64,000 bases of DNA. Origin: Leptasterias polaris (Eukaryota; Echinodermata; Asteroidea; Forcipulatida; Asteriidae). A program made the position numbers and the translations under genes. Below the pieces are notes generated by a model that was given only the letters and a program-made list of their open reading frames with translations, was not told where the DNA came from and searched no databases. The stretch lies in NCBI GenBank assembly GCA_037783415.1, contig JAZGTN010000058.1:5864001-5928000 (forward strand), written 5' to 3'. This document shows, piece after piece, positions 1 through 64,000 of this stretch. Each line of letters opens with the position of its first letter. The stretch's first letter is position 1.

Positions 1-145
1 ATGTAGAGGTGGATGAGGGAGTGGAATGAGACTCAACATTAACAGACTGGGGAGACATACATCTGGCGTCTTCCTTCTGCTTAGCTCGTAAGCGACGCAT
101 CCTATCCCTCTGCGCTTTGGTCTTAGCTTGGTAGCTCAGCATCTT
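1..145 (-). CDS. Helentron Rep-helicase gene, 5' coding end (partial, runs off the window)
   Basis: Read on the minus strand, a splice-acceptor-like TTAACAG (about 152-146) is followed by AAG and an ATG at 142-140, then an open frame of 47 codons to the window edge. The peptide (start MLSYQAKTKAQRDR) aligns with the beginning of the complete Helentron protein at 58459: both have a Y-x-A-K start region, a Lys/Arg-rich segment, then a C-M-S motif and a Ser/His/Thr-rich stretch. The complete gene also has its ATG just after an acceptor-like sequence, so a 5' non-coding exon is likely in both. The sequences differ too much to be the same family copy. Catalytic domains would lie outside the window to the left. 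Confidence rests on this N-terminal similarity alone. Confidence 0.6.
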
Positions 146-1971
146 CTGTTAAAAAAAGTAACATACCAAAGTTAAATATAATTCAATTAATGCATGCATG
201 TTGTGCTTTAGTTTTATTTTAGATTTAGTTCTTATAAATCAAAATATTAGTTAGCACAAAACATGTCCTATCTTCCCTAATCATACATATTCACTTATAC
301 AGTCTTTTGAAACGTCCGATATACAATTGTTGCACACTGTGATGGGGTCCATGGAATTTTGTACACTCGAGGTAGGTGGTAAATAGTACCCAAGGCAAAG
401 CCGTTCACCTCTAGTGTACAAAACATGGACCCCACTCTATCATCTTTATAAAGTTAATTAAATCTTATATCTTTATTCATTTATTATTGAACATTGCATT
501 TTGTTGTTTAGTTGAACAATTTCAAAATTAACAGAAAACTTATTAACTTAAATCAATTTACCTAGTACTACTAGCCCAATTACAACCTCATACTGGAGCA
601 ATTTTTAATATTGTACAAAGCGCTGAAAAAATCCAATCGCAGGCACGATCATGGGCTACATCACGTGTTCCCCTGGGCCATGCACATGCTTCTTTCTAGT
701 ACATCACATGAATGGTTCTCAAAAAATGACTACAATTCACCATCTAATATCGTAGTATCAGAAACAATTTTACCACATGCTTGACTCCAACATAAACCTC
801 GAATACATTTAACTTAAACAAACTGTTCACAGTATGTTTTTCTTGTCAATATTTATGAGCCAATCTCGAACAATACATACAATATTTAAGACACGTTCAT
901 GTCACTGAATCATTCAATAGAATCCTTTAGTTAGTACATGTAACTTGTAAGCACAAACTTATTTCAAATTGTTTAATTTCTTTAAAGAAAAGTAAAAACA
1001 ATCTAACTGTAATCACAATTTCTTTAAAAGGACACTAACACATTTCATACTGACAACTGCTCCAGCAAACTTTCTATATGCATTGATTTGGGACCAGTTT
1101 TCTTTGGTCCTTTTTTTATTCATGATTACTTTCAGGCCAATTGTACAAACAAATGTACACTCCCCAGGGAGACTGTCATCATTCTAACCCAGTTGCTACA
1201 TGTGTGCGCACTAGTCATCACATTGGAATAATGACGGCACTCTTTATGATGCAACTACCAGTGCACGCGAGTACAGTCAGTAACTGCGACAGATTTCACA
1301 TTTCCTTGTACATCCACAGGCCTGCTAGTGCTATGATCATGAAGACAGTCCCCCTTGAAACTATCCAAAAGTTAAACAAATAATACCAATAACTTCTAAG
1401 TTCTAAAAATATAAAACATCAGAGCTAAAGCCAGTTACAATTGGTCGTTTTCTAATCATTATAACATTATTACAATGCCCCCCAAACCCTTCATCACTTC
1501 AAAAAAAACAATTAAAAACAAATTAAAACAATTAAACTTGTGCATGCATTTACAAGTATATTTCAATTACTAATTAGATTTAAAAAAACTAACCAATGAT
1601 AAATATCGAAACGGAAATGTACCCCAATTCCTGGGTCTAGTAAGATTAGCATTATCCTTATCGGCTTAGTTACCATGTAATCATGATCATGCATGTTATT
1701 GTTAATGTTGAATTCTTGCTCTATGGTTACACACGTCACAACGCAACCCGACACGGCAACATCGACCACTGAAAAAATAATTCAGATTTAGGCCAGATTT
1801 ATAACCCTCAAAACTACCATATACACGACGACCACATTTACAAATTAGAATTTATCAAGAATAGTAATCACTCTGTAAACAAATTTTACAAAATACCTAC
1901 TGAAATACCTCTTTAGAATAACAAATTTCTCATTTATTTTCAATAACCATTTGCTTAAAACTAAAACCTTC
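146..1971. other. AT-rich non-coding region upstream of the left Rep-helicase start
   Basis: No convincing gene on either strand. Short ORFs at 1141-1383 (+) and 1563-1769 (-) show no recognisable motif. A hairpin lies at 342-438. The region ends at the left target duplication of the giant transposon. If the left Rep-helicase and the RPA-like gene at 35215 belong to one Helentron, this is half of their shared divergent promoter region (inference). Confidence 0.6.
342..438. repeat. inverted repeat / hairpin, ~30-bp arms
   Basis: The left arm begins TGGGGTCCATG and continues through TTTTGTACACT and AGGT. The right arm mirrors it with ACCT, AGTGTACAAAA and CATGGACCCCA. Arms differ by about three positions and the loop is about 33 bases. 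It could be a small foldback element or a structured site of a Helentron. Confidence 0.7.
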
Positions 1972-1979
1972 TTCTTACC
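1972..1979. other. left 8-bp target site duplication TTCTTACC
   Basis: TTCTTACC directly abuts the first base of the left terminal inverted repeat (A at 1980) and recurs directly after the last base of the right inverted repeat, at 33010-33017. An 8-bp duplication fits several superfamilies (MULE, KDZ/Zisupton, hAT, P). Confidence 0.9.
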
Positions 1980-2341
1980 ACCGAGCTGAAGCTAGCACAG
2001 TATTGGGCCCGAAATAGCCAGCCGCGTATTCCCGGAAAAAACCAGCCGCGTATTCAGAAAATAGAACACATGCAGTACAGGGAGGTGAACAAATGGCTCA
2101 TTTTTCTCATTTATAATGGTGAAATCGTTATTTTATCCGAACGAATACTAAAAAACAAGCCCAAAATTAGAGTTTTTCTCTCGATAATATTGAAATCATA
2201 TAACTATAGGTAAATGGAAAGCAATAAAAATTAAAAAATGTAATACATAAAATGTTAGAAAATAAGCCGCAAACACGGAGACAAATTGAGTGTATGCATA
2301 ATGTCATAATAGACGTTGTTTAATTTGAAAACACGTTTTGA
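1980..2341 (+). repeat. left unique terminal inverted repeat of the giant transposon
   Basis: About 362 bases mirrored by 32645-33009 with few differences (for example TTTATAATGG here against TTTCTAATGG in the right copy read in the same sense). Two direct copies of CCAGCCGCGTATTC lie 40-90 bases from the tip, separated by about 28 bases; they are candidate transposase-binding sites by position. No gene. Confidence 0.9.
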
Positions 2342-5300
2342 AAAGAATTTGTACCCTTCGTTATGAATATAAATACATTTTTTATTCCAGAATCTTAAAG
2401 ACTGATACCCTGGGCATATCAAATTTTTGAGCTGGCTAATTTCGGTCACTAATTAATGGTTAATTACCCACATCAATACAGACACCATTTGCCATAGGTA
2501 ACACGCACAAAAGCCTATACGGTTGAGTCAACTACCTCTGGTAAAGAATTTGTACCCTTCGTTATGAATATAAATACATTTTTTATTCCAGAATCTTAAA
2601 GACTGATACCCTGGGCATATCAAATTTTTGAGCTGGCCAATTTCGGTCACTAATTAGTGGTTAATTACCCAAATCAATACAGACACCATTTGCCATAGCT
2701 AACACGCACAAATGCCTATACGGTTGAGTCAACTACATCTTGTAAAGAATTTGTACCCTTCGTTATGAATATAAATACATTTTTTATTCCAGAATCCTAA
2801 AGACTGATACCCTGGGCATATCAAATTTTTGAGCTGGCCAATTTCGGTCACTAATTAGTGGTTAATTACCCAAATCAATACAGACACCATTTGCCATAGC
2901 TAACACGCACAAATGCCTATACGGTTGAGTCAACTACATCTTGTAAAGAATTTGTACCCTTCGTTATGAATATAAATACATTTTTTATTCCAGAATCTTA
3001 AAGACTGATACCCTGGGCATATCAAATTTTTGAGCTGGCCAATTTCGGTCACTAATTAGTGGTTAATTACCCAAATCAATACAGACACCATTTGCCATAG
3101 CTAACACGCACAAATGCCTATACGGTTGAGTCAACTACATCTTGTAAAGAATTTGTACCCTTCGTTATGAATATAAATTAATTTTTTAGTCCAGAATCTG
3201 AAAGACTGATACCCTGGGCATATCAAATTTTTGAGCTGGCCAATTTCGGTCACTAATTAGTGGTTAATTACCCAAATCAATACAGACACCATTTGCCATA
3301 GCTAACACGCACAAATGCCTATACGGTTGAGTCAACTACATCTTGTAAAGAATTTGTACCCTTCGTTATGGATATAAATTATTTGTTTAGTCCAGAATCT
3401 TAAAGACTTATACCCTGGGCATATCAAAATTTTGAGCTGGCCAATTTCGGTCACTAATTAGTGGTTAATTACCCAAATCAATATAGACACCATTTGCCAT
3501 AGCTAACACGCACAAATGCCTATACGGTTGAGTCAACTACCTCTGGTAAAGAATTTGTACCCTTCGTTATGAATATAAATTATTTTTTTAGTCCAGAATC
3601 TTAAAGACTGATACCCTGGGCATATCAAATTTTTGAGCTGGCCAATTTCGGTCACTAATTAGTGGTTAATTACCCAAATCAATACAGACACCATTTGCCA
3701 TAGCTAACACGCACAAATGCCTATACGGTTGAGTCAACTACATCTTGTAAAGAATTTGTACCCTTCGTTATGAATATAAATACATTTTTTATTCCAGAAT
3801 CCTAAAGACTGATACCCTGGGCATATCAAATTTTTGAGCTGGCCAATTTCGGTCACTAATTAGTGGTTAATTACCCAAATCAATACAGACACCATTTGCC
3901 ATAGCTAACACGCACAAATGCCTATACGGTTGAGTCAACTACATCTTGTAAAGAATTTGTACCCTTCGTTATGAATATAAATTAATTTTTTAGTCCAGAA
4001 TCTGAAAGACTGATACCCTGGGCATATCAAATTTTTGAGCTGGCCAATTTCGGTCACTAATTAGTGGTTAATTACCCAAATCAATACAGACACCATTTGC
4101 CATAGCTAACACGCACAAATGCCTATACGGTTGAGTCAACTACATCTTGTAAAGAATTTGTACCCTTCGTTATGGATATAAATTATTTTTTTAGTCCAGA
4201 ATCTTAAAGACTTATACCCTGGGCATATCAAATTTTTGAGCTGGCCAATTTCGGTCACTAATTAGTGGTTAATTACCCAAATCAATATAGACACCATTTG
4301 CCATAGCTAACACGCACAAATGCCTATACGGTTGAGTCAACTACCTCTGGTAAAGAATTTGTACCCTTCGTTATGAATATAAATTATTTTTTTAGTCCAG
4401 AATCTTAAAGACTGATACCCTGGGCATATCAAATTTTTGAGCTGGCCAATTTCGGTCACTAATTAGTGGTTAATTACCCAAATCAATACAGACACCCTTT
4501 GCCATAGGTAACACGCACAAATGCCTATACGGTTGAGTCAACTACCTCTGGTAAAGAATTTGTACCCTTCGTTATGAATATAAATTAATTTTTTAGTCCA
4601 GAATCTTAAAGACTTATACCCTGGGCATATCAAATTTTTGAGCTGGCCAATTTCGGTCACTAATTAGTGGTTAATTACCCAAATCAATATAGACACCATT
4701 TGCCATAGCTAACACGCACAAATGCCTATACGGTTGAGTCAACTACCTCTGGTAAAGAATTTGTACCCTTCGTTATGAATATAAATTAATTTTTTAGTCC
4801 AGAATCTTAAAGACTTATACCCTGGGCATATCAAATTTTTGAGCTGGCCAATTTCGGTAACTAATTAGTGGTTAATTACCCAAATCAATACAGACACCAT
4901 TTGCCATAGCTAACACGCACAAATGCCTATACGGTTGAGTCAACTACATCTTGTAAATAATTTGTACCCTTCGTTATGAATATAAATACATTTTTTATTC
5001 CAGAATCCTAAAGACTGATACCCTGGGCATATCAAATTTTTGAGCTGGCCAATTTCGGTCACTAATTAGTGGTTAATTACCCAAATCAATACAGACACCA
5101 TTTGCCATAGCTAACACGCACAAATGCCTATACGGTTGAGTCAACTACATCTTGTAAAGAATTTGTACCCTTCGTTATGGATATAAATTATTTTTTTAGT
5201 CCAGAATCTTAAAGACTTATACCCTGGGCATATCAAATTTTTGAGCTGGCCAATTTCGGTCACTAATTAGTGGTTAATTACCCAAATCAATATAGACACC

Positions 5301-6385
5301 ATTTGCCATAGCTAACACGCACAAATGCCTATACGGTTGAGTCAACTACCTCTGGTAAAGAATTTGTACCCTTCGTTATGAATATAAATTATTTTTTTAG
5401 TCCAGAATCTTAAAGACTGATACCCTGGGCATATCAAATTTTTGAGCTGGCCAATTTCGGTCACTAATTAGTGGTTAATTACCCAAATCAATACAGACAC
5501 CATTTGCCATAGCTAACACGCACAAATGCCTATACGGTTGAGTCAACTACCTCTGGTAAAGAATTTGTACCCTTCGTTATGAATATAAATACATTTTTTA
5601 TTCCAGAATCTTAAAGACTGATACCCTGGGCATATCAAATTTTTGAGCTGGCCAATTTCGGTCACTAATTAGTGGTTAATTACCCAAATCAATACAGACA
5701 CCATTTGCCATAGCTAACACGCACAAATGCCTATACGGTTGAGTCAACTACATCTTGTAAAGAATTTGTACCCTTCGTTATGAATATAAATACATTTTTT
5801 ATTCCAGAATCCTAAAGACTGATACCCTGGGCATATCAAATTTTTGAGCTGGCCAATTTCGGTCACTAATTAGTGGTTAATTACCCAAATCAATATAGAC
5901 ACCATTTGCCATAGCTAACACGCACAAATGCCTATACGGTTGAGTCAACTACCTCTGGTAAAGAATTTGTACCCTTCGTTATGAATATAAATTATTTTTT
6001 TAGTCCAGAATCTTAAAGACTGATACCCTGGGCATATCAAATTTTTGAGCTGGCCAATTTCGGTCACTAATTAGTGGTTAATTACCCAAATCAATATAGA
6101 CACCATTTGCCATAGCTAACACGCACAAATGCCTATACGGTTGAGTCAACTACATCTTGTAAAGAATTTGTACCCTTCGTTATGAATATAAAAACATTTT
6201 TTAGTCCAGAATCTGAAAGACTGATACCCTGGGCATATCAAATTTTTGAGCTGGCCAATTTCGGTAACTAATTAGTGGTTAATTACCCAAATCAATATAG
6301 ACACCATTTGCCATAGCTAACACGCACAAATGCCTATACGGTTGAGTCAACTACATCTTGTAAAGAATTTGTACCCTTCATTATG
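2341..6385 (+). repeat. left subterminal tandem array, ~201-bp unit, about 20 copies
   Basis: The marker GTTGAGTCAAC recurs about 20 times between roughly 2525 and 6340, average spacing about 201 bases. Each unit holds two dyad-symmetric motifs: the 12-base palindrome CACTAATTAGTG and GTTGAGTCAAC, which contains TGAGTCA, the AP-1 consensus. Variants (TACATTTTTTATTCC against TTATTTTTTTAGTCC; TTATGAATA against TTATGGATA) recur in blocks of four to five units, indicating higher-order repeats. The array ends in a degenerate unit before TTTATTTTGGG. No coding capacity. Confidence 0.93.
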
Positions 6386-7536
6386 AATAAAATTTATTTT
6401 GGGAAAGTTTTAAGTTCTTTGGGTGGAGGGCCCAGTTCCCCTCCCCCTTTTGAAAAGCTTCAGGGGCAGATCCAATATTTTCAAAACCGGGGATGGGGGT
6501 TGGGGGGGGAATGTCAGAGCAATAAATGTTGAAGGAAAGTCGTTGCGTCTGCGTTGTACTAGTGAGTCATTGAATCAGACATTCTTGAGTAAAACAAACT
6601 TACGAATACAATATTTATTCGTGGACAAAAACTAATTAGGCTATGGGTAATAAAACAAATCAATAAATTAACCCTTAAAAGGGTCTCTCGGTCAATTAGT
6701 TTTAATATTACATAAGAGGATTTGATTATAATGTAGCGTAAAATACGTTCCTGAGAACGATTCACTTCATGGGGCAAACGTGTGTTCTTTGGATTAAAAA
6801 AGGCGCATTTGGTGTTTCCAGCTGCCGATGTCGAAGCCGCCATTGATCTTGCAGCAGGGGATTAAAAACCGAAGATCGTAAAGCGCCGCTTGTACGTGTG
6901 GCGCTATAATATAAGATCTTTGGTTATACCGCTCTTCCTATTAACTGGTTTTACAATTGTGCATTGAGCGATTGTAACCAAATGTAATACATTTGCACGC
7001 ATTCACACACACAGACATTGTGTGGTACAATAACATACACGAATACGTTCAGTGTGTATTTTCAGTGGTGAGAAACTTGCTGTCCATTCACAGAATCACG
7101 TGTCATGGGAAGATATCTGTCAGTGAATTGATAGTGGTCCACAAGAGTAGGCCTACAGGTTGAAAATATATTTTTTTGCCCAAAAAACATAATAGATATG
7201 TAATTAATTTGCCTCTCCCGCACCCCCCCAATGTATCAGTCTCTTACTGTTGCTATGCAACCCCCCACCCCCTCCCCCCACGCAACACACTTCCTCCATG
7301 CACAAACCAACACAAAATTTACAAAGTTGACGCTGGACCGGATTTTGTCTCACGTGCACAAAGTTTATGGACGTGAGCACAAGTTTTCTTACTTGTCTGA
7401 GCTAATGTTTAGCTGATGTTCATTGGTTGTGACAGCAAGTAGGTCTACAAGTACAAGTACAACTTGTAACAAAACCCCATTTATAGTTCTAAAGTACAAA
7501 GTACTGTGCACAGATTTAATTTCAAATTCACGGACC
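6386..7536. other. 5' non-coding interior of the giant transposon, probable promoter region
   Basis: Between the left array and the proposed start of the transposase gene. It holds G-rich and C-rich runs (about 6480-6510 and 7220-7275). A minus-strand ORF (6843-6559) begins with an ATG in reasonable context and might be the first exon of a divergent gene, but no domain or clear donor site supports it. No recognisable core promoter element is claimed. Confidence 0.4.
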
Positions 7537-10500
7537 ATGAAAAGACATAGGTTTACATCTCTTGGTTCAGGCTATCGAGCTAAGGCAATCCGTTGGAAGG
7601 CAGGGATCACCGGAAAACAGAACAATGTTCGCCCACCAGCCTCAGTGGGTTGTATTCCGAAACCAGTGAGTATATTAAATTGTATCAAGTTTAAAGTTTC
7701 AAAACTTACATTTATTTCCTACTTCGGAACAGCTATTGTTTTCGTAGAGATTTTTATTATTTTTATTATTATTATTATTATTATTATTCTTTGTTTCTGA
7801 CCTAAATCCCATAGCATTTGTACCCGTTTTTTTCTTTATTTTTAATATCCTAAAGCGTTAATATGAAAGAGTTATGTCCTGTATCAAATTGAAGCTTAGT
7901 ACATGAACTTAACTCAAAATGTAATAAATGTAAACATTCTTAATTAGTTAGCTAATTACAGCGAGGTGAATATTTAATTAGCAAACTTTTTGACAGTAAT
8001 GGTTTATTATATTTTTTATATTCTACTTTTAAACATCTTTCCAACCATATTCATTTCAATTCACTTCATAACAAACGCTTTTTATAGGATAGTGGGATAG
8101 GTCCGGCCTTTCTTAAACCACGTGTTTCTTTTCCGTACAGACACAATTAGTTATTAAAATTTCAACGGTTAGAACTGTGTATTTTTAAACATGCACTTCA
8201 ACTTAGTTGAATATTTTGCTGTAGTAGTGGTTCATTAAGTGTACAATGGTTGCGGTGACTCGATTTGCAGTTACTTAAATAAAACTAATGAAACATAAAA
8301 TTATGAACATGTCGACGTCCTTTGGGCTTAATAAAAGTTAGGCAGAATAAACCATCACTGTCAAACGCAAATAGCGCCATCGAGGGATCCTCGAGTGAAT
8401 CCGTAATAACGGATTCTGAATCCGTAATAACGCATAGCGAATCCGTAATAACGGATTGCGAATCCGTAATAACGGATTATATTTCTTTTTTTGTGGCGCT
8501 AATGGGTTTTCGTACAATTCAGCCTTTGGCTGCGAAGTTTGAATGTTTTTAATAAACCAATAATAATAACTAGTATACTGTTGTCACATGATTATTACAT
8601 TAAATTTTATGATTTTCATTGTATTCATGACGGTTATTACATTTATGGTTGATTTTTATTACATTTATGGTTGCTTGAGTTTTTACATTTATGGTTGATT
8701 TTTATTACATTTATGGTTGATGGGTTTATTACATTTATTGTTGATTTTATAACATTGATGGTTGTTATTATATTTATGGTTGTTTTTATTACATTTATGG
8801 TTGTTATAGCATTTAAGGTTTTTATTACATAGGTGATACAGTACATGTGTTACTAAACGTAAAAAGATGTATGGTAGAGATCAAATTACTTGTATAGCTA
8901 ATTTCAACTGACCGTTGCCGCCCATATTTCAGGATCTCAATTTCTCAAATTTTCACCAATTTTACACTTAATTGTTTTCTTCTTGAAAGCCTTTTTTTTG
9001 TGGGTGGGGGGGTCAATGGATATATAATTTAAAGAATATCTACGCATAATTTTTCATTTTTTTTAAAATATAATTTTCGTTTAAGTGAAACAATTTTTTC
9101 TGCTAAGATTGTGACTGTATATGCGGACTCACAATGGAGGTCCATGGTCGAGGGACATGTGGACATGGAAGGAAGCTGCAGATTGGCAGTTAACTGCACG
9201 CCGGGTGCAGTTGTCAATGACATTCATGAAGTAAGTTTGATTCTTACTCCCTTTTTAATGCCAAAGAAATGTTTTAATTAATTTTATTATTTGTATTCTC
9301 AGTATAGAACCGCAGATTTACAAACTTGGACATAATATAAAAAACACCACTAGTACTAGTATTTCAGACATCCATTTTTCCATTAGCAATTTGGTCATGC
9401 AGTTTGAGCTTCCGATAATAAGATTTTAAAGAATGACAAAGGTGTTATTTGCTTTTTATGGATTGATTAGTGCATGACGCGATGATGATAATATATTTTG
9501 TTTTACAGGAATTCAGATTTAACCGTATGAAGGAAGAAACATCACTTGTAATATTTTCGGTTGGTACCAACGACATAACAAACTCCAAATGCACCTTCGA
9601 CAGTACATGTAAAGATGTTTGTGAGTTAGTGGACTCTGCAAGGAAGAAATACAGCGATTGCAAAGTAAGCATAATATGGGTGGTTTAGTTCTTTAAAATG
9701 TCATTATTCATCTCTTGTGTTGAATTCCTTTAAAATAAACCAGGTTTAACACCTTCCCCTTACCCCAACCAACCAACCAACCAACCAACGACCACAAATA
9801 TTGCCGTTCTCTCTGTTGTTTTTACTTTTTTATATGTTTTTGTTTCTTGCACGTAGTTCCGGCATTTTCCTTGGGCGCAATCAAAATCATTAAAACACAT
9901 CACCGCAAAGCGAGCTTAATAATAATATGAACCTAGGCCTATTGTCACATGGGTGGACCCGATGCACGATACAAAAATTCGGGCGATCGAAGTCACGCCC
10001 ATCCAGTTTGAAATTGTTAATGTTTAAATCACTCAAAATTACAGAGCCTCGGGTTCAGTCACAATTTGAAAATTTATGACCAAATAAATATTGTGATTTT
10101 ATTAGAAAATATGTAATAGGCTCCTATACTTTTTAAATAAATTATTTCTGTTATGTCTTAGGTTGCCATATTATCAATATTACCTCGATTAGACGAGCAT
10201 GCAAAGTCAGTTCGGAGATACAACAGTATGCTGCTTGATATTGTCAAACAAAAAGGCATATATTACATCGATGTGCACGATGAGTTCCAAGAAAGAAACC
10301 ACGAGTTATGGTGCAAGGACGGTCTACATCTCAGTGACACGGATGGTGCACCGTTGCTCATTCGGCTCGTTCATCGTGCACTACGGAGGATCATTTCTCC
10401 ACAACCACAAATTAATCAAAAAAGATCCCAAGCACCAACTGCCAGTCGCAAAAAAACCAAAGGTAGTGTGTCTTCACCCAGTGCAAACAAAAAAGGTTGA
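7537..10500 (+). CDS. transposase polyprotein gene, exons 1-4: SGNH/GDSL hydrolase domain
   Basis: Proposed exons are 7537-7665, 9108-9230, 9509-9664 and 10162-10462. The first three are all phase 0, each with a good donor (GTGAGT, GTAAGT, GTAAGC) and acceptor (CTAAG, TTTACAG, TCTTAG). The peptide has all SGNH blocks: Ser51 in YADSQW, Gly76 in CTPGAVV, Asn105 in VGTNDI, and Asp189/His192 in KDGLHLS. Block I has Ala-Asp-Ser instead of Gly-Asp-Ser. The fold predicts an esterase/lipase-type serine hydrolase; the substrate is unknown. If the donor at 10463 (AAAG/GTAGTG) is used, the frame continues in phase into exon 5 at 14981. If it is not, translation stops at TGA 10498-10500 and gives a 248-residue stand-alone hydrolase. 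ATG 7537 was chosen because it leads an exon with a strong donor; a further 5' exon is possible. Confidence 0.75.
8397..8478. repeat. tandem array of four 21-bp units, three forming perfect hairpins
   Basis: The unit is GAATCCGTAATAACGGATT plus two bases. AATCCGT and ACGGATT are perfect 7-base complementary arms around an AATA loop in units 1, 3 and 4. Unit 2 has ACGCATA and loses the pairing. It lies in intron 1 of the transposase gene. Confidence 0.85.
8638..8835. repeat. degenerate minisatellite (TTATTACATTTATGGTTG)n
   Basis: About ten imperfect copies of an 18-24 base AT-rich unit, in intron 1 of the transposase gene. The open frames across it are repeat artefacts. Confidence 0.8.
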
Positions 10501-10929
10501 TGCTTCGTTTATGTTATATAATAATCTTATAATTTTGTATTTCTCTTACATATTTAAAAATTATCAATATTATACTGATACAGAAGGGTTTTTAACTTAC
10601 GAATATAGTGTTCCCCAAAACATGATATTTAATCTTATTATGAATGCTACCATCTTATAATATAAAGTCGCATCTGAAGTAGGCCTATTGAGGGCGCTGT
10701 TCTGTAGCTGCCACTTCTATTTTCTCTGCCAGTGCTTGCTTATTTTTATCCGTTTTATCCTTGCTGAGTTTTTGGCATCGTCTTTTTATTTATTGTTGAC
10801 GTGTTTGGTAAGCTTTCTGTGCTTATTTGTGATATATTTTGGTGCTTTATCCGATAAGTATTGCTTGTTATTTTGATGTTTTTTGATGTGTTTTTTATCT
10901 CTGGTCGAGTTCACATTTTGTAATAACGT

Positions 10930-13900
10930 GTGTTCACCATGGCTGTTGCCATTAGTGCCCGTGCTCGTCTGTTGGTGTTTTTACATCTGCTTTTTATCAT
11001 ACATAAGTCACAACGGGTTCAAATCTTTGCTGATGCTGAGACTGTCAGAAATGAGTATTTTGCGTCTGCAGATCAGTACATGTGTCTGACTAATTTTGTT
11101 GTGCCAATCACACCCTGTCATGGGGTAACATTACAGCTGTGCCGTACTGGATTTAATTTCTCAAAAGTTCCATTAGTCAAATGGTCCAAACATGGCCAAA
11201 CTACTCTAGTTATTCCTGGTCATGACCCTCCACATGATATAACAATATTTATGGATATTTCTGTTAACCCAGGCCCTCGTATTGGATGCACTAGCAAGGA
11301 CGAGTTGCATTTTATGCATACAGAAAATTCGCATTCTAACATGTCTTGTTGTAAAACAACAACTATAATGTATTCCCGTAGTCAGCTTTTTAACATCCGT
11401 AAGACTTTTTATCACTCCATTCAGCCTGAATTGTTTTCGATTCTGAAAGCGAATGGAATTTTTCGGTTCAGGGGTAATAGAGCGGGTCATTGTAACTATA
11501 AATGTAAAATTCCTGTTCACATTGGTCACCGGCTTGATTATGTTCATAATAGGTTAGCTTTGGAAAACCGTACTCCTGTCCTTAAACACATTGTTGTAAA
11601 TCCTGCCGATTCCTCTGATGATCTATTGAAACTTTGTTGCTTGAATACTAGATCTCTTAAAAATAAATCAGCTGATTTTGTTTCTTATGCCATTAATAGT
11701 AAGGCTGATTTGTTTGCCCTTACAGAAACTTGGTTTACAGATAATGATGTTGCCCATAAGGTTGAAGCAACTCCACCTGGTTTTAGATTGCTAGATCATC
11801 CCCGGAAAAACCGTGTGGGGGGAGGCACTGCTTTGTTGTTTCGTGATCATTTGAATGTCAAGAAAATTGCTGGAGATGAATTAGATTCATTTGAGTTTTC
11901 AGAATGGTCTGTGGGGATTAATTCGTTTAAATTACGACTTGTAATCATTTACAGGCCACCTTACTCAGTTAGCCATCCTTATACAGTTAATCGGTTTATC
12001 ACTGATTTTGCCGATTATTTAGAATCCATTATTTTATCTTCTGAACCAGTTTTAATAACTGGAGATTTTAATATCCATGTTGACATTTCTGACGATCCAA
12101 ACACTTTACGTTTTTTAACACTTCTTGAATCCATGGGTCTCCAGCAACATGTTAACAAACCTACGCATGAGATGGGTCACACACTAGATCTTGTTATTAC
12201 CCGGAAATCGGACATGGTTCTTAACGGCCTCCCAACACCTCACCACCTTTTTTCTGATCATTTTTCTGTTATTTGCAATTTGCAACAAAGCAAGTCTTCT
12301 TTTCCTGCTAAACAGATTGTTTATAGGGATATTAAATCCATTGATATTAATTGCTTGAAAAGTGACTTAGTCTCTTCTAGGCTGTGCAGTGACACTCCTC
12401 AAGGTCTTGAGGAGCTTACGAAATGCTATAATACTACACTAGCTGGTACCTTTAACACACATGCCCCATTAAAGTCCAAGATGGTCACTGCTAGGCCCCG
12501 TCTACCTTGGTTTAATCAAGAAATCAACTCTGCCTTGAGGATGAGGAGACGTGCTGAAAAGAAGTGGCGACGAACAAGCATGGCCTCTGATCTTTCAGCA
12601 TATAAGCTTATAAGAAATAAGGTAACCTTTCTTCTTAATAAAGCTCGTTGCAATTTCTACAAAGACTTTATCGAAAGTAATAGTTCCGACCAGAGGAAAT
12701 TATTTAGAGCATCTAAAAAGCTGCTTGGGCATAGTGATGACGTCCTATATCCACCTTTTAAAGATAAAATGACTCTTGCTAATGATATGGGTAGCTTTTT
12801 TGTACAGAAAATATCTAATATTCATGCTAAACTTGATGACTTGGAAGTTTCAACCTCTGTTGACAGAACGTTATCTTTTACATCTGAAACAATGTCCAGT
12901 AAAATCCTGTTTGATAGTTTTATACCATTAACCGAGTCACAGGTAAAACAGCTTGTTGTCAATTCTTCTAAGGGATCATGCGCTCTGGATCCCATGCCTA
13001 CTAACCTTGTGGGTGAGTGCCTGGATGTTTTGCTTCCAGTACTTACCAACATTATAAATTCATCATTAGTATCTGGTACATTTCCTACTGACTGGAAAGA
13101 AGCTTTAATATGCCCTTTACTTAAAAAACCCAATCTCGATATGAAATTAGAAAACTACCGACCAATCAGTAACTTACAATTTATTTCTAAATTAACTGAG
13201 AGGGCCGTTTGTGACCAACTTTATTGTCACATGTCAAAACATTCTATGTTTCCGGTTTTCCAATCATCTTATCGGAAGCATCACAGTACAGAGACGGCTC
13301 TTATAAAGGTTAAAAATGATTTATTGATGAGGATGAATTCCCAACATGTTATTCTGCTTATCCTTTTAGACCTGAGTGCAGCGTTCGATACTGTTGATCA
13401 CGCCATTTTATTGAAACGTCTGCAGTCTAAATTTGGAGTCACTGGCAAGGCCCTTGATTGGTTTTCATCTTATTTGTTGGATAGAAGTCAACGTGTTTCT
13501 ATTCAGGGTACCTTATCAGAAAAGTTTAACATCAACTGTGGTGTGCCTCAGGGATCCTGCTTAGGACCATTTTTATTCCTTGTCTATGCCTCTAAATTGT
13601 TTGACATCGTTGAGCGTCATCTGCCTGATGTTCATTGTTATGCGGATGACACTCAGCTGTATTTATCTTTTAGACCGGACGATAAATTTTGTCAAGCTGC
13701 TGTAACTATAATGGAAGACTGCATTGGGGACATCAGGCAATGGATGTTGCATGACCGGCTTCTAATTAATGATGCTAAGAGTGAATTTTTGATCATCGGA
13801 TCAAAGCAGCAGTTGCAGAAAATTAATATTTCCAATATCATGATAGGTGATGCTAAAGTTTTTCCTACAACATGTGTTCGTAATTTAGGGTCATGGTTTG

Positions 13901-14496
13901 ATTCTGAACTTACAATGAACACCCACATCAATAAAGCTTGCTCTGCAGCTTTTTTTCATCTTCACAACATCAAACGCATTAGTCAATTCCTAACACAAGA
14001 CTCTCTTTTAAAACTAATTCATGCATTTGTGACTAGTCGTCTTGATTATTGTAATGGCCTTTTGTATGGTCTGCCAAAGTCACAGATAGCTAAACTACAA
14101 AGGGTTCAAAACGCTGCAGCCAGAATTGTTACTAACACACACCGGTTTGAACACATTACACCTATAATTCGTCAATTACATTGGTTGCCTGTTTCGTACA
14201 GGATTAATTTTAAAATCCTTTTGTTGACCTTTAAAGCTCTTCATGGTCTTTCTCCAAAGTATTTACAGGATCTTGTTTCCATCCGGAAGGTATCTTCATA
14301 TCAACTTAGGTCAGGGAATAATGGTATTTTCTTGGATTATCCTTCTGGTAAAATGTTGACTACATTTGGTGATAGGGCTTTTTCTGTGGCAGCCCCTAAG
14401 CTTTGGAATGCGCTACCGTTTCATATACGTAGCGAACAGAAACTTACCTCTTTTAAATGTAATATAAAAACCTATCTTTTTAAAGCCGCTTTTTAG
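10930..14496 (+). CDS. LINE polyprotein: APE endonuclease and reverse transcriptase
   Basis: An intact 1188-codon frame. Residues about 232-460 form an exonuclease/endonuclease/phosphatase domain: CLNTRSL, LTETWF, VIIYRPP, ITGDFNIHVD, LDLVITR and SDHFSV. Residues about 700-1000 are the reverse transcriptase, with NYRPISNL, the DLSAAFDTVDH motif, GVPQGSCLGP and the catalytic YADD. The C-terminus has LHWLPVSYRI and AAPKLWNALP, typical of CR1/L2-type elements. It would nick target DNA and copy its RNA at the nick. No stop or frameshift is present, so the copy may be competent. Residues 109-116 read DISVNPGP, a degenerate 2A-like motif. The start at 10930 is the first in-frame ATG; no separate ORF1 is evident. 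Confidence 0.93.
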   Translation: MFTMAVAISARARLLVFLHLLFIIHKSQRVQIFADAETVRNEYFASADQYMCLTNFVVPITPCHGVTLQLCRTGFNFSKVPLVKWSKHGQTTLVIPGHDPPHDITIFMDISVNPGPRIGCTSKDELHFMHTENSHSNMSCCKTTTIMYSRSQLFNIRKTFYHSIQPELFSILKANGIFRFRGNRAGHCNYKCKIPVHIGHRLDYVHNRLALENRTPVLKHIVVNPADSSDDLLKLCCLNTRSLKNKSADFVSYAINSKADLFALTETWFTDNDVAHKVEATPPGFRLLDHPRKNRVGGGTALLFRDHLNVKKIAGDELDSFEFSEWSVGINSFKLRLVIIYRPPYSVSHPYTVNRFITDFADYLESIILSSEPVLITGDFNIHVDISDDPNTLRFLTLLESMGLQQHVNKPTHEMGHTLDLVITRKSDMVLNGLPTPHHLFSDHFSVICNLQQSKSSFPAKQIVYRDIKSIDINCLKSDLVSSRLCSDTPQGLEELTKCYNTTLAGTFNTHAPLKSKMVTARPRLPWFNQEINSALRMRRRAEKKWRRTSMASDLSAYKLIRNKVTFLLNKARCNFYKDFIESNSSDQRKLFRASKKLLGHSDDVLYPPFKDKMTLANDMGSFFVQKISNIHAKLDDLEVSTSVDRTLSFTSETMSSKILFDSFIPLTESQVKQLVVNSSKGSCALDPMPTNLVGECLDVLLPVLTNIINSSLVSGTFPTDWKEALICPLLKKPNLDMKLENYRPISNLQFISKLTERAVCDQLYCHMSKHSMFPVFQSSYRKHHSTETALIKVKNDLLMRMNSQHVILLILLDLSAAFDTVDHAILLKRLQSKFGVTGKALDWFSSYLLDRSQRVSIQGTLSEKFNINCGVPQGSCLGPFLFLVYASKLFDIVERHLPDVHCYADDTQLYLSFRPDDKFCQAAVTIMEDCIGDIRQWMLHDRLLINDAKSEFLIIGSKQQLQKINISNIMIGDAKVFPTTCVRNLGSWFDSELTMNTHINKACSAAFFHLHNIKRISQFLTQDSLLKLIHAFVTSRLDYCNGLLYGLPKSQIAKLQRVQNAAARIVTNTHRFEHITPIIRQLHWLPVSYRINFKILLLTFKALHGLSPKYLQDLVSIRKVSSYQLRSGNNGIFLDYPSGKMLTTFGDRAFSVAAPKLWNALPFHIRSEQKLTSFKCNIKTYLFKAAF
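11254..11277 (+). other. 2A-like translational recoding motif, degenerate (DISVNPGP)
   Basis: Codons 109-116 of the LINE ORF encode D-I-S-V-N-P-G-P. The known 2A ribosome-skipping consensus is D-(V/I)-E-x-N-P-G-P; here the conserved Glu is Ser. It lies in the N-terminal part of an APE-type LINE, where 2A sequences have been described. Whether this variant works cannot be told from sequence. Confidence 0.5.
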
Positions 14497-14980
14497 TGTG
14501 TCTTTCTTCTATGGTCACCTTGTCAGTTAGTTTAGATTTTTAGCATAAATAGGGTTAAAGGCGTCTGTCTCCTGAAAAGGTCAAAACATTACCGATGCCA
14601 GCAGGGATAGGCCTATGTAATAAGTACTATTAGTTCTCTGTTGGCGGGACAGACGTATCCCCATACTTTTGTTTGGGCGCTGGCCTGGTGACCAGTCTTT
14701 TTTCTTTGTCCTTTTCTTCCATTATGTGCTTTTTAACATGTGTTCTGCGCCTTTGATCATTTTGTATGTAAGGGGCGCAATATAAATTTTAAATATTATT
14801 ATTATTATTATTATTATTATCCCCCATAAAATAGTGGGGTTTTTAAACTGAAAGCATCACACACAGTCATGACCAAACATGCGTTGTTTGCTGATTTCAT
14901 AACAGAACAGAACAAAAGAAATGTTGCCAAACACTTATTAATCATAATTTTATTTTGTTGTTTGATTTGTTTTTCACTAG

Positions 14981-17900
14981 ATAAAACTTCGAAACCAACA
15001 GTTGCTGAGAATAACAAGAAGTTGCTTCCTGATGAAATCCATAACAGCCGTTCACAACGAAGTCGAGTCAGTTTACGATTTATACCAGCTATTGAGGCCG
15101 CAGAAGCATTTAGCAGGATTTGCTCAGGATCTGTGCAGTAAGTAAATAAGGATAATGTAGCCCTATATAGTAACCCCAAATTGGCCATATATTTAGCCAA
15201 TTTGGTTAAAAAAATGGAAAGAAGCCAATTTCAACTGATAATGGTAGGTATGGGTGTCAATATTGACCCAAAAAAGTAAGGACGGATACGGGGTGGGGAA
15301 ATATTTTGGGGGAGGGGTCATCGAAACTGGGGGTCATTGCCCAAAATTTTGCTCAAAGTATGTGCTGTTTAGTATGAAATGAAAAGAAATTAAATTTAAA
15401 ACACTGTTAGTGATGTTTATTTTATCATTTTATCCTTCTTTGGAAAGTTACCGTTGATTGAAGACGTGGTGCTGGGTAACAAGGAATCAGCGAGCCCATT
15501 ACACAATAATGTACAGAAAACCATAAGACTATCATAATTATACGTTACTAAGTATCTATCAAAGTGTATCACTTTGTTTCGAGGCTGATATGTCAACATA
15601 GTTCAAGGAACGACACTGGCCTATTACAGGTTGTGTAATGCCATACTTTTAAGGTTTACACGTAACATAACCAGAACAAATCGGCACTGGCCAGAAAATA
15701 CACGACATGCCAGCTTCCATGCAGCTACATTTTACACTGCCTCTCCCCTTCCTTGCATTTGCAGCAAAATCCTTTAGGTAGAGTTTTTCGGTGATACCTC
15801 TGCGCATCTTTGGTCTGAGTTTGTTTTTGCTATATAACTCCCACCTCTTCCAGTGGGATCAGGTATGGAGGTGTTAAGATGATTCCATACTACAACTTGG
15901 AGATGTGCACACGAAGGGAATGTTGTGCTGTTGCCTTTTATGCGGGTGGTAGGCGCTCAGGATTGTTACTTTTTACCCTTGGCTGTTTGCTTTTGGAACT
16001 TCTGATAGCGGGCCCTTTCAAGAGGGTATCTTCACAGCTTTGTTATGAGAATGTATTTTGGGATATATAATTAATGGTATCCATGATTTAGAAAGTTGTA
16101 TAAGTAGATCTGAGTATGTAAATTATAGGCTACTTAATTGTCATGTAGGAAGTAAACCAGTAGATGGGTGCGCAGTTCAGTGGTAGTAACCTCAAGTTTG
16201 AGTCAATTATATGCCCATATTGAGTGTATGTCAAAAACTTATGTAATGTAAGTCGTGGGATAGGATTTACAGGGTAATTAATCCTGAAGTTTCCTGTGCT
16301 GTGTGGATAACTCAGGCATGTAGGTTTGTATCATGTGCATGGAATGATGTCCACTGGGACTAATTCAGTTTTATTCCCACTAATTCCCATCTCTACAGAG
16401 ACTCTGCAGCACGTTATACATTGCATATCAAGTAATGAGCTCGCTGATTCCTTGTTAATCAGCACAACGTCTTCAATCAAGTGTAACTTTTCACAGGATA
16501 ATATAATGACAAAATTAACATCACTAACAGTGTTTTAAACTAAATTTCATTTCATTTGATACCAAACAAGACAAATATTGATCAAAATTTCGGGAAATGA
16601 CCCCAAGTTTTGATGACCCCCAAAAAATATTTCCCCACCCCCCACCCGTACTTACTTTTTTTTAGTCAATATTGACACCCATACCTACCATTTTCAGTTG
16701 AAGTTGGCTTCTTTCAATTTTTTCCCAAGATGAATCCTAATTTATGGATACTAAAATAGCACTATTTTAACAGTCTCAAACTGGACGTTTGATGGATATA
16801 AAATAGATTTGGGTGTGGCTTTCAAAAGCAAAATGGATCTTGACACGAGATCAATGACCACCAAACTCAGCTATCATCTGAATCATCATAACCATTATGA
16901 AAGGGGGAAATTCAAGATAAATATCAAATGACTACATTTTTTAAATACAGTTTTCAACATTCTTCTTATTGGTATTTCAAACAAACTTGACATCTTATTT
17001 CACATTATTGGACAGGTTTCTCTTTAACAAAGTTATCAGCATTCGCGGTGTTTTGTATGTTTTGTATGTTTTTCCGTCTCTTACTCACTAGTATTGTTAT
17101 AAATTTTGTGTTTGATGGTTGGCTTTGTACCTTTATTGGTCAGCACAAAATGTGTGGCTTCTTGTAATTGCTCATTATGCTATACCGTTGTTAGCAAACA
17201 TTCTTGTCATTTCCTTGAACCAACAAACCTGCTATGTTATTTTCTTCCCTGGTCTTTCACATGGAAAATATTTAATTTAAATGATACAGTTATAAATCCA
17301 ATAGTTTAACATGCGTGTTGATGTGTTTACAAACAGCTCAAAACCTCTGATGTCAGGACCTGACGCAACTCGTTTGGGTGAAGTAGTAGTATATGCTCTT
17401 CCATATCCCAAAGCATCAATGTACAGGGTAAGTAAATACTCATCCACAATAAGTAATTGACATTACATGTACATGTTGTTTTTTGTGGTTGTTTGTGTTT
17501 TCTTATTGCGTGTGATGTGTGTGCGTGAGTAGGTAACCACATTCAAACCTAGGACCTATAACAAAAGAGAACAATAGTTCCACGGTTGCTATCACAAAGG
17601 AAAGCATTGTGGTCCACGGTTGCTCTCACAAAGAGTTGAACAAAGGAGGGTCCGCGATTGCAGGCTGTTACACACTTGGGTGTGTGTGTTTTGTTTTGTT
17701 TTAAATGGGGGCGGGGGCGGGGATATACATCAACAGTTTGACAATTTACAATGTTGGCTGTTTGTGAAAAAACCATTTGTGGAATATCTTGATTTTCTTT
17801 CATTACACCGTTTTGTAACGTTTACTTTAAATAAATATAAACAAGCAAAGAATATACGTGAAACAATATTTCACATAACGGTGTTGAATACATGTTGTTA

Positions 17901-18200
17901 TGTCTGTATAAAGTGACACATGTATTTACACATTTTCTACAAAGTTTTTCATTTAACACTTATTTTGGCAAAGAGATTTACACTTACCATTAATATACTT
18001 TTTGATCATTCCTAAAGACAAAATCCCGACGAGAAGCAGCCACCCCTGAAACAAAGTGCAAGAACAACGCTCAGCAAACACGGGCTATGAATAAGAGTAC
18101 AGAGACCAGCCGGAGGGTAGCTTGTTTCTTGTGCAGATGTGTTTGCCCAGATGACAGTGGCTTCCTTGACCATTTTTATTCCAAACATCGAACACAGAAG
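14981..18200 (+). CDS. transposase polyprotein gene, exons 5-7: linker and C2H2 zinc finger
   Basis: Three proposed exons: 14981-15137 (acceptor TTTTTCACTAG, donor GTAAGT), 17337-17427 (acceptor AAACAG, donor GTAAGT) and 18018-18200 (acceptor CCTAAAG, donor GTGAGT). Phases chain exactly: exon 4 leaves one base, which exon 5 completes as GAT; exon 5 leaves CA, which exon 6 completes as CAC; exon 6 ends in phase 0; exon 7 is phase 0 throughout and joins exon 8 in phase. Exon 7 carries a Cys-Cys-His-His finger (C355, C358, H371, H376; CFLCRC ... DHFYSKH), a DNA- or protein-binding module. Exons 5 and 6 match nothing I recognise. The model rests on splice signals and phase; transcript data would settle it. 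Confidence 0.65.
15202..16731. mobile_element. 1.5-kb non-autonomous element with ~300-bp terminal inverted repeats
   Basis: The stretch 15202-15500 is mirrored by 16434-16731. Shared landmarks in opposite orientation are GAAAGAAGCCAA, GGTAGGTATGGGTGTCAAT, the GGGG-rich ATATTTTGGGGG segment, AACACTGTTAGTGATGTT and CAAGGAATCAGCGAGC. The ~930-base centre has no coding capacity. The arms have diverged noticeably, so it is older than the host transposon's own termini suggest. It sits in intron 5. I could not identify a target duplication. Confidence 0.8.
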
Positions 18201-19086
18201 GTGAGTAAATTGGAAAATAATTATGAGGCTTGTTGTTCGATAACAAAGAATTTAGCAAAGCACCGCATTTCCGTATAACTGCAAGACTTTGGTAAAAGGT
18301 AGAGAATTTTTGGAAAAAACATCATCGCCATTACTATCTTACCTGACCAAGATAACCAAGCCAATAAAGATGTATCCAGCCAGTCTCTTCTTATTCAAAT
18401 TATTGAATGTATACCAACTATTGTGCAATGTTTTGCAGCTTTACCAAAGGTGGTGAATTTTCACCATTCTGTACCGAAGTGCAAATTCTGTGAAGCCCCA
18501 TTGTTGCCCCCTGTCTAGTGCATATTTCACATGTCCTGATGTAGTTCACAGCAACGCCACTTATTTCTCGCGGCGAACACTTAATATTTTGCGGCCATTT
18601 ATTTGAAAAATACCTAAATTTGCCGTCCCAAGATATAATAATTGGCGGCTTATTCTTTCGGCCGCAAAATAATCAAGTTTTGGCCGCAAGATTATAATTG
18701 GCTTACGCAATATTTAAGTAAATACATGACAGAAAGGTGAAACATATAATGCACTAGTGAAGTGGCACCAATGGGGCTTCATAATGTTTTGTATGTATTT
18801 GTAGATTCATACAACTGTTGGTGAGCAATAATGAGCACTGCCATAAACTATTAGTAAGTAGGCCTCACATTTTGATTCGAATGTATCTTATTATGTTTGT
18901 CATAGAGTACAAAGGAACAAAACGGTGTTCGCTACTAAATGGTATTTTGTTTGGGTGACGGTTTAAACTGAACTCAACAATAATTTTTTAAGACAAACTG
19001 TATCAACAAATGATTGATGTTTTAGTGTTTCAAAGTATTGTTCGCATGAACCCTTGTTCTTGCCCTTGTTTTTGGCTGTGCTGCAG

Positions 19087-21480
19087 GAATCAACACATGA
19101 AATCAGAACAGGCGGAGGGAGGAGGAAACAAGGTGGTCCCAACTTGGCACGAAAGCTTGCCAAAATCTTGGTAGAAACACTAGAAGAATTCCCTTGGGAC
19201 AACAACAACATTTACCTTTCGGTAAAAACCTCAACTAGTTTACGTAAAAAGAGTAGGACAAGAAACTGCTCAAAAATGGTTAAAATATTGTGGAAAAATA
19301 ACCGTTTTGGTTTTAGGGAAGAGGTAAGAAAACTATTCAGCCAAAATTTTTTCAAAAATGTCAAAACAAACGGTTCAGAACCCAATGCCACTGTAACAAC
19401 ACCATCTCAATTGGTAAATTCTGAATCGACCGATTCTCAATCTGTTTCTTCTTACTCACAATCTTCTCAGTCGGCAGAGTCCCAATATATGCCATCTAAG
19501 TTGGCAAAACCCAAATCTGATCCATCTAAGTCGGCACAGCAAAAATCTGTGCCTTCTAAGTTGGCAAAACCCAAATCTGATCCATCTAAGTCGGCAAAAC
19601 CCAAATCTGATCCATCTAAGTCGGCACAGCCCAAATCTGTTCCATCCAAATCGGCACAGCCGGAATCTGATCCATCTAAGTCGGCACAGCCCAAATCTGA
19701 TCCATCTAAGTCGGCAAAACCAAAATCTGATCCATCTAAGTCGGCACAGCCCAAATCGGATCCATCTAAGTCGGCACAGCCCAAATCTGATCCATCTAAG
19801 TCGGCAAAACCAAAATCTGATCCATCTAAGTCGGCACAGCCCAAATCGGATCCATCTAAGTTGGCAAAACCCAAATCTGATCCATCTAAGTCGGCACAGC
19901 CCAAATCTGTGCATTCTAAGTTGGCAAAACCCAAATCTGATCCATCTAAGTCGGCAAAACCAAAATCTGATCCATCTAAGTCGGCACAGCCCAAATCGGA
20001 TCCATCTAAGTCGGCAAAACCCAAATCTGATCCATCTAAGTCGACACAGCCCAAATCGGAATCATTACAGTCCGTACAGCCCCAATATTTGCCTTCTAAG
20101 TCCGTAGAGACTCGTTCGTCACAAAGTGATGTGAAATCTAGCTCTCCAAAATCACTTGACGCTACAGGATTGCCAATATTGTACTGTGTTTGTCAGCAAC
20201 CCTATGACCAATCAAAGAGTATGATTGCCTGTGACAATTGCGACGAATGGTATCATTATAGCTGCATAAATTTGGATCCCAAATCGCGACGTCAGTCATA
20301 CCTAGGTGACTGTGTATTTGTTTGTGGTTTGAATGGCTGTAGCAAGGGGAAAAGAGTTTTTAAACACAGAGATATTAGTTCATCTTCAAATGAAAATGAG
20401 GATGAAAACCTTCAGAGATCACACCTTCCATCTGAACAAAGTAATTGTTTTTCAAAAGTATCACAATGGATGAGTGCAACCTGCGAAGACCTGTCTCTAA
20501 CTAAAGATTTACTTTCAATATCCTCTGATGATGAATTTTTGTATAACGACGTATTGCATAATACAAACAAACACGTCCCCCGTGCATTGTCCGAAATATC
20601 ATCTATATCGATTGTTGATCAGTACCACATGGCAGATAGGTCAATAAAATCTTTTTCAAATGGGATACCTGATGACCAATCGCTGCATAGTAATTTCGAA
20701 ACAAGATCAAACATTTTGCCAGAGGAAATTATAATGGGTATGTGTACAAAGAATGAATCTAATCTACACATACATAGCACATTTTATTGGACAATAAAAC
20801 TGCCAGATATCAACAAATGTATTTTTTATGTAGATCGATCCGATTGGGACAATCTTAAGAAAAATCAAAAACAAAATTCACTTCCAAGATCCTGGGTAAA
20901 TGTTTTCAGTAAAGGATTGAGTGAAATACACCCTTATTGTTCATTTCAGTTTAGAAGACACTATGTTTCCTCACATTTGAGTCGAAAGAATTCAAAATAT
21001 GCTTTCAGCGCTACTGGGTATTGTAATTTTAAAAACTGTAGTGTAACATTTAAAATGACAATGCATTCAGAGAGTGACTTGAAAATAAACGTTTTATTTA
21101 GGGGGAAAGTAAGACACCAGAAGAACGAACGGCGAGGGAGATATGTACGAAATACAAAGAGGGACGCCTTAAAGAAATTATTAACTCACAAAAAGCCAAG
21201 ACGGGAACATCTAGACAACCTGAAATTGTTGAGTGATCAACAATTTATGTCAGGCTGTCGAAATGATGCCCCAAAGAAACATGTTTTGCACAAGATATCG
21301 AGCGAGGCTAAACAGTTGTCAAACTCATATGAAAGTGAAATACAAGGCCTTTTAAAGATTTTCAATAAGCAATCTGATTCAGAGAGGCAGATTTCAGGGA
21401 TTTTAAGGTATGTCTCTTTGATTCCACCCTCAGTTATACTTTTCTCTGAAGACAGCATTAGGATTTATCACTACATGTCC
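19087..21480 (+). CDS. transposase polyprotein gene, exon 8 first part: Ser-Pro-Lys repeats, PHD finger, N-terminal transposase region
   Basis: Begins at an acceptor (GTGCTGCAG/GAA) in phase with exon 7 and covers predicted residues 381-1178. Residues about 512-719 are a low-complexity array of a 10-residue unit, SAQPKSDPSK or SAKPKSDPSK, encoded by a 30-bp repeat. Residues about 742-800 are a PHD finger (CVCQQPYDQ, CDNCDEWYHYSC, then Cys pairs); PHD fingers bind histone H3 tails, so this may guide integration or chromatin binding. Residues about 900-1060 hold RSDWDNLKK, FRRHYVS and a Cys-containing NSKYAFSATGYCNF segment, probably DNA-binding. The frame meets the 472-bp insertion after codon TCC (21478-21480) and then runs into a stop at 21553-21555. 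Confidence 0.85.
19490..20103 (+). repeat. 30-bp coding minisatellite (Ser-Pro-Lys repeats)
   Basis: About twenty copies of a 30-base unit of the type CCATCTAAGTCGGCACAGCC, encoding a 10-residue Ser/Pro/Lys repeat. Units differ mainly by AAAC/ACAG and TCTGAT/TCGGAT. Length is a multiple of three, so copy-number change keeps the frame. Probably a flexible basic linker. Confidence 0.92.
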
Positions 21481-21952
21481 AACCCTGCGAGAAGCGAGGG
21501 GTTTCCGATTTGCTCCGAGGAACGAGGGGGCTCACGCGGTAGGCGCATTATGTAATTAGTGAAATTGACACATGAAACAGCCACAGGGTGAAAATAAGCA
21601 GTAACCAGGTCACCTAGATATACCCTGAGGGTATTTCTGGGTCATGATTGTAAACAAACAGCTCTGGTTTCCATTCACAGACATATGACAGAGAGCGTGT
21701 ATTGGTACTGTCGGGCCAATTTTGTACACAAGGGAATATTTTGTACACAAGGGAATGGGCGGACCCACTTTGTGACAGCTGGCCTACCCGGTAAACGACC
21801 TCTAGGGCAAAATCGGTTCTACCACTTTGTTCAGGGGTGTTCAGGGTTGGATGAAAATTAAGTTCAGCGAAAAAAAAATTAACATATTTTTTTAATTAAC
21901 AAAAATAGAAAAGTGAGCCTACCGCTTGAGGCCATTCGCTTCTCGCAGGGTT
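21481..21952. mobile_element. 472-bp MITE-like element disrupting the transposase exon
   Basis: The left end AACCCTGCGAGAAGCGA is mirrored exactly by TCGCTTCTCGCAGGGTT at 21936-21952, and GCGGTAGGC and CTCAC near the left end have counterparts near the right. No coding capacity. Removing 473 bases (21481-21953) makes the upstream frame continue into the downstream open frame, just before the DATG transposase motif. The target duplication is unclear: TTAA follows a CCC...GGG core on the right, as in piggyBac-like MITEs, but the left side reads CCAA. Confidence 0.78.
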
Positions 21953-21953
21953 A

Positions 21954-24900
21954 AGAGATATAATTTATTTCGATGCAACGGGTTCAGTTATACGTAATAA
22001 ATCAACATTTTCAAGGTTTAAAAAGTATCAGTTATATGACCTAGTAATTCGACATCCAGTTAAGGGATCCCCTCCATTCGTTATTGCATCTTTATTAACA
22101 ACGGATCACAGTGCTGTATCAATTTCACATTTTTTGCACACTTTTTTACATTCTGAGCAGCGTCTGTATGGTCACAATGGCGTAAAGGAACCTTTAATGA
22201 TTATGATTGACGGTAGTTCAACATTACTACTCTCCATTTTGAAGGTTTTTACTTGTGAAACAGTTCTAGAATATATACAGCGGTGCTACAGAATTGTAAC
22301 GGGTTCAGCCAAAGATAATGACTTAAAAAAGACAATAATTCATTGCTGTGCAAGCCATCATATGAAAAATGCTTCCAAGATGTGCAGGAAGTACTACAAG
22401 CAAAATTTCCGCGAGGGAATGTACTGGGTAGGCTTGCTTCTATTATCAAGCAGCTTGAGCGATATCGATGAAATTGTGGAATCTTTGACAATACTTACAC
22501 ATTCTAAAGTAAATACTGATCTTGTGAGAACCCATTACCATAAATTAAAATGTAAAGTAGAACACGTAAATGAAACTACACCAGAAAACAGCTTATTTGA
22601 TGGACAGTTCGAAGAAGATGATGATAGATCTGATTATTGTGCTCAGTTTGTAGCTGAAGATGAACACTTGAATATAACTCAGGCCGAGTACATTTCAAAA
22701 TCTCCAAATTCACCATTTAAAATTCATTTCCAAAAGGTAGTTAACAGTGCTGTAGGTAAGGTTAACAGACATAACATGCTTTGTACAGATACTTCAGAAT
22801 TAAACAATAACGCATATTTTGGTAAGGAGTTTATGAATTATTTACTTGATTTTTCGTTGCCAAATATACCAAACTGGTCATCACTTATGATAAACGATTT
22901 AGGTAGACATGGTGTTACTGATGTATATAACCAATACACAAACATGTACAAATCACTCAGTAGGTCTAAATTTCAAAATATCACCACAAACAATCGCACA
23001 CAAGGAATAGTCGAAAAAAGTATGGAAGAGGTAAAGAGGACAAAGTTAGATAACAAAAGGTGTCTAAAACTTGACGACTTTGTTCTCATTTTTGAGCGTG
23101 ATAAGCTGCCCCTACAAAGAGAATTTTGTGAAGCTTTTTGCAAGACAAAAAAGAGGAAACTTCCCTCTAAAACGCTAGAATTAACGAGTGAAATATGGAA
23201 CAAGCGTGTACGGACAAGTACCCCTACCAATCAAGGGGTGTACTTGACACCGCCAGCAAAAGGGCTAGAGTTTAAAGAGAAGCCTAAAAAGGATCGCAAA
23301 AGCGCAGTCACAAACAAAGGGGACAGCACACAAGCGCCACGTGCCACAACCATCAAACAAAATACACATGACCACACAGGCAAACAAACTTTCACTTCCG
23401 CAGCTCAGTCACCTTCATTGGTACCAATGATGAGGGGCATTTCCAATAATAGAGTATCGTGTTGGTGGATAGCTACTATTCAAGCTGTAAGACCATTCAT
23501 ACCTCAAGCAAAGTTAACCAATTCAAAATTTCAAGGCAGTGACGTTTTTCTTTGGCGAAATTTAGTAAAACTGTTTCATACTTTAGAAGTAGACACATCC
23601 ACACCGATCCCATTTCACATCGTTCAACCAATTATAAAGGAATCTTCGTTGCAAATGAACATTAACTGTAATGAGCAGCAGGATGCAGCAGAGTTTTATT
23701 TACAATTAATTGTGCCATTTCTCAGTGAATCATGTCTCACTACAAAGCTAGAATTATGTAAGAGTGTGAAGTGCCTTAACTGTAATCAAACTTCTGTAGT
23801 TGAAAATTCCACATGTGGTGTATTATCTGTCGCTGTCAAACAAACATGTCTGGAAGAATGTTTACAACATTACTTCAAAGAAGAAACCATCAGTGATGTT
23901 GATTGCAGCCTTTGTAATAAAAAATGCACCAAAAAAACAATATGTCATATAGTGAATTGTCCTTCACTTTTAGTTGTCCAATTGCTAAGATTCGATGCTG
24001 TTAGAGGACATCAAACAAAGATTTCAACAAACATCACACCAAATATATCAATTAATTTATCTAAATTTTGTGTAAACAACACACCTGCAGTATACCATTT
24101 GCGTTCGGTTATTGTCCACGAGGGCAGTTCGTTGGAAAGTGGTCATTACAAAACACACATCATTGATTCGTTGGACTCGACCATCATAGAGTTTAACGAT
24201 GCCTTTGTTCAACAAGAAAGTGGTTTGAGTTTCAACAACAAAGTATCTGAGATGGGATATCTTTTTTTCTACGAAAAACAAGATTCAAAGACACCGTTGA
24301 CTGACCTTGATCCAAAAAGCAACGAAAATCATTTTAGAGTTGGTACAAATGAAGAAAAATTTGTCCGTCTTCTTTGGGCTTCCTGCGATGAAAAAAACAT
24401 GCACAGCGTCGCTTTGCGGGAAGAACGAACGAAGGATTTTCTGTCTTTTCACCAACTGGCAATGATTAATGGCATCCCTAAACAATCCGTTCGGAAAAGA
24501 TTAAAATGTATCTACACAAACTACCGCTGTGGTTGGTTAAGCGATTTCTTGGTTGATTTCTATATCACACAGTTGTGTGAATTGGTAAATGAAGAAATCA
24601 AAACTAGAAAGTTTGCAGCTTTACAGTGTAATTTAACTGCAGAAATTCTTAATGAGCAATCGTCAACCACATCATTCATATCAGTATCTAAAAGGTGTTT
24701 TACTACTGGTAAATTTTGCGAAATCATGTTTTTCCCCCTGTTGGAGAACAGACACTTCACACTCTATGTCATTGATAATAACCGAAAAAATATTATTTGC
24801 TTGGATTCAATGAGTTCTACTCGAGACACTCGTCGTAAAATGGTAGTACATGGACGGGCCTTCTTTGATTTTTTCCAAAATGGTTTGAAGAATAGATACT

Positions 24901-25160
24901 GGAATATAATGCCAAACGCTTTGGAAGGCAAACAAAAGGTCGAAATTAAACAAGCCTCGTGCGTGCAACAAACGGATTCAGAAAGTTGTGGTGTCTTTTG
25001 CTGTATCTTCGCTGAACAAGTATGTTTCCCACATAGACAACTTTTACCAACAAGTACTGCGGAAAACCTCAGAATTTACATCCTACTACAGTTAATAAAA
25101 AGATCACTCATCGTTGACCCTGAATTGCAACGGCTGTTTGTTTCCTATGTACATTATTAA
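21954..25160 (+). CDS. transposase polyprotein gene, exon 8 second part: RNase-H-fold transposase, USP peptidase, Ulp1 peptidase
   Basis: An open frame of 1068 codons (predicted residues 1179-2246). The transposase core has a first acidic motif IIYFDATGSV (Asp1185), a second MIMIDGSS (Asp1264) and a CCASHH motif (Cys1309/His1313), the layout of MULE/KDZ-type transposases; the final Glu is not assigned with confidence. Residues about 1665-1955 are a USP/C19 deubiquitinase fold: Cys1681 in VSCWWIA, CLNC and CSLC zinc-binding pairs, His1909 in SGHYKTH, then FNDAFV. Residues about 2040-2200 are an Ulp1/C48 peptidase with His2112 (NRHFTLY), Asp2129 (CLDSM), Gln2184 and Cys2190 (SESCGVF). All catalytic residues look intact. 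No ATG lies at the break; this is the 3' part of the exon split by the 472-bp insertion. Confidence 0.9.
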   Translation, partial: RDIIYFDATGSVIRNKSTFSRFKKYQLYDLVIRHPVKGSPPFVIASLLTTDHSAVSISHFLHTFLHSEQRLYGHNGVKEPLMIMIDGSSTLLLSILKVFTCETVLEYIQRCYRIVTGSAKDNDLKKTIIHCCASHHMKNASKMCRKYYKQNFREGMYWVGLLLLSSSLSDIDEIVESLTILTHSKVNTDLVRTHYHKLKCKVEHVNETTPENSLFDGQFEEDDDRSDYCAQFVAEDEHLNITQAEYISKSPNSPFKIHFQKVVNSAVGKVNRHNMLCTDTSELNNNAYFGKEFMNYLLDFSLPNIPNWSSLMINDLGRHGVTDVYNQYTNMYKSLSRSKFQNITTNNRTQGIVEKSMEEVKRTKLDNKRCLKLDDFVLIFERDKLPLQREFCEAFCKTKKRKLPSKTLELTSEIWNKRVRTSTPTNQGVYLTPPAKGLEFKEKPKKDRKSAVTNKGDSTQAPRATTIKQNTHDHTGKQTFTSAAQSPSLVPMMRGISNNRVSCWWIATIQAVRPFIPQAKLTNSKFQGSDVFLWRNLVKLFHTLEVDTSTPIPFHIVQPIIKESSLQMNINCNEQQDAAEFYLQLIVPFLSESCLTTKLELCKSVKCLNCNQTSVVENSTCGVLSVAVKQTCLEECLQHYFKEETISDVDCSLCNKKCTKKTICHIVNCPSLLVVQLLRFDAVRGHQTKISTNITPNISINLSKFCVNNTPAVYHLRSVIVHEGSSLESGHYKTHIIDSLDSTIIEFNDAFVQQESGLSFNNKVSEMGYLFFYEKQDSKTPLTDLDPKSNENHFRVGTNEEKFVRLLWASCDEKNMHSVALREERTKDFLSFHQLAMINGIPKQSVRKRLKCIYTNYRCGWLSDFLVDFYITQLCELVNEEIKTRKFAALQCNLTAEILNEQSSTTSFISVSKRCFTTGKFCEIMFFPLLENRHFTLYVIDNNRKNIICLDSMSSTRDTRRKMVVHGRAFFDFFQNGLKNRYWNIMPNALEGKQKVEIKQASCVQQTDSESCGVFCCIFAEQVCFPHRQLLPTSTAENLRIYILLQLIKRSLIVDPELQRLFVSYVHY

Positions 25161-27112
25161 CATTCAATAGCAAACCATTTTTACAGGTATTCCGTGTCGA
25201 CTTTGCTCCATTTAACAGTTGTTAAAAAAATTATGGGGATAAATATTCGAGCAATGTTGTATTTGGCGGGTAAATTATTAGTTAAACTTTTAAGTGTACG
25301 ACCTAGTCACTCAATTGTGTACTAAGTAAAATGTCTTAAATGTGTGTGCTTTGGTAATGCTGAACAAATATGACATTACACTGAATACCCCGGCACGGAT
25401 TATTCGTGAACAAAAATAGTAATACAGCTTTATATGAGCGTCGTGTATGCAGAAAAAACAAACGGTTCATCGGAATTTTCCCCAAAACAGAAACATCAAA
25501 TTAATCGCAGGTAGTTTTATGATGTGTCATTTAAAAATGTTATATAATAATGCGCCATGGCTACAAGGTATTCCGTGTGGCATAAGATTTTCAGAAAAAG
25601 CAAAATAGTATATACAAATATTGATGTCAGCTAAAATAATAAATCTGTCACTTCGTTTTCACGTGTATTGGAATTCAAACCGGGTTTTTGTCTTGAAATG
25701 GTTTTTTCACAGACTGTTTATTGTGACAAATTATATATATAATAATAATAATAATTATTATAAAGTATATACAGCTTTCCAACCATTTTAAAATAAATTG
25801 GCAGACCTTCTCTTTTTAAAAAAATCACTGGTAAAAGACCAAAATATTTGAAGCCATGCTTGATTGATTATGGAAACCTCGTTCGCTAAAGGAAAAATAG
25901 TAACAGTTTGTTTTCTACAAGTAACAAACTAAACTTCTCTGTTATCGCTACTCCAAACTTTCGTGCACGTACACGATGACGTATAGTGTATTTGGGACAC
26001 GATTAGTTATCTGGTACGTACATGATAAGAGAGAGATATTTTTGGTTTGAACGTGCTGGGAATACGCCTCCGTTGATTTTTAATCTTAAACTGTAGAGAA
26101 TTTTAAATGTAATTTGCATACCGTTTCTTTGTAAATATGTATAAAACAACAATTGTGAGACGTGCTTGATTAGTTATTGAAAAAACGCTTTATGAAACAT
26201 TCTGTGAAAGTTTTTTTGGAAAAGTTAAGGGAAAAGTTACAAGGAACGTACACTGAAATTTATCGTGTATTTGGGACACGATAAGTTGTCTTGTACGTAC
26301 ACGAAAGAGTGATGGGACTCTTTTTGGTAATTAACATTGTGACGATACATTTATGTAGTATTTGTAATCTAAAACGTTGAAGAGTTTTTAAATGTTATTT
26401 ACATACCGTTTCTTTGTCAATATGTATAAAACAACAATTGTGAGATGTGCTTGATTAGTTATTAAACCACGCATTTATAAATGGGTTGCAGAATATTCCT
26501 CTATTATGATTTTCAGAAAGGTCACTTGATGTCAAGTTTTGACCAAAAATGTCATACACACAGAGAAAGTATTCTGTTTGATAAACTCACTTGTCTGTTA
26601 ACAACAAAGATTAAGAAAAGAATATTTTACTTTTGTACAAAGTTTTATTTTTAAAATGGATATTAAAGGGTGTAAATGGATATTCATTTTTTTATTTATT
26701 GTTCTGTGTACAAAGCACTAAATCGGTTAGTAATGATGATACGAAAAGCAAACATCCAGAAAAGTTACTCGAAAGTGATGACATAAGTTGGCATTTATCA
26801 TTATCTTGATACAAAGATAAATTGGAAATAAATACACAATGACTAATTGTCATTTTTACATATTCATTTCTACCATGTGCTATTGATTTTCATACTTATT
26901 TTCCAGAATTTAAATAACATTCATGACGTTTAAATATTCTTGATTACTTGTCATTTGTATGCGTTGTTCTGAAAAGTTGATCAATAACCTTTTCCTAATT
27001 TTGTTTGGGAATAAACAAAGTGGTAACAACAGTTTTTGATCACGGAAAGATTTTCATTTTATTGCCGCATTTGTGCGATAGGAGAAAATTGCGCCTGTAT
27101 AACTGTGGCTAA
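25161..27112. other. 3' non-coding interior of the giant transposon
   Basis: AT-rich, no gene recognised on either strand. It contains a partial tandem duplication (about 25855-26475) and an ATAATAATA microsatellite near 25740. Confidence 0.6.
25855..26475. repeat. two-unit tandem duplication of ~285 bp with hairpin motif
   Basis: GTGTATTTGGGACACGAT occurs near 25987 and 26266, followed in both by TACGTACA. CATACCGTTTCTTTGT and AAAACAACAATTGTGAGA recur near 26118 and 26402, then GTGCTTGATTAGTTATT. In the second unit TCGTGT and ACACGA form a small hairpin around ATTTGGG. No function assigned. Confidence 0.75.
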
Positions 27113-30100
27113 TTAGCGACAAAATAGCCAGCTAAAAAATTTGATATGCCCAGGGTATAAGTCTTTAAGATTATGGACTAAAACATGTATTTATATTCAT
27201 AACGAAGGGTACAAATTCTTTACCAGAGGTAGTTGACTCAACCGTATAGGCATTTGTGCGTGTTAGCTATGGCAAATGGTGTCTATATTTATTTGGGTAA
27301 TTAACCACTAATTAGTGACCGAAATTGGCCAGCTCAAAAATTTGATATGCCCAGGGTATAAGTCTTTAGGATTCTGGACTAAAAAATTAATTTATATTCA
27401 TAACGAAGGGTACAAATTCTTTACAATATGTAGTTGACTCAACCGTATAGGCATTTGTGCGTGTTAGCTATGGCAAATGGTGTCTATATTGATTTGGGTA
27501 ATTAACCACTAATTAGTTACCGAAATTGGCCAGCTCAAAAATTTGATATGCCCAGGGTATAAGTCTTTAAGATTCTGGACTAAAAAATTAATTTATATTC
27601 ATAACGAAGGGTACAAATTCTTTACCAGAGGTAGTTGACTCAACCGTATAGGCATTTGTGCGTGTTAGCTATGGCAAATGGTGTCTGTATTGATTTGGGT
27701 AATTAACCACTAATTAGTGACCGAAATTGGCCAGCTCAAAAATTTGATATGCCCAGGGTATCAGTCTTTAGGATTCTGGAATAAAAAATGTATTTATATT
27801 CATAACGAAGGGTACAAATTCTTTACAAGATGTAGTTGACTCAACCGTATAGGCATTTGTGCGTGTTAGCTATGGCAAATGGTGTCTGTATTGATTTGGG
27901 TAATTAACCACTAATTAGTGACCGAAATTGGCCAGCTCAAAAATTTGATATGCCCAGGGTATCAGTCTTTAAGATTCTGGACTAAAAAAATAATTTATAT
28001 TCATAACGAAGGGTACAAATTCTTTACCAGAGGTAGTTGACTCAACCGTATAGGCATTTGTGCGTGTTACCTATGGCAAATGGTGTCTATATTGATTTGG
28101 GTAATTAACCACTAATTAGTGACCGAAATTGGCCAGCTCAAAAATTTGATATGCCCAGGGTATAAGTCTTTAAGATTCTGGACTAAAAAAATAATTTATA
28201 TCCATAACGAAGGGTACAAATTCTTTACAAGATGTAGTTGACTCAACCGTATAGGCATTTGTGCGTGTTAGCTATGGCAAATGGTGTCTATATTGATTTG
28301 GGTAATTAACCACTAATTAGTTACCGAAATTGGCCAGCTCAAAAATTTGATATGCCCAGGGTATAAGTCTTTAAGATTCTGGACTAAAAAATTAATTTAT
28401 ATTCATAACGAAGGGTACAAATTCTTTACCAGAGGTAGTTGACTCAACCGTATAGGCATTTGTGCGTGTTACCTATGGCAAAGGGTGTCTGTATTGATTT
28501 GGGTAATTAACCACTAATTAGTGACCGAAATTGGCCAGCTCAAAAATTTGATATGCCCAGGGTATCAGTCTTTCAGATTCTGGACTAAAAAATTAATTTA
28601 TATTCATAACGAAGGGTACAAATTCTTTACAAGATGTAGTTGACTCAACCGTATAGGCATTTGTGCGTGTTAGCTATGGCAAATGGTGTCTGTATTGATT
28701 TGGGTAATTAACCACTAATTAGTGACCGAAATTGGCCAGCTCAAAAATTTGATATGCCCAGGGTATAAGTCTTTAGGATTCTGGACTAAAAAATGTATTT
28801 ATATTCATAACGAAGGGTACAAATTCTTTACAATATGTAGTTGACTCAACCGTATAGGCATTTGTGCGTGTTAGCTATGGCAAATGGTGTCTATATTGAT
28901 TTGGGTAATTAACCACTAATTAGTTACCGAAATTGGCCAGCTCAAAAATTTGATATGCCCAGGGTATAAGTCTTTAAGATTCTGGACTAAAAAATTAATT
29001 TATATTCATAACGAAGGGTACAAATTCTTTACCAGAGGTAGTTGACTCAACCGTATAGGCATTTGTGCGTGTTAGCTATGGCAAATGGTGTCTGTATTGA
29101 TTTGGGTAATTAACCACTAATTAGTGACCGAAATTGGCCAGCTCAAAAATTTGATATGCCCAGGGTATAAGTCTTTAAGATTCTGGACTAAAAAATTAAT
29201 TTATATTCATAACGAAGGGTACAAATTCTTTACCAGAGGTAGTTGACTCAACCGTATAGGCATTTGTGCGTGTTACCTATGGCAAAGGGTGTCTGTATTG
29301 ATTTGGGTAATTAACCACTAATTAGTGACCGAAATTGGCCAGCTCAAAAATTTGATATGCCCAGGGTATCAGTCTTTCAGATTCTGGACTAAAAAATTAA
29401 TTTATATTCATAACGAAGGGTACAAATTCTTTACAAGATGTAGTTGACTCAACCGTATAGGCATTTGTGCGTGTTAGCTATGGCAAATGGTGTCTGTATT
29501 GATTTGGGTAATTAACCACTAATTAGTGACCGAAATTGGCCAGCTCAAAAATTTGATATGCCCAGGGTATCAGTCTTTAAGATTCTGGACTAAAAAAATA
29601 ATTTATATTCATAACGAAGGGTACAAATTCTTTACCAGAGGTAGTTGACTCAACCGTATAGGCATTTGTGCGTGTTACCTATGGCAAATGGTGTCTATAT
29701 TGATTTGGGTAATTAACCACTAATTAGTGACCGAAATTGGCCAGCTCAAAAATTTGATATGCCCAGGGTATAAGTCTTTAAGATTCTGGACTAAAAAAAT
29801 AATTTATATCCATAACGAAGGGTACAAATTCTTTACAAGATGTAGTTGACTCAACCGTATAGGCATTTGTGCGTGTTAGCTATGGCAAATGGTGTCTGTA
29901 TTGATTTGGGTAATTAACCACTAATTAGTGACCGAAATTGGCCAGCTCAAAAATTTGATATGCCCAGGGTATCAGTCTTTAGGATTCTGGAATAAAAAAT
30001 GTATTTATATTCATAACGAAGGGTACAAATTCTTTACAAGATGTAGTTGACTCAACCGTATAGGCATTTGTGCGTGTTAGCTATGGCAAATGGTGTCTGT

Positions 30101-32645
30101 ATTGATTTGGGTAATTAACCACTAATTAGTGACCGAAATTGGCCAGCTCAAAAATTTGATATGCCCAGGGTATCAGTCTTTAAGATTCTGGAATAAAAAA
30201 TGTATTTATATTCATAACGAAGGGTACAAATTCTTTACCAGAGGTAGTTGACTCAACTGTATAGGCATTTGTGCGTGTTAGCTATGGCAAATGGTGTCTA
30301 TATTGATTTGGGTAATTAACCACTAATTAGTGACCGAAATTGGCCAGCTCAAAAATTTGATATGCCCAGGGTATAAGTCTTTAAGATTCTGGACTAAAAA
30401 ATTAATTTATATTCATAACGAAGGGTACAAATTCTTTACCAGAGGTAGTTGACTCAACCGTATAGGCATTTGTGCGTGTTACCTATGGCAAATGGTGTCT
30501 ATATTGATTTGGGTAATTAACCACTAATTAGTGACCGAAATTGGCCAGCTCAAAAATTTGATATGCCCAGGGTATCAGTCTTTAAGATTCTGGACTAAAA
30601 AAATAATTTATATTCATAACGAAGGGTACAAATTCTTTACCAGAGGTAGTTGACTCAACCGTATAGGCATTTGTGCGTGTTAGCTATGGCAAATGGTGTC
30701 TATATTGATTTGGGTAATTAACCACTAATTAGTGACCGAAATTGGCCAGCTCAAAAATTTGATATGCCCAGGGTATAAGTCTTTAAGATTCTGGACTAAA
30801 AAAATAATTTATATCCATAACGAAGGGTACAAATTCTTTACAAGATGTAGTTGACTCAACCGTATAGGCATTTGTGCGTGTTAGCTATGGCAAATGGTGT
30901 CTGTATTGATTTGGGTAATTAACCACTAATTAGTGACCGAAATTGGCCAGCTCAAAAATTTGATATGCCCAGGGTATCAGTCTTTAGGATTCTGGAATAA
31001 AAAATGTATTTATATTCATAACGAAGGGTACAAATTCTTTACAAGATGTAGTTGACTCAACCGTATAGGCATTTGTGCGTGTTAGCTATGGCAAATGGTG
31101 TCTGTATTGATTTGGGTAATTAACCACTAATTAGTGACCGAAATTGGCCAGCTCAAAAATTTGATATGCCCAGGGTATCAGTCTTTAAGATTCTGGAATA
31201 AAAAATGTATTTATATTCATAACGAAGGGTACAAATTCTTTACCAGAGGTAGTTGACTCAACCGTATAGGCTTTTGTGCGTGTTAGCTATGGCAAATGGT
31301 GTCTATATTGATTTGGGTAATTAACCACTAATTAGTTACCGAAATTGGCCAGCTCAAAAATTTGATATGCCCAGGGTATAAGTCTTTAAGATTCTGGACT
31401 AAAAAATTAATTTATATTCATAACGAAGGGTACAAATTCTTTACCAGAGGTAGTTGACTCAACCGTATAGGCATTTGTGCGTGTTACCTATGGCAAAGGG
31501 TGTCTGTATTGATTTGGGTAATTAACCACTAATTAGTGACCGAAATTGGCCAGCTCAAAAATTTGATATGCCCAGGGTATCAGTCTTTAAGATTCTGGAC
31601 TAAAAAAATAATTTATATTCATAACGAAGGGTACAAATTCTTTACCAGAGGTAGTTGACTCAACCGTATAGGCATTTGTGCGTGTTAGCTATGGCAAATG
31701 GTGTCTATATTGATTTGGGTAATTAACCACTAATTAGTGACCGAAATTGGCCAGCTCAAAAATTTGATATGCCCAGGGTATAAGTCTTTAAGATTCTGGA
31801 CTAAAAAAATAATTTATATCCATAACGAAGGGTACAAATTCTTTACAAGATGTAGTTGACTCAACCGTATAGGCATTTGTGCGTGTTAGCTATGGCAAAT
31901 GGTGTCTGTATTGATTTGGGTAATTAACCACTAATTAGTGACCGAAATTGGCCAGCTCAAAAATTTGATATGCCCAGGGTATCAGTCTTTCAGATTCTGG
32001 ACTAAAAAATTAATTTATATTCATAACGAAGGGTACAAATTCTTTACAAGATGTAGTTGACTCAACCGTATAGGCATTTGTGCGTGTTAGCTATGGCAAA
32101 TGGTGTCTGTATTGATTTGGGTAATTAACCACTAATTAGTGACCGAAATTGGCCAGCTCAAAAATTTGATATGCCCAGGGTATCAGTCTTTAGGATTCTG
32201 GAATAAAAAATGTATTTATATTCATAACGAAGGGTACAAATTCTTTACAAGATGTAGTTGACTCAACCGTATAGGCATTTGTGCGTGTTAGCTATGGCAA
32301 ATGGTGTCTGTATTGATTTGGGTAATTAACCACTAATTAGTGACCGAAATTGGCCAGCTCAAAAATTTGATATGCCCAGGGTATCAGTCTTTAAGATTCT
32401 GGAATAAAAAATGTATTTATATTCATAACGAAGGGTACAAATTCTTTACCAGAGGTAGTTGACTCAACCGTATAGGCTTTTGTGCGTGTTACCTATGGCA
32501 AATGGTGTCTGTATTGATGTGGGTAATTAACCACTAATTAGTGACCGAAATTAGCCAGCTCAAAATTTGATATGCCCAGGGTATCAGTCTTTAAGATTCT
32601 GGAATAAAAAATGTATTTATATTCATAACGAAGGGTACAAATTCT
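27113..32645 (-). repeat. right subterminal tandem array, ~201-bp unit, about 27 copies
   Basis: The same unit as the left array in opposite orientation: GTTGACTCAAC recurs about every 201 bases from about 27230 to 32460. Higher-order structure is visible: the variant TTATATCCATAACG is found near 28196, 29804, 30808 and 31810, the last intervals being about five units. The inner edge starts with a degenerate unit (ACAAAATAGCCAGCTAAAAA). It is longer than the left array by about seven units, so the arrays evolve in length after insertion. Confidence 0.93.
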
Positions 32646-33009
32646 TTTCAAAACGCGTTTTCAAATTAAACAACGTCTATTATGACATTATGCATACACT
32701 CAATTTGTCTCCGTGTTTGCGGCTTATTTTCTAACATTTTATGTATTACATTTTTTAATTTTTATTGCTTTCCATTTACCTATAGTTATATGATTTCAAT
32801 ATTATCGAGAGAAAAACTCTAATTTTGGGCTTGTTTTTTAGTATTCGTTCGGATAAAATAACGATTTCACCATTAGAAATGAGAAAAATGAGCCATTTGT
32901 TCACCTCCCTGTACTGCATGTGTTCTATTTTCTGAATACGCGGCTGGTTTTTTCCGGGAATACGCGGCTGGCTATTTCGGGCCCAATACTGTGCTAGCTT
33001 CAGCTCGGT
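32645..33009 (-). repeat. right unique terminal inverted repeat of the giant transposon
   Basis: Mirrors 1980-2341 nearly base for base, ending in CTTCAGCTCGGT at 33009. It includes both copies of the GAATACGCGGCTGG motif. Confidence 0.9.
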
Positions 33010-33017
33010 TTCTTACC
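33010..33017. other. right 8-bp target site duplication TTCTTACC
   Basis: Identical to 1972-1979. The pre-insertion site would read CTTCTTACCGTTTGCATG. Confidence 0.9.
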
Positions 33018-34960
33018 GTTTGCATGAAAATGTCAGATCTGGTTCCCAAATAAGAACCAGGTACAGTGTGCTGTGGTTGCATTGATCTCTCGCACGGCAC
33101 CAGCTGGATCATGGATCGATCGATCATCCAGAACAATCTGACGTCCACGGCCCCCCCCCCCCCCCCGCGCCGCATTTCGCTCGAGGTGGCGCCCTTGCAT
33201 TGCAAGGCCTGCATGCACTATAGCTAGCGATCAGTTGTGGAAATTTCCATGACAGTACACATGTGACAGTCGATTCAACGTGTTTTTGAAGTGTAAACAA
33301 AGGTAAAACTTTTCAACTTTTCAACTTTTAACACTTAATCACAGACCAATGATAAATATATTATCCCCTAGCGTTAGTTATTTCATGGAGGAAGGAACCC
33401 TTCCATGGTTATTTACACATGTTGGGCTGTAATGCCTAAACTAATGGCTCTCTTTTAACATCGGTCTCATAAAACTCACCATGTGTATGAGACCGATATG
33501 TTAAAGAAAGAGCCATTACAGCCCAACAAGGTGGGCTAGTTCGGACCATAATTGACACTCACGATGGTTATTTTCATTTGCATATGGGCTCACATAAAAG
33601 TGTGGATACTGTTGCTTGACAAATACATTGTCCGGGCAGAGCAATTATGATCTCACTAGAACTGTTATGTTTAGTAACAAGTCCTTGCTCTATGCAAGTA
33701 CTAAGTAAGTGTAATGATAACCACTGCCAGCCTGTGTATTGCAACCTTGCAGATCTTGGTGGCGGGGACCTTTTCAATCATCCACCAACTTCAGTGACAA
33801 TTTTCCAGGGCACCCCCTTTAAAAAATAACAAAATTATTATATTACTTCTCACATTACCAATTTCTGTTGATACATGTGAAGAATAACATCCATTAAACC
33901 AACAAACCTTAGGTGCCAAACATCATTGGCAAATAAGTTATGGCTGTTTTCCTAAAGTTTGTCTGCGAAATCGATCATTATTTTGTTAAAAATGTTGGTT
34001 GAAAATAGCTGTTATAACTTCCCACCTTTAGAGTTGGAACGCCAGGGCTAAAAACATTTATGTAAAGTGCTATGAATGTGTACAAAATATTTCCTGTAAA
34101 TACTGAGCAGTCGTCCTGTTTTTTTGAGATGACAAAATTACCAAAATTGTCTGTGGGGTGGCATCGTACCCTTTGACCAGTTCGGGATCACTCAACATCT
34201 CATTGCGTCAAATGGTGCCGCACTAACTTACTAAGTGAGGTAAAAACATACTGCTCCAGTAGAAAGTTTATTTATTGCTTTTGAGAAACATTTTTACTTC
34301 AACAAATTCTTGTATTCGTTTTTTCTTTGAGAAAATGAAACTTGGAGGACTTAATAATGCTTTTACATGTAGGTGCACTTCACTTTTTCATATGCCTTTG
34401 CTATTGTTTTGTGTTTTTGTTGCTGGGTTTTTGCACAGCTGTTAAAGACACTTGCATGACATTCACTAATGAAAGGAAGTCCAAGTCCATGTCAACACAT
34501 TTCAAAAGTTTCGTGTCCTTCAGAGACAGTTTTATGAATGGGAGTATGGGTTTGCAATAAAGGGCACGCTACTGATTCAGAATAGATTCAACTGATCCTG
34601 AACTGTACAAACAGGTGACGATACTTTTAACAAAGCTTCTTCAAAAGTACTAATCTTTTTTGTCAGTGGATACTTCGTGAGTTTTATGACATGTTTAGGT
34701 AAACCTATCAACTTTTTGGTTTAAGATATCAAAGAGATTGCAACAAAAAACAACGTGAGTTCAAAAAGTGATCCAGAACTGGTCAAACGACTGTAATTCT
34801 TAATAAGTACAAACAGTTTTTAAAAGGCTATATCCTAATTCCTTCATGCAACACTAACCAAAAACCCAAAATTTGAAATTACCAAGATACCATCCCCAAC
34901 AACAAAATACATTGCTTCAGAAAATTTCTAAAACTACATGTTATATGTTTATGTTTATGT
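33018..34960. other. non-coding region between the giant transposon and the RPA-like gene
   Basis: No convincing gene. It holds a poly-C run (33151-33165) and the hairpin at 33421-33527. It would be the other half of the spacer between left Rep-helicase and RPA-like genes before the giant insertion (inference). Confidence 0.5.
33421..33527. repeat. inverted repeat / hairpin, ~40-bp arms
   Basis: GTTGGGCTGTAATG ... GGCTCT ... AACATCGGTCTCAT is mirrored by ATGAGACCGATATGTT ... AGAGCCATTACAGCCCAAC. The left arm carries about 12 extra bases, including a repeated TAATG. Small foldback element or structured site. Confidence 0.8.
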
Positions 34961-35195
34961 TTATGTTTATGTATAAATGGGTACCTGCGAGGGTAGAGGT
35001 TGATTTTGTGTTTGAAAAAGCCTTCTGAGCGCCACGGCAGCTCGGGCTGTATACTCCCCAGGGAGCTGAGAAAGATTAAAGGAATGTTATTGGCCCAATG
35101 ACCAGGGCACTAATGTAAAGCGCATTGAGACGTTATTGTCAAATGCGCTATATAAGAACTGGTTATTATTATTTATTATTATTATATGTTTATGT
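34925..35195 (+). mobile_element. SINE-like retroposon with LINE-type 3' tail
   Basis: A ~210-base unit running from AAATGGGTACCTGCGAGGG through GCGCATTGAGACG and AATGCGCTATATAAGAAC into (ATT)n. The flanks share ATATGTTTATG sequence, a probable target duplication expanded into a GTTTAT microsatellite on the left. The 3' end resembles that of the LINE at 10675-14822 (GCGC, ATATAA, ATT tail), so this SINE may use a related LINE for transposition. The 5' tRNA-like head was not verified. Confidence 0.65.
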
Positions 35196-35214
35196 TATGT
35201 TCTAAATAATGCAG

Positions 35215-38200
35215 ATGGCTACTGTTAATATCAAGGTCCTCTCAAGAGAGAAATACAAGTCAAAATTTGCCTACGCAATTCAAGTTCTGACCGACCAAAA
35301 TGAAACCAAGGAGTTGTACCTTTCAGACAAGCTACTTGAATATGTCCAACAAGGTCTGTTCTACCAACTTGTGGCATGCAATAGCTTCATAGTTTCATCA
35401 ACAAATATGGCAGCTCTCAAAGCAACACCTAAAACTAGAGTAAGTAACATAATGTCATTGAAATGCAAACAAACTATATTAGTGTTAACCTTACATGGCC
35501 ATATTGATTTTCACTCCTCAACCCCACATAACCAACTCAAACTTTAACATTTTCATTTTGAATGCTGACCTCCAATCATAACACTTTTGTAAACATGTTA
35601 TAAGAATAAACACTTCTTTCCTTAGGTGATCTGCACAGCACCATTTCCAACATCCAAAGAAATAGAAGAAGAGTTTTTCCATGCAAAAACAGTAACTATT
35701 CAGGAAGCAGCAACACTACCAAAACGAAAGAGAATCAGCGTAGAAGGGATCATTAAAGCAGTTAGTAAACCATACAAACTTCTCAGCCATATTACTATTA
35801 TGTCTTTAAATATTTCAACTTAATTAATTATGTGAGTAATTAATACAACATTTATTTACAAATTACATGTCTCAATCTTCTTTTCAAGTGAAACTTTCAA
35901 ATGTACAGAAGTTTATGATAAAATTGTCAACTTAAATACTTCATGTTATACTTTTTTGTATTATATAAAAAACAAATTAGCTGTTGCATAGGCCTACTGC
36001 TTGCCAACCAAATGGACCTATGGTATAAATGCAAAATAAAGTTAAATGTCAAAACACAACATCCTACTGCCTCATAGTAAAATGCAACCAAACTATTTGA
36101 CTTTATTGAATCAGGTATCTCCTGTAAAGGAAGGAAAAAACTATCGGCTCAAGACTGTGGACATCTCTGATAGGAAACAAAGATCAACTGTCCAAGTGAA
36201 TCTTTGGGGGAGTTCTTCCCAAAGTCATGTGCCACCTGTTGGCTCTACAGTCCTGCTGGAAAATGTTGAAATTTCGAAATATAAAGATGATACTGTCTTA
36301 AATGCCACACAAGAAACAACATTTGTGGTAAGACTTCTTGTATATGACTGTACCCCTAGTACACCTTATTATTTACAAAACTACCCAAACTTTTGCATGA
36401 CAAACAATTTCATATGTCATACCTTGTTCTATGTTAGTCACAGTCTTACTATGTCTTTCCTTGATACCCCTTATGATCAACTCAACTACATCTTTATATA
36501 AAAAATATTGATATTGTTTTCACAAGCCCCACTAACACTGTACTGCCTACTCTACTCAACAAGCCAACTGCCAATACAAAACAATTTTTAATGACCGAAT
36601 ATTCTGGTTACATACAATTTCATTGCAAAACAACATCTATCACACTACTGTTCCTTAGTTTCCTTCAGAAACATGTGTTCACACTTAAACTTTCATCCTT
36701 CTAATCAGACAACAGAAGAGCCAAGTTCACAACAAACGGTGACAGTCAATGGATTCTCTGAAGAAGAGAGGTAGGACTCTTCGTGTTCATTTAACTTAAT
36801 AACCTTACTTTTTTATCTTTCCATGATCTTAACAATTAAACACCAAGCTATGCAAATAAACATGTACAATAAATCATGAACAAACATTTTATTTTATAAT
36901 GCTATTTGATGATCATGATATTTTTTATATGCTAGCCTATTTCAACAAATTACACTTATACAATCCAAAAAAATGTGTGCAACTCATGCACATGTGAAGC
37001 AACTTCAGAAATTTACATATCACCTAAATCCACACAAAATATCAATCACATTTCAGGTCTATAACCAAATCTTGTGAACAGTTACCATTATATAACCAAA
37101 AATTGACAACTATAGTTACCATCTCACAAAAACTGTAAGTTAATTTGTTAAGTAATTTTGTATCTTTCATCATAAATATTTTCAGTGGCGACATTACAAT
37201 CTTCACCGATGACAACACACAGTATTTAACGGCTGCAGATATTCTGAAGGATGCCCTCCATATTGCCGAAGTTACTGAGGCACACCCTCTTCTCCCCATC
37301 GTTCTAGACATAGAGTTTCAAAATGTTGCTGGAACAAACAAAGTGACTTCAATCACTCAAACATGTGACAGGTCAGTAACATAAATGTCTACATGCAAGG
37401 GCGTCAACGGGGGGGGGGACATGTCCCCCCCCCCAACTTTTTCGACTGGGGGGACAGCATATCAGATGTCCCCCCACTTTTTGGTTGACTGTTCATTAGA
37501 AATATGCAACAACATTTTCTTGATTAGATACAAGAATAGCAAACAAACGATCAAATGTTTTCTTCATTTTCATATTTTTTTCTGATGGACCACGCGCAGA
37601 ATGGTATTTTGGGCCCATTTCCGCTTATATAATCCAGACAATAGATGACACGTATCGTCCAAGACATGAACGCCAAAATCCCGCTTACATACCTTGTTAG
37701 CATTCAAGTTATGCGTTTTTCGTATATGCTATAATGTACGGTACACGATCCCTCCACAAAGATAGTATGTGTGTGCGCACACGTGCAAATGTGTTTCATT
37801 TTTTTACAATCACACAATGCACAAAATGTAGTAAAATCCATTAAAATAAATAGGAGCAGTTTCGGCCATGACAAGATTTGTCAAAGAAGCAATATTTAGT
37901 TTTTTCGAAGAACTACAACCTGACACACGATAAACGCCAGACTCCCGAAGCATATTAAAAATGTGGGGTGCAAATAATGTATTTTTTCAAGACTTGCTCG
38001 ACCGTCCCCCCTACTTTTCAGTAGTGATCGACGCCCTTGTCCACATGATGTAAAAAATGCCAAGGCATCAAACATTATTTCATACACAGAGACCATGTCC
38101 AAATTGCTTTTTTATTGTCAAACCACAATACAAGTCCTGCGTATATATTTTCTCTCCAACTTCTGTTTTCAACTGTAAGATAAGGTCAAATTCGGGTCTT

Positions 38201-38721
38201 GTTAGTGCAACTTTCATTTACACAAATGTATAAAGTAGAAATTGTGTAAATAGCTTATGTTCAGGAGTATGATTTATTTATTTATATTAAACCTTGAATT
38301 GTCATAAATATCAACACCCAATGACGACAAGATGACATAACTACAGCAACGTCATCTAGTAAGCACAGATCTACCTATGTGTAAATATTGAAGTTCAACC
38401 ATAATTATGCCAGTTTCAATTCAGTTCAAATCTTGAATTACTACTTTTGGACTTAAGTTGGAGGGCAACAAAAAAACAAAGAAAATATAAAAGAAAAAGA
38501 GGGGGAAAAAAGCTCTTGACCGTTTTTAACAGCTTCAATAATGCAAAATTTAGACCCCAACAAATATTCAATAGTAAATAGAATAAAACCCAAGTGCAAC
38601 CCCCACTTGCTTCTATTCAAATAGTAAATACTTGTTTTGTTACTGTTTTTTATTTTATTTTTATTTTCTTTTACCATACAGGTATGAAGAGGAAGAACAC
38701 ACAGAGGAACAAACTCTGTAA
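35215..38721 (+). CDS. replication protein A-like OB-fold protein, probably Helentron-encoded (six exons)
   Basis: Proposed exons are 35215-35439, 35626-35760, 36115-36327, 36709-36770, 37186-37371 and 38682-38721, all with GT-AG borders and matching phases (0,0,0,2,2), ending in TAA: 286 residues. Exons 2-3 encode an RPA70-type single-stranded-DNA-binding OB fold (VEGIIKA/VSPVKEG ... VDISD ... VQVNLWGSS ... VGSTVLLENVEISKY ... LNATQETTFV). The ATG directly follows TAATGCAG, which itself looks like an acceptor, so an upstream exon is possible; an ATG six bases earlier is also in frame. Helitrons and Helentrons often carry RPA-like proteins that coat single-stranded intermediates. The C-terminus is acidic (YEEEEHTEEQ). 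A hAT-like MITE sits in the last intron. Confidence 0.75.
37388..38047. mobile_element. hAT-like MITE (element 37396-38039) with 8-bp target duplication
   Basis: Ends are CAAGGGCGTC and GACGCCCTTG with C/G-rich subterminal runs (GGGGGGGG and GTCCCCCC). Flanks are TCTACATG (37388-37395) and TCCACATG (38040-38047), an 8-bp duplication with one mismatch. Length 644 bp, no coding capacity. It lies inside the last intron of the RPA-like gene and would be spliced out. Confidence 0.82.
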
Positions 38722-38880
38722 ATATTGTACTCTATAAAACGTTCTACATGTACATACCATTACTACAAATTTCATGTGATTTTCTTTCAAACAACTTTTA
38801 AAGCCTAGTTCATACAAAACTACTGTTATATTTTATCTATCAAATAATAAACGACAAGGGAATCCGACAGGGTAAATTTT
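38722..38880. other. 3' flank of the RPA-like gene
   Basis: Contains ATAATAAACG about 125 bases after the stop codon, a possible AATAAA polyadenylation signal. Nothing else seen. Confidence 0.35.
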
Positions 38881-38929
38881 AAACAATTTGGGGTTGAACA
38901 AAGACAATTTATGAGACCGCGATTTTACC

Positions 38930-40870
38930 ATGAAAAGTAAAATAATGTTAATTCATGGTGTACAGACATACTGACAAAATTTCCAGGCTTCAAATAATTG
39001 CCTCAAATCATTCTTAAATGGTCACCATCGTCATGATCAAGCAAGTATGTGGCCAATATGTACAGCAAATTATGAACTCTAACCCAGTTATAGCCCGTCC
39101 ACACACTCCTTCTGTAATATTATAGGTTGAGGGTATGTGCGCAAGCAGTAACTGGGTGTGAGGTCATAAAGTCCATGTACAGCCACAGACCTCCTTTGAT
39201 CATGACAACAGTACCCTTTATTATGAAAAGCTTTTGATTGTGTTTCAAGTTTGTCACTACAAAATGTATCAAAATTACTTATCAATCACTGTTCTTGTTA
39301 GCATTGAAGCAGATTAACAACTTTTCCAAATTTGATGTCTTTTGTTTTCATAAGCATTTTTACAACAAAACTACTGTTTGTTAAATTTCAACATCAAAAG
39401 TGAAATAATTTGGTTAATTTCAGATAAAGGATGCACAGACATACTGACAAATTGTCCATATTATTTCGAATAATTGCCCTAAATCATTATTAAGGGGACA
39501 CCATTGTCATGATCAAAGCAAGTATGTCGCCGGTAAGTACAGCGAATTATGAACCATATACCCAGTTACAGCCAATCCACACACTCCTGTAATATTCTAG
39601 GTTCAGGGTATGTGCGCAAGCAGTAACTGGGTGTGAGGTCATTAAGTCCATGCACAGCCACAGCCCTGCTTTGATCATGACAACAGTACCCTTTATTATG
39701 AAAAGCTTTTGATTGTGTTTCAAGTTTGTCACTACAAAATGTATCAAAATTACTTATCAATCACTGTTCTTGTTAGCATTGAAGCAGATTAACAACTTTT
39801 CCAAATTTGATGTCTTTTGTTTTCATAAGCATTTTTACAACAAAACTACTGTTTGTTAAATTTCAACATCAAAAGTGAAATAATTTGGTTAATTTCAGAT
39901 AAAGGATGCACAGACATACTGACAAATTGTCCATATTATTTCGAATAATTGCCCTAAATCATTATTAAGGGGACACCATTGTCATGATCAAAGCAAGTAT
40001 GTCGCCGGTAAGTACAGCGAATTATGAACCATATACCCAGTTACAGCCAATCCACACACTCCTGTAATATTCTAGGTTCAGGGTATGTGCGCAAGCAGTA
40101 ACTGGGTGTGAGGTCATTAAGTCCATGCACAGCCACAGCCCTGCTTTGATCATGACAACAGTACCCTTTATTATGAAAAGCTTTTGATTGTGTTTCAAGT
40201 TTGTCACTACAAAATGTATCAAAATTACTTATCAATCACTGTTCTTCTTAGCATTGAAGCAGATTAACAACTTTTCCAAATTTGATGTCTTTTGTTTTCA
40301 TAAGCATTTTACAACAAAACTACTGTTTGTTAAATTTCAACATCAAAAGTGAAATAATTTGGTTAATTTCAGATAAAGGATGCACAGACACACTGACAAA
40401 TTTTCCATATTATTTCGAATAATTGCCCTAAATCATTATTAAGGGGACACCATTGTCATGATCAAAGCAAGTATGTCGCCGGTAAGTACAGCGAATTATG
40501 AACCATATACCCAGTTACAGCCAATCCACACACTCCTGTAATATTCTAGGTTCAGGGTATGTCCGCAAGCAGTAACTGGGTGTGAGGTCATAAAGTCCAT
40601 GCACAGCCACAGCCCTGCTTTGATCATGACAACAGTACCCTTTATTATGAAAAGCTTTTGATTGTGTTTCAAGTTTGTCACTACAAAATGTATCAAAATT
40701 ACTTATCAATCACTGTTCTTGTAAGCATTGAAACAGATTAAAACTTTTACAAATTTGATGTCTTTTGTTTTCAAAAGCATTTTTACAGCAGAACTACTGT
40801 TTGTTAAAGTTCAACAGGAAAAGTGGAATAATTTGGTTAATTTCTGATAAAGGATGTCTCGCCATGGATT
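38930..40870. repeat. tandem array, ~475-bp unit, four copies
   Basis: TCATGATCAAGCAAGTATGT or its AAAGC variant recurs near 39031, 39509, 39984 and 40458, and CAGTAACTGGGTGTGAGGTC recurs at the same spacing. Copies 2-4 are nearly identical; copy 1 and the distal end are more diverged. The short minus-strand open frames of 64-66 codons repeated in each unit are not supported as genes. Confidence 0.92.
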
Positions 40871-41017
40871 TCTACCTCCATGGTCTCTCATATTGACCAA
40901 TTTTCTATACTCTAAATAATTGCCCAAATCATTCTAAGTTTAATTCTTTTTTAAAGTTATCTTTTAAAGACTTTATTCATATATCATTTATTTTTTGTTA
41001 ATGAACCATCAATAAAA

Positions 41018-41113
41018 ACACGGAACAGCTCTGTGATTGTTCACAATCACTATCTCTAGTTAGCTGTTCCGACCTTTCAGTCGGAACAGCTTTTGAAATC
41101 GTCCAGATTTTTA

Positions 41114-41163
<50 letters not shown>

Positions 41164-42280
41164 TTTCTTTCTTTCCCTAAAATCGTATTGACTTAACCTG
41201 TGTCTCTTTCGAAGACCATATGTTATTCTTAGAATTATCAAAAGCAGACAAATCCTATATCATATTAAAGCTTATGCCCTGACTTGAATTTTAGATGTAA
41301 TTAGATTAAAAATCTTAATTAATTATTCACGTCACAGCTGTATGAATATTTAATTAGCCAATCTGATTTACACCATATCTCAAGAAGTAAACATCCGATC
41401 TTCAAACTTTTTTCAGTTATGGCATCGTCTTGTATTGTAGATGTCGATTCCAGTCTAACATTTTTCGTCACGTCATCATGACGTCATTTGTAGGTGTTTT
41501 TTCTTTTCGTATAAAAAAAAACGTTTTAGTAACGTTTTGGTGGTTCAAACACAAACCATGGCTACGAAGCAAATTGTGCCGTGATTGTGCAATCACGGCT
41601 AGGCGTCAAAGACTGCCGTGATATTGGAATCGAGAGAGGATATACGTACGTTCTAATAGGGTTTTCGTTAAAAGGCATTGGATTGGGATAAGTTACATAC
41701 CATCGTGTACCTTATCAAATTTATTAGTATGAAAAACACATTTTTGTTACTGTGACGTCATCAGGTGTCAAATTACGGTAATTCAAAGCTTTAATTAGTT
41801 ATTCTTTGCAGCACCATATCTCAAGAAGTACACAGCCGATTTTCAAACTTTTTTCAGTTATTGACTCCTTGGGCATTGGAAATTAGCCTTGGGTAACCGT
41901 GACCCCATGTTGACCTTTACTTCCGGGTCAACCGGAAGTGAGACCATATTTCAAGAACTACCCAACCGATTTTCAAACTTTTTTCAGTTATAGACTCCTT
42001 GGGCATGGGAGATTAGCCTTGGGTAACCGTGACCCCATGTTGACCTTTACTTCCGGGTCAACCGGAAGTGACACCGTATTTCAAGAACTACACAATCAAT
42101 TTTCAAACTTTGTTCAGTTATGGACTCCTAATGGGCATTGGAGAATAACCTTGGGTAACCGTGACCCCATGTTGACCTGTACTTCTACTTCCGGGTTAAC
42201 CGGAAGTGGGACCCTATCTCAAGAACAACACATCCGATCCTCAATATTTTTTCAGTTATGGACTTGCCTTGTTTTGTAGA
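41018..42280 (+). repeat. dispersed repeat block, copy 1, with paired hairpins at its start
   Basis: Begins ACACGGAACAGCTCTGTG. It is followed by a hairpin with arms GTGATTG and CAATCAC (41033-41050) and a second with 11-base arms AGCTGTTCCGA and TCGGAACAGCT (41062-41091). After an ATT microsatellite (41109-41163) about 700 bases match 63240-64000 closely. From about 41810 it carries 3-4 copies of a ~130-bp unit (CCATATCTCAAGAA ... CTTCCGGGTCAACCGGAAGT), each with an ACTTCCGG/CCGGAAGT dyad. No gene recognised. Confidence 0.85.
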
Positions 42281-43790
42281 TGTCAATTCCGGTCTAATAT
42301 TACCTATAACATCATGATAACGTCATTCTTTGGCTGACACTTTTTACTCCGTTGACTGCATCCAGTCACATTCGCATTCATGATCATTCTTCTGCATGAT
42401 TCGTGCACTATGGATTAGACCATTAGGAGTTTGGGACTTCCTCAAGTCTAGGCATTTACCATAACATGCGTAGATTTTTTAAATTTAATTCCTAACCGGA
42501 CAGAGGACCCATATAGTTAGTGGATGCCTATTTGATTTGTGCATGACCAAGCATTCATAAAAATTCCTACGTGCGTTTAGGGTTTTCTATCCGTGTACAA
42601 AAGACATGGCTGTATATATTAAAGATTGTAAATATTTTAAGGTCAAACAACCCAATTTTACCATGTGTGTTTGATGTTAGTTTCCTTATTTACAAAAATT
42701 ACTAATGATAAACAAATACGCCTAGAAAGAGATGTTCCAGGTCATTAAGAGTTGTGAAATTAACTTATTATACCCACGAAAGTTTATTGTTACTTTGTAC
42801 CATTGGAGTCAAGGAATTTTACAAAAATGTTTGCTTTATTTTTGGTTTCCTAAACCGAGAGAGTACTTATGTATTTATCGTAGAGGCCATTACTTTTGTA
42901 CACGACGATTTTTTCCTTCATAAAAAATGTTTAGGGCTTTCGTCTCAACGCATTATCAACATAGTTTACAAAACTTCAATGTTATTTAAAACATTGTTTT
43001 ACAAATACTTCCTAATTTAATAAAGAGTTCAAACATTAGACAGCAAATATATGTTTCCGTTTACTTTCTTAATGACTTCCTCACACTAGGCGTCATTGTC
43101 CACTTTGATATTGCTGTTGCTTGTGTACTAAAATTCCAGAAAATTATGTTCATTTCATAAATTACTTGAACACCAAACGCTTCAGAAATGGTAAAAATAA
43201 CAACACATTAATCATGACACGCTCAAGTAATAAATTTATTCATACATCACACAGTAGCTCGAATAAATGTAGTTGCATCAACAGATCAAATAATGTGTTG
43301 AACTAATCTCTTATATAGTTACAAAGTCAGTATTGAATATGTGACAATCATTCAAAAATTACATTTTAGTCCCTGTTGAACAACAATGTTTGTAAAATAT
43401 CTCTTTAAATACCCAGTGTTCACAACTAACACTAAAAATAACTGGCAATAAGTTTGTACTAGCATGTACTTTTTGAATTTTAATTGTTATTGTATGTTTT
43501 GTTACTATTATTTATGTGAGTGGTCAAACTATTCCCCAAAATCAACAAATATACAGCTTCATAAAATATACGACAAGTGTGGAAGTTCAGCCTAACGACA
43601 CACGTCAATATCATTTATAAACTTACAAAGCATATAAGGCACATATTATGTTCACTTATCACATATTGTGCAATTATAGCATAACAAGGTACTATTTTAA
43701 TGTCTCACACATGAAACACCTGTTTAAATTTTTATATATTTAATTTATTGCATACGTATTGGAACATATTCAAATTGGTTTTGGTTTCTG
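42281..43790. other. AT-rich region without recognised features
   Basis: Short ORFs (for example 42732-42923 and 42754-43020) overlap in different frames and show no motif. I see nothing supportable. Confidence 0.6.
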
Positions 43791-43799
43791 GAACCTCTA

Positions 43800-44015
43800 C
43801 ATTATGTATTGGTGTTTCAGTGTTTCATGAGTGTGACATTCAAAGGTGACGTAGAGCTCCTGACTCACACTTTGGTGTTTCTGTGGGTTCGAGTCCCAGT
43901 CATTGTATTTCAGCACAATGATCTGGTCCAGTGCAGTGTATTGGTTGTCTAATGGATTGGGGATATGTGCCACAGGAATGTTATTACATGTGTGCCTAGA
44001 CAGACCCAACTATTT
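43800..44015 (+). mobile_element. possible tRNA-related SINE fragment
   Basis: GGTTCGAGTCC at about 43885 is an exact RNA polymerase III B-box. About 45 bases upstream GTAGAGCTCCTGACTC weakly resembles an A-box. No tail or target duplication was identified. Confidence 0.35.
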
Positions 44016-44544
44016 AGAAACACCTTTACAAATCTAATTGTATGCTAAATAACCTAGTTACAACATTTACATGTTATTGATGTTCCAAAGTTTTCAGTCT
44101 TTCAAAGATTGTACAGACTACTATTTTTGAGGACCCCCCTACTTTCCTCGAATAGCTATCATGTGTCATATCAACATTTTTCTTTACAAATTTATGCTAA
44201 TTATTTAAATATAAAATTGTACACACATTTAAAAGTTGTTAGTGGTCTCCAAACCCCCTTCCCTCATCACCCACTTTGTATGAATGTAACAACGTTGGAT
44301 GGCCCCAAATATGAAACTACTCCCTCATGAACCATGAAATTGTGATACAGTATGTACCATATTACCAAAAATATGACAGTTTAGTGGTACCCCTAAAACT
44401 TAGCAGTCCAGTCATGGTGCATTACTGTATGAAGTCATTTACAGGCAGACCATGACTTAAGTTTTTTTAATTTACAAAAAAAATAATATTTTTTTTATTA
44501 TGAGAGATCGCTTAACATCGGAAGGCCACTTCAACCTAGGGACT

Positions 44545-44850
44545 ACATGTACACATACTGGTTTGGACTATTGACCCAAAGCAACTATCACCAGGGCCAC
44601 GTTGTCACCTACTCCAGCGACTGAAACAGGGTTACACCCTTCACAGTCCTCACGGATTTAGGCATGGGTATCATCCACTGGGAGCCTGGCTGGTCCTGGT
44701 AGAGCAGAATGCACTCCCTTCCAAACTTTTTACACAAGGGCACAAGTGTCATGAGTGGGTATCGAACCCACACTCTGCTGCTGAAAACACCAGAGCTTGG
44801 GTACAATGAGCTAGAACGCTTGACCCCAACACACCACAAGCAATTAACTT
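44545..44850 (-). mobile_element. tRNA-related SINE
   Basis: On the minus strand, TCTAGCTCATTGTACCC (A-box-like, near 44815) is followed by GTGGGTTCGATACCCAC (B-box, near 44760) at tRNA-like spacing, then a ~200-base body. No real tRNA cloverleaf is claimed: the anticodon arm region does not fold convincingly. Confidence 0.55.
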
Positions 44851-44954
44851 TTGCATTACTCAAGGGTACTATGTAACTGTTTTAACAATTTTTATCAACA
44901 AAAGCTGCACACTTTAAAACTAAAATCAGCAGTTTTTAAAGAGTCACACCATAG

Positions 44955-45745
44955 TTCAATAGTTCACTCAAGGGCAGGGCACTGTTGACATTCTTGTCCT
45001 ACGGTATGGGTCTCGCCATACTACTCCATACCAGTTCAGTAGTTCACTCACGAGCAGGGCTCTGTTGACATTCATGTCAATCCTATGGAATGGGTCACGC
45101 CTTAATGATCCATACCAGTTCTATAGTTCACTCAGGGTCAGAGCACTGTTGACATTCATGTCAATCCAACACCATGGGTCTCACCATACGATTCCATACC
45201 AGTTCAGTAGTTCTTGCAGGGGCAGGGCACTGTTTACATTCATGTCAATCCTACGGTATGGGTCTCGCCATACTACTCTGTAGCAGTTCAGTAGTTCACT
45301 CAAGGGCAAGGCACTGTTCACATTCATGTCAATCCTACGGTATGGGTCTGGCAATACTGCACCATACCAGTTCAGTAGTTCACACAAGGGCAGGGCACTG
45401 TTGACATTCATGTCAATCCTACGGTATGGGTCTGGCAATACTGCACCATAGCAGTTCAGTAGTTCACTCAAGGGCAGGGCACTGTTGACATTTATGTCAA
45501 TCCTAGGGTATGGGTCTGGCAATACTGCACCATAGCAGTTCAGTAGTTCACTCAAGGGCAGGGCACTGTTGACATTCATGTCAATCCTAGGGTATGGGTC
45601 TCGCCATACTGCTCCATACCAGTTCAGTAGTTCACTCAAGGGCAGGGCACTGTTGACATTCATGTCAATCCTACGGTATGAGTCACACCATAATGTTCCC
45701 TGCCAGTTTAGTAGTACACTCAAGTACAGGATACTGTCACAGTGC
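44955..45745. repeat. 84-bp minisatellite, about nine copies
   Basis: CAGTTCAGTAGTTCACTCAA and CTGTTGACATTCATGTCAAT recur every ~84 bases. Because 84 is a multiple of three, several frames stay open; the minus-strand frame (45756-45181) encodes 28-residue repeats such as NSALPLSELLNWYGAV. No start context or neighbouring gene supports translation. Confidence 0.9.
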
Positions 45746-46325
45746 TTTTCCCACATTCAACATGAGGGTGTACCACTATCTAAAACAAAAGATTTTCAAA
45801 ATGTCTGATAAGTACATAATGTTCAAAATGTATTGACCAAAGACTTTGTATCAAGTGATCAGTGAAAGCATAAAAAGAACATGCATTAAATGTAACACTG
45901 ATAAAGCACGTGTACATACATGTAGCTACAAAGAGCACCAATCATGTTGTAAATATTTATGAAACAAGTAGTCTCATTTAAGGGTTAATTGTAGCAGACT
46001 TTGCAAAAATAGTAAAATCAGAATGGTTCAATATACACATATGTTTAATCAAAAATTGTCAAAAAAATACATTTTCACCAAAATAAAAATACACATGTTA
46101 AAGTTTGGCTCACCTTAGAGTGAAGGTTTGTGAATATCCCAAGTGTGGGTACCAGAGTATCAACAACTCATGTGACAGACAGCATTGTGTTCACCCACTA
46201 GATAGCAGCAGATGCATCTGTCTCTGATGACACATTGAGCTGGTGATATTCCAGTTGGGTATGGTCATGTTGTCCTGCCACATCAGAACACAAGACAAAC
46301 CAGATGTCATGAGATGTCTCTGCTG
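45746..46325. other. non-coding spacer
   Basis: AT-rich sequence between two minisatellites; no gene or structural element seen. Confidence 0.55.
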
Positions 46326-46334
46326 TGTAGGGGT

Positions 46335-46640
46335 GCTGATTCACCCCCCATTCCATAGGGGTGTTGACTCACACCATTCCATAGGGGTGTTGACTCCCCC
46401 CATTCCATAGGGGTGTTGACTCCCCCCATTCCATAGGGGTGTTGACTCCCCCCATTCCATAGGGGTGTTGACTCCCCCCATTCCATAGGGGTGTTGACTC
46501 CCCCCATTCCATAGGGGTGTTGACTTCCCCCATTCCATAGGGGTGTTGACTCACACCATTCTATAGGGGTGTTGACTCCCCCCATTCCTTAGGGGTGTTC
46601 ATTTACCCCATTTCATAGGGGTGTTGACTCACCCCATTGG
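46335..46640. repeat. 26-bp minisatellite, about eleven copies
   Basis: The unit is CCATTCCATAGGGGTGTTGA plus CTCCCC. Central copies are nearly identical and edge copies diverge (CTCACA, CATTTACC). The open frames on the minus strand are repeat artefacts. Confidence 0.93.
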
Positions 46641-47164
46641 AACTCAGAAGACTCTTTGTGCAATACAGCTACAAGTTCAGCTTGACCTTTGTGTCCTCTC
46701 CCTCTCAATTCACGAAAGAAAATGCAACTTCATGCTTGGATAAGAAAATGTCTGTGATGAATCTTCCAATTCAGTAGGAGTGTTGCATATTATCCAGTGT
46801 GAAGTAAATTTCTTGTCAACAACAGGTAGTGCATCTACTTGTGGTGTTTTAGCTCTCCATTATTATCTGTGTGTCAATTATTAACAAGTTAATACTATAA
46901 TTCACATCGGTCATACATTTGCTTAACACACTGAAATTTACAGACTAAAAACATATATTTAGCTTGTTTAGTATGGATTTCCAGAATAACTTCATTCTGC
47001 AGTTCATGTGGTTCTCTGATCATTTGGTTAAAAATATCCTTTTTTTCAAAATAATTAATCGAACTCAAATTTCATGCATGTATGTTGAGCAGAATTTACT
47101 TTTTCTCAAATGTGGTTATAAAATTAAATGTTAATCTTTATGTATACACACTACTTTCTTACTG

Positions 47165-47595
47165 TTCAAGACCGCAGCTTTCTTGATGAGAAAATCGTGC
47201 AGCTGTCTTACTGTTAACATCTCACAGTTTTCTTACTTTGTAAATAATGACTGTTTTCTTACAGTGTAAATATTTATGACCGCTTTCTAACTGATAATCT
47301 CACTGTTAATCTAACTGCTTTCTTACTGTTAAACCTTTATGTTTTCTTAACAATAATGTGTAAATATGACTGCTTTCTTACTGTTAATCTCACTGCTTTC
47401 TTACAGTTAATCTCACTGCTTTCTTACAATTAATCTCATCGCTTTCTTACAGTTAATCTCACTGCCTTCTTACAGTTAATCTCACTGCTTTCTTGCTGTT
47501 AAGCTCACTGCTTTCTTACTGTTAACCTGACTGCTTTCGCACTGTAAGAATCTCACTGTCTTCTTACTGTTATAATCTCACTGTTTTCCTACTGC
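47165..47595. repeat. degenerate 22-24-bp tandem repeat
   Basis: Variants of CTGCTTTCTTACAGTTAATC recur about fifteen times with varying spacing. Lies 330-760 bases downstream of the Helentron stop codon. Confidence 0.8.
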
Positions 47596-47923
47596 TCATG
47601 TCCCACAGAATTATGTTATGTAATCCAGTTTCCAGTTTTTATTATTTATTTTGTAAAACATTTTACAGAGGTCTGTTACAAATAATTAACTATGTTTCAT
47701 TGTCAACTTCCCTCTTTGTATATTTTATACTACAAAACTCAATGATTCTAAATTAAATGTTTTCAAGACATTTGACACTTAACATTAGAACCTACTCCAA
47801 TTATTATGTGAATACTTACACATTTTTGTACAGATGCATACATGTAAAAATTTGTGCATGAAACTTCAACATTTGTCTACAGTGTATGTTAGTTAACCAT
47901 TTACTGACAGCTTCAGTATTAAT

Positions 47924-50900
47924 TCAAAATTTTACCTTTACAGCCTCATGGTAGCTATAATAAGTGGGGATTACTTGAGTTTGAACCGAATCACAACCTC
48001 TCACATACACATGATCAATCAATGTTCCTTTCATAGTTGTAGCATGTACAACACACTGCTTGTAACCATGCTCACTCATCATATTCACAATACTTGTAGA
48101 ACATGTAGCCTTTACATTGAAAATGTCTTCATTAAAATCTCCCATTACTATACATCTCCTTGATACTTTGTGCAGTTCATTCACAAGGGTCTTCATATTA
48201 GCTAAAAAATCCTGAAGCACATATGATGGTGGTCGATAGATGACAACAACTGCTACTGACACATTAGAAATAATCTGGAAAGCAATATATTCTATATTTT
48301 GAACTGGCAACATAAGTCTACTCATTGACCCCTTGGTTCTACCATAGACTGCTACACCTCCGTGAGACTGACGCTGTAACATTTCAGTTAAATCACTTGA
48401 GTTATCATAAGAAAGACATCTTGGTTGGTGGTAACTTTTGAAATCATTCAACTGCACGTCATATTGTAATTGATCTTCAGTCCATGTTTCAGTCAAACAA
48501 ATAAAATCTGCCTTCATCATTTCAGTGTTGAATTTCAGGTCCATAAAATGTGCATGTAATCCTTGAATGTTATGCATCATAATGGTCATACTGACAGCTG
48601 ACTCTGTACATGTACCTTCCATACCTTCATCATCAATATACAATGGCATTGTTTTCAGAGCATCACCTACTGCTTCATTACAATATATGTACTTCTCTTT
48701 AAATCCTTCAATGACAAGACCGTTAAGTGATGTAACACGACTTAGACTCACATATGCTTGTCCAGCTGCAAATGTGCGATCAAGACAAACTACTGCTTTA
48801 TTGGTTGTCATTCCTTGTACTTTGTGTGCTGTGCATGCCCAAGCTAACTTCAATGGAAACTGATGCCGTACACATTTTTTACCGATAGTTTCTTCCTGTA
48901 TCTCAATGGGTACACTGTCTTCATCCCTTGAACATGATGCAGATTGTCTCTTCAGTTTCATTCCAACCTTGTTGTTATCAAACTTAATTCTGATACACTT
49001 GGGTTCATCAGATGTGTCGTGTGACATTACAATTTTTGTAACAGTTCCAAAGACACCATTAACTAATCCATCTGACACATCAATGTTTTTAGTTAGCATA
49101 ATTCTAGCACCAACACCAAGTAACAGGGATTTTGGTAGGCTTCCATTAGATTTCTTTAAGGGTTCTCCTCGTCTAACTTTTGCATTTCTAGAGTCTGTCT
49201 GATAATCCTTTGCTTCAATATACACACAATCTGCACACTTGGAATGTAGAATCTTTACATTTTGTTTATCTACTTGTATATTACATGGGAATATATGGAT
49301 TGCATCATTGCACTCCTGTCCTGTTTCACGCCCTTTCAACATTTTCATGTCATCATCCTGTATTGCTTCTCGTTTCTTTCTTACACGAAGTCTGTTCAGT
49401 GTTTCTGCAAACTTTGCATCATCCTTTTGTCTCATAACTTCAGTCAGTTCAACAAGTTTGAAATTATCATTCCACAGATCACCTGCAACATTATTCTGGT
49501 ACAAAGATTTTGCTTTCACAGGGGGCAACTGATAGAAATCTCCAACAGCTAATACACTGACACCTCCAAAAGGAATATGACTCCGACATTGCTTTATCTG
49601 TCTGAGACGTCCATGGATGTAACACAGTAATTTCTGACCAACCATTGAAATCTCATCTATAATCAAGATCTGCAACTGACCAAGTTTCTTACGAAGTGTA
49701 CTTATCTTTTCCTCACCAAGTGGTTGATATGGTAACGATACATCTGTTGATATTGATAGTGCACTGTGTAAGGTAGCACCATTGATATTAAATGCGGCCA
49801 CACCTGTAGGAGCAGTTAGCATTACCGACACATCATCAGGGTTTCTCATCATTGAACCAAGTATCCGTGTTGCTTCATAATCAATACACTTTACAAGAAG
49901 ACTCTTGCCTGTTCCAGCACCACCAGTAAGAAACACTTGAAATGCATCAGGGTTTTTACCATTTGCCTTGTCCAAACACCACTGTCTAATTTTATAGAAC
50001 ACGTTTTTCTGTTTGTCATTTAAGGATCTCATCATATTTATTGCATCAGACTTTGGAACTCTTGATGAGTGTGCTTGAACATCACATATCTTCTCTTCCA
50101 TTCTATCAGATTGTAAATCTGGAACATTACATTCCTCTTCACTATCCTCTGCTACATCTTGCTGTTTGTCTTTACATTCATCTCTTTGCAATTCAGTTTC
50201 CGGACTGATTAAAGCCCATGCATCTTCTTGTGGACCAAATTTCTGAAGAAGTTCTTCTGCATCCTCCAATAACCCAATATCAACTTCAAATCTGGATCGA
50301 TTACTTTCCACAATTGACTTCACAGATTGTAAACCTCCAAGTACACTGACAAAACCATTGCTAAAAAACTTCTCGTAAGTTTCAAACTGTGCTGGTTTCA
50401 AGTGAACATCAACCCGATAAGGGAGAAATAACTGCATAATACTATGAAAATACTTCTCAGGAGACTTAGTCACTGAAAATCTTGGATATCTAATGACAGC
50501 TGGATCAGTTCTAGAACGTTTCTGGATGTGTCCCAAATCACTCTTCAGAGCAAACACTTGTGACTTTCTCTTATCACTAGATACTTTGCACATGTTTCCT
50601 TGATATAGTACTCTGTATTCTGAACAAAATGTAGCTAAACACATTGATTCAAATAAACTTATATCTGGTCTTGCTTTGTAACGATCTACTTTACTAACCA
50701 TCCACACATTGTCATCATCATCATCATCACCATCATCATCTCTATTAGTTGACTTGTTTTTAATTACACTCAGGGGCAAACTCATTCGAACAGGATTTTC
50801 ACCTACAGGTACAAACTCTACTTTTCTTGAACATTCCTGTAGTCTTAATGTACAGACACGATAAACTGCTTCTTGAGCTGACACTTCACGATTCTGCAAA

Positions 50901-53900
50901 TAAACACTACCAATCTGTTTCATACTCTGCTTAGCATCTTGATTACCACTTTCTGCCTCACTCTGTGCATGCCTCAATAACAATCCCATCTCGCGTTCAG
51001 CTTTAGCCATGTAAGACACTACGTACGTTACACACGCATAAACATCACTGATAAATTGAATGTCCATATTTGCATTCCAACATCTCAACAAGTCAGGATT
51101 ATACTGATTTACCCACACATCTTGAGGTTCTCGATTTAACACAAAAGTTACTTTCTGGGTTAACGCATCATTTGCTTTCTCAAAATTATCCTGTGTGGTA
51201 CCAATCTTTGTGAATATTTCACAAGTTGTCATATGTTCATTTTCCTCATTGTTAACAGCAGTCCATACTGATTTCAACAAATCCTTTGCATCATCTTCCG
51301 TTAGTGTATTTTCTGACTTATGCTCACAATCATCAGTATCCATTGGCACTGGATTAGTAACAAATGTCCTCATGGAAGGTGGCCTTGGAAAATTAAATCG
51401 ACACTCTGTTCCTTTCTTCTTACATGATTTAGAATGTCTCTTACTATGTTGTTGTACACTGCTTACAATCTCATTCAATTCTTCATCTTCTTGCTTTGAG
51501 GGCAATGCACAACTTACATACTTATCAACAAACTGTGCTACTTCTTTATCGGTCTCAGAACCCAACTTCGGGGCATTTTCAATCCAAAATAGACAATGAG
51601 TGTGTGGTGAGCCTCTCTGCTGAAATTCGACTCGATAAAAATAATCTTTCACTTTCCCAATAGGTGCTGCTCTTGACATTATAACATCTTTCAAAAATGT
51701 ATGAAAACGCTTGTCAAACATTCTAGCCACAGTTACAGGATTATTTCTCAACAACAAACATTTCTCATTCCAATCCAATTCATCAATACTCCTAGTGTCA
51801 CCCTGTTGTCTGAGTAGTGTATTGAGTAACTCGGGCCATCTCATGTCAGCTGCAGAAAATGAACAAAACCATGTAGGTATACCAAGTTGTCTGACCATTG
51901 CCAATACATTTTTCTGAGTTGATTGCCAATATGGAGGAGTTCCTCTGATAGGCTTCAAAAACTTGTACCCACTGTCTGATTTTAACATATCGTTTAATTT
52001 CTCCTTGTCATTAAGCATATTAGCAGTGACCTTACCACCATCTTTTGTTTTCCCTGAACCTTTCCGCAATGCTATGGAGACACTGGAAATAACTTGTTGA
52101 ATTTCAGACAAATATTGAGCGTAGAATATGTACTGCGTACTTTGTGCAAATCTGTTATCAACATTCATCAGTCTATTGTTAAGATATCTGGAAAGTGTTA
52201 TTCTAACACTGCGCTCATCACTGAATACTGGCTCACCTCTTGGAAACAAAACCGGGAAACATTTAGCTTCATTACTTTGTTCCATTAAAAGTCTGATTGG
52301 AGTATTCCCTTCACATGGTGCAACACAATATACATCATCAAAATACTGATCCAAGATTTCTTGTCCAATATTTGCAGGTTGTAAACAAGTGTCCAATGGT
52401 ATGCCTCGTAATCGTTCCTCATCTGTTTCTTCCTCATTGTCATTGTCATTGTCATTATCGACATTATCAACAACTTCAGTCTTGACTTCAACTTTGTGAT
52501 CATCATCTAGCTCATCACACGCCTCTTCTAACAATGAATTACTCCACTCTGTGTCAATCTCAATATCACGATACCACTTATTGTTCTGTTTAAGAAACTG
52601 TAAGGCAGTCTCTACATGTTCTTTGTTGACAAACTCATACTGGTAATAGCCTTTATAAGTCAACTTCCTCTTCAGTTTAACTCGAATCATCTGATCTTCA
52701 CATTCATTTCTTGGTAATGATTTCACAGTTTCTGTAACATTTGAGGGAACACATACCACTGGTCCACGTACACCATGTTGTCCACCTTTAGGCAATGCCA
52801 TTAACTTTACAAATGGGATATTGAGTGCAATAAGATGCTCTTCTAATTTGTTTAATGTTGCCAACTCTTCTGGAATATCTGTCAGGTGTAAATTATTAGA
52901 ACAAGCTTCTGCTGGTATTTTACCGATCAATAATTTCCTGTCACATGTGTGACATATCCACAAAGAAGACCTGCTTGATTTTGATACAACACAATCAGCT
53001 GTACAATTTCCATCACATTTATGGACATACTTCTCACAGATACTGTCACAACTCGTGTACTTAGTAATATTACACTTAATGACTTGCTTTCGAAACAAAA
53101 GTCTCATACACACAGAACACACATATTCAGGTCCGTTTGATATTTCTTTCTTGAAATCACTCAAAACATTATGGATATGATGTTTGTTCACCTTTTTCTG
53201 CATTCTTCGACTGGTATTCTTCTGTGCAATATTCTGCCTGAAACATGGATTACTCTTGTACTTCTTTTTGTTGAAGTCAATCACATTCTTCTGAAAATGT
53301 ACATTCTCATGATATTTAGATTTAGAAGCACCAATGAGTTTGTTCCTGTAACGATCATCAACATGGTATTTATTCTTGACACTGTCAATTGTTGCTTTCT
53401 TGTAATCAGGATTGTTGTGGTATTTGAATTTGATAGTATCAATAACTTTATTCTTGAAAGTTTCATCACTTTGATATTTCATCTTACTTGCATTCTTTAC
53501 TTTTCCCCTGAATTCTTCATTTTTCACATACTTCATCTTACTTGCATTCACCACTTCTTTCCTAAATTCCTCATTTTCCGCATATTTCATCTTGCTTGCA
53601 TTCACCACTTCTTTCCTAAATTCCTCATTTTCCGCATACTTCCTCTTACTTGCATTCACCACTTCTTTCCTAAATTCCTCATTTTCCGCATACTTCATCT
53701 TACTTGCATTTACCACTTCTTTCCTAAATTCCTCATTTTCCTCATACTTCATCTTACTTGCATTCTTTACTTTTCCCCTGAATTCTTCATTTTCCTCATA
53801 TTTCATTTTACTTGCATTCACCACTTCTTTCCTAAATTCCTCATTTTCCGCATACTTCATCTTACTTGCATTCACCACTTTCCTAAATTCCTCATTTTCC

Positions 53901-56900
53901 TCATACTTCATCTTACTTGCATTCTTTACATTTCCCCTGAATTCTTCATTTTCCTCATATTTCATTTTACTTGCATTCACCACTTCTTTCCTAAATTCCT
54001 CATTTTCCGCATACTTCATCTTACTTGCATTCACCACTTCTTTCCTAAATTCCTCATTTTCCTCATACTTCATCTTACTTGCATTCGTTACTTTTCCCCT
54101 GAATTCTTCATTTTCCTCATATTTCATTTTACTTGCATTCACCACTTCTTTCCTAAATTCCTCATTTTCCGCATACTTCATCTTACTGGCATTTTTCACT
54201 TCTTTCCTGAATTCAACATTATCCCTGTACTTTCTTTTACAATTCTCAAGTTTAGCCACTCTATGTTTATTATTTTCCTGATATGATACTTTGCTAGCAT
54301 GTTTCTTTGAGTCTATGGTTTTCTTTCTGTAAGTCTCATCAGTGCTGTACTTTATCTTTTGGTGTTTCCTACACTTTGCTTTCTTGGCCTCTCTAAACTC
54401 ACAATTGGTCTTATATTTATCACATTTTGTCATTTTACGCTCAATATAATTCTTTCTCGCCAGTTCTCTCCTTTTTACCAGATTAACACGTTTCTTTCTC
54501 TTCACTGTGCAACATTTTGGCAACTCTGTTTTACGTTTGCTGTCAATGACCTTATGGTTAACAGTCTGCTTTATACATTGATCACTTTGTGCAGCATACT
54601 TATCACATACATCAGACCTCTCTGAATAAACTTCAAGCACTTCATTTATATCCAACCTCTCTGGTGATAACTCATGGACTGATAGAACAACATCATAATG
54701 CACTCTGTGTTTATGATTCAGATAAATGCCCATACCACATGTCACAGCACTTCTCTCAACATCCTTTGCTGAAAAATGGTACCAACTGCGAGTTTCATCG
54801 TATGTGTATATATCAGTACAGAGCATATGTGCCATTGTCATTATTTCAATCTCAGTAGCCCAAGTGCCAGAATAAAACATTCTCTGTCTCATTACATAAT
54901 CGTCTACATTGGCAAATCCATCTCGCAGAAAACAATTCAATTTATCAGCATTCTTCAACAAATGATTGACACAAGCAATTCTCAAGTGTACATGGTTATC
55001 TTCAGTTCCTGACATGGCAAATGATATAGCTCTGAAGAAACAGTTACCATCACCTGTTATGCCTTTTACAGATCTGGGTTTACCCATGGCTTGACATTCT
55101 GCACTTAACACATTAGACTTCAAATGTAATGATTCTAGACCAAATGTTCTACACATAGCCTCCTTAGTTTCTTCATTCAACAGACAGAATTTCATAACAC
55201 CAGGTCCTGATACTTGAACTATTTCCACTTCACTAGAGTCATCATATGTGCTGTCATTATCATCTTCTATTCTTGCAAACTTGGTGCTTCTCATGCCAAC
55301 ATCACATTTGCCCAATTCTTCACTGTATGCACCTTGGTCAATAGTTATCTTTGTTTTCCTCTTCAAGTTATATTTGCCTGATACACTACATGTAGGTAAG
55401 CCAAAATCATCAATATCTAAACACAAATCTACAGTTTCTGACATGCCCTGTGGTTCACTTTCATTTTCTCCAGCTGTACATGTACCTGTAATAGCTTCAC
55501 CATTAACACTGAGGGTTATACCAGTTAATTCATACTGTTCAGCATTTGACAAATTCATAGATTCAGCTAACTTTACACAATACCTGTAAACACCTTGCCA
55601 GTTTCTTGCTTTCATGACAATGCTTGTTCCATCTTGAACCATACAGCCTTGGATACTTCTGGAATGTGAATCAAACACATAAAAAATTCCATTTTGATAA
55701 ATTATTGCAAATGTATTTTCATAGAAGCTTATAAAGCATGCGGAATATTCTTGGAGATGTTGTTGTAGGGTTGCTTTCAATGGTAGCATATTAAATTCTA
55801 TCAAGTTATGATCATTTTCATCAAATGTACCTGTTACAGAGTCATGATACTCCATGCTATATTGTGTGTTCAATACATCTAAATCAGTTGGCAATTCATT
55901 AATCAACAAGTAATCATTGTTCATCGTCGAGCTCTGTTGTAAGAAACCATACAATTCATTCCCAGTCCTGAGAATGTTATCCATATCACTACACTTCCAA
56001 TCTTTCACTTCTTTTTTCTTGCTGTACATCATTGACACCAGACTATTAGCAACACACTGTTTACCAGAATTTGCTCCAAATCGTTCATCTCCTTGATGAA
56101 AACTACCTTGTGCTAGTACTATTGATTCATCCAATGTTATTAAATTAATTGTCTCAACATTCAAATTGTCCTCACTTTGTATTTTCACAGATTTGTTTCC
56201 AACAAGCACATCATCCTCATTACTATCTTTATTTCCCATTTTGTTGTTGAAATAATCCACTGAGCATCTTCCCTCACAAGATTCTATTTTACCCAACCTT
56301 TCACTTTTATGCATCTGTTTCCAACTCTCCTCAATGTCTATACCAAGCAATCTTGATTCTTCTTGGTTTGGTAATTCAGAGTCTCTCTCTGTCATTGTTG
56401 TAACTACCTTCTTGACAGCTTTTCTCTTTGCCATTTTATTGTCAACACTGACTGCTTCATTAGTTACAAATGGTTGTGCTTTTCTACTTAGATTAGTAAA
56501 CTGTATCTTGCACTTAGTTTCCAATTCAACTTTCTTACTTTTGTCTATTTGTCCTTGGTTCTCCTCTACATCATTTCCCTCAGTTTTGTCTTTGTTTTTC
56601 TTGCTACGCAAAAAATAACCTCCAGTTTGCTGAACCGAACCCTGGTTTCTGTCTACACACAGACATGCATATATACAACTCAGATTTGCAAAATCCTCAC
56701 CTTCAACTCCTTTGACATTTAAATCTTCAGTATTGCGAACTCCATCAGCATGCGACATAACTGCAACTTCTTCAATGTTACCATCAAGCACTGGAATTTC
56801 AAATATGTTCCGATCTGCAGGTATTCCAAAATCATACATCAAAGATTCAGTGTAATTACATCGTCCACATTTGCGACACAACCATGACACCGGCTTGTTC

Positions 56901-58459
56901 ACTATAGATAATTGCACCTTGGAAAATCCCATACAATGTACGTGATACAATGTACTACAACTATCACATGCTACGACCTTTTCCATTGGACCAGTTTTGT
57001 CATCACACATCCAACATTGTCTCATTTCTTTTATCTTCCAATCGTTTCTGGCTCTGCTAATACTCTCCTTTGCTTTCAGTGTCCTTCCTCTTTTATTCTG
57101 CTTTATGGACTTAACATTTGTCTTACATGAGCTCTTTCTCTCTCTGCGATTGTTTGTATGCATTAATGTAGTTGAATGCATGTTGTTCAGAACACAACTC
57201 AAACTTCTTCTTGTATGGCTTTCAATATTCTTCTGTGCCTTCTCATGATTCTTTTTCTCTTCTTTGCCCATACGTACTTCTACCACCCTACCATTCTTAC
57301 GCCTTTGCAGTAACTTCTTGCGCTCATTTCTTCTGATCTTCTTTCTGTTTGGCTTTGAAACCTGACAATACTCTACGACACAATCCAATACCTGCCTCCT
57401 GCTACAACAACTTTGTTTCCTTGCCTTCAACATATCAAGTGCTTTCAAACTACTTACTCTTTGTCTAGTCAGTATATTAACTCTCAAGTTCTTCAGCTTA
57501 ATTGCTTTTCTTACTGGCTCATGACTACTATTGACAAGATTCACTGATCTATTCTGTTCACCTTTCTTGATTATTTCTCTCTCATTCTTATTCCTTATCT
57601 TTATATTCAATCTATCATCAATCTTCTTACCTACTTCTTCATCTATCTTGTAGTTTTCACAATTTTCTTCAAACCTTCCTTCAGCACCTTCAACTTCTTG
57701 CTTGCCTTCAGTGCTTCTATCAAACTTCTCTTTAACAGCTGTCACAGAAATTATGTGAGTTTTACATTCAGTATTATATTGAGGCTTATTGCTTGATTCA
57801 CAGTTTTTTACATCTTTTTTCATGGGCTCATATTTCATGTATATACTGTCTCGAGGAGGAGCCAACCTCTTGACAGGTGCATCTTTTCTCAGAGTTTCAA
57901 ACTTCATGTCTCGAGGAGGTGCCAACCTCTTGACATGTGCACCTTTTCTCATCATTTCAAATTTCATGTCTCGAGGAGGTGCCAACCTCTTGACATGTGC
58001 ACCTTTTTTCATATATTCAAATTTCATGTCTCGAGGAGGTGCCAACCTCTTGACATGTGCACCTTTTTTCATATATTCAAATTTCATGTCTCGAGGAGGT
58101 GCCAACCTCTTGACATGTGCACCTTTTCTCATGGATTCAAATTTCATGTCTCGAGGAGGTGCCAACCTCTTGACATGTGCACCTTTTCTTGGCTTCATAC
58201 TGTCTCGAGGAGGTGCCAACCTCTTGACAGGTACATCTTTTCTTTGTTTCTTACTGCATTGGGGAGATGCACAAAACCCCAAAACAGCATGAGGAGGTGA
58301 AATGACACATGAATGGGAGGACATGAATGAAGGAGTGAAATGAGACAACACATGGACACACACGGCAGACATACATCCATCAGCAGCCTTCTCCTTCATC
58401 TGGCAACGCCACACTGCTTTGCTCTCAGCTTTTGCCTGACTCCAGTAACTTGGCATCAT
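47924..58459 (-). CDS. Helentron (Helitron2) Rep-helicase polyprotein with PHD, C76-like and OTU peptidases and AP-like endonuclease
   Basis: The open frame extends to an ATG at 58480, but TTTGTCAACAG directly before ATG 58459 is acceptor-like, as in the related fragment at 145, so I choose 58459; residue numbers below count from 58480. Residues 78-213: ~20-residue repeats (KGAHVKRLAPPRD). About 487-545: PHD finger (CWMCDD ... CDSCSTLYHVHC). About 795-980: C76/tegument-type cysteine peptidase (GKQCVANSL; FDSHSRS). About 1100-1290: OTU peptidase (GDGNCFFRAIS; final His in VHYDVV). About 1350-1730: Lys-rich ~18-residue repeats (NASKMKYAENEEFRKEV). About 1780-1980: Cys-rich Helitron N-terminal region. 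About 2060-2500: Rep with HUH motif PHTHCLFW and two tyrosines in YVVSYMAK. About 2825-3260: PIF1-like helicase (GGAGTGKS, LIIDEISM). 3295-3518: AP-like endonuclease, ending YYSYHEAV where SDH is usual. No stops or frameshifts. Drives rolling-circle-type transposition. Confidence 0.95.
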   Translation of the reverse strand: MMPSYWSQAKAESKAVWRCQMKEKAADGCMSAVCVHVLSHFTPSFMSSHSCVISPPHAVLGFCASPQCSKKQRKDVPVKRLAPPRDSMKPRKGAHVKRLAPPRDMKFESMRKGAHVKRLAPPRDMKFEYMKKGAHVKRLAPPRDMKFEYMKKGAHVKRLAPPRDMKFEMMRKGAHVKRLAPPRDMKFETLRKDAPVKRLAPPRDSIYMKYEPMKKDVKNCESSNKPQYNTECKTHIISVTAVKEKFDRSTEGKQEVEGAEGRFEENCENYKIDEEVGKKIDDRLNIKIRNKNEREIIKKGEQNRSVNLVNSSHEPVRKAIKLKNLRVNILTRQRVSSLKALDMLKARKQSCCSRRQVLDCVVEYCQVSKPNRKKIRRNERKKLLQRRKNGRVVEVRMGKEEKKNHEKAQKNIESHTRRSLSCVLNNMHSTTLMHTNNRRERKSSCKTNVKSIKQNKRGRTLKAKESISRARNDWKIKEMRQCWMCDDKTGPMEKVVACDSCSTLYHVHCMGFSKVQLSIVNKPVSWLCRKCGRCNYTESLMYDFGIPADRNIFEIPVLDGNIEEVAVMSHADGVRNTEDLNVKGVEGEDFANLSCIYACLCVDRNQGSVQQTGGYFLRSKKNKDKTEGNDVEENQGQIDKSKKVELETKCKIQFTNLSRKAQPFVTNEAVSVDNKMAKRKAVKKVVTTMTERDSELPNQEESRLLGIDIEESWKQMHKSERLGKIESCEGRCSVDYFNNKMGNKDSNEDDVLVGNKSVKIQSEDNLNVETINLITLDESIVLAQGSFHQGDERFGANSGKQCVANSLVSMMYSKKKEVKDWKCSDMDNILRTGNELYGFLQQSSTMNNDYLLINELPTDLDVLNTQYSMEYHDSVTGTFDENDHNLIEFNMLPLKATLQQHLQEYSACFISFYENTFAIIYQNGIFYVFDSHSRSIQGCMVQDGTSIVMKARNWQGVYRYCVKLAESMNLSNAEQYELTGITLSVNGEAITGTCTAGENESEPQGMSETVDLCLDIDDFGLPTCSVSGKYNLKRKTKITIDQGAYSEELGKCDVGMRSTKFARIEDDNDSTYDDSSEVEIVQVSGPGVMKFCLLNEETKEAMCRTFGLESLHLKSNVLSAECQAMGKPRSVKGITGDGNCFFRAISFAMSGTEDNHVHLRIACVNHLLKNADKLNCFLRDGFANVDDYVMRQRMFYSGTWATEIEIMTMAHMLCTDIYTYDETRSWYHFSAKDVERSAVTCGMGIYLNHKHRVHYDVVLSVHELSPERLDINEVLEVYSERSDVCDKYAAQSDQCIKQTVNHKVIDSKRKTELPKCCTVKRKKRVNLVKRRELARKNYIERKMTKCDKYKTNCEFREAKKAKCRKHQKIKYSTDETYRKKTIDSKKHASKVSYQENNKHRVAKLENCKRKYRDNVEFRKEVKNASKMKYAENEEFRKEVVNASKMKYEENEEFRGKVTNASKMKYEENEEFRKEVVNASKMKYAENEEFRKEVVNASKMKYEENEEFRGNVKNASKMKYEENEEFRKVVNASKMKYAENEEFRKEVVNASKMKYEENEEFRGKVKNASKMKYEENEEFRKEVVNASKMKYAENEEFRKEVVNASKRKYAENEEFRKEVVNASKMKYAENEEFRKEVVNASKMKYVKNEEFRGKVKNASKMKYQSDETFKNKVIDTIKFKYHNNPDYKKATIDSVKNKYHVDDRYRNKLIGASKSKYHENVHFQKNVIDFNKKKYKSNPCFRQNIAQKNTSRRMQKKVNKHHIHNVLSDFKKEISNGPEYVCSVCMRLLFRKQVIKCNITKYTSCDSICEKYVHKCDGNCTADCVVSKSSRSSLWICHTCDRKLLIGKIPAEACSNNLHLTDIPEELATLNKLEEHLIALNIPFVKLMALPKGGQHGVRGPVVCVPSNVTETVKSLPRNECEDQMIRVKLKRKLTYKGYYQYEFVNKEHVETALQFLKQNNKWYRDIEIDTEWSNSLLEEACDELDDDHKVEVKTEVVDNVDNDNDNDNEEETDEERLRGIPLDTCLQPANIGQEILDQYFDDVYCVAPCEGNTPIRLLMEQSNEAKCFPVLFPRGEPVFSDERSVRITLSRYLNNRLMNVDNRFAQSTQYIFYAQYLSEIQQVISSVSIALRKGSGKTKDGGKVTANMLNDKEKLNDMLKSDSGYKFLKPIRGTPPYWQSTQKNVLAMVRQLGIPTWFCSFSAADMRWPELLNTLLRQQGDTRSIDELDWNEKCLLLRNNPVTVARMFDKRFHTFLKDVIMSRAAPIGKVKDYFYRVEFQQRGSPHTHCLFWIENAPKLGSETDKEVAQFVDKYVSCALPSKQEDEELNEIVSSVQQHSKRHSKSCKKKGTECRFNFPRPPSMRTFVTNPVPMDTDDCEHKSENTLTEDDAKDLLKSVWTAVNNEENEHMTTCEIFTKIGTTQDNFEKANDALTQKVTFVLNREPQDVWVNQYNPDLLRCWNANMDIQFISDVYACVTYVVSYMAKAEREMGLLLRHAQSEAESGNQDAKQSMKQIGSVYLQNREVSAQEAVYRVCTLRLQECSRKVEFVPVGENPVRMSLPLSVIKNKSTNRDDDGDDDDDDNVWMVSKVDRYKARPDISLFESMCLATFCSEYRVLYQGNMCKVSSDKRKSQVFALKSDLGHIQKRSRTDPAVIRYPRFSVTKSPEKYFHSIMQLFLPYRVDVHLKPAQFETYEKFFSNGFVSVLGGLQSVKSIVESNRSRFEVDIGLLEDAEELLQKFGPQEDAWALISPETELQRDECKDKQQDVAEDSEEECNVPDLQSDRMEEKICDVQAHSSRVPKSDAINMMRSLNDKQKNVFYKIRQWCLDKANGKNPDAFQVFLTGGAGTGKSLLVKCIDYEATRILGSMMRNPDDVSVMLTAPTGVAAFNINGATLHSALSISTDVSLPYQPLGEEKISTLRKKLGQLQILIIDEISMVGQKLLCYIHGRLRQIKQCRSHIPFGGVSVLAVGDFYQLPPVKAKSLYQNNVAGDLWNDNFKLVELTEVMRQKDDAKFAETLNRLRVRKKREAIQDDDMKMLKGRETGQECNDAIHIFPCNIQVDKQNVKILHSKCADCVYIEAKDYQTDSRNAKVRRGEPLKKSNGSLPKSLLLGVGARIMLTKNIDVSDGLVNGVFGTVTKIVMSHDTSDEPKCIRIKFDNNKVGMKLKRQSASCSRDEDSVPIEIQEETIGKKCVRHQFPLKLAWACTAHKVQGMTTNKAVVCLDRTFAAGQAYVSLSRVTSLNGLVIEGFKEKYIYCNEAVGDALKTMPLYIDDEGMEGTCTESAVSMTIMMHNIQGLHAHFMDLKFNTEMMKADFICLTETWTEDQLQYDVQLNDFKSYHQPRCLSYDNSSDLTEMLQRQSHGGVAVYGRTKGSMSRLMLPVQNIEYIAFQIISNVSVAVVVIYRPPSYVLQDFLANMKTLVNELHKVSRRCIVMGDFNEDIFNVKATCSTSIVNMMSEHGYKQCVVHATTMKGTLIDHVYVRGCDSVQTQVIPTYYSYHEAVKVKF
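53300..54440 (-). repeat. 54-bp coding tandem repeat in the Helentron gene
   Basis: About 19 units encode NASKMKYAENEEFRKEVV-like 18-residue repeats; one unit near 53880 lacks a codon. Central units are nearly identical in DNA while outer ones diverge. The plus-strand open frames through this region (53171-54286 and 53592-54281) are its mirror. Confidence 0.9.
57835..58250 (-). repeat. 60-bp coding tandem repeat near the Helentron N-terminus
   Basis: Seven to eight units encode KGAHVKRLAPPRDMKFE-type repeats. The length keeps the frame. The open plus-strand frames here are mirrors. Confidence 0.9.
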
Positions 58460-58484
58460 CTGTTGACAAAAAAATATCATATCA

Positions 58485-59845
58485 ACTATATTAAAAACTA
58501 TATTAATTAAATAAATTCAAATACATGTAGTCTGCACTCATCCCCTTTTCCTCCAGACAAAAAGTACAATGGAAAGAAGGAAACATAAAAAGAGAGGGGA
58601 AAGAAGAGCAGACACAATTTATAGGGCAGTTCACGTCAAACCATATTGCCCGATAGGAATGGATACCCCCATAAAAAGCACCTGCTGTATTAATTATAGT
58701 TCATGTCATTAACATCACCCGCCATGTTGTAGGCATGTACACACATTCATGCCTTCATGGAACTCAATTCCCACACTATTAACACATGCACAAATAAATC
58801 CCTCGGTTCTCACTGCCTTTAAATTTAGGCAATGTAATTTGTAAGTCTATAAATGGCCCCCAACTAACAAAAACATCAAAACACAGACAACTGATCCAAA
58901 ACCTATTTAGCACTTTCAGCATAAAACATGACAATGACATTTGTGCGCAGACAACCATGCCACAAATATTTTGCTTTTTATTGCTGTCAAACAAGATATC
59001 ACAGGTAAACCTTCCTTCAATTAGGCTTTACGGATTTGAAGGCAGTTTTATAAACCCCCATTTGTCTCTACCCTCATTATCATTACTAATTACTTTAAGA
59101 TAAATTATGCACATACAGGCCACTGAAATTAACAGAACAAATTAATATTAATTTAACTAAACACTATTTTAGGGCCCCAGCCCAATATTTAAATTTGAAT
59201 TTATTTTGTATACAACATTTTTGTCAATCTTTTAAGTAACGTCACCTTATTTTAGAATTACTGAGCCCTTCAACATAAACTCCCAAAGAAATGTAGACTT
59301 TGAAAACATATGCAACCAATGTTGCCCATAGCAACCAGTTTACTTAACACCCCGTAACAAAGCAAACTTCAATAAAAAGAACCAACATGTGCTTGGGGTA
59401 TTTAAAAAAAAAATATTGAATGCCTTTACTCATGCTATGCTTAAAACTACAACTCCCTCGGTGGTCCCCCAACTGTTCTATTTTTCTTCAACAATGCTGC
59501 AGCAAAACAGATCAATTCACAATATCACCTCAACTCAAGGTCATTACAGATCTCGTAGCTACATGCTGCAGCCTAGCACCAAGTCCTGCCTTGTCCTGCG
59601 CATTAAGCCCCACCCACACAACATCACTGACATTAGACAATGACCGAGTACTTTTGCTACTTTCTACTGCCAACTGCAATAGCATGTACAGTGTAGTATA
59701 AATATGCATACCCTAGTGTACTTAATTAAATGCAAGGTAGTGCTACCAAAAGATTCAAGAACAGAAGAGAATAGAGATGCTACCAATCATCAATGACCTT
59801 GCCCAAGTTGGTCAAGGACATCCGTGTCTGTTGCACTACACCCCG
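58485..59845. other. upstream region of the Helentron Rep-helicase gene
   Basis: No gene recognised; it probably contains the promoter and a 5' non-coding exon, because the start codon follows an acceptor-like sequence. No RPA-like exon is visible here, unlike the divergent arrangement proposed for the left Helentron. Confidence 0.45.
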
Positions 59846-59849
59846 GTGC

Positions 59850-60633
59850 TACTTCTAGAAACTCTAAGGCTCCCCCGTGAGCCTTATAGGGGTCTAGCCT
59901 TATAGGGTCTAGCCTTATAGGGGTCTAGCCTTATAGGGGTCTAGCCTTATAGGGGTCTAGCCTTATAGGGGTCTAGCCTTATAGGGGTCTAACATTTTGG
60001 GCCTCCGTAATGCTATACGTTTTCAAAATGGTCGTTGATAGGTGAACATTTTATGGTTGTTTGCCAGCAATAACTTCAGTTTCCTTTGTACTACACAGCT
60101 AAAACTTTGCCATCATACTAAATATACATTCAGTATGAACGTATTATTGCCTTTTTCAAGCATCTTCAAAAAATTAAATTTACCACGCAATACTCACAGT
60201 TGTTTTTCTCTTCATCACGGCACTCACGCAGTGTTCACGCATTGCGCAAAAATAAAGACAACGCACTGTGCGCGGAGCAATCCGCCTGGCTTCCGGCGCA
60301 CCCCACGCAGTCTTAATTTTTTTCGCAATGCATGCACGCCGCAATGAAGAGAAAAACAACCGAGTATTGCGTGGTAATTTTCATTTTTTCAAGATGTTTT
60401 TGCATGCAACTCAACAAAAAGGAAATGCATTCATTATATGAATGTATATTAAGTGTATGTGGAAAGTTTTTGCTGTGTAGTACAAAGGAAACTGATGTTA
60501 TTGATGGCAAACGACCGTAAAATGTTCACCTATCAATGACCATTTTGAAAACGTATAGCGTTACGGAGGCCCATAATGTAGACCCCTAAGGCTCGCGGGG
60601 GAGCCTTTAAAAGTTAGTTCCTAGAAGTAGGTG
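59850..60633. mobile_element. foldback/MITE-like element with ~250-bp inverted arms
   Basis: The ends CTACTTCTAGAAACT and AGTTCCTAGAAGTAG mirror each other, followed by mirrored GGCTCCCCC, GGGCCTCCGTAA, CAAAATGGTC, AGTTTCCTTTGTACTACACAG and TTGTTTTTCTCTTCAT segments. The left arm alone carries a 17-18-bp minisatellite (about 59885-59990). No coding capacity; the short ORFs inside are artefacts. Confidence 0.83.
59885..59992. repeat. 17-18-bp minisatellite, about six copies
   Basis: The unit is GCCTTATAGGGGTCTA; one copy has GGG instead of GGGG. The other arm has a single CCCCTAAGGCTC counterpart, so expansion happened after the element formed. Confidence 0.9.
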
Positions 60634-61540
60634 TATGCAAGATACCACCATGCTATAGGTAGGCCTCAGAGTGCTGGACCTCAATAACTATTATGAAATG
60701 TGAAATAGGGCGTTGCGTCTATTTTGGGTAGCAATCCCATCCCAATGTCAAAGATTGACTATATTATTAGTATTAACTATTATAGGCCCCTTGATTTTTC
60801 AATGTTTTCAATTTTGATATTATTATTATGTCATGACTCTACAGACAGGCGGGTTGGATTGGCTCTGCACCGAACGGACGTCAGACTGTGCTAGCCTTAC
60901 GTACATTTAACTTAATTACCACAGCTACGACGTCACCGTATGTACAATCGTGAATGTGTACACATGATGTAGATGTACATTACAATTACATTAACAGTAC
61001 ACTTTACCGACCGTTCAGAGTGGAGCGGAGGCCTACCTTATCACCTCGCTAAAATTAACATACAAACGAGGAGCACATTGATAATTTAAACTAAAACAAA
61101 GACATTAACCAATTTGTCAGTAAATATTACAAAATAACTAACGAAACATCTCAATAAAACAAATAAAATCTAAATTATTTAAGATAAGATAACCATTTCC
61201 CCAACTCCTACCGTTCTCCAGCTCGTTAACTCTGGCTCCCAAGCTCCTGTATGATCTGCTGCATGCAAATTTCTAGTGCAACTTTCGTACGGGACCAGAC
61301 TGATTAGGTTGACAATCACCTCCTCACTCCCCTAGCAGTACCATGTAGAGGAGGCAGCCTCAGTCCATGGTTGTTCTACATGTAGGGGCCTATGTACTTA
61401 CGCTCCGAGTCTGAGGCGGCCGCCAGACGATCGATTTCACACACGAATCACACTGATGTTCCTTGCTCTAGCAGCCTGCGCTCCTGCAAGCTTAAACGGC
61501 ATGGCCACACCCCCGCCCGCTCGAGCCCTTCTTCGCCCCC
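60634..61540. other. non-coding region without recognised features
   Basis: Moderately GC-richer than its surroundings near 60840-61030 and 61400-61540. No gene supportable. Confidence 0.5.
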
Positions 61541-61544
61541 GATC

Positions 61545-61800
61545 AGGGGATACATTAGTCTTAGCCCAAGACGTCGGTGATCGATCGTGGCTAGTGAACT
61601 GCGCTCGGTTACAACATGTTATAGCGAGCCCTCTTGTGGCTGGAATTAACCAAATTGGCTAGTGACAGCTGCTTAAATCAAGCCATAAGAGGGCGCGGTA
61701 TAACGAGTTCCAACCGACCGCGCGCAGTACACAATATCCACTATCGATCGCTGACGTCTTGGGCCAACCAAGTCTTGGGCCAACCAAGACTTAGGGAGTA
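61545..61800. mobile_element. ~255-bp MITE-like element
   Basis: TTAGTCTTAGCCCAAGACGT with GGTGATCGATCGTGG on the left is mirrored by CCACTATCGATCGCTGACGT with CTTGGGC and CCAAGACTTAGG on the right. The right end has a tandem duplication of CAAGTCTTGGGCCAAC-type sequence. The interior has no coding capacity. Confidence 0.72.
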
Positions 61801-63147
61801 TCTGCCCGCGAAAAAGATCTCTACAGACTGGGCATGTCTTATCTTTGCTTTCTCTTATACATAATAACGCAGAGACACTTATTGTGTTTAAAGAGATTAG
61901 CGAAGCACTTGAGTGACAGGTGCCAGCCTTTTATTTACATATTTAATTAATAATTTGTATCCAAACAATAATTACTTAAAGGGAATTACTGCAAGTATGA
62001 CAATAATATTGCTATTGTAATAAAATAACTTTGTGTTATAAATCTTTCAATCCCAACGTTCAAAACTGTCTGAATAAATAAAATAACCATCCGCCACAGT
62101 GTCAAATGACATTTCGACTCACTTCTGACCATCCATCACAAAGTCAAATGACATTTCGACTCACTTCATCAGAGAACACGACGTCCAGGCAAAAACAGAG
62201 ATCTTTAAAATTCCTCTGAAAACCTGTGCCCAAAAACTTTCAGTGCCCCCCTCCATGAGGGTGTTGGACCTCACCCTATTCAATACCCTCCCCTGTACCC
62301 TGTACCCTCCCCAAAAAAATTAATACAATGTTAAAATGTGTGACCTCTCTGTGTGTGTGGGTGTGTGTGTGAAACACTAGAACTAACTCTAATCACAATT
62401 TCTCCTCTATTTAAACCTCCCGCTACCACACCCCGTTTACGTAATCACCATTTTTGTACCACAATGCGCTCCCCGCATTTCTAAGACAACTATTTCCTGC
62501 TATTCTATGAAACACTGGAAATGTTTAGTCTCAACGAGAAAACACGTCAAACGAAGAACAATTTTTTTTCTCAAATCAAATCTTTCTTTTTATATTAAAT
62601 CTATGAAAATGTAACTATAGGCCTATACAACAAAATTACGCATAATAACTTTGCCTGCCAATTTCAAAATATCAAAAAAGAAATTAAACATTTTCAGTAG
62701 AAAACAAACCCTGTATTCACAGGCAAATTTTACGGAATGGATACATTGTAAAATTCTAAAAACAAACAAGTCCTAAATCCAATTATGACCAGTGTTATTT
62801 CTTTGTTTGTAGAACATAAAATAGACTATAATAATGCGTCGTCGACTACCACACGTCTAAGTTTATTCACAAGAATCTAGAAGAAGGTGCTTGCTCTAAA
62901 CGTCGTGTATCACTGCTCAGATCCTATTCACGTTTCAGGGGTATTTTGTTTAATTACGTCCTAACTTTAGAGACCTGTTAAGTTTTAGAATCATTAGCAG
63001 AACGATGGTTGTTACCGTTGTTTAAGGTTTTGATAGGCACTTTTAAAATCAAAATATTAAGAGCATGTCAAAGGTGAAGGGTCTTCTTTCTCGAAGTCAG
63101 ACCCACTTTAAAGGTGTGGATTATACGTGCTTAATCAAAGCAATAAT
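61801..63147. other. AT-rich non-coding region
   Basis: Holds a short direct duplication (AAATGACATTTCGACTCACT near 62104 and 62147) and a GTGTGTGTG run near 62350. No gene recognised. Confidence 0.55.
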
Positions 63148-64000
63148 ACACGGAACAGCTCTGTGTTTGTTCACAAACACCTCATGTCTAGTTTTTAGCT
63201 GTTCCGAACTTTCAGTCGGAACAGCTATTGAAATCGTCCAGATTTTTATTTTTTTTCTTTTTTTTCTTTCTTTCCCTCAAATCGTATTGACTTAACCTGT
63301 GTCTCTTTCGAAGACCATATGTTATTCTTAGAATGATCAAAAGCAGACAAATCCTATATCATATTAAAGCTTATGCCCTGACTTGAATTTTAGATGTAAT
63401 TAGATTAAAAATCTTAATTAATTATTCACGTCACAGCTGTATGAATATTTAATTAGCCAATCTTATTTACACCATATCTCAAGAAGTAAACATCCGATCT
63501 TCAAACTTTTTTCAGTTATGGCATCGTCTTGTATTGTAGATGTCGATTCCGGTCTAACATTTTTCGTCACGTCATCATGACGTCATTTGTAGGTGTTTTT
63601 TCTTTTCGTATAACAAAAAACGTTTTAGTAACGTTTTAGTGGTTCAAACACAAACCATGGCTACGAAGCAAAATGTGCCGTGGTTGCGCAATCACGGCTA
63701 GGCGTCAAAGACTGCCGTGATATTGGAATCGAGAGAGGATATACGTACGTTCTAATAGGGTTTTCGTTAAAAGGCATTGGATTGGGATAAGTTACATACC
63801 ATCGTGTACCTTATCAAATTTATTAGTATGAAAAACACATTTTTGTTACTGTGACGTCATCAGGTGTCAAATTACGGTAATTCAAAGCTTTAATTAGTTA
63901 ATCTTTGCAGCACCATATCTCAAGAAGTACACAGCCGATTTTCAAACTTTTTTCAGTTATTGACTCCTTTGGCATTGGAAATTAGCCTTGGGTAACCGTG
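63148..64000 (+). repeat. dispersed repeat block, copy 2 (runs off the window)
   Basis: Matches 41018-41890 in the same orientation, starting at ACACGGAACAGCTCTGTG. Its two hairpins are at 63163-63180 (arms GTGTTTG and CAAACAC) and 63197-63226 (arms AGCTGTTCCGA and TCGGAACAGCT). It lacks the ATT microsatellite of copy 1. Both copies retain CACCATATCTCAAGAAGTA and CTTGGGTAACCGTG. Confidence 0.88.

Follow-up and report, generated by a model that had tools for sequence, protein, structure and literature searches.

A multi-copy 31-kb Foldback-type transposon in Leptasterias polaris, most likely Mutator-like and perhaps related to Rehavkus

The window analyzed here is a 64,000-nucleotide stretch of the Leptasterias polaris genome (GCA_037783415.1, contig JAZGTN010000058.1, positions 5,864,001 to 5,928,000 of the forward strand). 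An element of 31,030 bp spans window positions 1980-33009, and its ends are organized as follows.

1972-1979, no strand: left target site duplication (TSD), TTCTTACC, read from the sequence
1980-2342, + strand: left unique terminal inverted repeat (TIR), 363 bp, preceding the first satellite unit
2338-6400, + strand: left 201-bp array, unit register from 2343, 20 complete units plus one partial (20.2 copies), from tandem-repeat analysis
27109-32651, - strand: right 201-bp array, unit register to 32646, 27 complete units plus one degenerate (27.6 copies), from tandem-repeat analysis
32647-33009, - strand: right unique TIR, the reverse complement of the left
33010-33017, no strand: right TSD, TTCTTACC, read from the sequence

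The tips read ACCGAGCTGAAGCT at one end and its reverse complement at the other, and the two TIR arms differ by 2 mismatches over the 362 bases compared. The perfect 8-bp target duplication of the original prediction is present on both sides; a 9-bp duplication at the window was ruled out, since the ninth base is mismatched in the registers examined. A unique repeat leading into inverted 201-bp arrays of 4 kb and 5.5 kb had also been foreseen. The arrays and the coordinates of the repeat hold, although its length is 363 bp and not 365 bp. Array DNA accounts for ~9.6 kb of the 31 kb, and the two arrays show 96-98% complementarity over up to 4,068 bp. Left and right units are frequently identical and occur in the same order counted from the tip, with no differences between L1 and R1, L2 and R2, L4 and R3, or L7 to L10 and R2 to R5. 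The simplest reading of these unit sequences is a history of unequal exchange within arrays combined with copying between arms. Other tandem arrays lie outside the element, at 38989-40856, 41813-42264, 44953-45724 and 46328-46638, with units of 475, 130, 84 and 26 bp.

Between the arrays lie a nested retroelement and a large gene with the parts listed here.

10162-14496, + strand: nested LINE of at least 3.6 kb, with a 1,189-aa endonuclease and reverse transcriptase frame at 10927-14496
19018-21555, + strand: the gene's first long open frame, containing 30-aa tandem repeats (19465-20086 as a DNA array)
20185-20295, + strand: PHD finger (PF00628, E 3.4e-07, above cut-off)
20800-21123, + strand: WRKY-like beta fold (residues 51-158 of P0015), from a structure model
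21483-21950, no strand: 468-bp segment with 15-bp inverted ends, CCCTGCGAGAAGCGA, interrupting the frame, from the sequence
21951-23250, + strand: DDE/RNase H-like transposase core, from a structure model and fold search
23436-24272, + strand: USP (C19) protease domain (PF00443, E 1.8e-22), aligned to USP46
24603-25073, + strand: Ulp1 (C48) protease domain (PF02902, E 1.9e-10), aligned to SENP1

One large multi-domain gene had been predicted, and its PHD, WRKY-like, DDE-like, USP and Ulp1 parts bear this out; the frame that includes Ulp1 ends at 25160. The modeled WRKY-like domain is a probable DNA-binding domain; the first row of its Foldseek results is a ketosteroid isomerase (E 0.099), and WRKY domains come next. 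The 468-bp segment could represent either a nested MITE or an intron, and because the frame is broken there the window copy may be inactive. Upstream of the gene, a 90-aa frame at 18006-18278 (+) shows a C2H2-like pattern by eye and no Pfam match, and is perhaps an earlier exon. A weak SGNH-like match, below the curated cut-off, precedes the LINE frame at 10162-10500, where the LINE perhaps begins, and an inverted pair of 295-bp sequences, 85% alike, lies inside the element at 15209-15502 and 16432-16723.

Relatives occur in at least fish, a tunicate and rotifers, two of the protein searches covering about 8,000 candidates each. Pfam detected PHD in six, USP in five and Ulp1 in three of 21 members; some members are truncated, and only the core stands for the window. 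P0005, P0008 and P0019 carry the PHD finger at the front, whereas P0006 and P0011 carry it at the end, USP is at the C-terminal end of P0021, and a Macro domain is found in P0006; a fish relative has a Macro domain. This shuffling and loss of domains bears on what the proteases do. They could cleave the large protein of the element itself into functional parts instead of acting on host marks, much as the related adenovirus protease processes proteins of its own virus, and both the single long multi-domain product and a weak match of the Ulp1 region to Adenovirus endoprotease (PF00770, E 0.021, below cut-off) are in keeping with such a role. We consider self-processing unlikely, however: USP belongs among the ubiquitin hydrolases (PF00443), cleavage sites are not known, and the relatives do not keep a fixed set or order of domains. 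Under the reading we prefer, USP and Ulp1 would strip ubiquitin and SUMO from silencing or repair proteins, or from the transposase itself.

The best fold match of the transposase core is ISCth4, of the IS256 family, a modest match with 12% identity over 204 aligned residues; this bacterial protein differs from the present one in having neither PHD nor protease. The core model is weak, with pLDDT <60 near the first and third acidic residues. In Foldseek, no match to the core model or the WRKY-like model reached E 0.001, and in VIA a best Z of 7-8 is typical of models lacking a clear match. The window core piece matched no Pfam family. PF10551 was found in one of the 21 members, at E 0.041 and below cut-off, and not in the window core. 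NCBIfam returned no transposase for the 21 members, its strong matches being to ADP-ribose-binding/Macro and AAA models in single members each, and a PDB profile search with A1 returned USP18 chains only. A eukaryotic MULE is named nowhere in the fold lists, which is neutral as evidence.

Foldback forms of P exist, as in Galileo, and the element might on that account be placed in the hAT or P superfamily. This is improbable: ISCth4 ranks above Hermes in both aligners, if by a margin barely beyond the tie threshold, and neither hAT nor P models appear among the 25 Pfam families matched by 11 members or the best 25 of 33 for 21 members. We give still less credence to membership in KDZ/Zisupton, as opposed to the MULE side. 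The 8-bp TSD is the length given for Zisupton in the part of the source available (PMC12730594) and is present here, but KDZ models are likewise absent from those same Pfam matches, and satellite-built ends together with a PHD finger point to Rehavkus.

A search of the assembly (629,726,417 bases in 334 contigs) with a 362-bp tip query gave 391 first-look candidates. Of these, 40 were scored, each matching the full 362 bases at 98-100%. They comprise the window's own two tips, 28 from other contigs that form 14 inverted pairs, and 10 that remain single. The same genome had been proposed as the place to look for further copies, and copies with differing boundaries would have spoken against a single element; all 14 pairs have the identical tip and identical boundaries. 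That the same 14 bases recur in the same place in 14 other pairs puts the layout beyond chance and rules out a one-off or artefactual structure. Perfect 8-bp TSDs flank 9 of the 14 pairs (C9, C45, C59, C133, C154, C160, C188, C3 and C40), or 10 of 15 with the window, and these ten duplications are mutually different. The match is imperfect in three pairs (7 of 8 bases in C140, 6 of 8 in C6 and C64), and C17 and C70 have no TSD. Within the retrieved DNA, the 100-bp flanks of the 14 pairs match just their own places; the window's left flank has one weak match to another flank (L045; 90 bp, 75.6%), and no empty site was found in the retrieved DNA. In length the 14 copies, which bear the same ends, range from 2,243 to 28,571 bp, so large size is not peculiar to one locus.

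Long, near-identical inverted arrays are difficult to assemble. Even so, it is scarcely credible that misassembly produced the two ends or that they come from separate insertions: the 8-bp flank is identical on both sides, the window tips share a variant that none of the 28 other tips has, and nine further pairs repeat the layout with perfect TSDs. With fixed tips, a TSD and 14 further tip pairs on other contigs, the claim of a single DNA transposon stands, and the 31-kb element is confirmed as a genuine multi-copy Foldback-type giant transposon. Across the 15 copies, window included, the arrays have 3-28 units per side, and TIRs of tandem repeats in variable number, a Foldback-type trait, are present throughout. 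In the other copies the two tips of a copy differ by 0 to 5 bases, which indicates that arm-to-arm copying is not universal. C70 (G000:C70:2916370-2933066) and C140 (G000:C140:1422064-1438760) are both 16,697 bp long, with 19/19 and 24/14 array units, respectively, and equal totals. A flipped interior relative to the tips was considered for C133 and rejected: its tip variants are swapped along with the interior, so the whole copy is reversed.

Neither coding frame of the gene matched any of the 14 other copies by tblastn (>60 aa, E 1e-5 or better). A common interior, with a core of ~8.7-8.9 kb and in some cases further inserts, is found in 12 of the 14, while C3 and C40 are hardly more than arrays. 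The interiors of gene-less copies are up to 99.8% identical, so the spread of this line was recent, the transposase presumably having come from elsewhere. Two regions of the window correspond to the inner parts of these copies.

6395-6631, + strand: left inner segment common to gene-less copies, 97% identical to C160
25400-27218, + strand: right inner segments common to gene-less copies, ~97% identical to C160

In C160, the sole copy mapped, the counterpart of window 6632-25399, an 18.8-kb stretch that includes the gene, is absent, and the gap falls at a short sequence present at both edges. From these alignments we infer that the gene was lost in C160, rather than gained in the window. The history of this copy is not fully explained, however, as ~1.6 kb at one of its inner ends has no window counterpart. 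C160 also carries a piggyBac-type element at a TTAA equivalent to window 25787-25792, where the window has no insert; frames of a piggyBac-type transposase (PF13843) and a match to a THAP domain lie inside this copy (L047:5545-7324, -; L047:3755-4093, +). An extra insert in C59 contains a 522-aa frame with C2H2-type matches (L055:6857-8425, -).

The original prediction held that this combination matches no described family, which is not supported: in the portions of the literature available, satellite inverted termini with a PHD transposase are known in Rehavkus (PMC6446971, PMC10218199) and tandem-repeat TIRs in Tetris and Tm1. Rehavkus, a MULE relative in Repbase, is described with a PHD finger, satellite in its termini, TIRs of 26-400 bp and a 9-bp TSD, within a MULE range of 8-11 bp (PMC6446971), and Rehavkus-1_TC of Tribolium is 9.5 kb long with a 164-bp unit in its inverted termini (PMC10218199). 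Likened by these descriptions, the present element shares the PHD finger (PF00628), terminal satellite arrays and a TIR within the 26-400 bp range. It differs in its 8-bp TSD, seen at the window and in 9 of 14 other pairs, in being about three times the size of Rehavkus-1_TC, and in its USP and Ulp1 domains, neither of which the accessible Rehavkus descriptions mention. Tetris of D. virilis and Tm1 of root-knot nematodes, Foldback-type elements proposed to be Mutator-like, share the design of an outer tip followed by variable-number tandem repeats inside the TIRs, with TSDs of 8-10 bp in Tetris and mostly 9 in Tm1. According to the accounts available, Tetris lacks coding capacity, Tm1 has repeats of 13-15 bp and a transposase of 496 aa, and protease domains are described for neither, in contrast to the present element. 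A literature search on the sea-urchin TU elements, a possible relative, led only to Tetris.

Transposases joined to Ulp1, at times with PHD, are known from Mutator elements of hydra, lancelet and plants and from Ginger1, which carries Ulp1/PHD or OTU, is 2.6-7.1 kb long and has a Gypsy-type integrase core (PMC2836005). Satellite ends are not mentioned for either in the part of that source available, and USP (C19) is mentioned there just for another transposase, in Trichomonas (PMC2836005). As to size, Pack-MULEs of one survey do not exceed 7 kb, as quoted in the accessible text of a giant-transposon review (PMC6431247), and an arthropod MULE survey, as available, gives 1.4-10.0 kb. No satellite-ended element with PHD, USP and Ulp1 was found in the openly searchable literature, outside which lie most subscription journals and Repbase. 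What is already known, as far as these sources go, is thus satellite-built inverted ends with a PHD finger (Rehavkus), such ends being classic for Foldback elements; what is new is the size, the presence of a coding core within foldback ends, and the joint occurrence of PHD, USP and Ulp1. Two MULE traits, a TSD of 8-11 bp (8 bp in 10 of 15 pairs) and long TIRs (363 bp plus arrays), are present. We think it likely that this is a cut-and-paste transposon of Foldback type that carries a gene and is Mutator-like (MULE/Rehavkus); Mutator-like is the most likely affinity of the giant transposon, and it is perhaps related to Rehavkus.

For such a Mutator-like element we propose a mechanism in which the WRKY-like domain would bind the tip, and perhaps also repeated sites in the 201-bp arrays, while the PHD finger would keep the complex on chromatin. 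The DDE core would pair and cut the ends and join them to staggered target DNA, giving 8-bp duplications. Array length would change through unequal exchange and between-arm copying, and internal deletion could give rise to gene-less copies mobilized by transposase made elsewhere. More speculatively, and with considerable doubt, we raise the possibility of an undescribed, animal-wide DDE lineage beside MULE/Rehavkus, in which the transposase is joined to shuffled PHD, USP and Ulp1 domains (and Macro in one fish relative) that undo host SUMO and ubiquitin marks, and in which the satellite arrays act as platforms with many sites for the transposase, enabling very large elements to move and to seed satellite DNA.

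In the accounts available, Foldback elements like Tetris are known without their transposase. Here ends, gene and recent gene-less derivatives occur in one genome, which allows the function of the arrays and mobilization in trans to be tested. Judged by its domain matches, one protein would combine a transposase, a histone-reader finger, and deubiquitinase-type and deSUMOylase-type domains. A second, unrelated element in the window, at 47924-58516 (-), has a 3,530-aa Helitron-type open frame with matches to Helitron_like_N, PIF1 helicase, endonuclease, PHD, OTU and Herpes_teg_N (tegument-type deubiquitinase). Handling of the host ubiquitin/SUMO system has been raised before for Ginger and Helitron elements, in the parts of the sources available (for Ginger, PMC2836005), and the Helitron-type parallel fits the idea that such handling recurs in animal transposons.
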